Assembly: GCA_027622555.1 (NCBI GenBank)
Contig: JAQBYJ010000017.1
Location: 1-64,000 of the forward strand
Length of the DNA stretch: 64,000 nt
DNA from: Verrucomicrobiota bacterium
GTDB taxonomy: Bacteria; Verrucomicrobiota; Verrucomicrobiia; Opitutales; UBA2995
Direction: 5' to 3'
The notes beneath the pieces were generated by a model, which had not been told where the DNA came from, ran no database searches, and worked only from the letters and a program-made list of their open reading frames with translations. Numbering within the stretch: position 1 is the stretch's first letter; every line of letters begins with the position of its first letter. The translations under genes were made by a program, and so were the position numbers. Shown here in pieces: positions 1 through 64,000 of this stretch.

Positions 1-36
1 AGTAGCTAGACACTTTCAAGCCCAAAATAAAGGGTT

Positions 37-795
37 TCAGCGATACGGAAAGAATTTGTCCTGCACCCCCTTCTTGCGCATCAACACGGCGGGAAGAATC
101 AACACCACAAGGAAAAGCATATGATCAATGCCTATCCAGATATGCAAAATGCCTTGCCAAATAAATTGCTTCGGCATTAGGAGGTCCTTGATCGGTTTAC
201 GTAGATCCAGCTGCTGCACATCCTCGATACGATTGAATATTAGTGCGACGGTTTCCTCCGGATAATGCGTATCAGTTAGCGGATTGTAATTCAAACAGAT
301 CATTCCCCGATGAAATTGGTCGTTTTCATACATCAACTCATGCTTGAAATCGATTATTTCTGGTACAAAACCAAATTCCGCACGAAAATGATACTCCACG
401 AAGGCTGGAAAATCCTCCATAACGCTCTGTCCTGTGAATTGGATGTCAACTGGCGCTGCTCCTTCAGCACTCATTGAAAACCTATTCTTTATGTAATCAT
501 GGACTTGGGAAGCGCTATTGCTGACAAATCCATTGGATTCTTTTGTGGTACCAGGAGTCAGTTCGATTCCGAGTTTTTCGGCCAAATCAGATCGATGGAA
601 AGTGAAATTCCCAGTCGCTACACCTTCCTTGGAGATTGAAAGAAAAATATAATTTTCACCCGTAGCGTGTGCGAAAACTTCAGTGGATGGTAGTAAGAGA
701 ATTCCTAAAGCGGTGATACATCGCTTAGAATAATTAGGAAAAGCATCCCCAATTCCCCTTAAATATTGTGCTAGTTGATTTTTTAAAAAACTCAT
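37..795 (-). CDS. HupE/UreJ-like membrane protein, C-terminally short
   Basis: The 252-residue product has a hydrophobic export signal (about residues 27-42), a soluble domain of about 160 residues, and one membrane segment near the C terminus. That segment carries the pattern G215..H218...G222.D224-H225.LF, typical of the HupE/UreJ_2 family. Members of this family usually continue with several more membrane helices after this motif. Here the frame stops about 25 residues later, and the last 36 bases of the window do not restore a clear family match in any frame. The gene is therefore either truncated or frameshifted near its 3' end. The family is often linked to metal (nickel/cobalt) handling, but this subfamily has no assigned role. 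It is divergent from the M20 gene across an intergenic gap of 394 bp. Confidence 0.6.
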   Translation of the reverse strand: MSFLKNQLAQYLRGIGDAFPNYSKRCITALGILLLPSTEVFAHATGENYIFLSISKEGVATGNFTFHRSDLAEKLGIELTPGTTKESNGFVSNSASQVHDYIKNRFSMSAEGAAPVDIQFTGQSVMEDFPAFVEYHFRAEFGFVPEIIDFKHELMYENDQFHRGMICLNYNPLTDTHYPEETVALIFNRIEDVQQLDLRKPIKDLLMPKQFIWQGILHIWIGIDHMLFLVVLILPAVLMRKKGVQDKFFPYR

Positions 796-1189
796 TTCGG
801 TGAAATCGATTTCGATAGATTACCATACTCAGGGATAAAGATCTATCAGGCGATTTTCCTACGCTTTCAGGCGTTTAACCCTAGTAAATCTCTAGGTGAT
901 TCCACTAAAGGTTCTCTGCCGTTGTTACGCCCAAATTTGATAGTGTTTTCTCTTAATTCAATTTGAGCCTAAGCTAAAATCAAACAGATCAGGTCATTGT
1001 CGGCTTTCCAAATAAATCATAGGAAATAACTACATATTTCCGTGTAGCTAAACCTTAAACTCCAATTTGTTAATTATGTCGAAGATTCTCTCTTTTTCGA
1101 TTTAGAATAACAAATCTGCTTTCTGGAATTGCCATAATTTTTCAGTATGATCACGTTGAAAAATGGCATTCTAATTCTGCATCACCTTT
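796..1189. other. Intergenic region between divergent genes
   Basis: AT-rich stretch between two divergently transcribed genes. It must hold promoters for both, but I see no convincing hexamer pair, riboswitch or small ORF. Confidence 0.4.
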
Positions 1190-2635
1190 ATGACTATTTT
1201 TAGATTTTCAATTAAGAATTTCACACTGTTGAGCTCCTTATTCTGCCTGATCCACACCGTAAGCGCGCAAGGCATTAAGAGCAAACTTGAGACATCTATT
1301 GATTCGTATGCCTCCGAGTATGCCGATACTGCCCAGAAGATATGGGAACTGGCCGAGCTAGGCTACCTCGAAAACGAGAGCTCGGGGCTCTTGAAGAGTA
1401 AAGCCGAAGCGGCAGGGTTTAGAATCGAAAGCGGGGTGGCCGGAATTCCAACAGCATTTGTCGCAACGTATGGAAGTGGAATACCGGTGATAGGTATCAT
1501 GGGGGAGTTTGATGCGTTGCCGGGCTTATCTCAGAATGCAACGACAGAACGAGATCCGCGCATTGAAGGAGCAGCTGGGCATGCTTGTGGACATCATTTG
1601 TTTGGTACGGCATCGTTGGCCGCGGCTATTGCGATCAAGGAACAAATTGAGTTGGGTAAACTGAAAGGGACTATCCGTCTTTATGGGACACCGGCTGAAG
1701 AAGGCGGATCCGGGAAAGTCTATATGGGGCGCGCAGGACTTTATGACGATGTAGATGTGATGCTGCATTGGCATCCGTCGGACCAAAACAATGCATCTCC
1801 TCAATCATCGAATGCCAATAAATCTGCTAAATTTCGGTTTTATGGAGTTGCGGCACATGCAGCATCCGCACCTGAAAAAGGAAAATCCGCTCTAGATGGC
1901 GTAGAGGCGATGAATTATATGGCTAATTTGATGCGTGAACATGTTCCAGAAACCACGCGCATCCATTACGTGATCACTTCAGGTGGAGAAGCCCCCAATG
2001 TTGTTCCGGAATTTGCCGAGGTTTTTTATTATATTCGTCATCCGGACTACAAAGTTGTCCGTGAACTTTTTGAACGCTTGGTTCTGACCGCTGAAGGAGC
2101 CGCCTTGGGTACGGGCACAACTATGAAATACGAAGTCATTCACGGAAACTACGATGTGCTCCCGAACCAAGCTTTAGCAAAACTCATGGATACAAATCTC
2201 CGAACCGTCGGAGGCGTCCATTACTCAAAAGAAGAAACAGTATTTGCAAAGGACCTGTACGAAACACTGGTTCAACCCAGTAGGACAATTGGATCCGAAA
2301 AAGAAATCGCCGAGTATAAACTAAGCTCTACTCGAGGATCCACGGATGTCGGAGATGTTAGCTGGCTAGTTCCGACAACCGGATTAGGCACGGCTACGTG
2401 GGTACCCGGAACCTCGGCACATACGTGGCAGGCGGTCTCTGCGGGAGGTACCAGTATCGGTCATAAAGGCATGATTAATGCCGCCAAGACACTTGCCATG
2501 ACAGCCGCCGATCTTTTTCAAGACCCAAATCTCATTAAGAAAGCCCGAACAGAATGGAATGAAGCCCGAGGCAAAGACTTTGATTACTATCCACTCCTGG
2601 GTGACCGCGATCCACCACTCGATTACCGGAAATAA
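1190..2635 (+). CDS. Exported M20 family amidohydrolase (AbgB-like)
   Basis: Zinc-dependent amidohydrolase of the M20D type, related to p-aminobenzoyl-glutamate hydrolase subunit B and to N-acyl amino acid hydrolases. An N-terminal signal peptide (residues 1-26, ending VSAQ) suggests a periplasmic location, unlike cytoplasmic AbgB. Visible motifs are GEFDALPGL (105-113), the metal-binding GHACGHH (130-136), the catalytic AEEGG (169-173), HWHP (193-196), and a late SAHTW segment probably contributing the last metal ligand. Its length of 481 residues is normal for the AbgB group. The substrate cannot be read from the sequence. It is followed by a palindromic repeat and then an esterase gene on the same strand. 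Confidence 0.85.
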   Translation: MTIFRFSIKNFTLLSSLFCLIHTVSAQGIKSKLETSIDSYASEYADTAQKIWELAELGYLENESSGLLKSKAEAAGFRIESGVAGIPTAFVATYGSGIPVIGIMGEFDALPGLSQNATTERDPRIEGAAGHACGHHLFGTASLAAAIAIKEQIELGKLKGTIRLYGTPAEEGGSGKVYMGRAGLYDDVDVMLHWHPSDQNNASPQSSNANKSAKFRFYGVAAHAASAPEKGKSALDGVEAMNYMANLMREHVPETTRIHYVITSGGEAPNVVPEFAEVFYYIRHPDYKVVRELFERLVLTAEGAALGTGTTMKYEVIHGNYDVLPNQALAKLMDTNLRTVGGVHYSKEETVFAKDLYETLVQPSRTIGSEKEIAEYKLSSTRGSTDVGDVSWLVPTTGLGTATWVPGTSAHTWQAVSAGGTSIGHKGMINAAKTLAMTAADLFQDPNLIKKARTEWNEARGKDFDYYPLLGDRDPPLDYRK

Positions 2636-2666
2636 CGTTAAAATCATCACGAATCTCACTATAAAA

Positions 2667-2736
2667 TGTAGGAGCAAACTTGTTCGCGACCCGAATATTT
2701 ATTGATTCACGAGTCGCGAATAAATTTGCTCCTACA
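2667..2736. repeat. REP-like inverted repeat (GTAGGAGC family)
   Basis: Two 24-bp arms at 2667-2690 and 2713-2736 are inverted copies with two mismatches around a 22-bp loop. Each arm reads TGTAGGAGCAAA then TTCGCGAC. It lies between two co-directional genes. The same arm recurs near 18929, 50413 and 55488. It could also act as a transcription attenuator. Confidence 0.8.
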
Positions 2737-2771
2737 ATTATGCGTTTCAAAACAATCCAGAAAAAACACCC

Positions 2772-3686
2772 ATGAATTCCTTAGTAAAATTCATTGTCCC
2801 CCTCCTCCTCAGCCAATCATTCCTTTCCGCCCAAAATGAGACTCGCAACAAAGGTGCCGGAATTGCACCCGAGGTTCTCAACGTCTACGAGGCACATACC
2901 TTTGAAGGAATGCCTTATAGATTCCTCTTGCCCGAAAATTATAATCCAAAAAAGAAATATCCGCTTATCCTAAACCTGCATGGTCGCGGGGGTATCGGGG
3001 ATGACAACGAAACACAGATGCGGAATTGGACCGAGGTTTTTGCCGACAAGGCTTGGCGCAAGAAATATCCCTGCATCGTAGTTGCGCCCCAGTCCTGGGA
3101 TTCATGGTCTGTATTCAACGAACGGAATCCCGAACTTTCAGCAGAAGAAATTGCCAGTTTCGGCCCAGCCTGGCAAAAACGTTTCGAATCCGGTCGTTAC
3201 ACAACGGATGTTACCTCTACCGGAAGTCTGTCCATGGCATTTCTGCTCGTGGATAAAATCAGCAGGGACTTCAGCGTGGATAAAAAGCGCATCTATGTGA
3301 TGGGGCACTCGATGGGCGGTGCGGGTTCCTGGAACGCCTTGTGGGAAGCTCCGGAACGCTTCGCTGCAGCAATTCCCACCGCGGGTGGCCTCCCTCCCTG
3401 GAAAGATAAAACTCGCTTCAAAGACGTTCCCATTTGGACGTTCCACGGCGATGTGGATCCTACTGTTCCCTTTAGTTTCTCCCAGGAGATATTTGATTCC
3501 ATGAAGGCCGCCGGAGGAAACTTGAAATTTACCGTGCTCAAGGACGTGAAACACAACGCGAGCGACTATGCCTTTTACTACAAAGGCGATGAAGCGGAAA
3601 AAGGATTTATCACCCACACTTCCAGCGATCGCTGCGACCCTACACCAGACGTTTGGGATTGGCTGTTCAGGCAAAAACTCAAATAG
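2772..3686 (+). CDS. Secreted alpha/beta-hydrolase (esterase, PHB-depolymerase-like)
   Basis: Serine hydrolase with a signal peptide (residues 1-20, ending FLSA). The nucleophile elbow is GHSMGG (178-183, Ser180). The acid is probably Asp229 in HGDVDPTVP, and the catalytic His is probably His261 in VKHNASDY. The oxyanion-hole region is NLHGRGG (68-74). This arrangement is typical of prolyl-oligopeptidase-like or feruloyl/acetyl esterases and PHB-depolymerase-like proteins of PVC bacteria. The substrate is probably an ester on a polysaccharide, which is an inference from the sulfatase-rich context. The gene converges on the DUF3604 gene with a gap of 13 bp and no obvious terminator hairpin. 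Confidence 0.85.
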   Translation: MNSLVKFIVPLLLSQSFLSAQNETRNKGAGIAPEVLNVYEAHTFEGMPYRFLLPENYNPKKKYPLILNLHGRGGIGDDNETQMRNWTEVFADKAWRKKYPCIVVAPQSWDSWSVFNERNPELSAEEIASFGPAWQKRFESGRYTTDVTSTGSLSMAFLLVDKISRDFSVDKKRIYVMGHSMGGAGSWNALWEAPERFAAAIPTAGGLPPWKDKTRFKDVPIWTFHGDVDPTVPFSFSQEIFDSMKAAGGNLKFTVLKDVKHNASDYAFYYKGDEAEKGFITHTSSDRCDPTPDVWDWLFRQKLK

Positions 3687-3699
3687 CGTCCTGTAAAAA

Positions 3700-6267
3700 C
3701 TAACGCGGCTCGTAGCCGCCGACCCAGATGGGACTCGACCAGGCCATAGCGTCGTTGGCTTGCACGACACGGACGTAATAATACTCGCCCTGCAGGTTAC
3801 TCTGATCTTTTAACTCGAAACTGACATCGGTCTCGCCCTTGTTGATGACCCGGCGCAGGGTAACCCGATCGCGATACACATCCAGAGGTATTGCTTTTAC
3901 GGTCTGTCCTCGTTGAAGATCCTTGAAAGCCAAATCAACCTTCGCAGGCCGAATCCTCGCTGGCTGACGAAACCGAGGTGGACTACCCGTCTCGGTAGTC
4001 GCATTAAAATCAAAATGAATGCGCGTATCCTCGCTCACATTTTTAAGTCGCACTTTGATCGAGCTGGTATCTCCCCTCGTACCTGTTTCGAAAAGAAGTG
4101 CGTTCGCGTTCCTTGGATCCCTACTCAAGCTACTCACTTCAGGATGCAGAAAATCAGTCCCTTCGAAGGCCAGAATTTCGGCACCCGATATTTCCAAACG
4201 TCCGCCCCACCCGCGTGTTCCACGAGGATTATCCTGTGCGTGCATGGGAAACGATTCACTTGAAAAAGTGATATAGAAATCTTCCTCATCTGCATAGTCA
4301 CCGGATTCAATCGTCAGGTAATCCTTATGCCAAATCTCCTCATCGTTTTTTATTACGGTGATCGATCCAATGGGTGCGGTTCCTATCACTCTACCTTTGA
4401 TCGTTCGATCCTCCGAAAAAGGAATACGCTTTCCCATCCCCACACCATTGATTGAAACATCGAGAATAATTTTGTCTCCGCTTGTCGCATAGGCCTGTAA
4501 CGATTTCATGGCGTCGAAAATCCCGTCCCTGGTATTCTCCTCAGCCAACACAGCAGCAAGGCCGCCTCGTTGGGAATGGTAACTCTCGGAAGGAGCGGTG
4601 TATCCAGGTTGACTCAAATGATCGTCACTGGCAGCAATAAAGCCAACCTCGTGCCCATGATTTAAGTACATGCGACCGAACCATTCGAAGGTGCCATGCT
4701 TGGACATGATCTCTACGAGAGTCACTAATTCAGGATCGCTCTGACGATAGTCACCTGCCTGATGTGCGTGAGGAATTACCAATACGTCTTCCATCAGAAA
4801 GTTTGTTCTTAATCCTTGAAACAGACTGGATAAAGTTGGGTAGATTTGATTGGGAAGGCGAAAGTTATTTTCCAAGTCGCGAAAGAGGACATTGTGATGT
4901 CCTCCCCACTGGTTTTGGGTGGTCCATTCATATCCTAGATAGGCCGTGAACCTTCCCGGCTCAGAATAGTCGGTTACATTGCTGACCAACTCTTCCCATT
5001 CGCTGTCGTCCATCCAGATGTCGTGCTCCGAGTGCGTCACGAAATCGAGACGCGCATCTTCCTTTGCCCATTCCATAAAATGATCGGGAGTTCCAATTCC
5101 TTCGGCAAAACCGGAATGACCATGCGTGTCACCCCAATAGACTTTCCGGGCAGTCCGGGACACCAGGACCGGATTTCCATTTCCGGAAATGGAACCATCG
5201 TCTGAAACAACCGAAATCTGATACGATCCTTCTTCTTCAAACGTCAGACCTTTAATGACCGTTATCGCCTGACTCGATTTTTGAGTCGTCACCCAAGGCT
5301 TTCCATTTGCGTAAACTTTGAACCCGGGAATGGCACCCTTAGCCCGGTTATAAAACCTATCCTGTGCACGGACAGATATATCAAATGTTTCTCCAGGTCT
5401 GACAACGGACGGGGAAAAAACATGCACACCTGCCAATTCTGTCCCTGAGACTCGAATTGGCTGGATCGGCAATGCATAGGTATGATCACTGCCATCAAAA
5501 TCAACATACAAAGGAACCGGAAGAAAGTCGGTGGACGCAGACCCCATCAGCCAACCTCGGCTACCTCCCGATTTATCTCCATAAGTAATCGTTACCACAT
5601 CGCCTGAATTTAGCGTTCCTTTTTCAATTCGATAAATCCGGGCCGGTGCCGCACCTCGAAAACCTCCATGCATCCCGCTCACCGGAATGCCGTCTGCCCG
5701 AAATTCGACTGAAGCATTACTGCTTGTTATCGTCATATAATTATCTCCAGCCGGATCCTCATCCTGGTATTGCCCATAGCCAGGCATGAAATGACGCGCC
5801 ACCAGAATACCACCACCCCTCACAATGGGTTTGGATCCAACGGTGTATCTTTGAACCACCGTTACAAACGTCCGCGCTTCAAAAGGACCCAAATCAGCGG
5901 TGAGCGTGCCCAAGGCATTCGGCTCTTCATCCAAAAGCGTGAGTTCTTTAATGTAAAAATCGATACCTTGTCCGTTCCGTCGAGTAGGAGGGTCGGGAAG
6001 CACCGGACGCACCGCAGTTGTCAGATTCACCGGAAGAGAACCGCCTGATAGTGCAAAGGCGTTGGCCCAATCCCAGAGGACCTTGGCGCGTCCGGAGTAA
6101 TTGTTTGGATTAGTAGGAGCATTTTGGAATGATTGCTTTAATTGTTCCACATGTTGCCGAAGCTCAGGCGACAAATAGTCAGCTTGCTGTGCAATTGCAC
6201 TTTGAAAGAAGCATACGAAACAAACACAGCCAATTATCATCAGGGGTTGCCTAAAATCACTTTGCAT
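3700..6267 (-). CDS. Exported DUF3604 (CehA/PHP-like) metallohydrolase
   Basis: An 855-residue protein with a signal peptide (residues 1-27), a long N-terminal region of beta character (about 100-370), and a PHP-type metal-binding domain starting near residue 375. The domain shows GDTHGHSG (379-386), THSEHD (411-416) and a later IPHAHQAGD segment, the metal-ligand motifs of DUF3604. A C-terminal beta domain of about 150 residues follows. DUF3604 proteins resemble CehA/McbA carbaryl hydrolases and PHP phosphoesterases, but their substrates are mostly unknown. The length is normal for the family. The gene is followed on the same strand by nothing closer than the convergent esterase, and it lies 46 bp downstream of a sulfatase gene, so the two may be cotranscribed. 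Confidence 0.85.
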   Translation of the reverse strand: MQSDFRQPLMIIGCVCFVCFFQSAIAQQADYLSPELRQHVEQLKQSFQNAPTNPNNYSGRAKVLWDWANAFALSGGSLPVNLTTAVRPVLPDPPTRRNGQGIDFYIKELTLLDEEPNALGTLTADLGPFEARTFVTVVQRYTVGSKPIVRGGGILVARHFMPGYGQYQDEDPAGDNYMTITSSNASVEFRADGIPVSGMHGGFRGAAPARIYRIEKGTLNSGDVVTITYGDKSGGSRGWLMGSASTDFLPVPLYVDFDGSDHTYALPIQPIRVSGTELAGVHVFSPSVVRPGETFDISVRAQDRFYNRAKGAIPGFKVYANGKPWVTTQKSSQAITVIKGLTFEEEGSYQISVVSDDGSISGNGNPVLVSRTARKVYWGDTHGHSGFAEGIGTPDHFMEWAKEDARLDFVTHSEHDIWMDDSEWEELVSNVTDYSEPGRFTAYLGYEWTTQNQWGGHHNVLFRDLENNFRLPNQIYPTLSSLFQGLRTNFLMEDVLVIPHAHQAGDYRQSDPELVTLVEIMSKHGTFEWFGRMYLNHGHEVGFIAASDDHLSQPGYTAPSESYHSQRGGLAAVLAEENTRDGIFDAMKSLQAYATSGDKIILDVSINGVGMGKRIPFSEDRTIKGRVIGTAPIGSITVIKNDEEIWHKDYLTIESGDYADEEDFYITFSSESFPMHAQDNPRGTRGWGGRLEISGAEILAFEGTDFLHPEVSSLSRDPRNANALLFETGTRGDTSSIKVRLKNVSEDTRIHFDFNATTETGSPPRFRQPARIRPAKVDLAFKDLQRGQTVKAIPLDVYRDRVTLRRVINKGETDVSFELKDQSNLQGEYYYVRVVQANDAMAWSSPIWVGGYEPR

Positions 6268-6313
6268 TTCGAGATACTTGTTAGGGGTGAGAGAATATTT
6301 TAATAAATTAGGA

Positions 6314-7810
6314 CTAGTTTTCCAACCACCGCATGAGCTCCGGGTCGTTCAAAGCAGTATCAGCGGTTTTGATTAGTAACTGTTTCAGCTTACCAGAAAG
6401 ATCCAAAGCTATTTCGCGTTGGCGACTGTAAAAATTTATCAGCTCATCCGGATCTTTATCTAAGTCGATCAACCACGGTGGTTCACTTTTGGAGATGACC
6501 AATTTATAGCGATAGTCGATCGCCGCTAACCAATAAGGGGGCGGCCCCAATGGACCCATCACACCACGAAGATAAACGACCTCTTCCTCTGTTACAACTT
6601 TCGCAGAACTCAAAAACTGACGGGATACATCACGCCCATGAATATCTCCCAAACTGTTCTCGCTTTTCAAAAGGCTTAACATCGTCGGTCCAAAGTCAGC
6701 TGTTGTCATTGCAGAATGAATTACCTTCCCCTCTTTAATCTTCCCCAGATACCGAACGATCAAAGGCGAAATAGCTGAACCTTCATAGGGCGAGCGCTTG
6801 TTCAAGCGCCCGTGTTCACCCAACAGGTCGCCGTGGTCTGAAAGAAAAACGACGATGGTATTCTTATCGAGTTCCTGCCGCTCAAGAAATCTCAACAACT
6901 TACCGACATTGTCGTCTATCAATCGAACCATGCCAAAATACCCGGCCATATCTTCCTCTTGAAACAATAGATCATTGGTAAGGTCCCCCTCGTTTCCCAC
7001 GATCCAGTTGGGCGATTCCTCGTTTTTTTCAAAAAGCGTTCTAGGTGATTCGAAATTGAAGTGGTTGTACATCGTATCGTAAGGCGGCCGAACCGTATCC
7101 GGCTGATGCGGATCGGGAATACTGAGCATCACACAAAACGGCTCATCCTTGTTCCTTTCCATAAACTCAATAGTTCGGTCCGTTAAGAAATCGGTTGGAT
7201 AAGTCTCCTCGTCAGCATCACCCAAATCGTAGGTAGGTTCACCATTCTTACCTATGGGTGTATTCACCCGCGGTCCGTTCGGTGTATCTTCCATATTTTT
7301 CCAATGCCCGCGGTTATACATGTAACGATTATCCTCCCAACCAAACTTTCGTTCAGGTGCCCAACCAGGTTTCGCTGTGCCTTCCAAATGCCATTTTCCG
7401 AAATATCCGGTTTTATAACCTTGCCGGCTCAAAACCTCGGCGAATGTAAGTATACCGTCTTTTAGGGGACTATCATTTACAGGCACACCGGTGGCATGAG
7501 GGTAAAGCCCTGTCATCAAAGAAGCACGGGACGGTCCACACAGAGGAGTCGTACCATAGAAACTGGTACAAATTGCCCCATCCCTGGCCAACGAATCAAT
7601 ATGCGGGGTCTCAACTGCGATTCCTTCCCCCCAGACAAATGCCTGATCCTCCGACAGTAGTTCCCGATAGCAACCCAATGTCCGAAAATTGTGTTCGTCG
7701 GTGCAAATAATCAAGAGGTTAGGCCTGTCTCCTCCGAAAACCAGCAGTGGAGTAACAATGATCCACAGAACAAAATTGAGGCACTTTATTTTCAGGACTT
7801 TAAGCATCAT
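6314..7810 (-). CDS. Sulfatase (CGPSR type)
   Basis: Type I sulfatase of 498 residues with a signal peptide (about residues 1-26). The formylglycine core is C91-G-P-S-R95, followed by the ASLMTG helix start. Metal ligands are D38 and E39 in CTDEHN and the late DHGD segment (FLSDHGDLLGEHG). The product should remove sulfate esters from a carbohydrate in the periplasm after conversion of C91 to formylglycine by an FGE encoded elsewhere. It lies upstream of, and on the same strand as, the DUF3604 gene, and is divergent from the permease/sulfatase operon across 185 bp. Confidence 0.9.
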   Translation of the reverse strand: MMLKVLKIKCLNFVLWIIVTPLLVFGGDRPNLLIICTDEHNFRTLGCYRELLSEDQAFVWGEGIAVETPHIDSLARDGAICTSFYGTTPLCGPSRASLMTGLYPHATGVPVNDSPLKDGILTFAEVLSRQGYKTGYFGKWHLEGTAKPGWAPERKFGWEDNRYMYNRGHWKNMEDTPNGPRVNTPIGKNGEPTYDLGDADEETYPTDFLTDRTIEFMERNKDEPFCVMLSIPDPHQPDTVRPPYDTMYNHFNFESPRTLFEKNEESPNWIVGNEGDLTNDLLFQEEDMAGYFGMVRLIDDNVGKLLRFLERQELDKNTIVVFLSDHGDLLGEHGRLNKRSPYEGSAISPLIVRYLGKIKEGKVIHSAMTTADFGPTMLSLLKSENSLGDIHGRDVSRQFLSSAKVVTEEEVVYLRGVMGPLGPPPYWLAAIDYRYKLVISKSEPPWLIDLDKDPDELINFYSRQREIALDLSGKLKQLLIKTADTALNDPELMRWLEN

Positions 7811-7995
7811 ACAATTCGAGAGATTAGTGCAGTTAAAAACAGTTCGTTTTCAGAAGCAATGAGGAAGGTGCGAAAAACTTCCTCCAAGCAGAAAGAACTT
7901 CCAGGCAGAGTAGTCAAATAGTTGACACTACCCAATTTCCCACCACAAATTGCGGATCTCCCATTCCCAACAATCAAAACCATTTCTTCTCTTAC

Positions 7996-9405
7996 GTGAC
8001 CCAATCTGATTACTCAACCGACCCTGACCACCAGGCCAGTTCATTTGGCGAATACGAACGCGAACCTGTACCTGAATCACAGTTGAAGGGGGCCAACAAG
8101 TTTTGGGGCATGTATGCCGGAGAGCACTGTGCTGGAACAGAGTTTATGATTGGCCCCCTGTTTCTACTGAACGGTGTAAGCCTTCAAAATATCTTTTCCG
8201 GCCTGTTACTTGGAAATTTGTTGGCAGTTCTTAGTTGGCGTTACATTTGCGCACCTATTGCCACGCAAGCCCGACTGACCTTATACTACCATTTGGAAAA
8301 AATCGCAGGAAAGCATCTGGTGGTAATTTACAATCTGGCGAACGGCATCCTCTTTTGTTTTCTCGCCGGCGCAATGATCACGGTGTCTGCCACAGCGGTT
8401 GGGATTCCATTTGATATGGAAATGCCAACCAGAGAAAATATTCTCCCTACGAGTGTTTCATTTGTACTCATAGTGTTTGTTGTCGGCTTTTTCATTTCGA
8501 TCGTTGCCGCCAAGGGATACGATACGGTCGCGAAATTTGCCAATGTCGCTGCTCCATGGATGATTTTGGTTTTTCTTGCATGCGGCCTGGTGGCCTTCAA
8601 GCAGCTGGATGTTTCTGACTGGTCTGCTTTAAATGCTCTTTGGTCTGAATCGATTGTATTCGCGCAGGAAGGTCAGTCCGAATCGTCCATGAGTTTCTGG
8701 AGCGTGGTGTTCTTTGCCTGGTTTTGCAATGCAGCCATGCATTTCGGTATGTCCGATTTGTCGGTTTTTCGTTTTGCGAATAAAGGAAGTTACGGCTGGG
8801 CAAGCTCAGCTGGTATGTATGTAGGTCATTACATGGCCTGGATTGCGGCAGCATTCATGCTCGCCGCTCAAATCAAGCTGCTCCGTGATTCCAATCCTGT
8901 GCCAGGACCCATGGCTTATAGCGTAACAGGACTGGCAGGAATCATCTGTGTCATTGTTGCTGGTTGGACTACGGCAAACCCAACTATTTACCGGGCAGGC
9001 CTTGCCTTTCAAGCTATCATTCCCAAAGCGTCTCGATTTCGAGTAACCCTGTTTACCGGTTTCATTGCCACCTTGGCAGGCACTTTTCCAGCAATCGCAT
9101 GGCAGCTTTTGGATTTTGTCGGAATCTATGGAACCATCCTTGCTCCTATAGGGGCTATTATTTTCTTCGATTGGCATTTCAAACGAAAGGGCGATGGAAG
9201 TAGCTTACAAAAATCCGAAGCCTCAACCTCATTCAGTGTTCCCGTACTTCTGTCCTGGTTAATACCGGTAGGAATTGCCCTGTATTTCTATAAATTCCAA
9301 GGTGTGTCACCTTGGTTCTTGCCATTGCCTTGCTGGATAGCTTGCGGAATACTTTACTTAATCCTTAGCCGCAACTCGAAGCCAACCATAGTCGAAACTA
9401 TCTAA
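7996..9405 (+). CDS. NCS1-like permease
   Basis: A polytopic membrane protein of 469 residues with about 11-12 hydrophobic segments, resembling the nucleobase:cation symporter-1 (cytosine/purine/hydantoin permease) superfamily. The N terminus reaches the membrane after a short acidic leader and the sequence GMYAGEHCAG. The substrate is unknown: PVC members often sit beside sulfatases, so an organic solute other than a nucleobase is plausible. The stop codon overlaps the start of a 59-residue membrane protein gene by one base (TAATG), and a sulfatase follows, so the three genes probably form one operon. A shared promoter region with the divergent sulfatase lies at 7811-7995. Confidence 0.75.
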   Translation: MTQSDYSTDPDHQASSFGEYEREPVPESQLKGANKFWGMYAGEHCAGTEFMIGPLFLLNGVSLQNIFSGLLLGNLLAVLSWRYICAPIATQARLTLYYHLEKIAGKHLVVIYNLANGILFCFLAGAMITVSATAVGIPFDMEMPTRENILPTSVSFVLIVFVVGFFISIVAAKGYDTVAKFANVAAPWMILVFLACGLVAFKQLDVSDWSALNALWSESIVFAQEGQSESSMSFWSVVFFAWFCNAAMHFGMSDLSVFRFANKGSYGWASSAGMYVGHYMAWIAAAFMLAAQIKLLRDSNPVPGPMAYSVTGLAGIICVIVAGWTTANPTIYRAGLAFQAIIPKASRFRVTLFTGFIATLAGTFPAIAWQLLDFVGIYGTILAPIGAIIFFDWHFKRKGDGSSLQKSEASTSFSVPVLLSWLIPVGIALYFYKFQGVSPWFLPLPCWIACGILYLILSRNSKPTIVETI

Positions 9406-9584
9406 TGATGAAATACGTATTGAAAATACAGGCACGCCTTGGCCTGGTTTTAACCATTGTTCCGCCGGTGCTTTATTTATTAGGTAGCATGGAACTGTCG
9501 GAGGTAAAAATGACCATGTTGATCGGAACGATTATGTGGTTGGTAATTGCCCCGGTAATTCAGAGTCAGAATGAACAAAGATAG
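9405..9584 (+). CDS. 59-residue small membrane protein
   Basis: A short ORF whose ATG overlaps the permease stop codon by one base and which ends 3 bp before the sulfatase start. The product begins MMKYVLKIQARLG and has two hydrophobic stretches: about residues 12-27 (including LVLTIVPPVLYLLG) and 36-51 (TMLIGTIMWLVIAPV), separated by a short charged loop. The translational coupling to the permease and the tight fit between two real genes support that it is coding. By analogy with small accessory subunits of some transporters it could assemble with the permease, but that is inference. I do not recognise a named family. Confidence 0.7.
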   Translation: MMKYVLKIQARLGLVLTIVPPVLYLLGSMELSEVKMTMLIGTIMWLVIAPVIQSQNEQR

Positions 9585-9587
9585 GCC

Positions 9588-11072
9588 ATGATCAATCGAA
9601 GAGACTTTATCAAAACAACGGCAGCAGCATCTTTAGCCGCTTCACTTCCCGCTGGATGCTCAAAAGCAGAAGCAAAATCGATGAAACCAAATATACTCTA
9701 TATATTCTCCGACCAATGGCGTCAATGCGACCACGGCTATGCCGGGAATCCAGATGTCATCACGCCCAACATTGATCGACTTGCTGGCCAAAGCATTAAC
9801 TTTACTCACGCAGTTTCCGGAATTCCGGTATGTTGTCCGCATCGCGCAACACTCATTACAGGAAAATACCCACTCACTCACGGTCTTTATTTAAATGACC
9901 TGTCCCTGGCGCCTGAACATCAAAGTATTGCCCATTGCCTGAACGATGCTGGTTATAAAACGGGTTGGATTGGGAAATGGCACATCGACGGACAAGGTCG
10001 CGAAGAATTTACTCCTCCGGAACGTCGCCAGGGATTCGAATATTGGAAAGCCCTGGAGTGTACTCATGACTACAATAATTCTCCCTACTTCGGGGATTCA
10101 TCTGAAAAGAAATATTGGAAGGCTTACGACGCCATCGAACAGACCAAAGACGCTCAGTCATATTTGGAGCGGCACGCACAGTCGAATTCTGATTCTCCTT
10201 TTGCGCTATTTCTTTCCTGGGGGCCACCTCATGCTCCCTATCACACCGCTCCAGAAAAATACCATAAGTTATACGAAGACAAAGAAATCATTTTACGAAA
10301 AAACGTGCCTCAAAGCGAAAGGGAAGTAGCGATGAAAGATTACAAAGGCTACTATGCTCACATGACGGCACTGGACGATTGCATGGGAGATCTCATGAAA
10401 ACACTCGAAGAAACAGGTTTGTCGGAAAACACCATTCTCGTATACACCTCAGACCATGGGGACATGTTACACTCGCGTGGAGCAATGAAGAAACAACAAC
10501 CTTGGGACGAATCGTTACGAATTCCGTTTCTGCTTCGATGGCCGGAGGCGTTGAAGAACAAAGCACGAGCTATTTCGATGCCCATCGACACACCCGACAT
10601 CATGCCAACCTTGCTTGGTCTTACTCAAACCGCAATTCCGGATGAGGTCGAAGGCATTAATAGATCATCGGTCATTTTGGGTACCGAAGAGCCGGATAGC
10701 GAACACGCAGCATTAATGACTTGCCCGTCACCGTTTGGTCAATGGACTCGCGATAAAGGTGGGCGAGAGTACCGGGGCGTACGAACCACACGCTATACCT
10801 ATTGCCGCTCACTGGATGGGCCCTGGTTGTTGTACGATAACGAATCGGATCCCTTTCAAATGGACAATCTGGTAAACAAACCTGAATTTGCTTCACTGCA
10901 GAAAACTCTCGATGATCGACTTAACCTACTTTTAAGGAAGACAAGGGATGAATTTTTGTCAGGTCCCGAATTGATTGCCCGATCCGGTTACATTGTCAAA
11001 GCATCAACCGAAACTGTTGATTATAATATTCCATTCAATCCGGCGAATATTACAAAAAGTCCCTTAGTGTAG
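9588..11072 (+). CDS. Tat-exported sulfatase (CCPHR type)
   Basis: Type I sulfatase of 494 residues. The N terminus has a twin-arginine motif (NRRDFIK, 3-9) followed by an Ala-rich segment ending in PAGC24, so it is probably Tat-exported and may be lipidated. The modification core is C82-C83-P84-H85-R86, keeping CxPxR with His in the usual Ser position. The first metal site is SDQWRQ (41-46), with Asp-Gln rather than Asp-Asp. The late YTSDHGDM segment supplies further ligands. It is third in the operon with the permease and the small membrane protein, and a DUF1592 cytochrome gene starts 55 bp after it, so it heads the first sulfatase/DUF1592/DUF1552 set of the window. Confidence 0.9.
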   Translation: MINRRDFIKTTAAASLAASLPAGCSKAEAKSMKPNILYIFSDQWRQCDHGYAGNPDVITPNIDRLAGQSINFTHAVSGIPVCCPHRATLITGKYPLTHGLYLNDLSLAPEHQSIAHCLNDAGYKTGWIGKWHIDGQGREEFTPPERRQGFEYWKALECTHDYNNSPYFGDSSEKKYWKAYDAIEQTKDAQSYLERHAQSNSDSPFALFLSWGPPHAPYHTAPEKYHKLYEDKEIILRKNVPQSEREVAMKDYKGYYAHMTALDDCMGDLMKTLEETGLSENTILVYTSDHGDMLHSRGAMKKQQPWDESLRIPFLLRWPEALKNKARAISMPIDTPDIMPTLLGLTQTAIPDEVEGINRSSVILGTEEPDSEHAALMTCPSPFGQWTRDKGGREYRGVRTTRYTYCRSLDGPWLLYDNESDPFQMDNLVNKPEFASLQKTLDDRLNLLLRKTRDEFLSGPELIARSGYIVKASTETVDYNIPFNPANITKSPLV

Positions 11073-11127
11073 ATTGAAAGAAAACTTTGCGATTCCTTCA
11101 TTCGCCAGTTTTGTTTCTAAATAACCC

Positions 11128-13113
11128 ATGAATATCTATCCCCTTAGATCGAAATTTTCAAAGCCTGTATTGGCAGTTCTCACAATCGCTTTCGCTGCCA
11201 ATAGTTTTGGTGTTGATTTCGATGCGGATATTCAACCCATTCTGCAAAAGTACTGCATCAACTGCCATGGTGGTGAAAAAGTTAAGGGCGAGGTAGACTT
11301 CACTCTGATTAACAACGAAGCGGATGTGACAGCACATTTTGAACTTTGGGAGACGGTCTCGGATAGATTGGCCTATGAAGAAATGCCTCCTGAAGAAGAG
11401 GACCTACGGCCAAGCCTTGAAGAAGCACAATTAGTTATTAACTGGTATGAAGATCGCTTTGTTAGATCCGTTGAAGCGCGTCCAGGTGAATTCAAGCCAC
11501 GACGATTATCTGCTCCCGAATACCGAAACACACTCCGAACACTGTTTGGATTCGATCTTGAGGTAGCCATAATAGCGGCGGAACAAACCAAGGCAGAAAG
11601 ATCCCTCGTAATTAAACTGCTTCCAACCGATCCACCTGGAGAAAGCGGATTTATCAATGACACAAATGCAGCCCGCTTGTCTTCCAATATTTGGGAGCAG
11701 TATGCCTACCTTGCTGATCGAGCACTTGAGGAATTGTTCTCTGATAACAGGCTTCCTCAACTTGAAAAGTTAATCGGGGAAAAATTGCCTGATGCCTTTA
11801 CTCCGACCCAATTGAGTCAAGCTCAAGCCAAGTCGATTCTGCGGACCTTTTCAACACTTGCCTACCGTCGCCCACTTCCAAGAAATGCGATTAACAAAAT
11901 CCTGAGCACGCTTAAAGGCCTTGAAGGTCAGGCTCTCGTTGATGCTACCAAAACGGAAATGAAGGTGCTTTTAGTCTCTCCTCAGTTTCTTTATCGTGGG
12001 CATCTGCTGGAAAGCAAGGTTGGCAAACAACAATTGGTCGATAAATATGAACTGGCTGAACGTCTATCTTACTTCTTGTGGGAAGATATGCCGGATGAAG
12101 AACTGATCAAAGTAGCAAACAAAGGTCGCTTGGATGATCCCGATGAAATGACCATGCAGATCGATCGAATGTTAGCCTCTCCGAAGGCACGAAGTCTTGC
12201 CGGAAGTTTTGGCGGCCAATGGCTCGATCTTGCAGATATTGATCAAGCCGCCGAAGATGTCACCGAACGTGAAGCACTGCGCAGCCAGCCACTGGATTTT
12301 CTCAATTATCTCTTTACTGAAGATCGACCTGTCATGGAGCTCATTGACTCGGAGATTGTGTTTACCAATTACATCACAGCGTCCTTCTACCCCAAAGACA
12401 GCGAACAATTGAAGAAGTACGTTAAGTTCAAGGGAATAGAACGGGAATTGGTTCCCAACCAACGTATCACTCTCGAGCACACAGAAAGTCGCGGCGGCAT
12501 TCTCACGATGCCTGGAATCCTTGCTATGAATCGAGGTCCTATATTGCGCGGCACCTGGATGTTGAGGCGAATTATGGGAGAACGTCTCGGAGAACCTCCT
12601 GCCGATGTTCCCGCAATCAAGTCCGCCATGCCCGATGAAACACTTTCGTTTCGTGAACGTTTTGAACAGCATAGAAGTGATCCGACCTGCGCTCGTTGCC
12701 ATGATCGCATCGACCCCTTCGGCTTTGCTTTGCAGGCCTATGACGACAGTGGCGCATTTAAACTGGATCCCAATTATAAAGCACCACGCAGGATATCGGA
12801 ACATGAAGACTCGCTGGAAGTGATCGATACGTCCGGGCAATTACCAAGCGGCGAAGGTTTCGAAGATTTCGAAGGCCTTAAACAATTACTTCTTGGAGCC
12901 AAGCGCCAGGATATCATCCGGAATGTGGTCGAGCAAGTATTGGCATACGCTCTGTGCAGAAAACTCGAATCCTTCGATCGCCCTACAGTAACCACGATCA
13001 CTGAAAAGATTGACGAAACCAATGGTTCATGGCGTGATCTTTTCATCGAAGTAGCCTTAAGCCTACCATTTCAACAGACCTACATCTCCCCTAGCCCGAA
13101 GAACGAATCATGA
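11128..13113 (+). CDS. DUF1592-family di-haem cytochrome protein
   Basis: A 661-residue exported protein (signal about residues 1-29) with the PVC domain series: N-terminal cytochrome-like domain with C43-I-N-C46-H47, DUF1587 (about 120-190), DUF1595 (about 230-295), DUF1592 (about 305-435), DUF1588 with a second haem-c motif C521-A-R-C524-H525, and DUF1585 at the C terminus. Two CxxCH motifs imply two covalently bound haems, so an electron-transfer role in the periplasm is likely, although no reaction is known. Its stop codon overlaps the start of the DUF1552 gene by four bases (ATGA), indicating translational coupling and probably a functional pair. Confidence 0.9.
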   Translation: MNIYPLRSKFSKPVLAVLTIAFAANSFGVDFDADIQPILQKYCINCHGGEKVKGEVDFTLINNEADVTAHFELWETVSDRLAYEEMPPEEEDLRPSLEEAQLVINWYEDRFVRSVEARPGEFKPRRLSAPEYRNTLRTLFGFDLEVAIIAAEQTKAERSLVIKLLPTDPPGESGFINDTNAARLSSNIWEQYAYLADRALEELFSDNRLPQLEKLIGEKLPDAFTPTQLSQAQAKSILRTFSTLAYRRPLPRNAINKILSTLKGLEGQALVDATKTEMKVLLVSPQFLYRGHLLESKVGKQQLVDKYELAERLSYFLWEDMPDEELIKVANKGRLDDPDEMTMQIDRMLASPKARSLAGSFGGQWLDLADIDQAAEDVTEREALRSQPLDFLNYLFTEDRPVMELIDSEIVFTNYITASFYPKDSEQLKKYVKFKGIERELVPNQRITLEHTESRGGILTMPGILAMNRGPILRGTWMLRRIMGERLGEPPADVPAIKSAMPDETLSFRERFEQHRSDPTCARCHDRIDPFGFALQAYDDSGAFKLDPNYKAPRRISEHEDSLEVIDTSGQLPSGEGFEDFEGLKQLLLGAKRQDIIRNVVEQVLAYALCRKLESFDRPTVTTITEKIDETNGSWRDLFIEVALSLPFQQTYISPSPKNES

Positions 13114-14723
13114 CGAGAAACTGGAAAATTGACCGTCGAACCTTTTTAAGAGGATTGGCCGGCACTGTATTACCGCTACCCTTTCTCAACCTGATGGAAG
13201 CAAAGACGAGCCATATAATTGGTGGAGCTTCCAATCTGGATTCAGCACCATTGAGGTTCCTGACTCTTTTCAAGCCTAACGGGGTCCATCCACCATCCTG
13301 GAATATTAATGGAGGCAAAGAATTCGACTTTAGAATGTCACCTCTCATGGCACCATTTTCGAAACATAAGGACGACTTGCTCATACTCGACAATATGGGC
13401 GACTTTGGTTTTTCCTCCCACGCCAACTCCACACGTCGTTTCCTGTCTGGACACCATGAGAATAAAGATAGTGCTTCGGTAGATCAACTGATAGCGGATA
13501 AGATTGGTGGGGATACCGCTCATCGCTCCCTGGAGCTCACCACCGAAGGACTTTTTACCGGACAATTTGGCTGTAGCTACATTTCGTACGATAAGGACGG
13601 AGGAGCCATCCCGAGAGAAAGCGATCCTCAGTTGGTATTTGATCGATTGTTTAGGAATCCAATGAGTGATCCGAATCAGCGAGCTGCAATGACAAGTATC
13701 CTGGATCGCGTTAACAACGATGCGAAGACTCTGGCTCGAAAGGCTGGAAGTGAGGATCGACAAACTCTTGACGAATATCTCACCGTAGTTCGCGAAACCG
13801 AACGTCGTATCGAGAATCTGGATCAAGTAAAGAGCAACGCACATTTCGACTTCACAAACTTTCAACGTCCGGGAATGAGCTCCAATTTAAACGAGCAGGT
13901 CGAAACCATGATCGACATTATCGCTCTGGCTCTTTGGACAGACTCGACTCGCTGCATCACCTATATGCTCGGCAACAGTAACAGTCGGATGGTTTTCGAT
14001 TTCCTTGGCATTAAAGAACAGCACCACTACCTATCCCATTTCTTCCGTAATTTTAGCCGCACAAATCTGGAATCGCTTCTCAAGATCAGTCTTTGGCATA
14101 TGGAGAAATTTGATTACCTTTTGACCAAGTTAAAATCTTACAAGGATCAAAACGGAAGCTTGCTTGACAACAGCATTGTTCTGTTTGGATCCGGCATGGG
14201 TCATAGTGATAATCATACGGCACAACGGATCCCGATTATTTTGGCGGGTAATGGCAACGGACGCATAAAGACCGGCCGGTATATTCGTTATTCAAAGAAT
14301 CAGGAGCTTAGTAACCTTCATTTGACATTGCTAAAAATATTTGGAATCGAAACCGACTCGTTTTCAGCTTCAAGCTCACCATTACCGGGTCTCGACGGAG
14401 GTCGCTTTAATGAATTTCGCGAGCAACCATTCAATAGCTGGGTGAAGCATCAAGCCGGTGTAATTACTGCACAAGGCCGCCTCCGCATGTCAGACAATCT
14501 CGATGAGGCTCGCGTATTTTACATAGACATTGATGGCAAGGAACCCGTCCGTATTGAAATAGAATTCCGAGATTTCCATAATTTCAATCTCGCATACCAT
14601 GTGGGCACACCTATCACGCTAACCGGTAATGGAAGCACTGTCGGCGCACAACTGCTCATCACGAAAATCACCGACATAAAAAGCCTCTTTGGAAACAGTA
14701 AGCCTGGTACACAAAACGGTTGA
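13110..14723 (+). CDS. Tat-exported DUF1552 protein with C-terminal extension
   Basis: A DUF1552 protein of 537 residues with a twin-arginine signal (RRTFLRG, 9-15). DUF1552 is regularly encoded next to DUF1592 proteins in Planctomycetota and Verrucomicrobiota. Its fold has been related to alkaline-phosphatase-like proteins, but no activity is established. This copy is longer than its partner at 28267 (453 residues). The extra sequence is largely a C-terminal segment of about 85 residues that begins after the WVKHQAGV stretch and looks like a beta-rich add-on. The ATGA overlap with the upstream gene points to coordinated production of the two proteins. Confidence 0.88.
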   Translation: MTRNWKIDRRTFLRGLAGTVLPLPFLNLMEAKTSHIIGGASNLDSAPLRFLTLFKPNGVHPPSWNINGGKEFDFRMSPLMAPFSKHKDDLLILDNMGDFGFSSHANSTRRFLSGHHENKDSASVDQLIADKIGGDTAHRSLELTTEGLFTGQFGCSYISYDKDGGAIPRESDPQLVFDRLFRNPMSDPNQRAAMTSILDRVNNDAKTLARKAGSEDRQTLDEYLTVVRETERRIENLDQVKSNAHFDFTNFQRPGMSSNLNEQVETMIDIIALALWTDSTRCITYMLGNSNSRMVFDFLGIKEQHHYLSHFFRNFSRTNLESLLKISLWHMEKFDYLLTKLKSYKDQNGSLLDNSIVLFGSGMGHSDNHTAQRIPIILAGNGNGRIKTGRYIRYSKNQELSNLHLTLLKIFGIETDSFSASSSPLPGLDGGRFNEFREQPFNSWVKHQAGVITAQGRLRMSDNLDEARVFYIDIDGKEPVRIEIEFRDFHNFNLAYHVGTPITLTGNGSTVGAQLLITKITDIKSLFGNSKPGTQNG

Positions 14724-14748
14724 TTCTTAATGTCAGTCTCTTCCCTGA

Positions 14749-14883
14749 GGTGAAATCATTCCTGATTTCCATCAACAACAGCTCACTGCCTATGGGGAAG
14801 CCGTTGCGTTTTATGAAAGCCTGGGATTTCAACGCTCAGGTAAAACAGAACCTATGTGGATATACCATGGGGACGATCATTGA
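14749..14883 (+). pseudogene. Remnant of a GNAT acetyltransferase
   Basis: A 44-codon open frame without a start codon, bounded by a stop at 14746. It reads like the last part of a GNAT acetyltransferase, with AVAFYESLGFQRSG followed by EPMWIYHGDDH and a stop. The FYxxLGF motif is the classic last strand and helix of GNAT domains. The acetyl-CoA-binding region is missing, so this is a 5'-deleted relic between convergent genes. Confidence 0.6.
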
Positions 14884-14910
14884 GTAAGAAACAATTGATC
14901 CACTATGAAT

Positions 14911-16002
14911 TTATAGGTCCCGATAGGGTCGCAGTTTTTGCCAATCAAATTCAACTCCGATGCCGGGAGTGTCAGGAGCAACAGCAAGACCGTCTTTTTT
15001 CACAAGCGGTCGCTTGGTATACTCATCTATTGGAAAACTATGGTGCTCAACCCACCCGCCGTTTGATTGGGAGGCAACAAGGCTTACATGCAGTTCATGC
15101 ATACCATGGGAGCACACGGAAATTCCATAAACTCGCGACATTTGAGCGACCTTAAGCCAATTGGTTATTCCGCCGCAGTTGGATGCATCTGGTTGAATAA
15201 ATGAGAGTTTTGCCTTATCAAAGGCGTATCCGAATTCATGGAGGGTATGAAGATTCTCACCCATGGCCAAGGGAATCTTAACTGCGTCGGCAATTTTTCC
15301 ATACCCGGAATAATCGTCGGGTATGGTAGGCTCCTCGAACCAAAAAATATTATAGGGTTCCACTTCTTTGGCAAATTCAATGGCCTTGGTTACCGTCATG
15401 GAAAAATTGGCATCAATCATGAAAATGACGTCGTCACCAATCAATTTCCGGACTTCCTTTATACGTTCAATGTCCTCATCTGAATCAGATTTACCCACTT
15501 TAATTTTTACGGCATTAAATCCATCCGCCAAATGGTTCCGAACGCTATCCAAAAGCTTTGGAAGCGGGAAATCCAAATCAATTCCTCCTCGATAAACCTT
15601 ACAATAAGGGTTATCTCCCTGCAGGTACTGCCACAAAGGTTGACCTGCTTCTTTGCAACGAATATCCCAAAGAGCGATATCCAACGCAGAAATAGCAAAT
15701 GAGGCAATTCCACCACGACCTACATAGTGAATATACCATTCGCAGAATTCATTGATTGCCTCAACTTCGGTTCCTTCCTGCCCTTTCAGTGCCGGTGCCA
15801 AGTCAAAGTCCAACATCGCTTTGATAGCCTGTCCACCTCGACCTCCAGTGTAAGTATAACCGTTACCCACGCTACCGTCTTTCAAATAAACTGCTACAAC
15901 TACTAATTCAAAATGACTGTGCATCCCGTGTTGTGCATCATACAGCCGCTCGACTAACGGAATATTATAAAGCTTGGTCTCGATTCTAATTATCTCACTC
16001 AT
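14911..16002 (-). CDS. Enolase-superfamily sugar-acid dehydratase (mandelate racemase type)
   Basis: A 363-residue cytoplasmic enzyme of the mandelate racemase subgroup. The catalytic Lys pair is K166-I-K168, the metal ligands are D197 (MIDANF), E223 (FEEP) and E249 (MGEN), and the Asp-His dyad is D272 (QPDAS) with H299 (CSHGMHE). With these residues intact it should abstract the alpha proton of a sugar acid and dehydrate or epimerise it. The exact substrate cannot be deduced. It lies 20 bp downstream of a KduD-like dehydrogenase gene on the same strand, which fits a two-step sugar-acid pathway. Confidence 0.85.
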
Positions 16003-16022
16003 AAGTTAATCGTTGGCATTCA

Positions 16023-16793
16023 TTATCGTCCCATCCAGCCGCCATCCACCAGGAGAGTTGTTCCATGGACATAATTGGCTGCATCAGAAGCGAGAAACAC
16101 AACCGGTCCTTTAAAATCGTCCGGTTCGCCCCAACGACCAGCCGGAATCCTGGATAAAATTTGTTCGCTGCGGACGGGATCCTCCCTGAGGGCTTCCGTA
16201 TTTTTGGTAGCGATATATCCTGGAGCGATAGCATTAACATTAACACCCTTCCCTGCCCATTCGTTGGCGAATGCCATGGTCAATTGGCCGATTCCACCTT
16301 TGCTAGCTGCATAACCAGGCACTGTGATACCGCCTTGGAAGGTAAGTAATGAAGCCGTAAATATGACCTTGCCGCTCCCACGTTTCAGCATCTCTTTACC
16401 AAATTCACGGGTGAGTATGAACTGGGCATTCAAATTTACTTCGATCACTTGGTCCCAATATTCATCGGTATGCTCGGCAGCAGGCATACGCAGGATGGTC
16501 CCGGCATTATTAATTAAAATATCGATGCAAGGGTGCTCAGATTTAACAGCGTCAATAAAATGATACAAGGCCGCTCTATCGGAAAAATCACAATCGTAAC
16601 CTGAAAATTGTCCTCCCAAAGATTTAACCGCAATCTCAAGTTCGGAATCTTTAAGTGGCATGTGAGCTGCTACGCCGATGATGTTTGCCCCGGCATCAGC
16701 CAAGGCAATTCCCATCGCTTGACCAATACCTCGACTACAGCCTGTGACCAGGGCCGTTTTACCTGAGAGATTAAATGATTCCAACGTATTCAT
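16023..16793 (-). CDS. SDR oxidoreductase, KduD-like (2-deoxy-D-gluconate 3-dehydrogenase type)
   Basis: Short-chain dehydrogenase of 256 residues from the chosen start (MNTLESF). It has the Rossmann motif TGCSRGIG (17-24), NNAG (95-98), catalytic Ser148, and Y161/K165 in YAASK. The segment FNLSGKTALVTG and the ending TTLLVDGGWMGR resemble KduD-type enzymes, which interconvert keto-deoxy uronates. An upstream ATG at 16820 would add nine residues, but family members normally start close to FxLxGK, so I prefer 16793. Neither start has a good Shine-Dalgarno sequence. The gene is in line with the downstream dehydratase and probably shares its transcript. Confidence 0.85.
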   Translation of the reverse strand: MNTLESFNLSGKTALVTGCSRGIGQAMGIALADAGANIIGVAAHMPLKDSELEIAVKSLGGQFSGYDCDFSDRAALYHFIDAVKSEHPCIDILINNAGTILRMPAAEHTDEYWDQVIEVNLNAQFILTREFGKEMLKRGSGKVIFTASLLTFQGGITVPGYAASKGGIGQLTMAFANEWAGKGVNVNAIAPGYIATKNTEALREDPVRSEQILSRIPAGRWGEPDDFKGPVVFLASDAANYVHGTTLLVDGGWMGR

Positions 16794-16880
16794 AGTTCGG
16801 ATAAACCAAGTTTGTAACATTCATAATTCGAAAGAGTTGAGAGTTTTGGCTGGAATCGAATTTCCATGGTAAGGGATGCA

Positions 16881-18734
16881 TTAGCTCTTTGTTAGATATA
16901 CATAGTAGGCTGACCTTGACTCATTACCATCATCAATCAACCAGGATTGTATTTTTTGTTCACCGCCTGAAAGATAGACACTGAAACGGGCTTCTTCATC
17001 GGTTGGGTAAACCGAAACCGTTTGATCGTAGTCTCCTACTTTTAGCCGGACCGCTTTGACGGGAATAGCCAAGGTTGGTGTGTTAATTATTTTGCTCGAA
17101 TGATTGTGCAACTCCGCAACGTAGGGTCCGAGCTCCACCGTTCCGCCTATAGGAGCGTCGACTTCCTTCGGCCATCTCCGGACAGAAATGTCATAGCTGC
17201 CACTTTCCACTACATCAATTGCCCAAAACCCGTTTGCCTTCATTCCTGTTCGAACGTGTTGTTGACTGTAGGGTACGGCATCTCCATGCCAGTTCTGTGA
17301 AGAGAAAGTGTAGCATTTCTGTTTTGAATCATCGATGACGAAGGGCACATATTCATGGGAACGTTTGGCAATATCCTTCCACCACGTTTCGTAGGTTTCT
17401 TTTAGCTTTTTAACAACCTTGGGATTAACAGCGGCCACATCTGATCTCTGACCTGAATCAATCGACAGGTCATAAAGCTCTTCTCCCACGAGTCTCCATT
17501 GATCAGTCATCACAGAATAATCCTTATTCTTGATTAATAATCCTTCGCCAACAAAGTCGCCAAACCGACCTTGGTGATGAACGACGATGCTTCTGTCTTC
17601 CCAGAGATCAGGATCGCCCCGAAGCAAAGGAGTAAGATCAACGCCATCGAATTGTACTTTGCCGGGAACCTTTAAATTACACAACTCAACCAATGTTGGA
17701 AGCACATCGATGTGCGCGGTCAAATGGGGCACATCATTGCCTTGGATCAGTTCACCTTTAGGCCAATGAAAAAAACCAGCCGCCCGGTGACCGCCTTCGT
17801 AGGCTGAAGTTTTCATTCCACGCATCCCGGCATTGTAGCCTGTTTCGACAAACCCGTTTGGTATCTCGGTTAGTTCTGCTCCCGCAGCACTGCCGTTATC
17901 CGTCATGAAAATGATAAGGGTGTTTTCAGCAATTTCCATTTCCTCCAGGCGACTTCGCAGACGACCCAAATTTTCATCAATGATTTTTATCATCCCATAA
18001 AAACGGGCTCTTCGTTCGGGGATTCCAGCATCCAAAAAGGGTTGAATGAATTCTATCGGTGCGTGAAGAGGACCATGCGGAGCGTTGGTCGCCAGGTAGA
18101 CAAAGAACGGCTCATTCTGGTTCTTCTCTATCCAATCACCCGCCTCACGAAACCAAACATCGGTGCAATAACCGTCCGTTTTTTCCGGCTCGCCATTGCG
18201 CAAGTAGGTATCATCGTAATAGTCGTTGTTCCAAAAATCTGGAGTTTCACCCACCACTCCACCTCCGTGAATAAGCGATTCCTCGAACCCTCGATCCTGT
18301 GGCCGGAAGGGATAGTTATCGCCCAAATGCCATTTGCCAAACATTGCGGTTTTATACCCGCTATTATTAAAAACCTCGGCCATGGTCATTTCGTCTTTTC
18401 GCAGATGATTACGTCCGCCGTAGGTGAGCCATACCCCTACCCGACTTGAATAGCGGCCTGTCGCCAAGGCTGCCCTTGAGGGCGAGCAGGTAGGATCAAC
18501 GTGAAAATTGGTGAGTCGGACACTATCTTTGTGTAAAGCATCGAGGTTGGGCGTATTTAAGTAGGGGTTACCATGGGCAGAAATATCTCCATAGCCTTGA
18601 TCATCCGTTATGATCACAATCACATTGGTATGAACCTGGTTAAAGCCAAACAGAGGTGACTTTCCTTTTTGGGCGGGACAGCCGAAGGCCATCAAAACGA
18701 AAATCAAAGTTATTGGGTAGAGGAGGAATCTCAT
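16881..18734 (-). CDS. Two-domain sulfatase (CSPSR type)
   Basis: A 617-residue sulfatase with a hydrophobic export signal (about residues 1-18, possibly lipidated at Cys19). The metal site is TDDQGYGD (43-50) and the formylglycine core is C83-S-P-S-R87. After the arylsulfatase domain (to about residue 470) comes a beta-rich C-terminal domain of about 140 residues, probably a carbohydrate-binding accessory domain, including a WPKEVDAPIGG stretch. The frame remains open upstream to 18944, but that part runs into a repeat and lacks coding character, so I start at the ATG at 18734. The N-terminal HLRKDEMTMAEVFNNSGYKT region is typical of arylsulfatase A-like enzymes. Confidence 0.88.
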   Translation of the reverse strand: MRFLLYPITLIFVLMAFGCPAQKGKSPLFGFNQVHTNVIVIITDDQGYGDISAHGNPYLNTPNLDALHKDSVRLTNFHVDPTCSPSRAALATGRYSSRVGVWLTYGGRNHLRKDEMTMAEVFNNSGYKTAMFGKWHLGDNYPFRPQDRGFEESLIHGGGVVGETPDFWNNDYYDDTYLRNGEPEKTDGYCTDVWFREAGDWIEKNQNEPFFVYLATNAPHGPLHAPIEFIQPFLDAGIPERRARFYGMIKIIDENLGRLRSRLEEMEIAENTLIIFMTDNGSAAGAELTEIPNGFVETGYNAGMRGMKTSAYEGGHRAAGFFHWPKGELIQGNDVPHLTAHIDVLPTLVELCNLKVPGKVQFDGVDLTPLLRGDPDLWEDRSIVVHHQGRFGDFVGEGLLIKNKDYSVMTDQWRLVGEELYDLSIDSGQRSDVAAVNPKVVKKLKETYETWWKDIAKRSHEYVPFVIDDSKQKCYTFSSQNWHGDAVPYSQQHVRTGMKANGFWAIDVVESGSYDISVRRWPKEVDAPIGGTVELGPYVAELHNHSSKIINTPTLAIPVKAVRLKVGDYDQTVSVYPTDEEARFSVYLSGGEQKIQSWLIDDGNESRSAYYVYLTKS

Positions 18735-18928
18735 GAACAAATTTAAAAATAAAGGACATCTGACCCCATCTTCAAGCCGGATTAGAGTCTTTAATGAACA
18801 AACAAGCGTCCTGCTAATCTCAAACCAAATGAAACTCCCAATTGCAAGCATCGGGGGATCTGAAATACAAGAACAAGCTCTTTTTTCTTTTGCTCGCAAG
18901 AATCCAGCAGACATCGTTGGTATTCGAT

Positions 18929-18988
18929 TCGCGACCAAGGTCACTCCTACAGCTACTTTCGCATGTCAAAATGTAGGAGCCAGCTTGT
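18929..18988. repeat. REP-like repeat, degenerate pair of arms
   Basis: A minus-oriented arm (18929-18952: TTCGCGACCAAGG then CTCCTACAG) and a plus-oriented arm starting TGTAGGAGCCAGCTTG at 18972. They form a back-to-back pair of the family seen at 2667 and 50413. Confidence 0.7.
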
Positions 18989-19091
18989 ATTCCTTGAGCT
19001 TGTCCAAATGGCTGGCGATCTCCGCGATTTCAAACGTTCCCTTCAACACCCTCCAAGCATCGGGGAATAACAAGTTTAAACGTTCCCAATC
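18966..19091 (-). pseudogene. Possible 3' gene relic of unknown family
   Basis: A 41-codon minus-strand frame between stops has protein-like composition (WRVLKGTFEIAEIASHLDK) but no start and no recognised family. Its last codons, LAPTF, are formed by the adjacent repeat arm. It may be a decayed gene end or chance. Confidence 0.2.
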
Positions 19092-19334
19092 TCATCCGGC
19101 CTACAGCCTTGATACCTTAGTTGACCCAGGTATCACCTGGTGTCTTGCCGGGCTAGCAATCGGGAAAATCGTGAAGGATTAGAGATTACAAGTGAAATCT
19201 TCGCCCTTGCTTTGCTACTCCGCAGCAAGCAAAGAAGCATCATAACAAAGCAACCCCTCGGGCTTCGGGGCTCGATGAATCGGAAAAGTCAGCGACGAAC
19301 CAAGCTTCGAGGAATGAACCCGGTTGCGATTCAA

Positions 19335-20606
19335 CTAGCCTAGCGTTTTGACTTCCGGCAACATGCCTTCTTCGTTCAACGGCAACGGACGCGGTTCGAC
19401 GATTATTTCGAGGTCGTCCCGTTCCCGAGCTTCATCCAAATAAGCAACCGAACATTCCAGCTCGGAGACGTGGAGTGTATTTTGAATCCACATCAGCTTG
19501 GCATCACAAGGCTCGGTTAAGCCAATTAGTGGAAGGGCGGAGTTTAAGACTTCGCGGTCTGTGGGATAATGAATAGGAACCATGGCTCCAGAAGCTTCTC
19601 CACCCGTCAAGCAATTGATACGTGTGATATTCATGTCCACCTGATCAATAGCTCGTGTGAGAGAAAATTCCACAACGCCGATACCGCAACCATTGCCATG
19701 GGTTTCTTCCGTTAACCCACGAATTCCGATGAACCGAATATTTGGAAATTCATTTGGTCCAGCTCTGTGGTACCCATCTTTTCGACCAACTACGTTAGTA
19801 TCCAGTCCGCTTCCACTGATGTTTTTTCCGATTTCATCGACAAGCAGGAGGTCGCAACGATCAAAAGGTAAGCGCGGAAGCCAATTTCTAGCTAATACAA
19901 GCAGCTCTTTCTCACGTTCTTCAAATTCTTCAGGAGCGACTGCTGCTATCTTTGCTGTTTCATCGTAAGCGTTTTCAACGATACCTACTCCAGCAACCAC
20001 ATTACACCTGGAAAGAACTTCCTTTCCAACGCTTCTGACAATTTGACCGAACTCAAAATCTTTGATCGCACGGTGATAAATCCTGGCACCATTGTGCTTA
20101 CCATAACCGATAAGCATCATCTTCATCAGACCGCTCTGAATATCTCCAAAGAAGTTGGTGTGGGGTTTAACTCGACCACACACAACGACATGGTCCGCCT
20201 CAGATGCATATTTATCAAAATGAACCGGAAATCCTTCGTCCGCCTGGCAGACAATGATTGTTTCCATGCTGGCTTTAATGGGGCAGCCACAAAATTCCTC
20301 AGTCACACCGTAGCCTTCGATAATACCGCGTTGCCCTTCAGAAGTTCCTCCTCCGTGACTTCCCATCGCAGGAACAATAAAGGGTTTGGCTCCCAGACCT
20401 TTAAAATGATCAACAATCGCTTTTATAACCAAATGAATATTGGCGATACCTCGACTGCCCGCGGAGATGGCCACCGTATGGCCTGGCCGGACCTTGTCTC
20501 TTAATTTCAACATTGAAAGTTGGGCATCAACTTCAGCGGGGATGTCAGTAATCACCGTGCGTTCAAACGATTGGCGGACTCGGAAAATATCGGGATAATC
20601 GGGCAT
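19335..20606 (-). CDS. LarA-like (DUF2088) protein
   Basis: A 423-residue protein with the LarA N-terminal-type domain. It shows GHTVAISAGSRGI (42-54), MGSHGGGTSEGQ (81-92) and GRVKPHTNFFGD (144-155), where lactate racemase has the Lys/His residues that hold its nickel-pincer cofactor. LarA-like proteins racemise or epimerise 2-hydroxy acids including sugar acids. Whether this one carries the cofactor is unknown, and no larB, larC or larE is in the window. It lies downstream of the sugar-acid and sulfatase genes on the same strand, so a role in hydroxy-acid catabolism is plausible. Confidence 0.75.
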   Translation of the reverse strand: MPDYPDIFRVRQSFERTVITDIPAEVDAQLSMLKLRDKVRPGHTVAISAGSRGIANIHLVIKAIVDHFKGLGAKPFIVPAMGSHGGGTSEGQRGIIEGYGVTEEFCGCPIKASMETIIVCQADEGFPVHFDKYASEADHVVVCGRVKPHTNFFGDIQSGLMKMMLIGYGKHNGARIYHRAIKDFEFGQIVRSVGKEVLSRCNVVAGVGIVENAYDETAKIAAVAPEEFEEREKELLVLARNWLPRLPFDRCDLLLVDEIGKNISGSGLDTNVVGRKDGYHRAGPNEFPNIRFIGIRGLTEETHGNGCGIGVVEFSLTRAIDQVDMNITRINCLTGGEASGAMVPIHYPTDREVLNSALPLIGLTEPCDAKLMWIQNTLHVSELECSVAYLDEARERDDLEIIVEPRPLPLNEEGMLPEVKTLG

Positions 20607-20922
20607 GATAAAAAAGAAGTTTTATTGTATTTGGCTATATTGCAAGCGATACGCGTTATCGTTGAATAATAGTTGTAAGAATCCCTCTGGCACCATGAAC
20701 CTTTTAGGTTTATGCCATCCCCTTGATCCAGTTTATAATTAGTTCGAGACCTTCATCGTGCACCTGGCTGTGGCCTTTGCTTGGCATCGCAAATGGTTGC
20801 TGAAACCTTCCCGATAAATTGGATTATGAAGTTGTTATAAAACGCGAATGAATTTTAGGTAATGCTGTTTCACCACAGTTAGACAAAGCACAACCGCACA
20901 ACTGTCCTTGTGTTGATTAATT
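20607..20922. other. Intergenic region between divergent genes
   Basis: A 316-bp region between the LarA-like gene and the methyltransferase gene. It holds a probable cytochrome relic (20710-20823, minus strand). No promoter motif stands out. Confidence 0.4.
20710..20823 (-). pseudogene. Possible relic of a c-type cytochrome domain
   Basis: A 37-codon minus-strand frame bounded upstream by a stop at 20824. It contains FAMPSKGHSQVHDEGLELII and ends NWIKGMA followed by a stop. The ending resembles the last helix of class I cytochrome c domains (ELIINWIKG). The haem motif and the rest of the gene are absent. Confidence 0.35.
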
Positions 20923-21708
20923 ATGAGCAACTTATTCCAATTATTTTCGAGGAAAATTAAGGATAGTATTGGTCTCAAAAGGAAACGACAAATCCGGCAT
21001 TTATTATACCGATTTAAATACGGTAGCGACCTTCAAAAACTCGCGGTTGCGTATGGAACGGATAAGGAAGCCGTGCATTTCTACTCTAAAAGATACCAGC
21101 ATCACTTTGAACCCGTCAGATTAAAAAAGTTGAATGTGCTGGAAATTGGTATTGGAGGCTACGCCAAACCAAAAGACGGAGGTGAATCACTTCGAATGTG
21201 GAAGACTTATTTCCCTAACAGTAATATTTACGGGATCGATATTCACGATAAGTCTTTCCATGAGGAAGACCGAATAAAAACTTTTAAAGGAAGTCAGGTC
21301 GATAGGGAGTTTCTTTCCAATGTTGTCAAAGACATCGGAGATATTGATGTTATAATAGATGATGGCAGCCACTACTCACCCGATGTTATTGCGACTTTTA
21401 ATTTTTTGTTTCCCTTTCTGGCTCCGAATGGAATTTACGCGATTGAAGACCTTCAAACCTCTTACTGGGGGAAAAACTTGAATCATGATTGGGGTGGATC
21501 CAGTGATAAAAATGCACCTCACACCAGCATGAACTTTTTAAAGTCACTAACAGATGGACTGAATTATGAGGAATTCACCGAAGATAATTATGAGCCCACC
21601 TACCTTGATAAGAACATCGTTTCGATCCATTTTTATCACAACCTGGTGTTTCTGCAAAAAGGTGATAATAATGAAGGGAGTAACAGACATCTTCTTAAAT
21701 CCTTTTAA
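20923..21708 (+). CDS. Class I SAM methyltransferase, macrolide/sugar O-methyltransferase type
   Basis: A 261-residue cytoplasmic protein with the SAM-binding loop LEIGIGG (73-79), an acidic second motif GIDIHDK (104-110), and a DDGSHYSPD segment (146-154) like the metal-binding site of MycE/CmcI-type O-methyltransferases, which act on sugars of macrolides and tetracenomycin. The GTDK motif (45-48) before the fold is also usual for this group. It sits alone between divergent and convergent neighbours, so its substrate is unclear; modification of a surface glycan is a reasonable guess. Confidence 0.8.
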   Translation: MSNLFQLFSRKIKDSIGLKRKRQIRHLLYRFKYGSDLQKLAVAYGTDKEAVHFYSKRYQHHFEPVRLKKLNVLEIGIGGYAKPKDGGESLRMWKTYFPNSNIYGIDIHDKSFHEEDRIKTFKGSQVDREFLSNVVKDIGDIDVIIDDGSHYSPDVIATFNFLFPFLAPNGIYAIEDLQTSYWGKNLNHDWGGSSDKNAPHTSMNFLKSLTDGLNYEEFTEDNYEPTYLDKNIVSIHFYHNLVFLQKGDNNEGSNRHLLKSF

Positions 21709-21728
21709 AGTCGAAAACAAATGCAGGA

Positions 21729-21775
21729 CCGACTTTAGTCGGGATTCCTGGATTCACGAATCGCGGTTTCCATCC
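21729..21775. repeat. Short palindrome (CCGACTTTAGTCGG) with flanking REP-like sequence
   Basis: A 14-bp imperfect palindrome at 21729-21742, followed by GGATTCCTGGATTCACGAATCGCGG, which has the AATCGCGG end seen in other GTAGGAGC-type copies. It lies between convergent genes and may serve as a terminator. Confidence 0.35.
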
Positions 21776-21923
21776 GTCGCTTTCAGCTTCCGCCGCCGCC
21801 CAAGGGCGAGACACGTTGGAGGACAGAAGAAACCCTACACTTTGTGCTTAAGACCGGAAGGACGCGAAGAAATTTACGTCCCACATGGACTCATTATTTT
21901 TTCAGTCGTTCAAATTTAAGAGG

Positions 21924-22988
21924 CTAGGTGCCGTTCGAAGCAAACTGAGCCACATAGAGATTGCCCGCCTGATCGAAGCACAAGCCATGGGGATGGTAAA
22001 ATAAATGGCTCGAGTGCTTCATGGTATTCAGGTTGCCGCGACGATCGTAAACCGGTGCATCGGCTCCGAGATTGGCTACGACTTGAAAGCCTTTATCAAG
22101 GATCGAAATGTAACCTGCGGCATTCTTATCCGTTGGCCAGTTATCTCCCAGATGGGGAACCACGATATGATCCCTATGAAAAATGACGTCGCGTGGATTG
22201 CTGCCTGGAAGGAGAATTGTTTCAAGCCACTGGCCATCGATCGTGAATCGCTTCATCTTGTTTTTATCACTCAATGCTAAAATAATTTCCGGGTTCTTCG
22301 GGTCAGAAAAATTAATAGCTCCACCATGAGGACCGAAATGCGCGAGCTTTGCCTCCCCTTCTCCGAGAGTTCCGCCAAAAGATGACTGGTATTCGCATCT
22401 GGAATTGTAACGGTGGATAAAGTCCTTCCCATAACCATCGATAACAAAGAAATCTCCATTCGGTAAATGCATGGTCTTGGAAGGTCGGAAATCATCAGGA
22501 TTGTCGTAGAGGCTCGACTCCATCGGACACGAAATCGTCTTTAATACATATCCATCTGCTGTGGTTTTGAAGACTTTCCCGTTTTGGCTGTTGTCTGTAA
22601 TAAACAGATAATCAATGCCATCCTCCTCTACGATAGAAAGTCCGTGTGCTCCTGGAGCAAAACTTCCCCAAGCATCCAATAGTGCACCATCAGGACCCAA
22701 GACTATCATACAATGATCCTCGCTCGCATTTAGCAGGAGTATTCTTCCATGGGCATCTTCCAGTATGGCATTGCAATGACCGAGCTGTATGGCTGGTGAG
22801 TTTTGCATTCCCCAGTCGGGAATCAAACGGTATTTGAAATCACCTTGCCCAATAACAATCGGCGTTTGCGGTGTCTGATACGCCTCAACCGCTATATGCG
22901 GTTCGGCGTGGTCATGTGCAAACGAAACAACAGGAAGCACAAATATAAGGACCAACTGCTTTAGGCTATGGATCTTGTTTTGAAGCAT
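21924..22988 (-). CDS. Exported six-bladed beta-propeller (NHL-type) protein, premature stop
   Basis: A 354-residue protein with a signal peptide (about residues 1-24, ending SFAHD) and a series of NHL-like blades, related to the lyase domain of peptidylglycine alpha-amidating enzymes. Recurrent units such as GHCNAILEDAHGRILLLN, HLPNGDFFVIDGYG and YHPHGLCFDQAGNLYVAQF mark the blades. The frame ends in a TAG at 21924-21926 right after ASNGT. If that codon is read as an amino acid, the frame continues for nine codons (PLKFERLKK) to a TAA at 21894, and this matches the usual family ending YPLKLExxK. A Tyr codon TAC or TAT has therefore probably become TAG. The loss concerns only part of the last strand, so the product may still fold. 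Confidence 0.8.
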   Translation of the reverse strand: MLQNKIHSLKQLVLIFVLPVVSFAHDHAEPHIAVEAYQTPQTPIVIGQGDFKYRLIPDWGMQNSPAIQLGHCNAILEDAHGRILLLNASEDHCMIVLGPDGALLDAWGSFAPGAHGLSIVEEDGIDYLFITDNSQNGKVFKTTADGYVLKTISCPMESSLYDNPDDFRPSKTMHLPNGDFFVIDGYGKDFIHRYNSRCEYQSSFGGTLGEGEAKLAHFGPHGGAINFSDPKNPEIILALSDKNKMKRFTIDGQWLETILLPGSNPRDVIFHRDHIVVPHLGDNWPTDKNAAGYISILDKGFQVVANLGADAPVYDRRGNLNTMKHSSHLFYHPHGLCFDQAGNLYVAQFASNGT

Positions 22989-23244
22989 TTACTCCGGACT
23001 ATAGATAGGTAGGTAGCCGAAAACCAAGATCAACATTACGATATTGTATCAGTCATTTCTTTTAAAAGAGAACGTTGCCGTTTCTGAGAAATAACCGGTC
23101 CGGAGATTGGATAAGGCAAAAAAATTGTTGCGTAAGTGAAAAACGGACAAGCAGCCTGGAATTACTTTAAAAGGATAGAAAATTGTTTTGATGATCCAAA
23201 CCATATCCTTGCCTTGGTTCCGATTTTAAAATTAGGTTCAAGCA

Positions 23245-24798
23245 ATGTTGAAATCGTACCGTTATTTTTGTTTTTTAGTTAGGAGGCCATTCTTCCCTTT
23301 GGCTAACATTGCCCTGATTTATTTGTTTATTTCCTGCGAAGGTTTTGGGCAAACCCCACAGCCGAATATCCTGTTCATCTTTACGGATGACCAAAGTTCT
23401 AGAACAGTAAGCAGCTACCCTGAAGCTTACGACTGGGCTCATACACCCAACCTCGACCGTCTGGCTCAATCGGGAATCCGATTTGATCAGGCTTACACAA
23501 GTTCGTGGTGCATGCCGGCCCGGGCAACCATGCTCACCGGCCTGCAACAGCACAACATCCCCAGCCTTCATCGAGTGGGCCCTTACCCGGGTGCAGAGTA
23601 TGATCCGAACGTCCTGAAATTCTGGCCCAAGGAGTTTCGGGAAAACGGGTATTCCACCGGTCATATCGGAAAGTGGCATGTCGGCACCGATACCGGTTAT
23701 GGTAGAGACTGGGATTTTCAGTACGTGTGGATTCGCCCAGAACCAACGGCCGGCAATGCAAGGGAATATTACGTAGATCAAAAAATAATTCTAAATGGCA
23801 AACCGATTGGCACCGTAGAAGCCTACGCCACTGACAATTACACCAACCGAGCTGTAGAATTCATCCACGGACAAAATCGCGACACGGAAAAACCATGGTA
23901 TTTGTGGTTGTGCTATACCGGTATTCACGGACCCTTTACCCCAGCAGACAGGCACTTGGAAGAATATCCGGGAGTAGAAATACCAACACCGGCAGATATT
24001 TATCCTCCCCGCGCCGGGAAGCCCGAGTATTCAGGCCAGTACGGCGTCTGGAAGGCGGATGAAAAGGGCACGGCCCGATCCTATGACAATGGAAAATTCG
24101 GCGGGACCCTTTATGACGCCACCAGGCAATACCACCAGGCGGCAATATCCGTGGATGAGGGGGTGGGTCGACTCATTGAAGCCCTAAAAGCCTCAGGACA
24201 ATATGACAACACTTTGGTCGTCTTTACCGCCGACCAGGGATTTGCGTGGGGACAACATGGCTTCCGACACAAGCGGGCTCCCTACTCTGCCAATATAAAA
24301 GTACCCTTCATTGTTTCGATGCCTGGAACCCTTCCTGATAATCAAGTTTGTAGCTCTCCCGTGGGCAGCATTGATCTGGTTCCTACTTTTTTCAAATTTG
24401 CCGGTCTCGATTTGCCATGGAAAATGGATGGAAGAGACATGACATCTTTGCTTCGCAATCCGGGCCAAGCCTGGGAAAGACCTGTATTTTTGACCTTTAC
24501 CCTGGAAGCGTTCCGGCCCGATTCGGGCATCATTCCCAAACCTTTACCTTATACAGGAAACAATGTTCCGTGGTATGGCTTTGTCATTCAGGACCGTTAC
24601 AAATTCATTCAAACCTTTGTGGAGAACGAGATTCCGGAACTCTATCATATCGACAACGATCCCGACGAACTGACCAACCTCGCCCTACTTCCCGAATACC
24701 GCGATACAGTGAAAAAACAGCATAAATTATTGGTGTCCGAACTGAAGCGTACGAATGCACGATTCGTGGATTCACTCCCATCCATGAGGGGTTACTAA
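23245..24798 (+). CDS. Sulfatase (CMPAR type)
   Basis: A 517-residue sulfatase with an N-terminal hydrophobic signal (about residues 16-36). The metal site is FTDDQSSR (46-53) and the modification core is C89-M90-P91-A92-R93, with Ala in the usual Ser position but CxPxR intact. A GKWHVG segment follows, and the late TADQGFAWGQHG segment has Asp-Gln where most sulfatases have Asp-His. It opens the second sulfatase/DUF1592/DUF1552 set: the DUF1592 gene starts about 140 bp downstream in the same direction. Confidence 0.88.
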   Translation: MLKSYRYFCFLVRRPFFPLANIALIYLFISCEGFGQTPQPNILFIFTDDQSSRTVSSYPEAYDWAHTPNLDRLAQSGIRFDQAYTSSWCMPARATMLTGLQQHNIPSLHRVGPYPGAEYDPNVLKFWPKEFRENGYSTGHIGKWHVGTDTGYGRDWDFQYVWIRPEPTAGNAREYYVDQKIILNGKPIGTVEAYATDNYTNRAVEFIHGQNRDTEKPWYLWLCYTGIHGPFTPADRHLEEYPGVEIPTPADIYPPRAGKPEYSGQYGVWKADEKGTARSYDNGKFGGTLYDATRQYHQAAISVDEGVGRLIEALKASGQYDNTLVVFTADQGFAWGQHGFRHKRAPYSANIKVPFIVSMPGTLPDNQVCSSPVGSIDLVPTFFKFAGLDLPWKMDGRDMTSLLRNPGQAWERPVFLTFTLEAFRPDSGIIPKPLPYTGNNVPWYGFVIQDRYKFIQTFVENEIPELYHIDNDPDELTNLALLPEYRDTVKKQHKLLVSELKRTNARFVDSLPSMRGY

Positions 24799-24871
24799 AA
24801 TTTAGAAAACAAGATCTTTAGTACCTAAACATCGGGTACTAAATGATAAATATATTAGGCCAGATACCCTG

Positions 24872-24897
24872 TTGACAGAATAGACGTGTTTTATAGT
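24872..24897 (+). promoter_or_regulatory. Possible sigma-70-like promoter before the DUF1592 gene
   Basis: TTGACA at 24872-24877 and TATAGT at 24892-24897, with a spacer of 14 bp, which is shorter than ideal. If used, transcription starts after the GTG at 24896, supporting the ATG at 24938 as the start of the next gene. Confidence 0.3.
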
Positions 24898-24937
24898 GTT
24901 AACTCCTGAACCCTCTCTATCAGCTACGCCCAAGCTT

Positions 24938-27900
24938 ATGGTTCGAAATTTAGTTCACAATTCCCCTGGAGCTATTAAAGCCTCCCGATACAAGTCCGCT
25001 TTGCCTTGCGGTCTTTTTCTGATAGTCACGTTTATTGTGCCTCATACAAGTTGGAGCGCTGAGCTCAAGATCGACACGGCAATTCCTATTGTTAAACAAT
25101 TTTGCTTTGATTGTCATAACGACAAAAAAACCAAGGGAGATATCAATTTCGAGACACTGACCAGGGACCTGGACATTCCCGGTGATTTTAAGAGCTGGGA
25201 ACTGGCGGCTGAGATGCTGGAGATGGTAGAGATGCCGCCAGATAATGAGGACCAACCAAGCGACACGCAACGACAGCAATTGGCGTCGTTCATTCGCAAG
25301 GAGATTGAGGACACCGTTCAAAAGAATGCCGGTGACCCTGGAGAAATAGTTTTGCGACGACTCACCAGTGCAGAGTACGCCTACACAATCAAGGATCTGA
25401 CAGGGCTCGAATTTGATTTTGAAAAATCCTTTATGGATGAAGCTGTAGGTGGAGAAGGATTCTCAAATGTGGGAGAAGTCCAGTTTATCCAGGATTCGAC
25501 GCTTGAACGTTACCTTGATGCAGCAAAGACGGTAGCGTCGCATGCGCTAATCGGTGCGGGTGCCTTAGATTTTTATACTGATCCCGGGGACACAGGACAG
25601 GAGCTTTCGGCGATAAATCGCATCAAAACTATTTATCGAGAAAATGGTTTCCGTACAGGAGCCGGAGAAGGAGCGAATGAATTTGGATTGGACCAATACG
25701 CCAAAGCTTTCTACGCGGCCTGGTATTACCAGCATCGTCATTCGCTTGGCCGGCCTTCTATTACACTGACCGAGTTGGCAAAGGAAGAATCCATTTCCCC
25801 CAAGTTTACAGAACACATCTGGAAGGTTCTTACACAGGCACACCCAAGTTTTCCTACCAGCGAAATAATCGACAAATGGAATGACCTCCCTATTCCAATT
25901 GAAAGTCTGACTCCTTCAGAATTCACGGTTCGCAATGCCTGTTCTAACTTGTATGAGGACCTCTTTGAATGGCAGAAAACCTTGGCAGCGAGTACCATAG
26001 ATGATGAAGAGTATGCCGTTTTGAGCGACGAAGCTTTCGAGGCAAACCAGTCACACCAGTTTCGGGTTCGCATGAACCGACACCCGACTGCCATTTACAC
26101 CGAGTTTGAGATTCTGGCAAAAGTAGCAGGCGGTAAAGATAGTTCAAAGCCAGCAGTCCACTGGAAACAACCGACCATTAGAATCCTTGAAACTGGAAGC
26201 ACCACTCCAACACTGGTACCGCTGCGAGAACTTGTTTCACAGGAAACCGCTGAATTAATCCAATTCGGGATAGGTGTGAACAGAGCCAAGATAGACGACA
26301 ATGACTTCGTAACTGACGATGCAACCAAGCTAATAATTCAGGTACAATTACCTAAAGAAAGGTCACGGGCGGAATTTCAAGTGGAAGCAATTTTGGATAC
26401 TGAAAACGGCGATGACGTCCTGGTTCGTTGTGAAATCACAGACGGATATAATGCAAATGAGACTATCGCTTCAACTGGTTCAGCATCCGCGCTATTAGCA
26501 GATCCAAATAGCCCCCAGATAGAGGAACTTAGAACCGGTATTCTGGCCTTTGCTCAAAACCTGCCGCAGGTTTCTCATCTCGAACCTACTCCATCAGATC
26601 GGGATCACATTCCGGAACCTTTTGATAACACTTACAATAAACCTGAGAGAAACTATTTTCACACGGCCATTAAGTACCAAAGGCAAGATTCGTTTCTAAC
26701 GAATATTATCCTCGATTCAGCAAGCGCAAGAAAGCTCGATGAAGCTTGGGCGGACCTCCTCACTTCGTTCGATTATCATGACACCATTTTTAGGTTCGCT
26801 AACGAAAAGTACGATTTGAAAAGCCCTGTCAAATCACTCGCCGATCTTGATCAAGGTTGGATCAATGAGCTTCCTTCCATTCCCCATGAACACGTCGAAA
26901 ATGTATTCCAAGATTTTAATCAAAAACAAACCGAACTTCAGCAAGCTCAGGCAGGGCAAATCAACGACGTACTGCTGTTTGCCGAGCAGGCATGGCGGAG
27001 GCCGCTAAGGAAGCAGGACAAGGATCGTCTCACTTCGTTTTACTCGGAGCTTATACAAGTCAAGGAACAGAGCCACCAGGAGGCTATCCGGACTTTGATA
27101 ACACGAATTCTTGTTGCACCCGAGTTTCTTTACCGCATCGAAAGTCCGATTAAGAGCCACGCTATGGTTCCTCTTTCCAATTGGGAACTGGCGAGTCGGC
27201 TTAGCTATTTCCTTTGGTCTTCCAAACCAGACGAAGAACTACTAAAATTGGCCGCATCTGGTGAACTGAGTGATCCTGAGATTTTGGCTGAACAAACCAA
27301 GCGCATGTTGAGAGATCCAAAGTCGCGAAGATTTGTGACAGAATTCTTCGGACAGTGGTTTGGGTTTTATCGCTTTGATGGTTATAACGGAATCGATACA
27401 GAACTTTTCAATTATTTCACCGACGAGCTGAAAGCTGCCATGTACCATGAGGCGATCTCATTTTTCGAATACGTCGTAACGCAAGACCGACCAGTCGATG
27501 AAATAGTCTACGCTGACTACACTTTTCTAAATCCGGAACTCGCACAACATTACGGAATACCGTGGGACTCGGTTGATTCTCAATCCGATACACTGGTGCG
27601 TGTCGACGGAACCCGAAAGTTCAATCGAGGCGGATTGCTTAATTTAGGTGCAGTTTTAACAGTAACGTCAGCTCCCCTTCGAACCAGTGCGGTCAAACGT
27701 GGAGATTGGATTCTCCGCCGAGTATTAGGAACTCCAACTCCCCCTCCTCCCGCTGATGCTGGTTCTATTCCGAATGAGGACGTTTTGCCAGACGGGAAAA
27801 CGGTTCGAGAACGCCTGGAGGCCCACAGACGGGAATCTTCCTGTGTCAATTGCCATACTCGGATAGATCCCTTGGGTTTCGCTTTGGAAAATTTCAATCC

Positions 27901-28264
27901 TATTGGTCAATGGCGTGATACTTACAGGGATGGTGGAAACATCGATACCATGGGGATCCTCAACGACGGAACTTTGATAAGCGGACTGGATGATCTGTAT
28001 CACTATTTTGAACAGGAGAAAGCAACTGTTCGCCGAAACCTCTGCAGGAAGTTGCTTGGCTATGCTCTGGGTCGAAGCGAAATATTGGCGGACCGGATAT
28101 TGATCGACAAAATGATGAATAGCCTCGAAGCTGATAACCGGTTTTCAAACCTGATTACACAAATTGTGACAAGTACCCAATTCCGTCACCAAAGAAGTCA
28201 AAGAAACGAATCTGCCGCTATTGAGAAGAAAACGTCCTCTAAAGAGGAAGACACCGAAATTTAA
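24938..28264 (+). CDS. Long DUF1592-family di-haem cytochrome protein
   Basis: A 1108-residue member of the same family as the protein at 11128. The frame can also start at a GTG at 24896, adding 14 residues. Counted from that GTG: a membrane signal (about 36-55), haem motif C70-F-D-C73-H74, DUF1587 (about 150-215), a large insert (about 220-680) with helical and beta-sandwich parts, DUF1595 (about 690-745), DUF1592 (about 750-890), DUF1588 with haem motif C983-V-N-C986-H987, and DUF1585 at the end. The 661-residue paralogue lacks the insert. It is probably a periplasmic electron-transfer protein whose reaction is unknown. The DUF1552 gene follows after two bases. Confidence 0.88.
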
Positions 28265-28266
28265 TC

Positions 28267-29628
28267 ATGCCTCAGTTCCTGAAATCCAAACGCTTTTCAC
28301 GACGCACATTTTTGCGAGGAGCAGGAATGACTTTAGCGCTACCCTGGTTGGAATCTGTTCCCACTTATGCTCTGGAAACAGGAAAACGAATATCGGGTGG
28401 ATTAGCAAATAAAGCCCCTGTCCGATTCGGCTGCTTATTTTTCTCCAATGGAGTTGAGCCCGCACATTGGTGGGCAAACAAGAACGAATCAAAAATGGAA
28501 ATCGGTCCCGGGTTAAAGCCGATGGAACCATTTACCGAACATTTTTCATTCATCCGCGGTCTTTTTAACCAAAAGGCGGTTGAACATGACAGCGCGCATT
28601 TGGGTCGCACACCAAATCTTCTTTCAGGTGCCTGGGTTAGTAAGGATCAAAGCGAAATACGTGTTGGTCAAACGATGGATCAATTAATGGCAAAGGAAAT
28701 TGGTCACCAATCACCCATCCCCAGCTTGATTCTCGGAATCGAACCTACTGAGCTCCGTCTCGAAGACGGACTATCCATGCTCTACGGTTCCAACATTTCC
28801 TGGAGTACTGACACAAAGCCTGCCATGAAGGAAATTTATCCATCCCGGGTATTTGACTTACTGGTCGGCAACGGCAGCGATCGTGGTTTGGACCAGAGTA
28901 TCCTGGATGAAGTTTTAGAAGATGCCAGTTATTTGAAAAGCCAGGTTGCCTACAGCGACAGGCATAAACTGACGGACTATCTCGACTCCATTCGAGACAT
29001 CGAGACACGCATAAACTTCGCAGCGAAAGATCATCAACTTGAGGGTTGGCACCCTTCCATCACTGAACCTAACTTGACCCGGCCATCGGAAACGCTTCCT
29101 CAGCACATCCCGAATCATATGAGGCTCATGATGGACCTGATCGTATTGGCCTTTCAAATGAACAAGACGCGCATCGCAACCTGCATGCTCAACAACGATC
29201 TTTCACAAATGAATTTCGGTTTCCTCGAGCACGTCAAAGGTAGCCTTCACCTGGACCTGACTCACAACGGACGCGATCCAGAACTCGAGGCCATGTATTT
29301 GAAAACCAATCAATTTCACACTGAACAATTTGCATACCTGCTTGGTCGCATGAAGGACATCGACGAAGGTGGCCAATCCTTGCTGGACAATTCCATGCTG
29401 ATGTTCTGCTCAAATTTCTTTGATGGAGACCTGCACCAGGCAGATCATATGCCCATCCTCCTCGCAGGAAAAGGCGGCGGGTCACTTCAACCTGGACAAG
29501 TTCTGGACTTCAAAGAAGAAGACGCAGACAACCGAAGAGCCTGTAGTTTGTACCTGTCTCTCATGGATCGAATGGGAGTCAATGTTCCTCGGTTTGGAGA
29601 TACCAATCGTCGCCTGGCAAACATTTGA
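28267..29628 (+). CDS. Tat-exported DUF1552 protein
   Basis: A 453-residue DUF1552 protein with a twin-arginine signal ([10 protein letters not shown], 11-20) followed by a hydrophobic stretch. It starts two bases after the DUF1592 stop codon, the same arrangement as the overlapping pair at 11128-14723. Conserved stretches shared with that paralogue include RTFLRG near the start, a [13 protein letters not shown]-like first strand, a [13 protein letters not shown]-like helix, and [14 protein letters not shown] near the end. No catalytic residues are established for the family. It is probably the functional partner of the preceding cytochrome. Confidence 0.9.
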
Positions 29629-29669
29629 TTTCGACGTAAATCAAAAGACGCCGGTCGAAGTTAACATTT

Positions 29670-29784
29670 TATACTGCCGTGCATCATGTTTTGAAGAGGT
29701 AGTTTCGCCGAAACACAGGAATAGCACCACGTATCGATACTAACAATGGTCCAAAAAACGCAATTCTTGATGCGCGGCAGTATA
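29670..29784. repeat. 115-bp element with 17-bp terminal inverted repeats
   Basis: The left arm (29670-29686) reads TATACTGCCGTGCATCA, and the right arm (29768-29784) is its inverse with one mismatch. Both ends are bounded by TA, and similar heptamers (GTTAACA and GTTAGCA) lie just outside. It contains no ORF. It may be a MITE-like element or a large hairpin acting as a terminator for the DUF1552 gene. Confidence 0.55.
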
Positions 29785-29798
29785 GTTAGCAGAATGAA

Positions 29799-30227
29799 AT
29801 GAAAGCCCTCCTAGTCTTAATACCATTATTGGTACTATTGTTTTCGTGTGGAATTGAAAAAGAAACCGATTCTGATTATACAGATTATTCTGAATCAGAT
29901 TTTCTTGCAGATATTCGAATGGGGATAGAATTAGATCAAATAGCTGATAGAATTCTAGAAAGCGACATCGCTGAACTTCACGGAGCTGAAATTGCTGGAA
30001 TTGGGTTTGTCACTTTCAAAGAGAATGAAAAGGATCATTACATGATTTCTGAGAACTTAGAAACTCATGCATTAGATCTACTCATTCGGGGACCAAAAGA
30101 AAATACAAATACAGAATCGGTTGAAATTTTTTGGCCTTTAGAATGGGCAGGTCAAACCTTTGAGGTATTTAGCGCTAATAAGTCGCTGGAGGAAACCGAT
30201 GAATCGGCTCCTCGGTTCCGACGTTAA
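29799..30227 (+). CDS. Small lipoprotein of unknown function
   Basis: A 142-residue protein with a lipoprotein-type signal ending in LLFSC17. The mature part is acidic, with TDSDYTDYSESD just after the lipid site, then a compact domain predicted to mix helix and strand (EIAGIGFVTFKENEKDHYMI, then VEIFWPLEWAGQTFEVF). I do not recognise a family. It stands alone between an inverted-repeat element and a convergent enolase-superfamily gene three bases away. Confidence 0.6.
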   Translation: MKALLVLIPLLVLLFSCGIEKETDSDYTDYSESDFLADIRMGIELDQIADRILESDIAELHGAEIAGIGFVTFKENEKDHYMISENLETHALDLLIRGPKENTNTESVEIFWPLEWAGQTFEVFSANKSLEETDESAPRFRR

Positions 30228-30230
30228 TGC

Positions 30231-31463
30231 CTACCAATTCGTAATTGATCCATCTCCTCGTTGAAATACGGGATGATCGTAAGCGGATGGTTTGGTAATT
30301 ACATTTACCAACTCAATATGCTTGGGATCAAATTCCACACCTAACCCAGGTCTTTCATTCGGGTAGAGTTTCCCGTTCTTAAAACTAAGATAATCGTCGT
30401 TGAGATAACTTGTTTTGGTAGGGCGATCGTTAGTGATTTCGGTCATAACAAAACCGGATGACGAAGCTAGCACATGAACCAAGGCAGCGGTGGAAATCGG
30501 ACCCGTAAAATGGGGAATCATCCCGACGTAATGTGTTTCGCACAGTGCGGCTATTTTCTTAAGCTCGGTAATTCCGCCAACGTTCGGAAGAGTGACTCTG
30601 GAGTGATCAATTAAATTTTCCTCAATCAATTCGTTGATATCCCATCGGTCTCCAAATTGCTCGCCGACCGCAATGGGTACATTGATCCGATCTCTGAGCG
30701 CACGATAAACACCGGCATTTTCCGACCGCACCAAATCTTCAACAAACAGCGGTTTTAGCGGTTCTATCATTCTAGCCAGAGTAACAGCTTCAGCTGTATC
30801 GAAGCGGGTATGAAAATCAGTAGCCCACTGGCCTTTTTCGCCAACCCCTTCACGGACCTCCGAGTAAAAACGAAAGTTCTCATCCATGAATTTGTGAGAA
30901 TCGAAAACCGGACCTTCCGAAACTGTGCCGACCCGATATGCGTAAAACCCGGCTTCGATACACGCCCTCGCTGTCTCTTTGACCGATCCTTGATCAGGGA
31001 ATCCCGTGGAATAACAGGGCAGGAAATCTCGAGTCAATCCTCCCAAAAGTTCATAAATTGGCGTCTTGAAATATTTTCCTTTTATATCCCACAACGCCAT
31101 ATCCAAACCACCCATGGCGTGAAGTCGCTCCCTACCCGACGGATAAAAATATTGGCGATACACTTTCTGCCAAAGATGCTCGATCCGAAATGGATCTTCA
31201 CCAACCAACATCTCCGCACAGTTCTGGATCATTTCCTTAGATCCACCTTCGCCGATTCCACTTATCCCAGCGTTGGTTTCAATCACCACGATGTCTCTTG
31301 CCTGGGCGAAAGTCGGCTTCAAGTAAGTCGGATCCCTATAATGACTCACCTTGGTTATTTTGATGCCAGACTTGATGTCTGCATTTAGAGCAAATGGCCC
31401 TGCCAGAAGCGCACTCGCGCCCATCAAACTTTGTCTAAGAAATTTTCTGCGATTGTAATTCAT
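30231..31463 (-). CDS. Enolase-superfamily dehydratase with Tat signal (galactonate/mannonate dehydratase-like)
   Basis: A 410-residue protein with a twin-arginine leader (NRRKFLRQS, 4-12) and a hydrophobic stretch to about residue 28, so it is probably exported, unusual for this mostly cytoplasmic superfamily. Metal ligands are D216 (ATDFHTR), E242 (FVEDL) and E268 (VGEQF). H218 and H318 (IPHFTGP) match the His pair of D-galactonate and mannonate dehydratase-type enzymes. The KxK motif of the mandelate racemase type is absent (AYR at 175-177), which is expected for this subgroup. The substrate is probably a sugar acid. It is divergent from a CoA-transferase gene. Confidence 0.8.
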   Translation of the reverse strand: MNYNRRKFLRQSLMGASALLAGPFALNADIKSGIKITKVSHYRDPTYLKPTFAQARDIVVIETNAGISGIGEGGSKEMIQNCAEMLVGEDPFRIEHLWQKVYRQYFYPSGRERLHAMGGLDMALWDIKGKYFKTPIYELLGGLTRDFLPCYSTGFPDQGSVKETARACIEAGFYAYRVGTVSEGPVFDSHKFMDENFRFYSEVREGVGEKGQWATDFHTRFDTAEAVTLARMIEPLKPLFVEDLVRSENAGVYRALRDRINVPIAVGEQFGDRWDINELIEENLIDHSRVTLPNVGGITELKKIAALCETHYVGMIPHFTGPISTAALVHVLASSSGFVMTEITNDRPTKTSYLNDDYLSFKNGKLYPNERPGLGVEFDPKHIELVNVITKPSAYDHPVFQRGDGSITNW

Positions 31464-31650
31464 TGGGTAGGATTCTGATAAAACTTTTTATATTGAAGAA
31501 GTTGAAAGAGTGTAACTCTTCACAGGATTAATTACCGTTATCCCTACTCTCTTTAGCGACGAATTTCGATAAACTTACTTGATTAGATCCAAGCTTGGCT
31601 TGCCTAAAAGATTATCAACCTAAAGATGACCTGTTCTATTATTTGTTACC

Positions 31651-32886
31651 ATGACTGAAAGTACTTCATCTTCTAAGACTGAAAAAATGCTGGACGGCTA
31701 CACCGTCATAGATTTCACGCGCGTACTGGCAGGTCCCTACTGTACACGTCTGCTGGCGGACCTCGGCGCACATGTAATCAAGATCGAGCGTCCCGGTGAA
31801 GGAGACGAAATTCGCTACACCGTGAGTCAACTGGAAGAAGGTCGAGCTGACCAGAGCAGCTACTTCGTGCGTATCAATACCGGAAAACAAGGTATAGCCA
31901 TTGACCTCGCACATCCCGAGGCGCGTGAACTCGTTCTTGATCTCGTTCGCAAAGCAGACGTTCTCGTGGAAAACTTCTCCCCTGGCATTATGAAACGCTA
32001 CGGTTTTGATGCCGCAACCTTGCGCGCAGAGAAACCGGACCTGGTCTATTGTTCTATTTCAGGATTCGGTCAGACCGGCCCATCCAGTTCTATGAAGGCT
32101 TACGCGCACCTCATCAATGCTGTCTCTGGCATGATGGACCTCGACCGCAATGGTTCATCCGAACCGCGCTCACAATATTTGCAAGCTGCGGACGTTCTCG
32201 CTGCGACCCACGCTTTCGGTGCAATCAGCGCAGCACTATTGCGCCACGCCCGTACTGGGCAAGGCGCGACGATCGACGTCTCCATGCTGGAATGCCTCAT
32301 TGCGAGCGATGACATCACTTTCGGAGCGATTTTGAATGGAGCACCTGTTCAACGCCAACCGCGAGTTGGCATGGTCGTTCACCAGATCGGCGATCATCAC
32401 ATGGCTATGCAGTCAGCAGGTGCCCCACATTTGTGGACGCGAATTATTGAACTTATAGGCAAACCTGAGTTAGCCGAAGATCCTCGATTTGAGACACCCA
32501 TGTTGCGGCGGGTCCACTGGACTGAGTTATTAGCTTTGTTAAGGGAAGGCCTGAATAGCTACTCAAGCGTCGATGAAGCACTGACAGCTCTCTCCTCAGC
32601 CGGCATACCGGCCGCACCTATGCGCACACCAGAAGAAACCATTGAGAATCCACAACTCCATTTCCGTGAAGCATTCCCGGAGGTCGATCATCCTGGAAGA
32701 GGTCGAGTCCGAGTCACGGCATCACCGTTTCACATCGATGGTAAACCTACTCATCCTCCTTCAGGTGCCCCGTACCGGATCGGTGAGCACACCCGTGAAG
32801 TGCTCAGCGAATATCTTGGCTATACTGTTGAGAAGATAGATGCCTTACAAAAAGCAGGTGTCATTGAGGCACCGGATATCAATTGA
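31651..32886 (+). CDS. Family III CoA-transferase (CaiB/BaiF)
   Basis: A 411-residue cytoplasmic enzyme that moves CoA between carboxylic acids. It shows the family opening GYTVIDFTRVLAGPYCTRLL, the ADLGAHVIKIERPGEGD segment, SGFGQTGP, and AADVLAATHAF, whose Asp is probably the catalytic one that forms the acyl-aspartyl intermediate. The length is typical. The stretch appears richer in GC than the surrounding genes, which may reflect later acquisition, but I did not measure it. It lies tail to tail with the sodium symporter gene (20 bp apart). Confidence 0.88.
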   Translation: MTESTSSSKTEKMLDGYTVIDFTRVLAGPYCTRLLADLGAHVIKIERPGEGDEIRYTVSQLEEGRADQSSYFVRINTGKQGIAIDLAHPEARELVLDLVRKADVLVENFSPGIMKRYGFDAATLRAEKPDLVYCSISGFGQTGPSSSMKAYAHLINAVSGMMDLDRNGSSEPRSQYLQAADVLAATHAFGAISAALLRHARTGQGATIDVSMLECLIASDDITFGAILNGAPVQRQPRVGMVVHQIGDHHMAMQSAGAPHLWTRIIELIGKPELAEDPRFETPMLRRVHWTELLALLREGLNSYSSVDEALTALSSAGIPAAPMRTPEETIENPQLHFREAFPEVDHPGRGRVRVTASPFHIDGKPTHPPSGAPYRIGEHTREVLSEYLGYTVEKIDALQKAGVIEAPDIN

Positions 32887-32905
32887 GAAGATTCTACCCA
32901 AAAAA

Positions 32906-34462
32906 CTAATTCAATTCTACGTCCATCTTCTTTTCTCCTGATACTATTGAGTAGAATTCCTCTTTGCCTTCGGGCGTTTCTTTGGACAGGAAAGAAACCA
33001 TTGGGATTACAAATAATGGCACAAAGGTGGTTATGTAGGAAGGATCGATGCCTTTTCCATTAATCGCAAAACAGTGGTACGCCAATCGAGCCAAGGCACT
33101 CGATGATTCGGTCAATTCCAGTCCGCTTGCGACGGCTACCTTAATCGCCACGAACCACAACAAACCTGCGGCCAATCCAGTTATCATCCCCCACAAGGCA
33201 CCTTTTTCTGTGGTGCGTTTCCAGTAGATCAAATAACCCACCGCCAGCGCTGGAGGAACAACCATAGCGAATCCGAATAACAACATATCAAGAATCGAAA
33301 CGGATTCCATTTTGGAGACCAGCAAAGCACAAATCGCAGCGATTACTCCGTAGACAGCTGTCGTTATTCGATAAGCTTTTAATTTTCTATCGGGAGACCA
33401 GTCTTTGGTAAACGGTAGCCAATCCCTAACAAACATCGTGGAACTCGATAACAATATCGGCCCACCGGAAGAAATCACCGCAGCCAACACCGCGGCCAGA
33501 GCGATGCCTCCAATCAAGGGACTGATGTCCGTCGCCAATTTGGTCAGATTCGTGTAGCCGCTCGTACCGGGTTGCAATCCATACTTCGCCACTGTCAACA
33601 ATCCTATCAAACCGGCAAGGATGGGCATGAGTCCACCGATGATTCCTGCCAGCAAAAAGCTTGGAACCAGGTTTTTTTCGCTTTTGGCTGCGGTTGAATA
33701 GTTGGTGTAAACAGACGCTGCGGGTGTGTGTACTGCCGCTGAAAAGAACATGCCCAACACCGCACCCCAGCCCATTCCAGTAAAATTCCAAAAATGACTT
33801 AAATCTTTTTCAGACGTATTAACAAATCCATCGATCGAGCTTTTCACCTCCAACCAGCCACCCATCTGATTAATGCCCATCACGCCGATTAACCCCAGGC
33901 CGGCCAGTATTACCAGGCAATGGATCATGTTGGTTACAGCAGCGCCCCAAAGTCCGCCCATCGCGATGTAAGTCACCAAAACGAACGCGGCAATGAACAC
34001 GCCGTATTCCATGGGAAGTCCAACGATTCCGCGCAACACCACCGCTATTACATACGCTTCAATGATGTTAACGATGAAATACTCAATCTGAACGCATAGA
34101 CTGGTCATCACCTGGCAACGACGTGTTCCAAAACGCAGGGTAAAGATTTCGCCGACGGTTTGAAGTCGTGTGCGGCGATAGGGTTTTGCGAAAAAGAACC
34201 CCACAAGCGCCATCGCCAAAAACGTATTGATGCCGTACCACCACATATTCCAAACACCGCCACTTATAACGTTACCGGCTACTCCATAGGTACCTGCACC
34301 TCCAATACGCGTTCCGGCAATTCCCACGGCAATCATAACTATCCCCATACCTCCACCAGCTACCGCCCAATCTTTTGAGGAAGTACTCTTACGCGCCAGG
34401 AGTGCCCCAATGACGGTTACAACTGCCATATAAACGATGATAATTACAAGCGCTACATTCAT
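32906..34462 (-). CDS. Sodium:solute symporter (SSS family)
   Basis: A 518-residue polytopic membrane protein with about 13 predicted helices and the SSS pattern, including GGAGTYGVAGN near helix 2 and the YIAMGGLWGAAVTNMIH region. It should import a small organic solute (sugar, sugar acid or amino acid) with sodium. The frame opens at 34510, but the ATG at 34462 (MNVALVIIIVYM) puts the first helix at the N terminus as expected for the family, so I chose it. Its substrate may be a product of the neighbouring sugar-acid enzymes. Confidence 0.88.
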   Translation of the reverse strand: MNVALVIIIVYMAVVTVIGALLARKSTSSKDWAVAGGGMGIVMIAVGIAGTRIGGAGTYGVAGNVISGGVWNMWWYGINTFLAMALVGFFFAKPYRRTRLQTVGEIFTLRFGTRRCQVMTSLCVQIEYFIVNIIEAYVIAVVLRGIVGLPMEYGVFIAAFVLVTYIAMGGLWGAAVTNMIHCLVILAGLGLIGVMGINQMGGWLEVKSSIDGFVNTSEKDLSHFWNFTGMGWGAVLGMFFSAAVHTPAASVYTNYSTAAKSEKNLVPSFLLAGIIGGLMPILAGLIGLLTVAKYGLQPGTSGYTNLTKLATDISPLIGGIALAAVLAAVISSGGPILLSSSTMFVRDWLPFTKDWSPDRKLKAYRITTAVYGVIAAICALLVSKMESVSILDMLLFGFAMVVPPALAVGYLIYWKRTTEKGALWGMITGLAAGLLWFVAIKVAVASGLELTESSSALARLAYHCFAINGKGIDPSYITTFVPLFVIPMVSFLSKETPEGKEEFYSIVSGEKKMDVELN

Positions 34463-34655
34463 ACTATCAAATCTATAAGTGGGCCGATAAGGTGAATACA
34501 AATCGGGCAATGATTAGAGCCAACAGAATATTCAGGAATGCGCGTTAATAGCAAGGGTGAGGAAAAGCTTTATGAGCAAACCACTACATTCCAATTGCTT
34601 CTCTCGAGCGAAAGTACCTAGATTTGATGAAACTGAAATTATTTCCCCAACCATT

Positions 34656-35375
34656 ATGCAAAAATTCCCTATCTTCATTTTGATCACCGCACTTTTATTC
34701 GTGAGCGGCTGTTCCAACACTGACAATGCATCAGCAGCTTCAAAGGAATCCACCGACGGCTGGGTTTCGCTGTTCGACGGGAAATCCCTTGATGGGTGGC
34801 GAGGTTACAATGGAGCCAATCTTGAGGGAGCCTGGGTTGTGGAAGACGGTGTGCTAAGCCTGATCAACAGAACAAAAAATACACCTCATGCAAATATAAT
34901 CACCGTGGGCGTTTATGATGATTTCGATCTGCGTTTCGACTGGAAGGCGGAAGCGGGAACGAACTCAGGAGTGATGTTCCATATTGGAGAAGGTCCGAAA
35001 GAACCGTATCTAACAGGCCCAGAGTACCAGGTTCTGGACAATTTAGGTTTTCGGTCAGGTAAGGGAGAGCCAGTCGGCCCAAAGGAGCACTCTGCATCCA
35101 ATTATGGAATTGAAGCCGCGACAAGTGACGTAACCAAACCGATAGGTGAATGGAACGAAGGTCGGATTCTGGTTAAGGGCAATCATGTCGAATATTGGCT
35201 TAACGGCATTAAAACGGCAGAATATGAAATGCACAGCCCCAAGTGGGACGAACAAGTCGCCAACGCCAAGTTCAGTAAGTGGAAGGACTTTGCCACTTTA
35301 GGAAAAGGCCACATCGGCCTGCAGGATCACGGTCACTCGGTGTGGTTTCGCAATTTGAAGATCAAAGAATTATAG
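34656..35375 (+). CDS. DUF1080 lipoprotein (3-keto-disaccharide hydrolase domain)
   Basis: A 239-residue protein with a clear lipobox (LLFVSGC19) and a single DUF1080 domain (about 34-239), a concanavalin-like fold common in PVC bacteria and Bacteroidota. Visible motifs are WVSLFDGKSLDGWRG (36-50), SGVMFHIGEG, and the ending GHIGLQDHGHSVWFRNLKI. Some members cleave 3-keto-glycosides after oxidation by Gfo/Idh-type enzymes. The frame opens at 34557, but the ATG at 34656 gives a proper lipoprotein signal. It is divergent from the symporter gene, which may supply uptake for the same pathway. Confidence 0.85.
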   Translation: MQKFPIFILITALLFVSGCSNTDNASAASKESTDGWVSLFDGKSLDGWRGYNGANLEGAWVVEDGVLSLINRTKNTPHANIITVGVYDDFDLRFDWKAEAGTNSGVMFHIGEGPKEPYLTGPEYQVLDNLGFRSGKGEPVGPKEHSASNYGIEAATSDVTKPIGEWNEGRILVKGNHVEYWLNGIKTAEYEMHSPKWDEQVANAKFSKWKDFATLGKGHIGLQDHGHSVWFRNLKIKEL

Positions 35376-35453
35376 AAACTTTTGTTTTCCGAATTGGGAA
35401 ATCGTGGGGTCGAAGGAAAATTTCCTGATGACCATGGCAGGGATGTAGAAACA

Positions 35454-36791
35454 TTAGAGAAAAACTGCCCAACGCAGAAGTCCGAAAACAGCTGCTCCTG
35501 CTACAACAGGAATTATGTCCCAATTCCACCGGTACATACCCACAAATGCTATGCCTACAATTGCTATGCCTACCCAATAAACCGGGCCGCCGCTTGGAAC
35601 CAGTACGTGCAAACCAAACCAAACTGCCAGATTGAGCACAACACCTACTACTGCTGCCGTGATGGCGGAAAGCGCAGCAGTCAGACGTGTGTTGCCACGC
35701 AAGCGTTCGATGAAGGGAGCGCCAAGAAATATCCAGAGGAAACAAGGCAGGAAGGTGGCCCAGGTCGTAATGGCCGCACCAAGAGTAGCTCCAAGGAGAG
35801 GTGTGAAAGGAACCGAAAGTTTCCAGGCTCCGACGAAACCAACGAATTGCAGAACTATGATCAGTGGACCGGGCGTCGTTTCAGCCAATGCCAACCCATC
35901 AAGCATCTGTCCCGCCTCCATCCATTGAAAGTTCTCCACTGCCTGTTGTGAAACATAGGGAAGTACCGCGTATGCGCCCCCAAAGGTTACCATCGCAGCC
36001 TTGCTGAAAAAAACTCCCTGCTGGAAAAGCACATGACTCCATCCCAGGAGCGCACCAACCAGTAAAATAGGAGCCCACCAGAGCGATATCCAAACAGCAC
36101 ACACCTGGAGAGATCCTTTCAAAGAAACAGTTCCTTGAGATAAGGTTTCTTCGCTGACACTCCTACCTTTAGAGGTATTCCCATTATGTTCCTTCAGCAC
36201 GCGAAACTTGCCTGGTGCCAAATGATCGCCAGCCAGTCCAAGAAGGGCTGCAAAAACTATGATCAGCGGAAAAGGTAGTCCGAAAAAGAAGATCGCCACA
36301 AATGCCAAAGAGGCAAGAGCCCACATGATCTCGTTCTTAAGTGCCCGTTTGCCAATACGAATTCCTGCAGCTAGCACGATAGCGAGTACGGCAGGTTTGA
36401 GTCCGTCGAAAACGGCGGAAACCCACTCAAGATTACCATAAGCCATATACACAAAACTGAGCAGCCACAGGATAAATGCCGATGGCAGGACGAACAATGC
36501 ACCGGCAACAATGCCACCCCAGGTGCGGTGAAGCAGCCATCCAGCATAAGTCGCCAATTGTTGGGCTTCCGGACCCGGCAGGAGCATACAATAGTTTAGG
36601 GCATGAAGAAAGCGCTCTTCGCTGATCCATCGCTTTTTCTCCACCAGTTCCGTATGCATAATTGCGATCTGTCCAGTAGGACCGCCGAAACTTATAAACC
36701 CAAGCTTCAGCCAAAAGCGTAACGCCTCAGCAAAGGAAGGATGTGCTTGGCGCTGTGCGTCATTTGGAGGAACCGATGAATCGTTTTTCAT
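35454..36791 (-). CDS. chrA: ChrA-type chromate transporter
   Basis: A 445-residue membrane protein with the two-domain (long-chain) ChrA structure. The first half shows FISFGGPTGQIAIMH and the PGPEAQQLATY segment; the second half repeats it as MVTFGGAYAVLPYV and ETTPGPLIIVLQFVG. ChrA proteins export chromate or related oxyanions. In a sulfatase-rich bacterium a sulfate or other anion role is possible, since ChrA also occurs without chromate resistance. No other resistance gene is adjacent. Confidence 0.88.
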   Translation of the reverse strand: MKNDSSVPPNDAQRQAHPSFAEALRFWLKLGFISFGGPTGQIAIMHTELVEKKRWISEERFLHALNYCMLLPGPEAQQLATYAGWLLHRTWGGIVAGALFVLPSAFILWLLSFVYMAYGNLEWVSAVFDGLKPAVLAIVLAAGIRIGKRALKNEIMWALASLAFVAIFFFGLPFPLIIVFAALLGLAGDHLAPGKFRVLKEHNGNTSKGRSVSEETLSQGTVSLKGSLQVCAVWISLWWAPILLVGALLGWSHVLFQQGVFFSKAAMVTFGGAYAVLPYVSQQAVENFQWMEAGQMLDGLALAETTPGPLIIVLQFVGFVGAWKLSVPFTPLLGATLGAAITTWATFLPCFLWIFLGAPFIERLRGNTRLTAALSAITAAVVGVVLNLAVWFGLHVLVPSGGPVYWVGIAIVGIAFVGMYRWNWDIIPVVAGAAVFGLLRWAVFL

Positions 36792-36921
36792 TTCAATATC
36801 TTGTAATTAGGAAGGAAGACCTTGCCGCACTCAAGTCTGGAAGACGACATTCGCAAGAGGAAGAACCAAAAAATCAGATTCGACCATGACCCCCAAAGCT
36901 GTCTTCATGAAAGTTGATTAA

Positions 36922-37470
36922 ATGACTATGACCCTTCCAACTGTAGATGAAGCGAACATTCTTCTCAACGAACATGTTCAGGACGAATACCAACGACACC
37001 ATGCGTTCATGGTTGCTACAGCCATGGACGGGTATGCCCAGCTTCTCGGTGAAGATGCGCACTTGTGGTGGATAACCGGTTTCCTGCACGACATCGATTT
37101 TCAAAAACACCCCGAAACCCATCCGGCGGAATCACTCCGCTGGTTTACCGAATGGGGTTATCCGGAAGACCTTATCCACGCAGTCGAAGCCCACGCGTAC
37201 GGATACAATGGGTACAGCACTCTACCCCAAACAAAGCTCGCTGCCGGCCTGCTCGCCTGCGATGAAATCTGCGGCATTTTCTACGCTTACCAGAAAATGA
37301 ACCCCGTGCCCTACGATCAGATGAAATCGAAATCGATCCGCAAGAAAATCAAGGACAAGTCCTTCGCCGCCAAAGTCGATCGCCTTACCATCGACCTCGG
37401 TTGCGAACACCTGGGCGTCCCCATCCAGGAGCACGTCGAAAACCTAATCCGCTTTTTTGCTAAACTTTGA
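36922..37470 (+). CDS. HD-domain hydrolase
   Basis: A 182-residue cytoplasmic protein with an HD metal-binding pattern: His26/His27 after DEYQRHH, H56-D57 in GFLHDIDF, and a later HAYGYNG segment. HD proteins are phosphohydrolases acting on nucleotides or other phosphate esters. The specific substrate is unknown. A second ATG two codons in could also be used. It is followed about 100 bp later by a threonine dehydratase gene. Confidence 0.8.
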   Translation: MTMTLPTVDEANILLNEHVQDEYQRHHAFMVATAMDGYAQLLGEDAHLWWITGFLHDIDFQKHPETHPAESLRWFTEWGYPEDLIHAVEAHAYGYNGYSTLPQTKLAAGLLACDEICGIFYAYQKMNPVPYDQMKSKSIRKKIKDKSFAAKVDRLTIDLGCEHLGVPIQEHVENLIRFFAKL

Positions 37471-37572
37471 AATCACAACCAGCACCTCAGCACCTCAGCA
37501 CCTAAGTTCCTCAATCCCTCACCCAACCTTTTTAAATAGCGAAACTTCCTCGTAGAAGTCTAACTTCAACCA

Positions 37573-38526
37573 ATGAACAAACTCTGTACCAAGCTTGAAG
37601 ACATCCGAGCAGCAGCCAACCGAATCGCACCCTATGCTCATCGGACTCCTGTTCTTAGTTGCACGACACTCGATCGCATTCTCGACGCGGAGCTCAGCTT
37701 CAAGTGTGAAAATTTTCAAAAAGTGGGAGCCTTCAAATTCCGTGGAGCTTGCAACGCCATAATGAGCCTTAACGAGACCGAACTCAAACGGGGAGTTGCA
37801 ACGCATTCTTCAGGTAACCATGCAGCGGCGTTAGCACTTGCTGCAAAGCTCGCCGGATCGACCGCGCACATTGTCATGCCATCAAATGCCCCAGCCATCA
37901 AAAAGGCTGCGGTTGCAGGTTACGGCGCGACCATTACCTTTTGCGAACCTACCCTGGAAGCCAGGGAGGGCACACTGGCGCGAATCATCGAAAGTGAGGG
38001 ACGCTTACTGATCCATCCTTACAATGATGCTCGGATTATCGCGGGTCAGGGAACCGCAGCACTCGAGCTTCTCGAAGAAGTCGACGACCTGGAGATCGTG
38101 ATGGCCCCGGTCGGCGGCGGTGGACTTCTAAGCGGCACGTCGATCGCCGTCAGCGAATCTCGACCAGCCGTGAAAGTGTTCGGCGCAGAACCTCTCAATG
38201 CGGACGACGCGTTTCGCTCTCTCGAAACGGGCTCGATCCAGCCATCGCTCAATCCAAAAACGATCGGAGATGGTCTCCTGACTAGTCTGGGCGAACTGAC
38301 CTTCCCTATCCTGAAAGAGCGCTGCGCAGGGATTGTGACTGTTTCAGAAGAATCCATCATCGAGGCCATGCGCCTGGTCTGGGAACGCATGAAGATCATC
38401 ATTGAACCCTCCTCCGCCGTACCTGTGGCTGCTCTTCTTGAAAAACGAAACGAAATACCGGGCCACCGCGTGGGTGTCATTCTATCAGGGGGCAACGTCG
38501 ATCTTGGAAGCTTGCCTTGGCGTTAG
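37573..38526 (+). CDS. Threonine/serine dehydratase (PLP fold type II)
   Basis: A 317-residue PLP enzyme without a regulatory ACT domain. The Schiff-base Lys is K55 in KVGAFKFRGA, the substrate loop is SSGNH (79-83), and the phosphate-binding loop is VGGGGLLSG (about 179-187). Enzymes of this size are catabolic threonine dehydratases or serine racemases. With the sequence alone the two cannot be separated. Confidence 0.88.
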   Translation: MNKLCTKLEDIRAAANRIAPYAHRTPVLSCTTLDRILDAELSFKCENFQKVGAFKFRGACNAIMSLNETELKRGVATHSSGNHAAALALAAKLAGSTAHIVMPSNAPAIKKAAVAGYGATITFCEPTLEAREGTLARIIESEGRLLIHPYNDARIIAGQGTAALELLEEVDDLEIVMAPVGGGGLLSGTSIAVSESRPAVKVFGAEPLNADDAFRSLETGSIQPSLNPKTIGDGLLTSLGELTFPILKERCAGIVTVSEESIIEAMRLVWERMKIIIEPSSAVPVAALLEKRNEIPGHRVGVILSGGNVDLGSLPWR

Positions 38527-38597
38527 AGTCTGAATGTTTTTACGTGAATCCGGAGGAATTGATTTGGCTATTTCCATTTTAGGAAACTCCAAAAGGC

Positions 38598-38660
38598 TAC
38601 AGCGTCCCCGCTTTGCCGCCAGGAATTCTCAGAAAAACACGGCACAGCGAGGACGCTGTA
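38598..38660. repeat. Palindromic repeat (TACAGCGTCC family)
   Basis: Two 21-bp arms, 38598-38618 (TACAGCGTCCCCGCTTTGCCG) written here by its ends TACAGCGTCC and TTGCCG, and 38640-38660 inverted, with two mismatches around a 21-bp loop. It lies between the dehydratase and toxin-antitoxin genes. Confidence 0.7.
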
Positions 38661-38767
38661 CCCCCCGGATTAAAGGATTAACTTATCAACCTGAGCGGAC
38701 ATTAAAAAGACAAGATGCTCACCGCCTTTTAAAAACATCCTTGGATATTTCGGCATAGACACACTTC

Positions 38768-38803
38768 TTGACAGAAACTTATTTAATAGTCCATAATGGA
38801 CTA
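38768..38803 (+). promoter_or_regulatory. Promoter with palindromic operator for the toxin-antitoxin pair
   Basis: TTGACA at 38768-38773 and CATAAT at 38792-38797 are separated by 18 bp. A perfect 8-bp-arm palindrome, TAGTCCAT-A-ATGGACTA (38787-38803), covers the -10 box. This is the layout expected for autoregulation by an antitoxin/toxin complex. Confidence 0.6.
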
Positions 38804-38813
38804 CTTATTTATT

Positions 38814-39086
38814 ATGAAATATAAACAACGAAAGTCTCCGGTTTGGATGGTAAGTGAAGCAAAAGGCCAACTGTCAGAGGTGCTGCATAGGGCGAGAACC
38901 CAAGGGCCACAAATCATTGGGACCAGGAATCAATGTGTCGTTGTGTCCAGGGAAGAATGGGATCGATTACATCAAACTTCCGAATCGCTTGGCTCTTGGC
39001 TCGCGCAAAACTCTCCCGGTGTGGAACTAACTCTGCCTGAACGAGGGGAAAGCGATTCCAGACCGCTCCCATTTAACCAAGGCTGA
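38814..39086 (+). CDS. PhdYeFM-type antitoxin
   Basis: A 90-residue antitoxin. The MVSEAKGQLSEVLHRA stretch is the typical first strand and helix of the Phd/YefM fold that binds DNA, and the C-terminal half (ESLGSWLAQNSPGVELTLPE) would bind and block the toxin. The frame opens at 38796, but that ATG lies inside the operator and upstream of the expected transcription start, so the ATG at 38814 is preferred. It has little or no 5' leader. It is two bases upstream of the PIN toxin gene, and the product probably represses both through the palindrome. Confidence 0.8.
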   Translation: MKYKQRKSPVWMVSEAKGQLSEVLHRARTQGPQIIGTRNQCVVVSREEWDRLHQTSESLGSWLAQNSPGVELTLPERGESDSRPLPFNQG

Positions 39087-39088
39087 GG

Positions 39089-39502
39089 ATGAGTGTACTC
39101 CTCGACACGAATGTGCTTTCCGAACTCGCGCGGCCTGTTCCCGAGGCTTCGGTTGAAGACTATTGCCGAAACATTGAGGTTTCCTATATTTCCGTTATAA
39201 CGCTTCATGAACTAACTTTTGGAGCCAAACTAGTTAAGACCAAATCGAAGCAGAAAAAATTGCTGAACTGGATTGATTCCATCCAAGAGCGTTATCCACA
39301 AAGTATCCTGGATGTAACTTCACACATTGCGAACCGGGCAGCCGATCTTCGAGCATCTGCATCTACGAAAGGAAGAGTCTTACATATTGAAGATGCCCTC
39401 ATCGCTGCGACTGCTCTGGAACATTCTCTCAAACTCGCCACGCGAAATACAAAGGACTTCAAAAACACTGGCACTTCATTGGTAGATCCCTGGAAACTTT
39501 AA
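39089..39502 (+). CDS. PIN-domain toxin (VapC/FitB-like)
   Basis: A 137-residue PIN ribonuclease toxin. The acidic active site is D6 (LLDTNVLSE), E41 (LHELTFG), D102 (IEDALIAAT), and a later Asp, D123 (TRNTKDF). The length is normal for VapC/FitB proteins. VapC-type toxins cleave tRNA or rRNA. The gene is coupled to the antitoxin (2-bp gap) under the operator at 38787-38803. Confidence 0.88.
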   Translation: MSVLLDTNVLSELARPVPEASVEDYCRNIEVSYISVITLHELTFGAKLVKTKSKQKKLLNWIDSIQERYPQSILDVTSHIANRAADLRASASTKGRVLHIEDALIAATALEHSLKLATRNTKDFKNTGTSLVDPWKL

Positions 39503-39613
39503 TCCTGATATTTAGGATACACCAGACAACCGGGTGAAACTCCCCTCTGCCTAAGAGTTAGGAAAATCGTTTCGAGCCATGCGATGCCAACTCACTAGAT
39601 GGACAGTGGAGTC

Positions 39614-39650
39614 GCTAGTGGGAGGGAGAATACGGAGTATTTTCAAAACC
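39614..39650. repeat. Intergenic repeat (GAGTATTTT family), copy 1
   Basis: Starts GCTAGTGGGAGGGAGAA and ends GAGTATTTTCAAAACC. A related copy lies at 42458-42496 on the other side of the PQQ genes, so the two copies bracket them. It may be distantly related to the direct repeats beside the AAA ATPase. Confidence 0.5.
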
Positions 39651-39789
39651 TATAATTTTATTGGAACTTTTTGCACCGAAACAGCGCATGAATAGAATGA
39701 ACGCGTCTCCAAAGATAGCCTTTGAACACCACTGCTTCATTTAATATTTAACTTAATATACTCAACCCATTCCTTGTTCCCCAAAGTAT

Positions 39790-40756
39790 ATGAAGAATTA
39801 CCTCTCCTTCCATTCCCTTATCATTCTCTGTCTTCTGCCCTTCAGTTTATTAGCGGAAAACTGGTCGCAATTTCAAGGGCCCAATGGTTCGGGTGTCGTG
39901 GAGTCAGCAAAGCCTCCCATCGAATTTGGAGCTGACAAAAACGTGCGCTGGAAGTCGTCGGCACCCGCCGGTGTTTCTTCGCCCATTGTCTGGGGTGATC
40001 GCATCTTTATAACCGGTGTCGATGATGAAAAACTCCTTACCGTCGCCTATGATGCCAGCACCGGACATGAGCTGTGGCGACAAGCTGTCGTGCCGGAAGA
40101 ATTCGAGAAGACCCATGAATTCAGCTCTCCGGCCTCATCAACTCCCTGTACCGATGGCGAACGCGTGTATATTTACTTCAACTCCTTCGGCGTCATCGCC
40201 TATGACTTCGATGGCAAGGAGGTCTGGCAGCAGTATGAAAGTAAGTTCGCTTTTAAAATATGGTGACGCGGATAAGAATGGAATCGTAACCGAGGAGGAG
40301 TGGGCTGATTCGATGGCCGTTGACCTCAGCCGAAATAACAGGGATCGCTTGGTTGCCATTCGGCCGGGTGGTCAAGGCAATGCTAGCGATACCCATGTCG
40401 TATGGGAAACCTCCAAAGGCCTCAATGAGATGCCTTCTCCCCTCTAGTACCGCGGGCATGTTTATATTGTTGCAGATGGAGGACGCCTCTCAGTTTTCCA
40501 CGCCAAGACGGGCGAACGTATTCTCGACCGTAAACGTGTGGGGGTTGATGGTCAATACGTCGGATCACCCATCGCAGCCAATGGCTACGTCTACCTAACC
40601 AGTGAACGAGGAACCATCACCGTGGTGCGTCCTGGGGACGACCTAGATGTGGTGACCAGTAATCAGCTCGGTGAAAGCATCCGCTGTACCCCGGCTATCG
40701 CAGGAAACGCCTTGCTGGTCAGATCAAAAGAGCACCTATGGTCGTTAAGGGAATGA
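39790..40756 (+). pseudogene. Broken PQQ-propeller/EF-hand protein gene
   Basis: The first 158 codons encode a signal peptide and the first blades of a BamB-like PQQ propeller (NWSQFQGPNGSGV, KDVWQQ-type strands). The frame then ends at 40266. The continuation is in another frame from about 40247, starting SSLLKYGDADKNGIVTEEEW, an EF-hand-like loop followed by RLVAIRPGGQGNASDTHVVW. The blades between them are missing, so there has been a deletion of perhaps 200 codons with a frameshift. A TAG at 40445-40447 then interrupts PSPL/YRGHVY, and the family ending (SIRCTPAIAGNALLVRSKEH) follows to 40756. An intact paralogue lies just downstream. Confidence 0.8.
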
Positions 40757-40842
40757 ATGGCAGTACTCGTCCTCTGAGAATGAGTTTTGGAGAGAGCAAT
40801 AATAATAGGTTTAAACCACCCGCTCGCTAGAGCGGTACGAAG

Positions 40843-40986
40843 GTACCGAACAAAGTGACACATCTATGAGCAAAGCACAAAAACCAACAAAGGGTTATGA
40901 ATAGCTTTAAGACTTCGTTGCCTTCTATTGAGATGGTGTTCTTAATCCCCAAATCACTACCGAGGAATGTACCGAACGAAGTGACA
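40843..40986. repeat. Pair of 18-bp direct repeats (GTACCGAAC)
   Basis: GTACCGAACAAAGTGACA at 40843-40860 and the same with one change at 40969-40986. They lie between the broken and intact PQQ genes. A weaker form, CACTACCGAGCGA, occurs near 48799. Confidence 0.6.
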
Positions 40987-41055
40987 TGATCGAGCCCAAT
41001 GAAGGCACTTCAACGAGCGATAGTGAGAATAAAACAACCCATTAAGACACATACC

Positions 41056-42369
41056 ATGAAACGCTATCCTTGTTTATTACTGCTGCTAGCCAGTTCCCTT
41101 TACGCAAACGCTGCAAATTGGGGTCAATGGCGCGGTCCCAACTTCAATGGCTCAACGGATGCCGGAAGTCTCCCGACCAACTGGTCGAAAACTGAGAACG
41201 TTACCTGGAGCACGGATCTACCAGGTCCCAGCGCGGCGTCTCCGATTGTTTGGGACAATCACGTGTTTATTTCAACGGCCAACCCGGATACGGACACTCT
41301 GCACGCATTGTGCTACGACCGAAATACCGGAAAGTTGCTGTGGGAACATCAGATTGGAAAAGGACATCGCCGTGACGAAAAGAGTGATTTCGCTTCCAAC
41401 TCGCCCGCGACAGACGGTGAGGTTGTGGTTTTCTTCTACGGCACCGGATCGATCTTCGCATACGACTTCAAGGGCAACGAACTTTGGAATCGCAATATCG
41501 AGAAGGATTTCGGAAGACTGGCCTACGGCTGGACTCCGAGCACCAGCCCCCTCCTCTTTGACGGCAAACTTATTCTGCAAATCCTTCAACGCAATGTCCC
41601 GACGCGTGGAAATGGTGAACCTGATCGCGTCAACGAGTCCTACATCCTGGCTTTGAACCCCAAGACTGGGGAAAAACTCTGGCGTACCCTTCGCCCAAGC
41701 CAAGCAGTGGCCGAGTCGCTTGAGGCGTTTACGAGCCCGGTTCCTTATGAATTCAATGGACGCAAAGAAATACTGGTCGCGGGCGGCGACGATATTTCAG
41801 GACACGATCCGGCGAACGGCAAGGAGCTTTGGCGCTGGGGCACCTGGAATCCCACGCGAATCGGTCATTGGCGCCTGGTGCCTTCACCGGTTGCGGGTGA
41901 CGGTGTTATCCTGGCCTGCGCGCCCAAACGCGATCCGATCTACGCCGTCAAGGCGGGTGGCCGCGGCACACTCAACGATGATGACCTCGCCTGGGTGAGC
42001 AACGAGGAACGCGACATAAGCTCGGACGTTCCGACGCCGGCCTATTACGACGGGGATTTTTTCGTTTTGAGTGACGTTCGAAATGCGCTATCACGAGTCG
42101 AACCTCAGAGTGGTAAAGTCAAATGGAGCATCGCAACACCTGGAAGAATCAAGTTTGAAGCGTCGCCCCTGGCGGCGGACGGAAAGCTTTACCTGATGAA
42201 TTTCAATTCTGACGTCGTGGTGGTGGATGCCGAGAGCGGAAAGGTCCTCAACGAAATAGCCATGGGCGACGAAGACGAGCACTATTCGCGCTCCTCGATC
42301 GCAGCCTCAGACGGCCAGTTGTTCATCCGCACCAACCAAACGCTCTATTGTATCGGTGATCGGAGTTAG
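41056..42369 (+). CDS. Exported PQQ-repeat beta-propeller protein (BamB-like)
   Basis: A 437-residue propeller protein with a signal peptide (MKRYPCLLLLLASSLYANA). The mature part starts NWGQWRGPNFNGST and holds repeated blade motifs such as TGKLLWEHQ, GNELWNRN, TGEKLWRT, NGKELWRWG and GKVKWSI. Such proteins are common in PVC bacteria and act in the periplasm, often without a known activity. The name BamB-like reflects fold only: a role in outer-membrane assembly is not implied. The frame opens at 40999, but the ATG at 41056 begins a clean signal peptide. It is the intact neighbour of the pseudogene at 39790, and the two probably arose by duplication. Confidence 0.85.
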   Translation: MKRYPCLLLLLASSLYANAANWGQWRGPNFNGSTDAGSLPTNWSKTENVTWSTDLPGPSAASPIVWDNHVFISTANPDTDTLHALCYDRNTGKLLWEHQIGKGHRRDEKSDFASNSPATDGEVVVFFYGTGSIFAYDFKGNELWNRNIEKDFGRLAYGWTPSTSPLLFDGKLILQILQRNVPTRGNGEPDRVNESYILALNPKTGEKLWRTLRPSQAVAESLEAFTSPVPYEFNGRKEILVAGGDDISGHDPANGKELWRWGTWNPTRIGHWRLVPSPVAGDGVILACAPKRDPIYAVKAGGRGTLNDDDLAWVSNEERDISSDVPTPAYYDGDFFVLSDVRNALSRVEPQSGKVKWSIATPGRIKFEASPLAADGKLYLMNFNSDVVVVDAESGKVLNEIAMGDEDEHYSRSSIAASDGQLFIRTNQTLYCIGDRS

Positions 42370-42410
42370 TTGATTCGGTGTGGCTCTAAGCTCCTTGTTC
42401 TGTGGCTTGT

Positions 42411-42437
42411 CTCACCATCCTGGAAGAATACGAATAG
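42411..42437 (+). pseudogene. 3' relic of a DUF6090 gene
   Basis: Nine codons reading LTILEEYE then TAG match the ending of the intact DUF6090 gene 0.9 kb downstream (LTVLEEYE then TAA), with high identity in the bases too (CTGGARGAATACGAATA). The rest of this copy is gone. Confidence 0.5.
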
Positions 42438-42457
42438 GACTTCAAACCACCCGCTAC

Positions 42458-42496
42458 GCTAGAGGAGCTGGAGAAAACAGAGTATTTTAAAAAACC
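42458..42496. repeat. Intergenic repeat (GAGTATTTT family), copy 2
   Basis: GCTAGAGGAGCTGGAGAAAA followed by CAGAGTATTTTAAAAAACC, related to the copy at 39614-39650. AAACCACCCGCT precedes it here and also precedes the repeat near 40812. Confidence 0.5.
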
Positions 42497-42656
42497 ATTT
42501 CTTTCGGATTACCGAGCCTTAAGGACACAAACATGCCATAAACCGTAGCTTATGATTTATTTGAGAATGATCAGACCTATCCTCTCTGTTTCCTCCGTTT
42601 GCTTCTGTTGAGGTTTCACGTCCTTCTGCGCCCTTTCGTAGTTAAAAACTCTCTAG

Positions 42657-43385
42657 ATGAAGCAATCCCCATTCCGCAGTATACGCCAAACACTCTTCAA
42701 CGAAGGCAAACTCCTCCGCTACCTCGGCTATGCCGTGGGCGAGATCGCGCTGATCATTATCGGGATCATGCTGGCGCTTCAGCTGAACAACTGGAATGAA
42801 GACCGGAAAGCGCAGGCGGAGTTTGAAGTATATATTCTTCAGCTAAAGGAAGATGTTCGAAAGGCGATAGAGAATGCGAATAGAGTTGTTAGTAATTCTG
42901 AGAACCGAATCGATCGACAGCTGAGGATGGTGCAGTTTCTTGAAAAAAAGGATTACAATGCTGATGAATTGGAGGCTTTCGAACGCACATTGGCTGATCT
43001 AGGTAAACAAGCTATCCCGCAAGTTAAAATCGGTCTTCTCGGCCAATTGTTGGAAGGAGATATGACGATCATCAAGCGCGATAGAAAACTATCCCAGGCC
43101 GCCTTGGAGCTGGAAAGTGCCATAGATGGTGGACTCAGGATCATTGATCATCTCCAAATACTGGATGATCAATCCAATGCCATATTCCTAAGGTACCGAA
43201 CAATGACCCAGCTCGACGTTCCAGAACTAAAGCTCAGGTATGATTTGGATGCACTCCAAGCTTCCTCCGAATTCATTTTTGCAGCCGAAAACTCTACCCA
43301 CAATACGGTGGGTATTATGAAGTTTTCTGAGTCGATGGCTGATCGACTTGAATCCTTTCTCACCGTCCTGGAGGAATACGAATAA
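42657..43385 (+). CDS. DUF6090 family membrane-anchored protein, copy A
   Basis: A 242-residue protein with the family N terminus: PFRSIRQTLFNEGKLLRYL (5-23), one membrane helix (about 25-44, AVGEIALIIIGIMLALQLNN), the WNEDRK stop-transfer motif, and a soluble alpha-helical region to the end. The family is found mainly in Bacteroidota and related groups and has no known function. Its first 170 or so bases are nearly identical to those of copy B, whereas the rest has diverged much more. The upstream 30 bases share a phrase (GCGCCCTTTCGTAGTTAAAA) with other intergenic sites. Confidence 0.8.
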   Translation: MKQSPFRSIRQTLFNEGKLLRYLGYAVGEIALIIIGIMLALQLNNWNEDRKAQAEFEVYILQLKEDVRKAIENANRVVSNSENRIDRQLRMVQFLEKKDYNADELEAFERTLADLGKQAIPQVKIGLLGQLLEGDMTIIKRDRKLSQAALELESAIDGGLRIIDHLQILDDQSNAIFLRYRTMTQLDVPELKLRYDLDALQASSEFIFAAENSTHNTVGIMKFSESMADRLESFLTVLEEYE

Positions 43386-43498
43386 CTTTCAATACCCTTT
43401 CATAACTACGAAACACGCAAAATGCACGAAACCTTACACAGAACTCATCTCATACTTTTGCGTCTTTTTGCGATTTTTGTAGTTAACTAATAATTCGA

Positions 43499-44218
43499 AT
43501 GAAGAGTCCCTTCCGCAGTTTACGCCAAACACTTTTCAAAGAAGGTAAACTCCTCCGCTACCTCGGCTATGCTGTGGGTGAAATCGCGTTGATCATTATC
43601 GGGATCATGCTGGCGCTTCAGCTGAACAACTGGAACGAGGACCGGAAATCACAGGCGGAGTTTGATGTGTATATTGTGCAGTTGAGGGAGGATGTACAAG
43701 CGGCAATCCAGGATGTAGAACGTTCCATTACTATTATGGAGGGCTTTATGCAAAGATCTGATTTCGTTCTGACATTTCTGGAACAAACGGATTTTGAGCC
43801 CGATGATTTGGCTCGTTTTGAAAATGGGCTTAGTGCTTTGAGTATTTATAATAAACCACAGGTCTACGTGGGATTGTTGGGGCAGATTTTAAATGGAAAC
43901 ATGGACGTCATTGGCCGAAATCCATTTTTGGCCAAAAAAGCCTTGGAAATGGAGAGTTGGGTAGAATCGAGACTGAGCAACCAGGAGAACGTTTCATCCC
44001 AGATAAACATTGCAAGCGATCGCTTTAACAAATTCAGGGGGCGAGGATCAGTAAGTACAGGCCGTGCTCCCGTGTATGACTTGAAAGAATTGAAGACTTC
44101 GTCCGAATTCAAATATACGGTCCAGACAATTGATAGCCGGAAAATTAACCTAATGGAATTCTCCAGGCAGATTGCCGAAAGCCTCGAAGACTTCCTCGCC
44201 GTGTTGGAGGAATATTAG
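43499..44218 (+). CDS. DUF6090 family membrane-anchored protein, copy B
   Basis: A 239-residue paralogue of copy A, 113 bp downstream in the same direction. The N terminus (PFRSLRQTLFKEGKLLRYL), membrane helix and WNEDRK motif match copy A almost exactly. The helical part differs strongly, ending AVLEEY. This pattern, a conserved 5' part with a variable 3' part, suggests recombination or gene conversion of the anchor region, or different partners recognised by the variable part. Confidence 0.8.
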   Translation: MKSPFRSLRQTLFKEGKLLRYLGYAVGEIALIIIGIMLALQLNNWNEDRKSQAEFDVYIVQLREDVQAAIQDVERSITIMEGFMQRSDFVLTFLEQTDFEPDDLARFENGLSALSIYNKPQVYVGLLGQILNGNMDVIGRNPFLAKKALEMESWVESRLSNQENVSSQINIASDRFNKFRGRGSVSTGRAPVYDLKELKTSSEFKYTVQTIDSRKINLMEFSRQIAESLEDFLAVLEEY

Positions 44219-44263
44219 CAAAGCTGCAGTTATTTGGAAATGGTTAATCGTTTTTGGTGCCGC

Positions 44264-44536
44264 ATGAAACAGTCCCCATTCCGCAGCATCCGCCAGAAGC
44301 TTTTTCACGAAGGTAAACTCGTCCTTTACAATGGGTATGCAGTATTGCTGGTTACACCATTGATTGGATTTCGATCTGTAGCCTATCCATTCCATCTGTA
44401 TCCAGCTTCAGAAGAGCCTGGGCAACACATGGCTCCTTTAATTGTCTTTCTTTTCCGAAACATCCATCTGCAGCCTGTCCGGTCCATGGTGTCACTACCA
44501 TGGCTACAGTTTGAAATTAGTTTCGGAAAATCTTAA
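44264..44536 (+). pseudogene. 5' fragment of a third DUF6090 gene
   Basis: The frame starts MKQSPFRSIRQKLFHEGK, the family N terminus, and keeps LYNGYAV, but then leaves the family sequence: the anchor helix motif IIIGIMLAL is absent and unrelated sequence follows to a stop at 44536. The last part of the frame runs through the CCATGG repeat at 44484-44516. It appears truncated by insertion or deletion. Confidence 0.7.
44484..44516. repeat. CCATGG...GGCTACA repeat, copy 1
   Basis: A 33-bp unit starting CCATGGTGTCACTACCATGG and continuing CTACAGTTTG. A copy at 52411-52443 matches 28 of 33 bases, and a longer variant is at 54188-54238. The CCATGGT/ACCATGG arms are inverted. Confidence 0.7.
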
Positions 44537-44616
44537 ACGTTCTATGGACGTTTGATTGGTCGTAACAAACATCTCCCATCTTGACGGATGAAAGCCGTGG
44601 GGATAGTTCATTCGAT

Positions 44617-45492
44617 ATGGATACTTCCTTCACCAACAGCAAAGAAAGCCTGACTGAAGCCCACCCTTTTACAACGGATTGGAAAGGCCTAACACGCGAA
44701 GAACAAATACGCTCCATTGAATTGGATGGTTTCGTTGTGCTACCCGATTTGTTGGACACAAAGACTTTGGAGAAAATCAGAGAAGAACTGAGCCAACTTC
44801 CAACGAAGACCGTTGATTACAGCCCCTACCAGAGTTCCTACTCGAACGTGCAGTGGACAGACTCTCCAACGGCTATTGAAACGATTGCCCATCCGATCAT
44901 TATTGAATTTTTAAGCGACCTTTTCGGCGATGAGCTCATCTGCACATCCTGCGGTTATACCTGCGCCAACCCGGGACATCCGGGAATCGCAATTCACACC
45001 GACTCACAACCCTACGGCTCCAGGATCTTCGGTGTCCAGGCCAGCGCCCCCATACTCACGCGAGTCCTCTACTACCTGGATGATCAGACTCCTGACTGTT
45101 CTCCCTTCAAGGTCATTCCTCGGTCTCACTTGTCTCTGCACCGCGACGGTAATCCCTACAAGCGTTACCTGAGCCATCCCGAAGAACGCATGGTCACCTG
45201 CAAGGCCGGATCTGCCGTGGTGATCAACCAGAAAGTATTTCACGGCAATTACCCCAACCACAGTAAACGTCCACGCCGTATGCTCGCCATTGCCTACCGC
45301 CCGGCCTGGGCTGGACCCATTGGCCCGGTGGAAGACCGCGATCCGAAGCAGGTGGCGAAATTGCCCAAACATATCCAACCCTTCTTCCGGAGCCTCAATA
45401 CCCGGACAATCGATTTCGACGTTCCCAACCGGCCGGATAATATGCAGCGGCACGCTCCAGGCATCGCTCCAAGTCGCTGGAAAGCTGGATAG
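44617..45492 (+). CDS. Phytanoyl-CoA dioxygenase family (PhyH) oxygenase
   Basis: A 291-residue Fe(II)/2-oxoglutarate oxygenase. Iron ligands are H127 and D129 (IHTDSQPYG) and H209 (VFHGNYPN), and Arg residues in the following RPRR segment probably bind 2-oxoglutarate. Bacterial PhyH proteins hydroxylate very varied substrates, so none can be named. The frame can start at a TTG at 44581, but the ATG at 44617 is more usual and has a GGGGA about 13 bases upstream. It converges on the sialidase gene. Confidence 0.82.
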   Translation: MDTSFTNSKESLTEAHPFTTDWKGLTREEQIRSIELDGFVVLPDLLDTKTLEKIREELSQLPTKTVDYSPYQSSYSNVQWTDSPTAIETIAHPIIIEFLSDLFGDELICTSCGYTCANPGHPGIAIHTDSQPYGSRIFGVQASAPILTRVLYYLDDQTPDCSPFKVIPRSHLSLHRDGNPYKRYLSHPEERMVTCKAGSAVVINQKVFHGNYPNHSKRPRRMLAIAYRPAWAGPIGPVEDRDPKQVAKLPKHIQPFFRSLNTRTIDFDVPNRPDNMQRHAPGIAPSRWKAG

Positions 45493-45565
45493 TTCCGAAG
45501 CAAACCGGTCAAGGTATCGGGCTCAACCAGCCATTAGGTGATTGGATCTAGCGTTTCTGGCTCTC

Positions 45566-46879
45566 TCAATGAGATTCCGTTTTACGCTCCAGTTGGGCGA
45601 GGTCGATACGGTAGAACGTGATCTCGCCGTAGCGGACACCCTCGTCCTTGGCGGTTTCGACGGCCACACCGATGGTGCCGTCTTTCAGACGCTGCATGAC
45701 GGAGTAAGCCGCGAATCCGGAGTTGAGCTGAACCGGATTGGTGAAGGATTTTCCTTCGTTGTAGCTGATCCATATTGCTATGTTGTTTCGATTGAGGCCT
45801 TTTTCTCCGAGCGCACAGGAAAAAAGAATTCGGTCTTGGTCATGACCGTCTCGCTTGGCGGAGTAGCGTATCATTGAGCCGTCCACCGGTGTAAGCGGGA
45901 TGGTATCGGGAATGTCAGGTCCCCAGGTAATTCCACCATCGTAGCTGGGATGTCGGCGACGTAAATAACCACTGTTCTGCCGACCGTCCAAAAATACTGT
46001 GCCGTCGGTCAGCTCGACAACTTCGTCTTCATTGGCGTCAGGACCCGAAGTTACATGTCCCACCTGCCAGGTTTTGCCGTGGTCGTCCGAATAGTAGACG
46101 AAGGGTTCAACCGTTACTTCCCCATCTGGAGTTTTCGACCCGCTGCGCTTGGCTGGAATGACGAGGCGTCCGTTGAGTGAGGCATCCTTTTGCCATCGGA
46201 GTTGTATACCGCTGCCTGGACCGGGTTCGGCCTGCCTCCAGAAAAGACCGTCACTCGTCTCATGCGGTTCGTCGGGATAAACTATCTGATGACGATCCGA
46301 CCAGGTCTTGCCGTCATCGGTGCTGGAACGAACCCAGACGACCTGATTACCCTCCGCAGAGTCAGGATCCTGCCCGTATGCCACAGTAGTCGGCGCTAAA
46401 TCCGGCCATTGTCCGTAGAGTAAGAACACCGTCCCGGTTTTAGCATCGAGCACAGGCGTCGGATCAGCGAAATCGACAAGCTTGCCGTCAGGGCGATACC
46501 CGGATTCGATTACGGCTATTGGTTCCCATGTATCGCCATTGTCGGTACTGCGGCGCATCACCAAGTCGATTGGAGAATTCTCGTCTTTTCGCGGATCACT
46601 TCCATCCCCGCGACGACCTTCGGCAAAGAGCAGAATCGTTCCATTTTGTGCGACAACCATACCCGGAATCCGGAACGTGTGATAGCGGTCTTGTTCAGTA
46701 ACATATTCGCCTTTGGGCGCAACGAAAGGTTCAGAAGTGGGTTCCATTCCGTGTAGCACCGCCGACTGAATCATAAAACTTGAAAGCACTGCAGATAGGA
46801 CCACGGCATACTGCAGATACTTGAAGGTCTTACCTTGGTTGATGAGGTTCTGGCGAATATTTCTAAAGAGGCGGAGCAT
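45566..46879 (-). CDS. Exo-alpha-sialidase-like protein with DUF6090-like N terminus
   Basis: A 437-residue protein with a six-bladed BNR sialidase fold: the YHTFRIP motif (66-72), a GRRGDGSD segment holding an active-site Arg, and Asp boxes STDNGDTW (111-118), SSTDDGKTW, YSDDHGKTW, SYDGGITWG and SYNEGKSF. It should release terminal sialic acid or a related sugar. The N terminus is odd: LFRNIRQNLINQGKTFKYLQ (4-23), then a helix, follows the DUF6090 pattern xFRxIRQxLxxxGKxxxYL seen at 42657, 43499 and 44264 and not an ordinary signal peptide. This may be a recombined anchor sequence. Confidence 0.85.
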   Translation of the reverse strand: MLRLFRNIRQNLINQGKTFKYLQYAVVLSAVLSSFMIQSAVLHGMEPTSEPFVAPKGEYVTEQDRYHTFRIPGMVVAQNGTILLFAEGRRGDGSDPRKDENSPIDLVMRRSTDNGDTWEPIAVIESGYRPDGKLVDFADPTPVLDAKTGTVFLLYGQWPDLAPTTVAYGQDPDSAEGNQVVWVRSSTDDGKTWSDRHQIVYPDEPHETSDGLFWRQAEPGPGSGIQLRWQKDASLNGRLVIPAKRSGSKTPDGEVTVEPFVYYSDDHGKTWQVGHVTSGPDANEDEVVELTDGTVFLDGRQNSGYLRRRHPSYDGGITWGPDIPDTIPLTPVDGSMIRYSAKRDGHDQDRILFSCALGEKGLNRNNIAIWISYNEGKSFTNPVQLNSGFAAYSVMQRLKDGTIGVAVETAKDEGVRYGEITFYRIDLAQLERKTESH

Positions 46880-46898
46880 GGGGTTAGTTGTTTAGTTT

Positions 46899-47399
46899 CT
46901 ATCTAATTTGAGTAGAAATTTTTAGATAAACCAGTTGGACTAACATTTGTGCACACTGAAACGTGTTCACAATAAGGGCCGTTAAGTAAAAGGCGGGCCA
47001 GAGTTTTGGAAACACGCCAAACATTACCAGCAGTAGGGAAACTTGGATAGGAACTTCCATTACAATCCAGAAGAGGATGTTTCCGAAGCTACCCAGCTTA
47101 AAGAGGGCTCGAATATCGTTACGGGTTTGGGGGTGAAGTAACCCAAACCAAATGCACCCAAAAAACAATGTGGATGATAGGCCCCAGATTAGTCGGTTAG
47201 ATAAATGGAACGTCGAAAGCAAAAGCGGTATAATCGAGGCAATTAAAACTATAAGTCCTACGGTTACTGCGTTTCTAAGTAAACCAACTTCCTGTGTTGT
47301 AGTTCCTTCATTTTTCCAAAAAATAATCAAAGTTCCAAAGCCGACGAATACACCTGCTACTTGAGCTAAACCAATCAGGATGTCAGTATGTTCAATCAT
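46899..47399 (-). CDS. Small integral membrane protein, unknown function
   Basis: A 166-residue protein with about five hydrophobic segments (roughly 6-26, 42-62, 70-88, 106-126, 135-155). The first holds GLAQVAGVFVGFGTLI, a motif I have seen in uncharacterised bacterial membrane proteins but cannot name. It lies 20 bp upstream of the sialidase gene on the same strand, so they may share a transcript. Confidence 0.65.
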   Translation of the reverse strand: MIEHTDILIGLAQVAGVFVGFGTLIIFWKNEGTTTQEVGLLRNAVTVGLIVLIASIIPLLLSTFHLSNRLIWGLSSTLFFGCIWFGLLHPQTRNDIRALFKLGSFGNILFWIVMEVPIQVSLLLVMFGVFPKLWPAFYLTALIVNTFQCAQMLVQLVYLKISTQIR

Positions 47400-47415
47400 T
47401 TAGGAGGATTTGTGA

Positions 47416-47441
47416 ATGGAGCTGAAGAAGCAGAGCATGGT
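47416..47441. repeat. Direct repeat flanking the AAA ATPase, left copy
   Basis: ATGGAGCTGAAGAAGCAGAG followed by CATGGT. The same 26 bases with two changes occur at 48736-48761, so the pair encloses the ATPase gene. Confidence 0.7.
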
Positions 47442-47525
47442 ATTTTGGAGTAAGATTAAATTCAAAAACTCATAACGACAACGGGCAGTACCGATGGGGA
47501 TAACAAGCACTTTTCAGGTTTGTAT

Positions 47526-48644
47526 TTATCTTTGCGCATAATTCATTCTCAACCATACACCAAAGAAAGGGTCCGCTATTCTGTAGTTTTTTTCATGGAT
47601 CCAAACCAACTCTTTTTTAACCAGCGCCGTTACGGACTTTTTAACAGATGAGGCATTCGTTTGCCCGGCATTTCTCATCCATAGTTTCCCCGTTATCTCC
47701 TTACCTCCATGATGGGCCAGGGCCGAAAGGGTTTTCGCCTGATGGGTGGGCAGGTTTCGCATGATATCCGCATAAGAGGACGACTGCTGGATGATGAGAT
47801 TATTTAAAGCCATCTCAACTTGTTTGTCGGTCACCTGTTTGGGAACGCCCAAATCATAAATAGCGCCACAAAGTTGTTGTATGTTTCCCGAAATGCCATC
47901 CGTGGATGACCACAGGAGATTCCAGGATTCGGCAGTGAGAACATTCCCGATTTTTTCAAACCGTCTTGCTAGAAATGGTTCCAGTTTTGCACGAGGAATC
48001 GAGTTTATATCAAAAATAGTTACGGAATTATAAAAGGGAGACTTTTGATCGCGGAATATCCAATTAAGCTGATGTCTGACACTGCCAGAAAAAACGATAG
48101 ACTGTTTCATGAACTGAATGCGACTCCGCAAAGCAGCCAACGCTTGCTCATGCCCTTCAATTTCCAAGATATCCTGAAACTCGTCGAAGGCTATGACATA
48201 GTCCGTTCGATTGCCAAGAACCTTACCCAGGGATTGAAGCGCCTTTTCCAGAGTATCTATCTCCTCATTGGGGCTGAGGCCCAAAGAAACATTAAATTTA
48301 AACTCATCGACAACTCCTGAGCTGACCGAAACAGAAGGTCCTATTTGTTTAGCTACATCCATGATCCTGGACATGAGAGGTTTGGACGCAGCCAAGGCAT
48401 CCAGAATTCGCTTTATGACATCGGCCAGATCCTTGACAGCCATTAAGTCAACATACACCAGGTTCATTTTTGCCCGCCTGACCGCTTCATGAATGGCGGA
48501 TGTTTTACCCGTTCTGCGCGGACCTATCAACGCAATCGACTGACCACTCTCGATCCTGCTTTGAATTCCAGCCATTTCTACCCGGTTGCAGAAGTCCCGG
48601 CCAGCCACCACCTTGGCGAAAACAAATGGGTTGCGAATGCTCAT
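47526..48644 (-). CDS. AAA+ ATPase (archaeal-type)
   Basis: A 372-residue protein with the Walker A motif GPRRTGKTS (41-49), Walker B IAFDEFQD (151-158), and a sensor-like SGSVR (186-190), followed by a winged-helix-like C-terminal region. This matches the AAA family of MNS/archaeal-type ATPases, often in pairs with nucleases or transporters, whose functions are mostly unknown. Here the gene has no partner and lies between direct repeats 1.3 kb apart, consistent with a mobile or recently inserted unit. There is no transposase. Confidence 0.85.
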   Translation of the reverse strand: MSIRNPFVFAKVVAGRDFCNRVEMAGIQSRIESGQSIALIGPRRTGKTSAIHEAVRRAKMNLVYVDLMAVKDLADVIKRILDALAASKPLMSRIMDVAKQIGPSVSVSSGVVDEFKFNVSLGLSPNEEIDTLEKALQSLGKVLGNRTDYVIAFDEFQDILEIEGHEQALAALRSRIQFMKQSIVFSGSVRHQLNWIFRDQKSPFYNSVTIFDINSIPRAKLEPFLARRFEKIGNVLTAESWNLLWSSTDGISGNIQQLCGAIYDLGVPKQVTDKQVEMALNNLIIQQSSSYADIMRNLPTHQAKTLSALAHHGGKEITGKLWMRNAGQTNASSVKKSVTALVKKELVWIHEKNYRIADPFFGVWLRMNYAQR

Positions 48645-48735
48645 TACACAAACGGTAGTATACTAAAAGTATAATACGTCAAGTGCAATGGGCGCGCCGA
48701 CTGCGCCCTAACTTTATTGGAATAATCTCTGCCGG

Positions 48736-48761
48736 ATGGAGCTAAAGAAGCAAAGCATGGT
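48736..48761. repeat. Direct repeat flanking the AAA ATPase, right copy
   Basis: ATGGAGCTAAAGAAGCAAAG followed by CATGGT, the partner of the copy at 47416-47441. Confidence 0.7.
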
Positions 48762-48864
48762 TTAATGGATGATGGTTGAATGTGAAAAGCGAATGGCCAC
48801 TACCGAGCGACCCGGCACGACATGACCACAATAAAACAAAGAGTGCAGGAAAAAGAAAAAAACG

Positions 48865-48896
48865 CTTTGCGTTCTATGCGCTCTTTTGCGGCTAAA
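48865..48896. repeat. Intergenic phrase GCG...TTTTGCGGCTAAAA
   Basis: CTTTGCGTTCTATGCGC then TCTTTTGCGGCTAAAA. Related forms occur at 42622-42649 and 43455-43486, immediately upstream of the two DUF6090 genes. Confidence 0.5.
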
Positions 48897-48966
48897 ATAG
48901 TGATAAATGAAGGTCGGTTCAAACGCCTAGAAGTATACACATATTCTAAATTTGAATAGCGGCCAT

Positions 48967-50370
48967 TTAAGGCAGTGGATGATCTTTTAGATACCTGGGT
49001 TCACCACTGAGCGACTTATCATCCCCGACTGCTTTCATGCGGTCAGCCACAAGGCCGCGTAATTCAATGAGCACATCCTGGTAACTGGGATCATTAACCA
49101 GGTTAGTTTTTTCAAAAGGATCGCTTTCCACGAGGTAGAGTTCTTCAGGTGGACGTTCATGATAGGCTCGCAGGAACGCTGTAGCTTCCGGATCGGTTTT
49201 GGCAGCTTCGATCCAAGACGGCCAGTTGCGATTATAGTAAGGAGATTCGGAGCCAACGAGATCCATATGCGTCGTGTAATAAAACTCGGGGTACAGGTTC
49301 AAGATATATTTGAACTGCTCGGTCCGCACGGAACGAATGGGATAAACGCTCATGGCTTTATCGCCTTTCTGGACGGCAAAAATGCGGTCACGATGAGAGT
49401 CCGTTTTACCGAGCAAGACATTCTTAAATGATCGGCCATCGATTTTCCAAGGAATCCCCTCCCCTGCCACATCGATAAAGGTTGGAATGATATCGATCCA
49501 GCTAACCATGGCTCGTGTGGTCGTTCCTGGTTTTATCTTACCCGGCCAGACCGCAATAAGGGGTGTTCGGACTCCCGTCTCGTAAAGCGACCATTTTCCG
49601 AAAGGCCAGGCATGCCCATGATCGGCGGTATAAACGATCAGGGTGTTATCCTGGTCCAGATACTCGCGTATAAGCGTTCTCACCTCACCCAGGCGATTAT
49701 CTACCCGTTCGATTGACTCGATATAGCGTGTCATCTCACTGCGGGTCTCCGGAGTGTCGTAGGTCTTTTCAGGAACCCTGATATCCTCCAGCGAAATACG
49801 CGCCGTTTCCGGTTCCGGCCAAGGGCGATGTGGCCACTTGTTTCCCACGAACAACGCCAGGGGGCGTGAGGCGTCCTTCCGATTCTTTATGAAGTTTTCC
49901 ACATCGGTAATATCCAGCCGTTGCTGGGCTCCTCTTGGTGCTTTGTTAGCGTAGGGAATCATGGTGATTTCCGGCAACTGAGAATACCAGGCATTCCCAT
50001 GCCCGACCTTGCCATACCAGGCAATTTCGTAACCCAGCTTGGCCAGGATAGGAAGCAACGGTTCCACGCCATCCTTCCGTATGTTTTCGTGGTTGCCCAC
50101 GATCCCGTTGTTGTAGGGCATCAAGCCCGTGCACAACGCTGCACGACTCGGCGCACAGGACGGAGAAACCACATAGGCCCGGGTAAACATCAAGCCATCG
50201 TCAGCCAGGGATTGCATGTGAGGCGTGCGCATCCAATCGGCCCCGTAGGGGTTCGAGTGACAGACTCCATGATCGTCGGTAATAAACATGACGAAGTTTG
50301 GAGGAGCTGGGTAAACTTGCGAGACCACACCTATGAAGGAAAGCAACAATATCAGGAAAAACTTATTCAT
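48967..50370 (-). CDS. Sulfatase (CAPSR type)
   Basis: A 467-residue sulfatase with a signal peptide (residues 1-21). The metal site is ITDDHGVCH (30-38) and the modification core is C72-A-P-S-R76. The late TADHGHAWPFGKW segment and the DPxEKTNL ending resemble the heparan N-sulfatase (sulfamidase-like) group common in PVC genomes, but the assignment is not certain. It is the first of three co-directional sulfatase genes (with those at 50671 and 52513), separated by repeat-containing gaps of 300 and 168 bp. Confidence 0.9.
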   Translation of the reverse strand: MNKFFLILLLSFIGVVSQVYPAPPNFVMFITDDHGVCHSNPYGADWMRTPHMQSLADDGLMFTRAYVVSPSCAPSRAALCTGLMPYNNGIVGNHENIRKDGVEPLLPILAKLGYEIAWYGKVGHGNAWYSQLPEITMIPYANKAPRGAQQRLDITDVENFIKNRKDASRPLALFVGNKWPHRPWPEPETARISLEDIRVPEKTYDTPETRSEMTRYIESIERVDNRLGEVRTLIREYLDQDNTLIVYTADHGHAWPFGKWSLYETGVRTPLIAVWPGKIKPGTTTRAMVSWIDIIPTFIDVAGEGIPWKIDGRSFKNVLLGKTDSHRDRIFAVQKGDKAMSVYPIRSVRTEQFKYILNLYPEFYYTTHMDLVGSESPYYNRNWPSWIEAAKTDPEATAFLRAYHERPPEELYLVESDPFEKTNLVNDPSYQDVLIELRGLVADRMKAVGDDKSLSGEPRYLKDHPLP

Positions 50371-50670
50371 ATCAGTATTCTGTTCATGGTCTCATTTTTC
50401 TTGGTTCTACGAGTAGGAGCAAATTTATTCGCGACCAACTACAGTTAACAAAATCGCCAGCAAGCTAGCTCCTACAACTCGAATGGATACTCTCGACTTT
50501 GGTGCAAATTTATTGGCGATCTTAACATCAGCCGATCACAAACACTGACCGTACTCTTCGCTATTCAACCATCTTTGTTTCGGCGCTCTCAGGCTTCGCT
50601 AAAAGCTTCGACTCGACACAGTCAGCGAGACCGCCATACCACGAGGATTATTTTTTTCGTCCTCATACTC
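50371..50670. other. 300-bp intergenic region with repeat arms
   Basis: Lies between two minus-strand sulfatase genes and contains the REP-like arms at 50413-50521. The rest, to 50670, has no gene or clear motif. Confidence 0.4.
50413..50521. repeat. REP-like repeat cluster (GTAGGAGC family)
   Basis: Three arms: GTAGGAGCAAATTTATTCGC at 50413-50432 and on to 50436, an inverted arm at 50454-50476 (TCGCCAGCAAGC then TAGCTCCTACA), and a partial forward arm near 50501-50521 (GGTGCAAATTTATTGGCGAT). The inverted arm closely resembles the Pseudomonas REP consensus. Confidence 0.75.
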
Positions 50671-52344
50671 CTACTTGTTTGCCGCTTCCAGTTTCTTTCG
50701 ACGAATTGAATAGACACTGAAATCCTGAGCTTCATCCCAAGAGATCACCCCTACCCGTTCAGCCCATTCATCGTAGGCGACTTCCAGTTTACGGGCAATG
50801 TCGGGGTACTTATTTATTAAATCATTGCTCTCACTGCGGTCAGCATCCAGATCAAATAATTCCCAGGGTTTGTCGTAGTAGGAAACCAGTTTCCACCTTC
50901 CCTGCCGGGCGATCCGGTTCCCTTCGTGCTCAACGAAAATCGGATCATGGTGAATGGGGATGTTACTACCTTGGAGCGAACTGACGAAACTGACTCCATC
51001 TCCCTTCGGAACCTGTCTTCCGTTTTTAGTGACTGGCCGGGTCGCTCCGGATACATCCATGATCGTTTCGACGATGTCAGGAAGATAGCCGTACTGATGG
51101 ATAAACCGATTTCCAGGGCGTTCAGCTATTCCATCAGGCCAATGTACGACCATAGGCGTCTGAACTCCACCTTGATACGTATAGTGCTTATACTCCCTAA
51201 AAGGCGTGTTGGATAAGGTCGCCCAACCTCTGCCGTACTTGTTACCACCCTTGCCATACTGGCCGAGGTCTTCGAATTTAAACTGCCCCAAGGGTCCAGT
51301 TTCGGCTTCACCTCCATTGTCCGATAAAAAGAAAATAAGCGTGTTGTCCAACTCACCAGTTCTTTCCAGATGCTTGATCAATTTTCCAATATTCTGATCC
51401 ACGCGATCAACCATGCCCGCGTAGGTGGACATGATGGCGTCCATCTCATTTTGCTTTTCCAGAGACAGGGAATCCCAGGCCGGTACGATATCAGGTCGAG
51501 GTGCCAGTATTGTGTTTTGGGGAACCAGCCCCATTTCCTTCTGTTTATCCAAACGCCTGCCCCGAAGAACATCCCACCCTTCCATGAAACGGCCACGATA
51601 CTTTTCGTATTCCTCGGGCATGCACTGAAGCGGGAAGTGAGGCGCATTGTAAGCGAGGTATAAGAAGAAGGGTTCGCCCGGCCGTTCGTTGTGATGGTCA
51701 CTAAGAAAATCGATGGCATTCTCAGAAATTGCATCCGTCAGATAAAAGCGTTCACCGTGGGCGCGGATGGGGTTGTTGCCACGATAGAGATTAGGAGGAT
51801 CGAAGAAGTCCGACGTTCCTGCCAGATGACCATAAAAGCGATCGAAACCACGTTGCGTCGGCCAGGTAATAGGATTTTCAGAAGCGAGGTGCCACTTGCC
51901 AGTGATGTAAGTTCCATAACCGACCTCTTTTAGCATTTCAGGCAAGGTTGGGATATCAGTGCTTACGTATCCCTGGTATTGCCATGGGACATCAGCCATA
52001 TCCTCTGGGCTTAGTGAGAAGTATCCCCTCGACTCCCCGGGCGCAGCTTCCTCCTTATTCGCCATGGGTAAAGTCATGTGACCGATGCCAACTTGATGAG
52101 GATGCAGTCCGGTCATCAAAGTCGCCCGTGTAGGACAACACCGAGCCGCATTGTAGAACTGGTCAAAACGCACCCCGTCTCTGGCCAGACGATCAAGGTT
52201 CGGTGTCTCCACCATACCTCCGTAACAACCGATGTTTGACCACCCCATGTCATCGACGAGGATGAGGACAACGTTAGGCCTGTCAGCTCCGACAAGCAAA
52301 ACCCCACTCAATAGTAACCCAAAAACGCACAAGTATTTCTTCAT
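50671..52344 (-). CDS. Sulfatase (CCPTR type)
   Basis: A 557-residue sulfatase with a signal peptide (residues 1-20). The metal site is VDDMGWSNIG (30-39) and the core is C69-C70-P71-T72-R73. The late FLSDNGGEAETG segment holds an Asp-Asn pair, as in arylsulfatase A-like enzymes. Its length and the EYEKYRGRFMEGWDVLR stretch match the common PVC arylsulfatases. The substrate is unknown. Confidence 0.9.
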   Translation of the reverse strand: MKKYLCVFGLLLSGVLLVGADRPNVVLILVDDMGWSNIGCYGGMVETPNLDRLARDGVRFDQFYNAARCCPTRATLMTGLHPHQVGIGHMTLPMANKEEAAPGESRGYFSLSPEDMADVPWQYQGYVSTDIPTLPEMLKEVGYGTYITGKWHLASENPITWPTQRGFDRFYGHLAGTSDFFDPPNLYRGNNPIRAHGERFYLTDAISENAIDFLSDHHNERPGEPFFLYLAYNAPHFPLQCMPEEYEKYRGRFMEGWDVLRGRRLDKQKEMGLVPQNTILAPRPDIVPAWDSLSLEKQNEMDAIMSTYAGMVDRVDQNIGKLIKHLERTGELDNTLIFFLSDNGGEAETGPLGQFKFEDLGQYGKGGNKYGRGWATLSNTPFREYKHYTYQGGVQTPMVVHWPDGIAERPGNRFIHQYGYLPDIVETIMDVSGATRPVTKNGRQVPKGDGVSFVSSLQGSNIPIHHDPIFVEHEGNRIARQGRWKLVSYYDKPWELFDLDADRSESNDLINKYPDIARKLEVAYDEWAERVGVISWDEAQDFSVYSIRRKKLEAANK

Positions 52345-52410
52345 ATCAAAATCCTTCTTTCCCTCTTACTTTTTCTCGTTCTTTAAAATTCAAAACTGAC
52401 ATTCAACATT

Positions 52411-52443
52411 CCATGGTCTCACGACCCTGGCTACACTTTGTAA
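52411..52443. repeat. CCATGG...GGCTACA repeat, copy 2
   Basis: CCATGGTCTCACGACCCTGG then CTACACTTTGTAA, matching copy 1 at 44484 in 28 of 33 bases. It lies between two sulfatase genes. Confidence 0.7.
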
Positions 52444-52512
52444 TACGTGGCAATATCTTCGTCTTAATCTTAATCTCGGCGCGGCGAGACGCCATCGCAC
52501 TACCAAAACTCC

Positions 52513-54072
52513 TCACCGTATCCCTTTCACCAACGGCCTCTCTGGCGGCAATGGCACTTCGGACATCGGAACAAAGTCATCCGCGATTATTGAGTTACCC
52601 GTGATCGTATAACCATCGGGTTTCCTGGATAGTTCGTCGAGCTTAACTCGATCCACTCGCTTCACAAGTTCCATTCTGAACAGACTCACAATTTTTGAAT
52701 GAGCAGCGTCGTAAGCCAGGTTTTTGTACTCATTGGGATCGGCGGCATGATCATATAATTCTTCCAGGCTATTCCATTCGTAATAAATGTAACGAAAGTG
52801 CTCACTTCGCAGCGAGTGACCCGTTTTCTCCTCCGGAAAGGTGAAACTGGTTAAAGCGCTGTGTGACCTTATCATATTAGGATTCTCCAACAGCGGAACG
52901 ACGGATTCACCATCGCAATGTTCTGGCACTTCAAATCCTGCAAGGTCGACCAACGTAGGATACACATCCAGCAAACTAACTGGTTGGGTAACCACGCTGC
53001 CAGGAGTAGTAACTCCCGGAACTCGAACAAAAAGCGGCACACGGGTGGACTCCTCCCAAAGGGTAAATTTCTCCCAATTTTCTTTCTCTCCGATATGCAT
53101 TCCATGATCGGACCAGAGCACCACAATTGTTTCATCTGACTTACCCGATTCATCCAACGCGTCGAGCAATCGACCTATTTGGGCATCCGCAAAACTGATC
53201 GATGCCAAGTAAGCCTGAATGACCTGTTTCCATTGATCGTTTTCCAAAACAAATTTGTGCCAACCTCGTCGCGGATGAATGAGCGCATCCTCCAAATCGT
53301 TTTCCTCAATCTCCAAATCAGGTATTTCATCCAACGGATATAAATCGAAATATTTTTGTGGGACTTCCCATGGCATGTGGGGACGAAAAATGCCACAAGC
53401 GAGGTAGAGCGGTTTCTCTCGCTCCCTCATCAATTCATAACTCGCCCAATCAACGGTTTGGTGGTCGGCCATCTTTTCATCCGCTGCATTAATCGGACCC
53501 CAGGTAAACCATTTGTGGCGCCCTCCTATGAATCGGTCAGGATTAATCACTTCTTCCGGTGCACTGATCTGGTGTGGCATCGGAACCGATATGCTGGGAT
53601 AATAAAAATCCCAACCTGCCGGATCCACCTGATTCGAAGTTAACCAGGGCGGCGCCAATGAATGATAGATCTTACCGCCAGCCAATGTTTCGTAACCGCG
53701 GTTTTTGAAAAACTGCTCAACTGTTTCAATGTTCGCCAGTATCGGGATCTCCCGCCACTTGGGTCCATCGTACCATACATTTTGCATGACACCTGTTTTC
53801 GATGGCTGCACCCCCGTCATATTCGCAAGACGGGAGGCGGCGCAAGCGGGCGACGCACAATGGGCATTGGTAAAGGTCGTCGACTCCGCAGCCAAGCGAT
53901 CGAGGTTCGGAGTCTTGGCGATACTCAAACCACCAAGCGGCCCAATCCAATCATTCATGTCATCGACCGCGATGAAGAGAATGTTGGGTTGGTCGGTCTC
54001 CGACCTTAAAGGAGGAAGGATGAAGGCTGAAGCTAGAAGTACAAACGCTCCTGATATAAAAATCTTTCTCAT
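52513..54072 (-). CDS. Iduronate-2-sulfatase-like sulfatase (CAASR type)
   Basis: A 519-residue sulfatase with a signal peptide (about residues 1-24). The metal site VDDMNDWIGPLGG (36-48) is typical of the iduronate-2-sulfatase-like group. The modification core is C77-A78-A79-S80-R81: the usual Pro is Ala, a form that some sulfatase-maturing enzymes accept. The late WSDHGMHIGEKENWEKFTLW segment carries further ligands. It is the most upstream of the three adjacent sulfatases and probably acts on a different linkage from the others. Confidence 0.88.
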   Translation of the reverse strand: MRKIFISGAFVLLASAFILPPLRSETDQPNILFIAVDDMNDWIGPLGGLSIAKTPNLDRLAAESTTFTNAHCASPACAASRLANMTGVQPSKTGVMQNVWYDGPKWREIPILANIETVEQFFKNRGYETLAGGKIYHSLAPPWLTSNQVDPAGWDFYYPSISVPMPHQISAPEEVINPDRFIGGRHKWFTWGPINAADEKMADHQTVDWASYELMREREKPLYLACGIFRPHMPWEVPQKYFDLYPLDEIPDLEIEENDLEDALIHPRRGWHKFVLENDQWKQVIQAYLASISFADAQIGRLLDALDESGKSDETIVVLWSDHGMHIGEKENWEKFTLWEESTRVPLFVRVPGVTTPGSVVTQPVSLLDVYPTLVDLAGFEVPEHCDGESVVPLLENPNMIRSHSALTSFTFPEEKTGHSLRSEHFRYIYYEWNSLEELYDHAADPNEYKNLAYDAAHSKIVSLFRMELVKRVDRVKLDELSRKPDGYTITGNSIIADDFVPMSEVPLPPERPLVKGIR

Positions 54073-54123
54073 ACTCTTCCTCTTACTTCAAATTATACTC
54101 GTTGAACCCGGCACTCTTTTAAA

Positions 54124-54184
54124 GGTAGGGCGGTTTTGCCAAAACCGCCGAAAGAATCGGCTCGCTCGGCGATCGAGCCCTACC
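54124..54184. repeat. Palindromic repeat (GGTAGGGC family)
   Basis: GGTAGGGC at 54124-54131 and GCCCTACC at 54177-54184 form the outer arms, with an inner hairpin CGGTTTTGCCAAAACCG. It is next to the third CCATGG repeat. Confidence 0.65.
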
Positions 54185-54187
54185 AAT

Positions 54188-54238
54188 CCATGGTTGTCAG
54201 GCCTTCTCCCTTCGCTCGTGAACACGACCATGGCTACA
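54188..54238. repeat. CCATGG...GGCTACA repeat, copy 3 (longer variant)
   Basis: Starts CCATGGTTGTCAGG and ends GACCATGGCTACA, with an extra stretch of about 20 bases inside compared with the copies at 44484 and 52411. Confidence 0.55.
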
Positions 54239-54279
54239 TTTTTAAATTTCCTGACACCCGACACCTGAACACTGAAACC

Positions 54280-55413
54280 TTACTCCGAGAACGTTTCCTC
54301 CGGTAGTTTCACTAATTCCCCGCCTTTCAACGCTGATTCGTGAGCGAGAATCCCCGTACAGGTCCAGTTAGCGGATTGTTTGGCGTTCGGCCAAGGATCG
54401 CGGTCCTGAAGCAAGGCATCGACAAACTCGTGCGCCAAGTGCGGATGCGATCCACCATGACCTCCACCTTGGGTGAATGACAAATGCTCTTCGCCTTCTA
54501 CCCCACCATAGACTCCTCCAAGCGTGAAGCCTGCGATTTCATCGGGAAGTAAGTGACCAAAGTCCGGGCACTCCACTTTTTCAGGGATCTCCGGTTCTGG
54601 TTTCTTGGCGGTATGAATTACCAGTGGTTCTCCCTCGATGAGTGGCCACTCGACGGATTTCTTTTGTCCATAGACATCGATGCTTTCACGATACTGCCGT
54701 GCCAAGTCAAAGAGCGAGCGTATGATCCGCGCGGAGAGATCGCTGTTCCGAATTTTGATATGCGTCGTCTCAACTGCAAAGGGCGAGTTGTAGCAATGGT
54801 GCATGTCTTCAGCGATAGTTCCGGACGGGAAACAGGAAACATACTCGGCATCCTTTCGCGCGATTCCCAAAACAGGACCTACGCAATGCGTTGCATAATA
54901 CATCGGAGGCAATCCTGGCCAATAGCCAGGCCAGCCTTCCATGTCCTGTTGATGCGATGCTTGGAGAAATTGCAGCTTACCCAGCTCACCATCATCATAA
55001 AGCTTCTTCATGAACAGGAATTCGCGCGAGTAAACCACGGTTTCCATCATCATGTATTTCAAGCCGGTCTCCTGCGTCAGCCGAATGATTTCCAGACAAT
55101 CCTCCACCGAAGTCGCCATGGGAACTGTGCAAGCGACATGCTTTCCTGCCTTCAAAGCAGCGATGGATTGCTCCGCGTGATTTGGAATGGGAGAATTAAT
55201 ATGGACCGCTTCCACATTCGGATCCTTTAAAAGTTCATCATAATCGGTATACCTTTTTTCGATACCGAACTTGTCGCCAATCTCATTGAGCTTGGATTCC
55301 GTGCGCTGACAGATCGCGTACATATTGGCATTCGGATGCCGTTGATAGATGGGAATAAATTCGGCCCCAAATCCGAGACCAACGATGGCTATGTTTATTT
55401 GTTTATCACTCAT
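54280..55413 (-). CDS. Gfo/Idh/MocA family oxidoreductase
   Basis: A 377-residue NAD(P)-dependent oxidoreductase. The nucleotide-binding loop is IVGLGFGAEF (10-19), and the HVACTVPMA segment replaces the common EKP motif. Family members oxidise or reduce sugars, inositols or amino-sugar derivatives. No Tat signal is present, so it is cytoplasmic. It precedes three sulfatase genes on the same strand, about 200 bp upstream, and may act on sugars released by them. Confidence 0.85.
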   Translation of the reverse strand: MSDKQINIAIVGLGFGAEFIPIYQRHPNANMYAICQRTESKLNEIGDKFGIEKRYTDYDELLKDPNVEAVHINSPIPNHAEQSIAALKAGKHVACTVPMATSVEDCLEIIRLTQETGLKYMMMETVVYSREFLFMKKLYDDGELGKLQFLQASHQQDMEGWPGYWPGLPPMYYATHCVGPVLGIARKDAEYVSCFPSGTIAEDMHHCYNSPFAVETTHIKIRNSDLSARIIRSLFDLARQYRESIDVYGQKKSVEWPLIEGEPLVIHTAKKPEPEIPEKVECPDFGHLLPDEIAGFTLGGVYGGVEGEEHLSFTQGGGHGGSHPHLAHEFVDALLQDRDPWPNAKQSANWTCTGILAHESALKGGELVKLPEETFSE

Positions 55414-55453
55414 TTAGAATAATGGATTTAGATTTTAGGTAATTACAGAAATT

Positions 55454-55511
55454 GTAGCCCCGATGGCTTTGGGGCAGAGAAATGAAATCGCGGCGTAAAG
55501 CCGCTCCTACA
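55454..55511. repeat. REP-like repeat (GCTCCTACA arm) with adjacent hairpin
   Basis: GTAGCCCCGATGGCTTTGGG at 55454 onward is followed by the inverted arm TCGCGGCGTAAAGCCGCTCC then TACA (55488-55511). The second arm belongs to the GTAGGAGC family and has its own short GCGGC/GCCGC hairpin. Confidence 0.65.
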
Positions 55512-55537
55512 GTTGTTAAAAAGCATACTACAACACA

Positions 55538-58500
55538 TCAGTTCAAAGTTTTTAAATAAGCCAACACATCTTCCAGCTCTTGAGGAGAAAGAAGCACACC
55601 GAATGGCGGCATAGGAGATATTTCAATCGGAAATCCCTCAGCGATTGTTGCTTGTGGATCCACTAAGCTCTCGCGCAAGTAGTCGTCGCTCTTCCTACCA
55701 GCAATGCCATCCAATGGTGGCCCCACCACTCCCCCTACTCCACCAATTTGATGACAGCGTGTGCAGGAAGCAATTTCATGTTCGTAAAACAAAGATCTTC
55801 CCCGGGAAACATCACCGGAAACAGTTGAGTCTTCCTTGCCCAAAACTTCTGACAAAGTGAAATCATCAAAGGTGAGTGTGCTCGTGAAAGGTCTGCCTCC
55901 CGTATAATTAATATTCACAGATACCTCGTTGTGGGGCCCGGAATTAAAAAACACTTCCCTTTCCTCCCAGGCCATTCTCCATCGCTGGGTGTCCGTTTGA
56001 GCTCCGGGGATTTCTGAAACGTTAATATTAAAGCCATTTCCTTCTCTAATCGAAGGCACTGCTGCCCAAGTGGCCAATCGATACTCGGTATTGGGTTTTA
56101 CGCTTACCTTGTTGGTCCAGGAGAAGGTGGCGCTTTCATCCACTTCTATAGTGAGGAGCTTATCTCCTGATTTGGGCGAATAGGGATCCTTCTCTCCTTG
56201 TTCGAATATCAGCTTCGTATCGCCATAGTTGTCTGATGCAGTTAATTTCCAACCACTCGGAACTCTATTCACAACCTCTTCAAATGAACCGTTCGAAATC
56301 AGGTTGGGTCCGAGGATCGATTCCCCAAGGTTAACTCCCTGGTTGGCGGCCGCGGCCTTCAGCGCAATCGAAAGCCAGGTATCCTCACGATTTTCACTAT
56401 CCTGGTAGAGCCTGCGAATCACCGCCTGCAAAGCAGCGTCTTTTGCCAAATGAGCCAACGCCGAAAAAGCCACACGCCGAACATCAGGATCTGCATCCGT
56501 AAGAATGGCGGTATCAATAAGCAACTCGCGATCCTGCAACGTGGAACCCAAAGCAGTCGCCGCCGCCTTTCGGATCACAGGATCTTTATTGAGGAGCGCT
56601 GCCTGATGAAGGCTTCGGTCAAGTTTCCCAAATCCATGAATGGTCCAGAAGGCATGCATGCCGGCAAAACCACCTGATGTGAGCATCTGCTTCAGCTCGT
56701 TTAACACCCCTGATGCTTGCTGCTCAACCAACAGTCGTTGGGCGGTCAAGCGCCAGAACAGGTTGTCATCTTTCAAGACCTCTACCAATTCCCGTGCATT
56801 TGCTCCTTGCAGAGTTACGATGGATGACTTCTTGGCACCATCCCAAACCAGACGATAAATGCGGCCATGCTGACGGTCGCGGTTCGGATTCACGTGGGCG
56901 TTGCCCGTGCCGTTAACAGCATCATATCCGCCACGAACCACCGAGGGCGTCGGGTTGTGTTGGATAATAAAGTTATACCAGTCCAACACCCAGAGATTTC
57001 CATCGGGCCCCACCTCCGCGGCCACCGGTGAAAACCATTCATCGGCACTGGCGATGAGGGAAAAATGGTTCTTCGCAACATAACCGGATCCATCCGGCAC
57101 ATTCTTATACATGCCGAGCAAATTCCCCGTTGGACCCGAAATGAACGCCATGGAACTGCGCCAGGATTCAGGAAAATTACCCGAAGTAGCCAAGGCATAC
57201 CCGGCGCCGGCTGTGTAACCACCAAAGACATCCACTTGGCGGACATTGGGCGTGATAGGATGAAATGCAGGCGTATCGGCAACCATTTTGGCGGACATCC
57301 CTTTTGTATCGGCATAGCCGGTTTCCGGAAACCCACAGAAGAACGCAGGATTGTTGTTGGCAGTTGACCCAAACACATCACCGGACTCATTGAATCCCAG
57401 CCCCCAGGTATTGTTGTTGAACTGATGCATGAAGGAGATCTCGGTCCCATCAGGTAACATTTTAAAAACCCCTTGAGCGAATTTCCCTTCTCCACCTTTA
57501 ACCGGTCCATTGTAACCAGAATAACCTACTGTCCCCCAGATGTGGTTATCGAACCCAACGCGGAGGTTTGACAATACCGCGTGCGTGTCACGGATTCCCC
57601 AGCCAGTGTTTAAAACTTCCCGAACATCTGCTATATCATCTCCATCCGTATCTTTTAGAAACAAAATATCCGGGGCGTGCGCCACAAGAAGTCCGCCATT
57701 TGAAAACGTGATCGAAGTTGGAACATTCAACCCAGTGGCAAACACCGTGACTTTGTCACATTTACCATCCCCATCGGTGTCTTCCAGGATCTTAATGTTA
57801 TCACGTCCCTGTCGACTTGATGTAATCTCATTGGGGTAATCCACCGTCTCAGCCACCCAAAGCCGACCTCGTTCATCCCAAGCCATGCTAACCGGGTTTA
57901 TGATGTCGGGTTCGCAGGCAAATAGCTCCAGGCGAAATCCAACCGGTACACGCGTGTAGTCCATGCTATCCGCAGCAGAAAGCGGAAGCTGATAAGGCAA
58001 AGGTTCTGGCCGATTTTCGTAGTTGGGAATGTTGTCCCGTTTTTCGTAGATGAGCGGGGTTCGAGTATCCACAAATTGCTCATAGCTAGCCCGACGTTCA
58101 TCACCCACGGCCCAAAGAATACCCGCTTTAAGCATTTCATGAAATTCACTGCGACCCCACACGCGCTCGTCATGCCCAGAAGCAGTATAATAGATGCGAC
58201 CCTTAGCCTGAGTTCTTACCCAAGTCCAAGGTTCGTCCTCGGTTATATTGTCATCGGTTCCAGATACCCTACGTACTTGTAGAACTGTGCGATCCTTTTC
58301 ATTATGATTTTTGTGCTTGTACGTCTCATCCCAGGCCTCGAGCTCAGGAACACCTTTTACAGCTGAGTGGTCAGGGTCTATCGTCGAAACTTTGAAGACG
58401 CCTGTCTTGTGACCGGCAAATCGTCCACCCACCAGTTGATCAAAGTCAGGTTCATTTTGGAAACACCAGCTGGCGCAATGGACCGGCAGAAATCCTCCAC

Positions 58501-58828
58501 CTGCATCAATGAAAGCATTCAAGTTTTTCCACTGTGAGGATGTTATCTCTTTGTGGTTGGCATACAATAGCACTGCATCGAAACGATTTAAATAATCCGC
58601 ATTGCTCAAAGCCTCTTCTACCGATGTGACATAATCGAAGTAAATGGCCTCAGGTCCCAACGCTTGCTGAAGCATCGGAAAATAAAGATTCGAAGGATGT
58701 TGCTCCACATCGTGACCTAGAAAGAGCACGCGAATTGGGCCTTTTTTGGTTTTCTCTTTTGTACCCAACGAACAGCCTGAGAAGAACAAAAGGAAAGAGA
58801 AGCTTAAGACTGAGAAGAAGATTTTCAT
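55538..58828 (-). CDS. ThuA / PVC-type dehydrogenase / HEAT / cytochrome c fusion lipoprotein
   Basis: A 1096-residue protein with a lipobox-like signal (FFSGC19). Domains in order: ThuA-like trehalose-utilisation domain (about 30-240, VLFLGHDVEQHPSN near the start), PVC-type membrane-bound dehydrogenase propeller (about 285-660, with DTDGDGKCDKVTVFATGL), HEAT-like repeats (about 690-830), a galactose-binding-like beta domain (about 850-990), and a C-terminal cytochrome c with C1022-T-R-C1025-H1026. Such fusions are typical of PVC bacteria and likely oxidise a sugar outside the cytoplasm, passing electrons to the haem. The reaction is not known. An AraC-type regulator is divergent from it and may control it. 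Confidence 0.88.
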   Translation of the reverse strand: MKIFFSVLSFSFLLFFSGCSLGTKEKTKKGPIRVLFLGHDVEQHPSNLYFPMLQQALGPEAIYFDYVTSVEEALSNADYLNRFDAVLLYANHKEITSSQWKNLNAFIDAGGGFLPVHCASWCFQNEPDFDQLVGGRFAGHKTGVFKVSTIDPDHSAVKGVPELEAWDETYKHKNHNEKDRTVLQVRRVSGTDDNITEDEPWTWVRTQAKGRIYYTASGHDERVWGRSEFHEMLKAGILWAVGDERRASYEQFVDTRTPLIYEKRDNIPNYENRPEPLPYQLPLSAADSMDYTRVPVGFRLELFACEPDIINPVSMAWDERGRLWVAETVDYPNEITSSRQGRDNIKILEDTDGDGKCDKVTVFATGLNVPTSITFSNGGLLVAHAPDILFLKDTDGDDIADVREVLNTGWGIRDTHAVLSNLRVGFDNHIWGTVGYSGYNGPVKGGEGKFAQGVFKMLPDGTEISFMHQFNNNTWGLGFNESGDVFGSTANNNPAFFCGFPETGYADTKGMSAKMVADTPAFHPITPNVRQVDVFGGYTAGAGYALATSGNFPESWRSSMAFISGPTGNLLGMYKNVPDGSGYVAKNHFSLIASADEWFSPVAAEVGPDGNLWVLDWYNFIIQHNPTPSVVRGGYDAVNGTGNAHVNPNRDRQHGRIYRLVWDGAKKSSIVTLQGANARELVEVLKDDNLFWRLTAQRLLVEQQASGVLNELKQMLTSGGFAGMHAFWTIHGFGKLDRSLHQAALLNKDPVIRKAAATALGSTLQDRELLIDTAILTDADPDVRRVAFSALAHLAKDAALQAVIRRLYQDSENREDTWLSIALKAAAANQGVNLGESILGPNLISNGSFEEVVNRVPSGWKLTASDNYGDTKLIFEQGEKDPYSPKSGDKLLTIEVDESATFSWTNKVSVKPNTEYRLATWAAVPSIREGNGFNINVSEIPGAQTDTQRWRMAWEEREVFFNSGPHNEVSVNINYTGGRPFTSTLTFDDFTLSEVLGKEDSTVSGDVSRGRSLFYEHEIASCTRCHQIGGVGGVVGPPLDGIAGRKSDDYLRESLVDPQATIAEGFPIEISPMPPFGVLLSPQELEDVLAYLKTLN

Positions 58829-58920
58829 AGATGGGTAATCCTATAAGAAGTGAGGATAGCTATTTTGACAATTAAAGTCTTGGAAGTAATGGCCTTATTT
58901 TATGAGATCTTGGCCATCGC

Positions 58921-59673
58921 ATGCCATTTAGTAATCCACCTTTTCAGATCAAAAACCAATTTCTGTTGGAGATAGCACCGGATAGTCATTTCGATCAATT
59001 ATTCAGTCATATCCCGGGAATCTCATTTTTCGCCAAGAACAGGAAATTGGAGCTCGTTGCGGCAAACAAACGATTCTGGGAGCGTTTACACGTAAAGTCG
59101 GAAGCCGAACTCATCGGCAAAAATGATTTCGAACTATTTCCTCAGCGTTTGGCAGAGAACTTCCGTAAAGATGATTTGGAGGTAATGAGTTCAAAAAAAC
59201 CAAAGTTGGATATCCTAGAACTGTTCTTCGACTCTCTGGGACTACCCGATTGGTTTCTAACCAACAAATTTCCGGTATTTAATCATCAAGGAAATGTGAT
59301 CGGAGTGATGGGTACCGTTAAAAGCCTGGTACGCGGTGAGCAAACCCTCTACCCTAACCTTCAATTTCATCGAGCCGTAGAATTTCTACGCGGCCATTTC
59401 ACAGAACAAATTATCTTTTCAGACCTCGCCAAAATGGTCGGCATGTCGGTTCGCCAGTTTAACCGGCGCTTCAAAGAAGCCTTCAACACCACCCCACAAT
59501 CCTTCCTCATTAAAACACGCATCCAAGCCGCATGCGAGCAACTCCGAAACACTGAACGCCCTATCTCTGAAATGGCTCATGCCCTCGGCTTCTATGATCA
59601 GAGCTCATTCACTCTGCACTTTCGGAAACACGTAGGAATCACCCCTCTTCAATACCGGCGTTCACGGGGATGA
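58921..59673 (+). CDS. PAS-AraC transcriptional regulator
   Basis: A 250-residue regulator with an N-terminal PAS-like sensor (about 17-135; ISFFAKNRKLELVAANKRFW, then ELIGKNDFELFP) and a C-terminal AraC/XylS DNA-binding domain (about 150-248) with two helix-turn-helix units: DLAKMVGMSVRQFNRRFKE, and ISEMAHALGFYDQSSFTLHF. The usual cupin sugar-binding domain is replaced by PAS, so it probably senses a small molecule or redox state. It starts 92 bp from the divergent dehydrogenase fusion, which is its most likely target. Confidence 0.88.
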   Translation: MPFSNPPFQIKNQFLLEIAPDSHFDQLFSHIPGISFFAKNRKLELVAANKRFWERLHVKSEAELIGKNDFELFPQRLAENFRKDDLEVMSSKKPKLDILELFFDSLGLPDWFLTNKFPVFNHQGNVIGVMGTVKSLVRGEQTLYPNLQFHRAVEFLRGHFTEQIIFSDLAKMVGMSVRQFNRRFKEAFNTTPQSFLIKTRIQAACEQLRNTERPISEMAHALGFYDQSSFTLHFRKHVGITPLQYRRSRG

Positions 59674-59733
59674 GGTTAAACCGTAATTGGTTTCCAGGTT
59701 GAAATTCTGTTGATGTAGTTTAGAAAACCTAGA

Positions 59734-60735
59734 ATGAGCGATAAACTAACCAAGCGCACAATACTCGTAACAGGAGCGTCAGGAAAAGTCGGGCAGGCCT
59801 TTATCAGGAGATTGCAGACTGACGATGCATATCGAGACATTTCGGTTCGTGCCTTCTGCCACAATAGAACACTTCCCGAATCAGAACGCTTGGAGGTTGT
59901 TCGTGGTGACATGGCTGTTGCGGAAGACGTGCGTCAAGCGGTTCAAGGTGTCACGCATGTCCTTCATCTCGCTACCTGCAAAGAAACGCCTCAGGACATC
60001 ATGGATGTTACGATAAAAGGCCTTTTCTGGTTACTTGAGGAATGCCGCAAAAGTCCTACTTTCCGGCAGTTCATTCTTATCGGTGGAGATGCGAGTGTAG
60101 GGCATTTCTTTTATCCGCACCCACTACCCGTTACCGAAACTCAATCCCATTCAGCCTATCCGGGTTGTTATGCCCTGTCCAAGGTTCTTGAAGAGACAAT
60201 GCTGAAACAGTATTTTATTCAATACGACTTCAACGGCTGCTGCTTGCGAGCCCCGTGGATCATGGAGAAAGACGATTTCAAATACACTCTTTCTTTTGGC
60301 CCTGATGTATTTGGCGGCCCACGTTGGATGGATCTTGTGTCATCGGACGAAGCCAAAAGCTACTTCCAAACTTCCACAATACCCATAATGTTCGATCCGA
60401 ATGGTGCACCGGTGAAGCGAAACTTTGTCCAAGTCGAAGACCTTGTTGAAGCTATTCTTTTGTCCATCGATCACCCCAAAGCCCGTCAACAGTTGTTTAA
60501 TATCTGTATGGACGAGCCGGTGGATTACAGTGAAGTGGGCAATTATTTATCTAGTACCCGAAATCTTCCTACAATTGATGTGCCCACGGATTATCATTCT
60601 ACATGGTTAGATAACACAAAAGCGAAATCGCTTCTCGGCTGGCGACCCCATTACGATTTGTCTCGTTTGATAGAAAGCGCCTGGAATTACGTCAGAGAAA
60701 GCGACGATCCGCGCAAGACCTGGTATCCCGGTTAA
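59734..60735 (+). CDS. NAD-dependent epimerase/dehydratase family protein (extended SDR)
   Basis: A 333-residue extended SDR with the Rossmann motif TGASGKVG (13-20) and the catalytic YALSK (146-150, Y146/K150). The Ser of the usual triad may lie in GGDASVG (117-123). Members act on nucleotide sugars or other hydroxy compounds. It lies 60 bp downstream of the AraC-type gene on the same strand, so the two may form an operon. Confidence 0.85.
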   Translation: MSDKLTKRTILVTGASGKVGQAFIRRLQTDDAYRDISVRAFCHNRTLPESERLEVVRGDMAVAEDVRQAVQGVTHVLHLATCKETPQDIMDVTIKGLFWLLEECRKSPTFRQFILIGGDASVGHFFYPHPLPVTETQSHSAYPGCYALSKVLEETMLKQYFIQYDFNGCCLRAPWIMEKDDFKYTLSFGPDVFGGPRWMDLVSSDEAKSYFQTSTIPIMFDPNGAPVKRNFVQVEDLVEAILLSIDHPKARQQLFNICMDEPVDYSEVGNYLSSTRNLPTIDVPTDYHSTWLDNTKAKSLLGWRPHYDLSRLIESAWNYVRESDDPRKTWYPG

Positions 60736-60989
60736 TCCTAATTGCCGCAGTTGAAGGGCATAAAAGGATTTAAGGTGTTATAGTTAAGCGAGTAGCTCGT
60801 TCCGAGACCGAATGTCGACTAAGGGACAGCTACATAACAATTAATTCAAATAATCACCGATGATATATTCGACATTTTCCTACTCTGGATCTGCGTTTAT
60901 ACCAGTTCATCCGTGGTTGTTTTTCTTTAAAACATGAGGGTTCTCGTCTGCTTCGAAAGGTATAACAGACGGAACGGCCGTCGTTTCAT

Positions 60990-61766
60990 TTATCTTGGGT
61001 CTGATACTCCCAAAATTACTTCGGCTTTGGTAGGGACGCCTCGCCGAGGTGTCCGAGGATTATGTTTCCAAAATTGCGGACAGCCCGCTTGTCCTGAGGA
61101 TCTCGAATGGGGAGATCCTTCCCTAGCTTCAAATACCTCGAAGCTGTCTAGCTCCATGAATCTATACTCTTCACTAGACGATTTCCCGCATGGAAACAGT
61201 CTGCCGGTTTGTTGCATATAGGCACGGTACTCATCTCCAAATTGTTCGCACATCAATTGTTCCTCACGAGGGGTGCGAATAATATACATCGCTGCAAAAG
61301 CGGGCACGACCAACCAACCAGCCAACCAATTCTGTAGCAGCATACCTTGGCCAAAGGCCCACAGCCAGATGGATAAGTACATCGGGTGGCGAACGAACCG
61401 GTATACACCGCGAATGATCAATTCATGGTTCTCGCGGAGTTCCAAGCTTACCGACCAGTTCTGACCAAGATCTGCGTGGGACCGCCAGAATAACCAGAGC
61501 GAAGCGAAAATGGTCACGGCACCCACAGACAGCACGGGTGTTGGAAGCCGGTAATCTGCAAAATCCAGCAAGGGTGTAAACAGATACAGCAACGGCAGCA
61601 GAAAGGTTCCTGGGACCATTCCAGCAATCAGCATCTTTTCAAGCCGGTCCATACGACGAACCGCTTTTTTCTCGGGTTTCGTTCGTTCAATGAATACGTG
61701 TCGAGTCCAATAGAAAACAATGAACGCTACAAAGAAAACGATGTTCCAGGGTTCAAGGATGTTCAT
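60990..61766 (-). CDS. ICMT/PEMT-like membrane methyltransferase with repeat-derived tail
   Basis: From the ATG at 61766 the product has 258 residues and about five hydrophobic segments, then the family signature GVYRFVRHPMYLSIWLWAFG and a PREEQLMCEQFGDEYRAYMQ ending typical of isoprenylcysteine carboxyl methyltransferase-like proteins. Family members normally end near here. This frame continues for about 65 residues of low-complexity type (SSGQAGCPQFWK, TPRRGVPT) that are translated from the repeat at 61033-61118. The real functional end is therefore near residue 195. The frame opens further upstream at 61796. Confidence 0.75.
   Translation of the reverse strand: MNILEPWNIVFFVAFIVFYWTRHVFIERTKPEKKAVRRMDRLEKMLIAGMVPGTFLLPLLYLFTPLLDFADYRLPTPVLSVGAVTIFASLWLFWRSHADLGQNWSVSLELRENHELIIRGVYRFVRHPMYLSIWLWAFGQGMLLQNWLAGWLVVPAFAAMYIIRTPREEQLMCEQFGDEYRAYMQQTGRLFPCGKSSSEEYRFMELDSFEVFEAREGSPHSRSSGQAGCPQFWKHNPRTPRRGVPTKAEVILGVSDPR
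61033..61118. repeat. Palindromic repeat (GGGACGCCTCG family) inside an ORF
   Basis: An imperfect palindrome at 61033-61054 starts GGGACGCCTCGCCGAGGTGT, and a hairpin GGATCTC/GAGATCC follows at 61098-61118. It forms the end of the ICMT-like frame. Confidence 0.6.
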
Positions 61767-61803
61767 TGCTGATTTGGATTCAGATTTGCGTAACAAGACC
61801 TAC

Positions 61804-64000
61804 CTATATTCCGCCCTCGGGTTTAAATTTTGCAGAAGAGCCAGGAATTGAAAGTAGTTCGACTCGAAGACCTGTATTGCCCCGTGCCTGACGATCAATT
61901 CGGACTGTCAACGTCCTGCGACCCTTCATCATAACGATAGGATCAGCCAAGGAGGAAATTTCCTTATCATCCACAAACAGCTTCAGTCCCTTTGCGCTGT
62001 TGAGCTTCAATTTTAATTCACCCGGAACCAACATTTCCAAATAACCACGCGTGTAAACAATATCAGTATCACCCAAATCCGAAACGGGTAATTCCCCATC
62101 AACCTTACTGTAGGCAGTTGCCCATGGAGCACTTTCGGCAGGCCAATTTTCATTGAGCGATGAAGCGACACTCCATTTGCGAATAACCGGACTTTCGTCA
62201 TTTTCGTAAGGGCCAGGTTGTCCGAGTAGGGAAATAAATTTGGCGAGATCTAGAAATTCCTGACGACTCTTCAATTGATCCACAAGCCCGGTAGGCATAA
62301 GCGAGGGCATCAACGTTCGCTTCCCGATGTTAGCCACCGGCAGCACGATTTCTCGCCCGGCTTGTGAAGAATCCTGAATGATTACTTCCAGTTCGTTTTG
62401 AAAGGTAATGACGCCCATATGCGCTGAACCGTCGGCCATGGTGAACAACAGGTTTTCGTAATGCTCGGCAATCGAAGCATTGGGCTCAAGGATGGCTTCA
62501 ATCATGTAACTGGTAGATGCAGCAGTGCCGACAGCTACCAGGTTGGGTCCAATGGTTGGACCGACAGAACCGATAGCATGACAGCTCATGCAGGCTACTT
62601 CGGTTCTACGATAGATCAATTCCCCCCGCGCCGCTATACCAAAACGATCGACGTCAGCAGTGAGTGCATTCCTATCTTCTTTTAGCAGGAGTGACGAAAT
62701 TGATTCTCCACTTGTCTTCAAAAATACATCCTGTAGGCGTTTCGGAAGTTGTCCCGTTTGGCGATGGTAGGTGGCAACCGTTGCCATGACCTTCGGGTGG
62801 ATCGAAACACCCGCAAGTGAATCCGCGAGTACCGAATCGCCCCTTCGCATTGTGGTAAAGCTTTTAACCAAGGCTACCGGATCGGCATTACCTGGATCAT
62901 CCATCAGCACATGGGCAACCTCAACTTTGGCATCTTCCAAATCCGCCACGGCTAGTCCGGTCACGGCATGATAGCGTGTTTCAATATCACCCTCCTTGGC
63001 TAAAGTTTTGAGTTGGTTCACAAACCTGGTTTGACCTAGCTGACCAAGCGCGACAGCTGCGGCTACGCGAACGGAGGAAGTCCGGGTTTTATCGAGTAGT
63101 ATATTTGATAACTCCTCTCCCGCTTCACTGAATTTCCAGCTTCCCAGACTGGAGGCGACGCCAGCCGCGATTTCGTCATTTGAATTTGAGAGCCCTGCCA
63201 AAAGTCCGGAGAAATAACGCCCTGGTTCCTGCATTCCTTGTGCGCCTATTTTCTGTAATTCTGTTAATAAAGCAACGGCAGCTGCATCGGAAGGAATACC
63301 ACCCTGCCCGATTGCATTGACCAAAATTCTGAGAAGTTTGTTACTGGGTGCTGCCGAGAATTGTTTGCGCACCTCGTTGATTTCTGTGGTTGATGGATTG
63401 GCCGCCTTTAATAAAGCAGTCAGGCGTTTGTCCAAACCGATACCAGCGGATTGTTCAGCAAAGAGTTGGTGTTTGGGATCGTTGAATCTCAGGGTCTGCT
63501 GTTCCATAGCAGGAATGTAATACGGCTCCAGCGCGGTCATCATGGATGGAATGGTCACTTCAATAAATTTGTCCTGATCGTGATTCAATACGTTCAGAGC
63601 AGCTGGAAGCGACTCAGCTTCTGGAATGTAACCAGCGGACAAAACAGCCTCCATGCGTGCACGAGGAAAAGGATCGTCGGCCAGGTGAGCAATCATACCA
63701 ACGGGATCGGTCAGTTGTTCATACCAGTAACGAATAATCCGGGCACCTGCCGACCGGGCGTGTCCGTCCTTTGCATGGATGACCTTGGTAAGAATCGACT
63801 CGCTCACTCGCTCAACATTTTGACAGGCCCACATCGCTTCAACCAGGTGATGCTCGTAACGCGCGTCATTGGGATTGAGTGAATCCACCCAACTTTCAAC
63901 CGCCTGCAATACTTGGTCGGGATTCTGCTCACTCAGCTCCTTGCGCGCTTGGTGACGATTCCAGGTTTGAGGACTGCTCAGTTGCTCAACCAAAGATTCT
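61804..64000 (-). CDS. HEAT-repeat / cytochrome c protein, partial
   Basis: The frame is open through the right edge of the window, so the 5' end is missing; a TTG at 63993 is not necessarily the start. The visible 729 residues hold HEAT-like helical repeats (about 1-420), a cytochrome c domain with C468-M-S-C471-H472 (numbered from the TTG), and a C-terminal beta domain with KRTLMPSLMPTGLVDQLKSR, which is typical of the DUF in PVC-type haem-binding proteins. It is probably the end of a dehydrogenase/HEAT/cytochrome fusion like that at 55538, which would place the sugar-oxidising part beyond the edge. Confidence 0.85.
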   Translation of the reverse strand, partial: ESLVEQLSSPQTWNRHQARKELSEQNPDQVLQAVESWVDSLNPNDARYEHHLVEAMWACQNVERVSESILTKVIHAKDGHARSAGARIIRYWYEQLTDPVGMIAHLADDPFPRARMEAVLSAGYIPEAESLPAALNVLNHDQDKFIEVTIPSMMTALEPYYIPAMEQQTLRFNDPKHQLFAEQSAGIGLDKRLTALLKAANPSTTEINEVRKQFSAAPSNKLLRILVNAIGQGGIPSDAAAVALLTELQKIGAQGMQEPGRYFSGLLAGLSNSNDEIAAGVASSLGSWKFSEAGEELSNILLDKTRTSSVRVAAAVALGQLGQTRFVNQLKTLAKEGDIETRYHAVTGLAVADLEDAKVEVAHVLMDDPGNADPVALVKSFTTMRRGDSVLADSLAGVSIHPKVMATVATYHRQTGQLPKRLQDVFLKTSGESISSLLLKEDRNALTADVDRFGIAARGELIYRRTEVACMSCHAIGSVGPTIGPNLVAVGTAASTSYMIEAILEPNASIAEHYENLLFTMADGSAHMGVITFQNELEVIIQDSSQAGREIVLPVANIGKRTLMPSLMPTGLVDQLKSRQEFLDLAKFISLLGQPGPYENDESPVIRKWSVASSLNENWPAESAPWATAYSKVDGELPVSDLGDTDIVYTRGYLEMLVPGELKLKLNSAKGLKLFVDDKEISSLADPIVMMKGRRTLTVRIDRQARGNTGLRVELLSIPGSSAKFKPEGGI

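Follow-up and report, generated by a model that had tools for sequence, protein, structure and literature searches.

Between the genes for a permease and a sulfatase, a 64,000-nucleotide stretch of contig JAQBYJ010000017.1 from a Verrucomicrobiota bacterium (hereafter the window) carries an open reading frame (ORF) of only 59 codons. Is a frame this short a gene, and, if so, what does its product do beside the permease? A preliminary description took it for a small transporter subunit. The features of the window that bear on the question are as follows.

6314..7810, minus strand: divergent sulfatase gene (PF00884, E=3e-48), part of the local sulfated-glycan context
7996..9405, plus strand: NCS1-like (LeuT-fold) permease, probable symporter of an L-rhamnose-type sugar, judged by the predicted fold and the rhamnose context of the family; the start codon, GTG 7996, is uncertain
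9405..9584, plus strand: small ORF, proposed two-TM hairpin subunit; 59 aa from ATG 9405, or 58 aa from ATG 9408
9408..9410, plus strand: likely true start codon of the small ORF, at which same-genus homologues begin
9438..9485, plus strand: hydrophobic stretch 1, predicted TM helix 1 (TM13 of the putative complex), from the sequence and from a helix in the model of a fused homologue
9513..9560, plus strand: hydrophobic stretch 2 with an invariant Trp, predicted TM helix 2 (TM14), likewise a helix in the model
9588..11072, plus strand: sulfatase with a TAT signal (PF00884, E=1e-53; TAT_signal), 3 bp downstream of the small ORF

A short ORF between the permease and sulfatase genes

The window sequence and the ORF list agree on a frame that runs from ATG to TAG with 59 open codons. 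Its first ATG and the permease stop TAA (9403-9405) have one base in common in the junction TAATG, and three bases (GCC) separate its own stop from the sulfatase ATG at 9588; the one-base overlap and the 3-bp gap had both been reported in the preliminary description. The junction reads TAATGATG and contains a second ATG, 2 bases after the permease stop. Since the homologues from the same genus start at this second Met (9408), the product is likelier to be 58 residues long (MKYVLKIQARLGLVLTIVPPVLYLLGSMELSEVKMTMLIGTIMWLVIAPVIQSQNEQR) and not to overlap the permease gene. The overlapping 59-residue product described earlier thus exists as a frame, but its start is probably not the one used. Hydrophobic stretches lie at about residues 12-27 and 37-52 in the 59-residue numbering, two as had been described, with a basic N-terminus before them and a short polar tail behind. 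The downstream sulfatase gene is probably co-transcribed with the small ORF.

The small gene is conserved beside the permease gene

Judged by its conservation, the small ORF is a real gene. Matches to its product within the genus reached E values down to 9e-21, and a profile scan detected the gene in 30 of 388 genomes of the phylum; when these 30 loci were opened, the small gene lay directly after a homologue of the window permease in every case. The permease was found in 42 of the 388 genomes, and these include all 30 that carry the small gene (hypergeometric P = 2e-35 for co-occurrence across the 388). Beyond the phylum, the small gene was present in Bacteroidota, Planctomycetota, Kiritimatiellota and Lentisphaera. 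Where it is a separate gene, it starts between -14 and +44 bases from the permease stop in 77 of 79 instances, 23 of them (23/79) with a coupled overlap of -4 or -1.

The dN/dS ratio of the small gene was 0.09-0.48 (median 0.22) in 46 pairs with usable dS, individual values being rough because dS often exceeded 1; ratios this far below 1 indicate that the gene is under purifying selection. A search beside homologous permeases and an estimate of dN/dS were the checks that the preliminary description had proposed, and both spoke for a gene: the peptide is conserved beside the permeases, in the phylum and in further phyla, rather than lacking there. Among 73 distinct sequences the Trp of the second helix was invariant (73/73); frequent as well were a Phe that follows this Trp (82%), a Lys ahead of helix 2 (75%) and, in helix 1, a Pro (67%). 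The small protein gave no consistent sequence family match in Pfam, NCBIfam or the PDB. One candidate, the SE1626 family (NF047566), was rejected because the score lay below its cut-off of 70 bits: the match was to the window small protein only, at 17 bits (E=0.004).

The permease has the predicted fold of NCS1 transporters

We modelled a homologue in which permease and small protein form one chain (L008). The AlphaFold2 model had a pLDDT of 85.5 and a pTM of 0.84, and the best Foldseek / VIA-align matches to its core were CodB (Z 35.6) and Mhp1 (Z 30.6), followed by sodium/solute symporters (SSS) at Z about 25; SGLT-MAP17 complexes were also among the structural matches. On this model, the permease is a 12-TM LeuT-type core of the CodB/Mhp1 (NCS1) fold. 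The matches stop near residue 453, and the hairpin, residues 454-511, lies beyond them. With its short linker it was predicted with moderate confidence (pLDDT about 70-80); in a long-form paralogue (L192) the hairpin helices reached pLDDT values of mostly 90-96.

The fold bears out the earlier designation of the permease as NCS1-like, but the sequence models go less far. The window permease matched no Pfam family, the NCS1 model included; PF02133 (NCS1) found 1 of 31 relatives (E=3e-6), and the NCBIfam cytosine permease model NF008241, whose cut-off is 326 bits, scored the window protein at 42 bits. Formal membership of NCS1 (TC 2.A.39) was therefore rejected, and we use the term NCS1-like only. 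In most NCS1 proteins a TM3 Trp stacks on the nucleobase and a TM6 aromatic residue is present (PMC9379551). The pair, TM3 Trp and TM6 Phe or Trp, encloses the base from both sides. Counted over whole stretches rather than by residue-level superposition on CodB, the TM6 region holds a Trp in 29 of 29 permeases and the TM3 stretch any Trp in 2 of 29, which suggests that the permease lacks the base-stacking Trp of TM3. The permease resembles CodB and Mhp1 in its predicted core fold, and possibly in the aromatic residue of the TM6 region, but differs from them in the absence of a clear Pfam NCS1 match, in the L-rhamnose context of its family, in the additional TM13-14 hairpin and apparently in a TM3 stretch mostly without Trp.

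The small protein is fused to the permease C-terminus in several lineages

In L008 and L013, the small-protein domain forms the C-terminal end of a single permease of 506-511 aa, and the same in-frame fusion is found in L053, L097 and L121. Gammaproteobacterial plasmids and a group of paralogues have a long form, in which the permease is 569-586 aa and ends in a polar linker and a terminal hairpin. The small-protein profile matched the long-form tails weakly in L142, L187, L189 and L192 (E 0.0007 to 0.02), and those of L141, L144, L145 and others more poorly or not at all; the long-form tail is likely homologous to the small protein. In a tree built from 122 permeases, switches between fused and separate states number at least five, all five forced by the starred branches.

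Apparent fusions in Flavobacteria (L075, L077, L078 and L094) were rejected, since a stop codon through which tblastn had read parts the two genes. Of the genomes of the phylum that seemed to have the permease only, several contain long-form paralogues with a C-terminal tail of their own, and G178 has a small ORF that fell below the threshold of the scan. At one further locus (L190; G373:C215:19500-25000) the permease belongs to a single frame of 955 codons, which continues into a hydrophobic tail and then, as judged by eye, a NapH-like and ferredoxin-rich domain; the two parts may be genuinely fused, or a stop may have been missed or the frame be in error.

The strongest evidence for the small protein as part of the transporter is this series of natural fusions, and their recurrence in frame implies that the transporter tolerates or favours the hairpin at a 1:1 ratio and in a fixed place. 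Together with the conservation beside permeases and the purifying selection, the series supports the small transporter subunit of the preliminary description, and we conclude that the small protein is most likely an undescribed subunit of a little-known transporter family. The small protein would be a separately encoded C-terminal domain (TM13-14) of the 12-TM LeuT-fold symporter. Its net charge, +1.66 at the N-terminus and -0.11 in the loop, fits an N-in, C-in hairpin added to a cytoplasmic C-terminus. Such a hairpin would pack against the C-terminal helices of the permease, at the cytoplasmic end of the core, and may stabilise or tune the symporter.

The small gene can be parted from the permease gene, or lost

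Within the genus, G004 is without the small gene behind its permease and retains a copy elsewhere (L152, positions 2339-2506 of G004:C387), directly behind an unrelated 406-codon gene and on a different contig from the only permease of the family detected in that genome. Ten Bacteroidota genomes likewise have the small gene somewhere other than directly behind the permease gene. Eight of these were opened, and all eight have the order permease - rhaD - small - rhaI - rhaB-like, so that the opened copies share one rhamnose operon with the permease and were rejected as counter-examples. Retention of the small gene when parted from the permease gene fits the expectation for a subunit.

In one clade of Bacteroidota, the permease gene sits in rhamnose operons and the small gene is missing from its surroundings; nor did those genomes of the clade that were searched contain the small gene at other sites, two weak partial matches to long frames being set aside. 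This indicates that the permease, at least in some versions, can work without the small protein; the hairpin would therefore be an accessory part that was lost in at least one line. Among the Cyclobacteriaceae, L083, L089 and L093 carry just after the permease gene an ORF of 54-60 codons, two-helix but strongly diverged, whose overlap is of the ATGA type, and the sister genomes L081, L082 and L088 have no small ORF after the permease gene. These bacteria may be in the course of losing the small gene.

Gene context of the permease family points to L-rhamnose

By tblastn, rhaA, rhaI or rhaD lay within 6 kb of the permease gene at 60 of 80 public loci, a figure that does not count independent events, the 80 being the best permease matches with near relatives included. 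Many of the 60 also carry an FGGY kinase gene. The commonest neighbour was L-rhamnose isomerase (RhaA), with 17 of 99 proteins scanned; rhamnulokinase, RhaD and alpha-L-rhamnosidase were found as well. FMN-dependent L-lactate dehydrogenase-like genes accounted for 9 of the 99 (loci L055-L114), in agreement with expectation, since L-rhamnose breakdown yields lactate.

On Pseudoalteromonas and Catenovulum plasmids the permease gene follows rhaD and rhaI and is annotated 'nucleoside transporter'; 'hypothetical protein' is the other name that plasmid records give to members of the family. In Alteromonas sp. 76-1 the permease gene is carried on the ulvan plasmid, 5' of a sulfatase gene and with rhaD about 10 kb further; sulfated rhamnose is abundant in ulvan (PMC6431674). 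This context argues for L-rhamnose rather than a nucleobase, and we conclude from it that L-rhamnose or a closely related deoxy-sugar is most likely the substrate of the permease family. A long-form paralogue on a Pseudoalteromonas plasmid (L144, 7998-9719, annotated 'hypothetical') lies next to a mannitol dehydrogenase family gene (9780-11303) and a carbohydrate kinase gene (11306-12223). These neighbours suggest that the wider family is not confined to rhamnose and carries other sugars or polyols.

A conserved place in L-rhamnose catabolic operons was found for the family and not for the window locus, where no rhamnose gene lies near the permease gene and the neighbours are sulfatase genes. 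Other genes of the window, at 14911-16820 and 30231-31463, look by their N-terminal sequences, inspected by eye, like enolase-superfamily sugar-acid dehydratases and a short-chain dehydrogenase; close to the permease gene, they could form a non-phosphorylated pathway for sugars.

Alternative explanations

The conserved gene, its link to the permease, the natural fusions, the rhamnose context of the family and the predicted fold together make it probable, in our judgement, that the ORF encodes a TM13-14 hairpin subunit of an NCS1-like sugar symporter whose family substrate is L-rhamnose or a related deoxy-sugar; physical contact, stoichiometry and a stabilising or tuning role would follow from this reading. 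A frame open by chance, or a spacer that merely couples translation of the permease and sulfatase genes, would fit an ORF that is short, overlaps at its start and ends 3 bp before the next gene; homology at the protein level across phyla, dN/dS well below 1, the invariant Trp and the fusions led us to reject that explanation as extremely improbable. The small protein might instead be a transient helper in insertion, folding, protection from proteolysis or regulation, and not a stoichiometric subunit. Such a role would suit the clade that keeps the permease in rhamnose operons and lacks the small protein, the operons and the G004 genome in which the two genes are not adjacent, and the faster divergence of the small protein (dN/dS about 0.2, versus about 0.05-0.1 for the permease). 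Repeated fusion in frame to the permease C-terminus, with the fixed place and equal ratio that are evidently tolerated or favoured, speaks against a passing contact, and we regard a helper as unlikely.

A larger share of doubt attaches to the substrate. A true subunit could serve a window permease that carries a sulfated or methylated sugar, another deoxy-sugar or a sugar acid instead of free L-rhamnose, and this we hold to be a serious possibility, if the less probable one. Sulfatase genes flank the window permease, another genome of the genus (G003) keeps the permease and small gene pair without rhaA and without a close rhaD match, and the paralogous long form adjoins the mannitol dehydrogenase family and sugar kinase genes mentioned above. 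Against this, rhaA, rhaD and a gene for an FGGY-type kinase are present on a different contig of the window genome, and in the permease tree the window clade falls within the rhamnose-linked section. Rhamnose is thus well supported by gene context as substrate for the permease family, and only likely for the window locus, because of the sulfatase neighbours there and of G003. If the preferred assignment holds, the window pair would import a rhamnose-type sugar that the neighbouring sulfatases free from a sulfated polysaccharide.

Discussion

Small subunits of sodium/solute symporters are known from Escherichia coli, in which YjcH is encoded beside ActP and YhdT beside PanF; the gene for the small subunit is usually 5' of that for the large one. 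Like the small protein, these subunits (TIGR03647) have two TM segments and fewer than about 100 aa and are encoded beside a LeuT-fold symporter; their partners, in contrast, belong to the SSS family. TIGR03647 matched the small proteins at noise level (1 of 41 members, E=0.085), below the profile cut-off, and membership was rejected. Human MAP17-SGLT2 is similar in that a small membrane protein is bound to a LeuT-fold sugar symporter, and different in being eukaryotic; the small-protein profile found no related PDB chain, and we know of no fusion of MAP17 to SGLT2. By analogy, and without sequence membership, MAP17/SGLT2 and the bacterial SSS small subunits would be the closest functional parallels. 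Since small helper subunits are already known for other LeuT-fold transporters, the novelty of the present one is moderate.

GapMind lists an L-rhamnose transporter of Echinicola, Echvi_1617, which may belong to the family of the window permease; if it does, the permease substrate is not new, and the small subunit still would be. The L-rhamnose transporters surveyed previously are RhaT (DMT), RhaSTPQ/RhaFGHJ (ABC) and RhaY (MFS), none of them NCS1-like in that survey (PMC3870299); the window permease shares with these its probable substrate and operon context and differs in protein superfamily. A literature search that covered few subscription journals retrieved no paper on an NCS1-like rhamnose transporter or on this small protein, and the partner gene, of about 59 codons, is described in none of the family libraries searched (Pfam, NCBIfam, PDB).

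Rhamnose-rich sulfated glycans make up a large share of algal carbon, and Verrucomicrobiota are named among their consumers; the published annotation of methyl-pentose uptake in this phylum comprises the proton symporters FucP and RhaT only (PMC8857213). Whether the present proteins represent an undescribed and widespread kind of L-rhamnose symporter, with an NCS1-like core and a hairpin that was repeatedly split off and re-fused, serving marine organisms that degrade sulfated polysaccharides rich in rhamnose, is in our estimate evenly balanced. A permease of this family could work poorly when cloned without its partner. Versions with the hairpin fused, split off or missing would offer a natural series for studying how a LeuT-fold symporter is affected by a small accessory subunit.

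Follow-up and report, generated by a model that had tools for sequence, protein, structure and literature searches.

Paired DUF1592 haem proteins and predicted sulfatase-fold DUF1552 proteins, with lineage-limited sulfatase neighbours, in a Verrucomicrobiota genome

The window analysed here is a 64,000-nucleotide stretch of contig JAQBYJ010000017.1 from a Verrucomicrobiota bacterium (GCA_027622555.1). It holds two gene sets, a and b, in which a sulfatase, a di-haem DUF1592 protein and a DUF1552 protein follow one another on the plus strand (Table 1). This order had been proposed in the original prediction, and the six open reading frames and their Pfam families, all above cut-offs, bear it out. 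The predicted coupling of the DUF1592 and DUF1552 genes was likewise confirmed, by an ATGA overlap in set a (13110-13113) and a 2-bp gap in set b (28265-28266), as were the two CxxCH motifs in each DUF1592 protein. Export signals were also found where they had been claimed. An RRTFLRG twin-arginine motif, assigned by eye, lies near the start of each DUF1552 protein, and S1 is the only set protein that matched the Pfam TAT_signal model. Both S1 and S2 combine PF00884 with the C-x-P-x-R motif of formylglycine sulfatases.

Table 1. Genes of the two sets and their surroundings (positions in the window)
Feature	Position	Strand	Remarks
Permease-like membrane protein, 469 aa	7996-9405	+	Upstream of S1; weak cytosine permease match
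S1, exported sulfatase, PF00884	9588-11072	+	Tat signal; formylglycine motif CCPHR
D1592a, exported di-haem protein, 661 aa	11128-13113	+	PSCyt1-PSD3-PSD5-PSD4-PSCyt3-PSD2; CxxCH at 43 and 521
D1552a, Tat-type DUF1552	13110-14723	+	PF07586; predicted alkaline-phosphatase/sulfatase fold; C-terminal extension
Enolase-superfamily, sugar-acid dehydratase-like	14911-16002	-	Retained beside set a in G001 and G005
SDR, nearest to KduD models but below their cut-offs	16023-16820	-	Retained beside set a in G001 and G005
Sulfatase	16881-18944	-	63% identity to sulfatase near set a in G001
S2, exported sulfatase, PF00884	23245-24798	+	CMPAR motif; export signal by eye
D1592b, long di-haem protein	24938-28264	+	CxxCH at 70 and 983, numbered from GTG 24896; insert of about 470 aa between PSD3 and PSD5
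D1552b, Tat-type DUF1552	28267-29628	+	PF07586; HxxSHH region degenerate (HLDLTHN)
Small lipoprotein-like protein, 142 aa	29799-30227	+	LLFSC after hydrophobic start, by eye; after set b

Sets a and b are not near-duplicates: their DUF1552 proteins share 32% identity. Both resemble the planctomycete-specific PSCyt1/PSD3/PSD5/PSD4/PSCyt3/PSD2 cytochromes (PF07635, PF07626, PF07637, PF07631, PF07627, PF07624) with DUF1552 (PF07586). PSD3, PSD5, PSD4, PSCyt3 and PSD2 score above the Pfam cut-offs in both haem proteins, and PF07586 matches over nearly the full model in both partners (E 5.7e-71 and 1.2e-73). Set against those cytochromes, D1592a is short, D1592b is long with its insert, and D1552a is extended at its C terminus. 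The insert has no confident Pfam match, the single match below the cut-off being judged not credible. D1592b would be 1122 aa long if counted from GTG 24896, but ATG 24938 is the more likely start because a paralogue on L035 begins MVRNSVHK and aligns from residue 15 onward.

The permease predicted upstream of S1 matched an NCBIfam cytosine permease model, just weakly, and no Pfam family at E 0.01; no relative was found beside set a in the compared loci. The protein after set b, previously described as a mini membrane protein, rather resembles a small lipoprotein; it has no Pfam match and no relative in the compared loci. Beside set a in the congener G001 lies a GntP permease, and G005 has an unannotated protein of equal length in that place. 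A scan of the set a region for operon signals was uninformative, and between S2 and D1592b we saw no terminator-like site and a promoter-like site on the minus strand only.

The DUF1592-DUF1552 pair is a real unit and a widespread two-part module. In 80 loci from several phyla, a codirectional DUF1552 gene is the immediate neighbour of 69 of 87 DUF1592 genes, a count in which cut contigs and dropped overlapping frames score as misses. Moreover, paralogous partners co-vary within single genomes: their distance matrices correlate with r 0.92 in the window's genome (G000, 14 pairs), 0.86 in G001 (23 pairs) and 0.92 in a sulfatase-rich Bryobacterales genome (G082, 18 pairs), each value exceeding all 5000 shuffles. 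The DUF1552 family is patchy: of 59 genomes sampled across the phylum, 3 carry it (that of the window is one of them), as do 10 of 18 relatives. Cytochrome-DUF1552/DUF1501 pairs without known function have been described in freshwater Verrucomicrobia, and sulfatases near such cytochrome genes are also already published (He 2017, PMC5615132).

What might the haem protein do? The AF2 model of D1592a is confident (pLDDT 89, pTM 0.91). Its Foldseek matches all stood at E 0.088 or worse and its VIA-align Z values did not exceed 4.3, results that do not in themselves make the fold new, and we found no clear solved relative of DUF1592. The region of haem 1 weakly matches cytochrome c chains (best E 0.0018). 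Two residues near the haems are strictly conserved, Met86 in 73 of 73 ungapped sequences and His515 in 74 of 74. No carbohydrate-binding domain was recognised in 14 scanned DUF1592 proteins of the window's genome; a lignocellulose table includes one protein named DUF1592 with CBM2, best matched in Cellvibrio (PMC6004670).

Structure prediction gives DUF1552 the alkaline-phosphatase/sulfatase fold. The AF2 model of D1552a (pLDDT 87, pTM 0.89) finds sulfatases by Foldseek from E 4.6e-6, and VIA-align superposes it on a sulfatase with Z 17.4 and rmsd 3.6 over 259 aligned residues, with phosphodiesterases tying. In profile comparisons, hhalign aligned only the C-terminal part with sulfatases (prob 77), and a profile search against the PDB returned nothing meaningful. 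Across 69 DUF1552 proteins, both window proteins included, H104, D125, Q126, H310 and H369 (D1552a numbering) are invariant. These three are the only invariant histidines, and H306 is present in 68 of the 69, D1552b being the sole exception. Neither window protein carries a literal HxxSHH (D1552a has HYLSHF, D1552b HLDLTHN), and that motif does not define PF07586 because its last histidine occurs in only 49 of 69 members.

The predicted active site appears to differ from that of formylglycine sulfatases. The x8-[STAE]-G spacing that follows the formylglycine Cys also follows His104 in 44 of 69 DUF1552 proteins (it is missing in 25), and is found in 16 of 18 DUF1501 proteins and 18 of 21 sulfatases. 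By this spacing, by secondary structure and by homology to DUF1501, rather than by residue-level overlay, His104 would occupy the nucleophile position, so that all 69 proteins have His where formylglycine, Ser or Thr would be expected. Among 21 sulfatase sequences, the acidic metal ligands at 42, 43 and 289 (S1 numbering) are Asp in 20, 19 and 21, respectively, with S1 itself carrying Gln43; in DUF1552 we saw, by sequence, no conserved counterpart of these Asp/Asn ligands.

On profile comparison, DUF1552 is homologous to DUF1501, the partner of a sister cytochrome family (prob 98, E 1.5e-13, 362 columns). In the alignment H104 falls on H148 and H369 on H402, and H346 lies one residue off H310; H148, H346 and H402 are the only invariant histidines of 18 DUF1501 proteins. 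The haem proteins of that sister system, PSCyt2/PSD1 (DUF1549/DUF1553), share a related C-terminal domain of 80 columns with DUF1592 but differ from it in architecture.

Are sulfatases part of the module? It had been suggested that they would be enriched beside the pairs even after their abundance was considered, and this holds in one genus. Of 16 sets in the window's genome, 7 have a sulfatase within 300 bp, as do 8 of 25 in G001, against 5-7% of control positions (6.8% and 5.3%, respectively). The window's genome is very rich in sulfatases, with at least 151 (150 of 335 candidates scored); its control regions hold 14 in 400 kb. Leaving out the window's two sets gives 5 of 14. Sets near a contig end were counted only when a sulfatase was seen; L040, whose DUF1552 lies at a contig end, is such a hit, and without it the count is 6 of 15. 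The Bryobacterales genome shows no clear enrichment: a sulfatase accompanies 2 of 21 sets at 300 bp against 2.2% (P 0.08), and the number at 1 kb is again 2 of 21, against 7.9%. These figures rest on three genomes, the two congeners not being independent since four adjacent sulfatases are orthologous between them, and on control stretches picked by position, a few of which were moved or cut to avoid set regions. First statistics, with overlapping pseudo-sets and Fisher's test (7 of 25 in G001 within 300 bp), were superseded by counts sampled per region under a looser rule on overlap. Genes were called as longest open reading frames with profile hits prioritised, and some neighbours are spurious frames. 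Over the 80 loci from several phyla, sulfatases make up 2 of 142 immediate neighbours, a count without abundance control; a third, at L044, falls outside it because gene calling dropped the overlapping DUF1552 frame. Thus, sulfatases are frequent neighbours of the pair in this genus, not its fixed third part. The DUF1501 blocks of G001 differ from the DUF1552 sets: sulfatases are not enriched there, at 1 of 21 within 300 bp against 5.3% and 7 of 19 within 3 kb against 27.8%, with 20 stretches covered for 33 matches.

Gene anatomy, pairing, co-variation, predicted fold, DUF1501 homology and lineage-limited sulfatase enrichment are computational results, whereas complex formation, a metal, redox chemistry and a sugar substrate are inferred. 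We propose, with a probability of roughly 0.45, that DUF1592 and DUF1552 together make up an exported haem oxidoreductase, one subunit of which has a sulfatase fold without being a sulfatase; that this enzyme probably acts on glycans or their constituent sugars; and that adjacent sulfatases share its substrates and its locus. In each set, the exported module would act as a single enzyme; a redox role would be in keeping with the two haems that DUF1592 carries. Haem 1 (CxxCH 43-47) probably has Met86 as its sixth ligand and resembles an electron-transfer haem; the invariant His515 lies near haem 2 (CxxCH 521-525), a candidate entry or catalytic haem. In DUF1552, an invariant His appears to replace formylglycine, and no conserved counterpart of the acidic metal ligands was seen; the invariant histidines at the corresponding site probably hold a metal or substrate, and Tat export is consistent with folding around a cofactor. 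The pair would probably oxidise a glycan-derived or other substrate and hand the electrons on to the respiratory chain by way of haem 1. In this genus, the sulfatases next to the sets may desulfate the same substrates from a common locus, without forming a complex.

Alternatively, DUF1552 could be a non-catalytic pseudoenzyme that binds carbohydrate or sulfate and feeds a catalytic, peroxidase- or dehydrogenase-like haem in DUF1592. A fold kept while the sulfatase catalytic residues are replaced, strict pairing and the invariant His515 near haem 2 would all suit such an arrangement. However, three histidines strictly invariant in 69 proteins probably exceed what binding usually needs, and we consider this alternative unlikely.

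The original prediction had gone further on the sulfatases, reading the three genes as one system that couples desulfation to sugar oxidation or handles a common sulfated ligand. In its dedicated form, the sulfatase and the pair would desulfate and then oxidise one sulfated sugar. Beyond the enrichment in the genus, four adjacent sulfatases with 74-82% identity between G000 and G001 stay with their four sets, and one tightly spaced trio recurs within the genus, in three genomes (L041, L145, L257). However, neither window set keeps its sulfatase in relatives, and no S1 orthologue lies beside set a in ten other loci (six plus L253-L256, two of them short). The adjoining sulfatases also belong to different subfamilies, and sulfatases are rare beside pairs outside the genus, as the neighbour counts and the Bryobacterales genome indicate. 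Distances of adjacent sulfatases do not follow those of DUF1552 (r -0.04 and -0.14), a test of low power because it covers seven loci each and the distances are near saturation. A dedicated three-part system is therefore improbable, and the coupling idea is partly supported: the pairs are truly linked with sulfatases in this genus, the generality of the link is not established, and a common sulfated substrate is possible.

Under a further alternative, DUF1552 would be a hydrolase that the haem protein senses or regulates; it would work as an unusual phosphatase, sulfatase or phosphodiesterase by means of a His nucleophile or a metal-hydroxide. The predicted superfamily fold would suit this alternative, as would the invariant His that spacing puts at the nucleophile position, but it is quite unlikely given that no conserved counterpart of the acidic metal ligands was seen.

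As for the substrate of the proposed oxidoreductase, the one locus whose context points to sugar oxidation is that of set a, with its dehydratase, its KduD-like SDR and, in G001, the GntP permease. A sugar-acid pathway as the general context of the pairs was rejected, as these families are not enriched beside pairs overall: among 528 pair-region genes there are 4 dehydratases, two of them in the window, and among 620 control genes 1; GntP occurs once in each group, and SDR numbers 2 in pair regions against 4 in controls. Neighbours of pairs in other phyla are mixed. This survey scanned 117 of 130 neighbours in diverse loci (for which there was no control), 118 of 157 neighbours within the genus and, as controls, 118 of 499 genes, and took the first 25 families per scan, so small enrichments could escape it.

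The homology to DUF1501 invites a broader, on balance doubtful, proposal: DUF1552 and DUF1501 may form one new class of the alkaline-phosphatase superfamily, with the hydrolytic centre rebuilt as a three-histidine metal site and each acting in redox chemistry with its own haem protein. If the partner in both systems is such a histidine-rebuilt sulfatase fold, co-varying with its haem protein, a long-standing series of domains without known function comes together in one enzyme hypothesis that can be tested. To our knowledge, DUF1800 lacks haem, and if so, a sulfatase-fold partner may not need one. In some proteobacteria, DUF1501 is reported to be partnered with DUF1800 (PMC5122149). Oxidoreductase chemistry on a sulfatase scaffold would, if true, exist in tens of paralogous copies per genome: G001 has 25 DUF1552 and 33 DUF1501 matches, a Planctomycetia genome has 31 DUF1552 and the Bryobacterales genome 21.

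The unit in this window is the pair of a di-haem DUF1592 protein and a DUF1552 protein. A codirectional, immediately adjoining DUF1552 gene accompanies 69 of the 87 DUF1592 genes in 80 diverse loci (the best 80, by one pattern, of at least 588 relatives of D1592a, the DUF1592 protein of set a). Of the 68 usable diverse pairs, 67 have the DUF1592 gene first, as do 16 of 18 in G082, a sulfatase-rich Bryobacterales genome; the order is variable in the window's genus (DUF1592 first in 8/14 and 10/23). Moreover, the distances among DUF1592 paralogues track those among their DUF1552 neighbours (r 0.92, 0.86 and 0.92), a correlation that goes beyond a species-tree explanation because it was measured inside single genomes. 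This co-variation is as expected for obligate partners, and the two proteins are probably subunits, although joint duplication of the linked genes also contributes. Two DUF1552 copies that are 96% identical, each at a contig end (L037:142-1458 and L040:1-843), are a possible recent duplication or assembly break.

The six genes of sets a and b lie where the original prediction placed them, as open reading frames and profiles confirm. Both DUF1592 proteins do carry two CxxCH motifs, and the Tat signals claimed for D1552a and D1552b (32% identical to each other) correspond to a twin-arginine RRTFLRG motif in each. A paralogue of set b on locus L035 makes ATG 24938 a more likely start for D1592b than 24896.

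Genes of set a (S1, D1592a, D1552a) and set b (S2, D1592b, D1552b) in the window
Gene	Position	Strand	Features
S1 (sulfatase)	9588-11072	+	C-x-P-x-R formylglycine motif
D1592a	11128-13113	+	PSCyt1, PSD3, PSD5, PSD4, PSCyt3, PSD2 above cut-off
D1552a	13110-14723	+	ATGA overlap with D1592a
S2 (sulfatase)	23245-24798	+	C-x-P-x-R formylglycine motif
D1592b	24896-28264	+	PSCyt1, PSD3, PSD5, PSD4, PSCyt3, PSD2 above cut-off
D1552b	28267-29628	+	2-bp gap after D1592b

Does the sulfatase belong to the unit? Sulfatase, DUF1592 and DUF1552 had been read as one set, which does not hold for sets a and b, whose sulfatases are not kept in relatives. The set a pair persists (D1592a 49-72% and D1552a 69-85% identical to the window's), with no S1 orthologue beside it in six loci (L154 and L043-L047; best sulfatase identity 30%) or in L253-L256 (L256 spans only 3.4 kb, and the contig of L254 ends inside D1552a). 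Other sulfatases lie less than 200 bp from set a in L044 and L047. The set b paralogue on L035 (DUF1552 83%, DUF1592 57% identical) has no sulfatase across the 16.7 kb of that locus, and the nearest to the set b orthologue in G001, a complete genome of the same genus, is 3,976 bp away (L151). Pair-adjacent sulfatases of one genome belong to different subfamilies, none more than 40% identical over more than 300 aa, and sulfatase distances do not track DUF1552 distances (r -0.04 and -0.14; seven loci each, near saturation). However, four sets have orthologous adjacent sulfatases in both G001 and the window's genome, G000, and one of these is tightly spaced in a third genome of the genus, G004, too (L041, L145, L257). 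This compact DUF1592-like/DUF1552-like/sulfatase trio occupies L041:7295-12234, L145:3051-8203 and L257:28-5013; in L041 and L145 its haem protein matches PSCyt2 as well, so this type may bridge both cytochrome systems.

The 6.0-Mb draft G000 has 18 DUF1552 matches, 19 PSD2 matches and at least 151 sulfatase matches (150 of 335 candidates scored), and the window holds seven sulfatases. Three are consecutive (48970-54072, minus strand). Because both are so rich in sulfatases, proximity needed a control. For DUF1592/DUF1552 blocks around DUF1552 matches in three sulfatase-rich genomes, we measured how far away the nearest sulfatase lies and set this against 3.8-kb pseudo-sets placed in control stretches from that genome. 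Within 300 bp, a sulfatase was found for 7/16 sets in G000 (control mean 6.8%, P 0.0001; two of 18 blocks are omitted because a contig end is closer than 300 bp), or 5/14 without both window sets, the source of the original notice; for 8/25 in G001 (5.3%, P <0.0001); and for 2/21 in G082 (2.2%, P 0.08). The corresponding values were 8/16 (11.7%, P 0.0004), 9/24 (17.9%, P 0.02) and 2/21 (7.9%, P 0.51) within 1 kb, and 10/14 (25.7%), 13/23 (27.8%) and 7/20 (28.1%, P 0.32) within 3 kb. As a specificity control, blocks of DUF1501 with PSCyt2 cytochromes in G001 gave 1/21 (vs 5.3%), 1/21 (vs 17.9%) and 7/19 (vs 27.8%, P 0.26) at the three distances. The predicted enrichment, with abundance counted, thus stands in G000 and G001, which are not independent because the four sulfatase neighbours are orthologous between them. 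The link is real in the window's genus; in G082, the sole distant genome compared with a control, it is weak or absent. Among the diverse loci, sulfatases make up 2 of 142 immediate neighbours (3 with L044), a raw count without abundance control, as sulfatase numbers are available for just four of the source genomes (47 to at least 124 matches each); 9/80 loci contain a sulfatase anywhere.

The DUF1552 protein itself is predicted to belong to the alkaline-phosphatase/sulfatase superfamily. A structure model of D1552a (69 sequences, pLDDT 87, pTM 0.89) matched this superfamily in Foldseek with E from 4.6e-6, at TM-scores of just 0.29-0.37 in the first 20 matches; VIA-align superposed 259 residues on a sulfatase (Z 17.4, rmsd 3.6), and phosphodiesterases did equally well. 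His104 (D1552a numbering), invariant in 69/69 DUF1552 sequences, opens a predicted helix after a strand in the model. The formylglycine-Cys spacing x8-[STAE]-G occurs at His104 in 44/69 DUF1552, and in 16/18 DUF1501 and 18/21 sulfatases. His310 and His369 are also invariant, and His306 is present in 68/69, D1552b being the exception. Sequence comparison found no conserved DUF1552 counterpart of the acidic metal ligands of sulfatases.

DUF1501, from the sister PSCyt2 system, is homologous to DUF1552 (362 columns, prob 98, E 1.5e-13): H104 aligns on H148 and H369 on H402, and the third invariant histidine of DUF1501, H346, is one residue off H310. DUF1501 matches sulfatase profiles (prob 91, E 1.3e-6, 86 columns) more strongly than DUF1552 does (prob 77, E 2e-5). 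Pfam or InterPro presumably already place DUF1501 among alkaline phosphatases, so that kinship may not be new. The haem proteins of both systems have only a related C-terminal domain in common (80 columns, prob 96). Both systems appear to branch from a single design that combines a haem protein with a sulfatase-fold protein. The DUF1501 model PF07394 gives weak matches in G001 (E about 1e-4, inside 428-596-aa frames), one overlapping a sulfatase match (3623790-3624161), which fits the proposed DUF1501-sulfatase kinship.

He 2017 (PMC5615132) reports that PSCyt2 and PSCyt3 genes usually adjoin two families of uncharacterised genes, that sulfatase genes are often close to them in part of the lake MAGs, and that the function of these systems is not known. 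PMC5122149 notes that DUF1501 adjoins DUF1800 and has a Tat signal. The portion of the DUF1552/DUF1592 literature covered contained no proposal of a sulfatase fold for DUF1552.

What might the pair do? In DUF1592 (D1592a numbering), Met86 is present in 73/73 ungapped sequences, and haem 1 ligation is likely His/Met; His515, six residues upstream of the haem 2 CxxCH, is invariant. The haem 1 region weakly matches cytochrome c chains, and structure comparison of the model found no clear solved relative for the rest. An exported haem oxidoreductase is the best-supported reading. DUF1552 would bind the substrate, its histidine site perhaps carrying a metal, and electrons would pass from substrate to haem 2, haem 1 and onward. 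The substrate may be a sugar or glycan, since sulfatases of the window's genus are linked to pairs; the set a locus encodes a dehydratase and a KduD-like SDR (window, G001 and the relative G005) and, in G001, a GntP permease; a lignocellulose table includes a DUF1592-named protein with CBM2 (PMC6004670); and some PSCyt2/PSCyt3 proteins are reported with carbohydrate-binding modules in He 2017 (PMC5615132). Against this, 0/14 scanned DUF1592 proteins of G000 have a recognised CBM, and pair neighbours elsewhere are of mixed kinds. The 117 scanned neighbours in L043-L122 include ankyrin repeats (6), PQQ_2 (5) and the PF01011 PQQ propeller (3), counts without their own control; PQQ occurs in 3/118 control genes of the genus.

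The window also encodes a LarA-like nickel-pincer isomerase (19335-20606, minus strand; NCBIfam group 22, E 2e-146). ARAGORN called a tRNA-Ala(CGC) at 32304-32400 (minus strand), which is probably spurious and lies within a CoA-transferase gene of the opposite strand (31651-32886).
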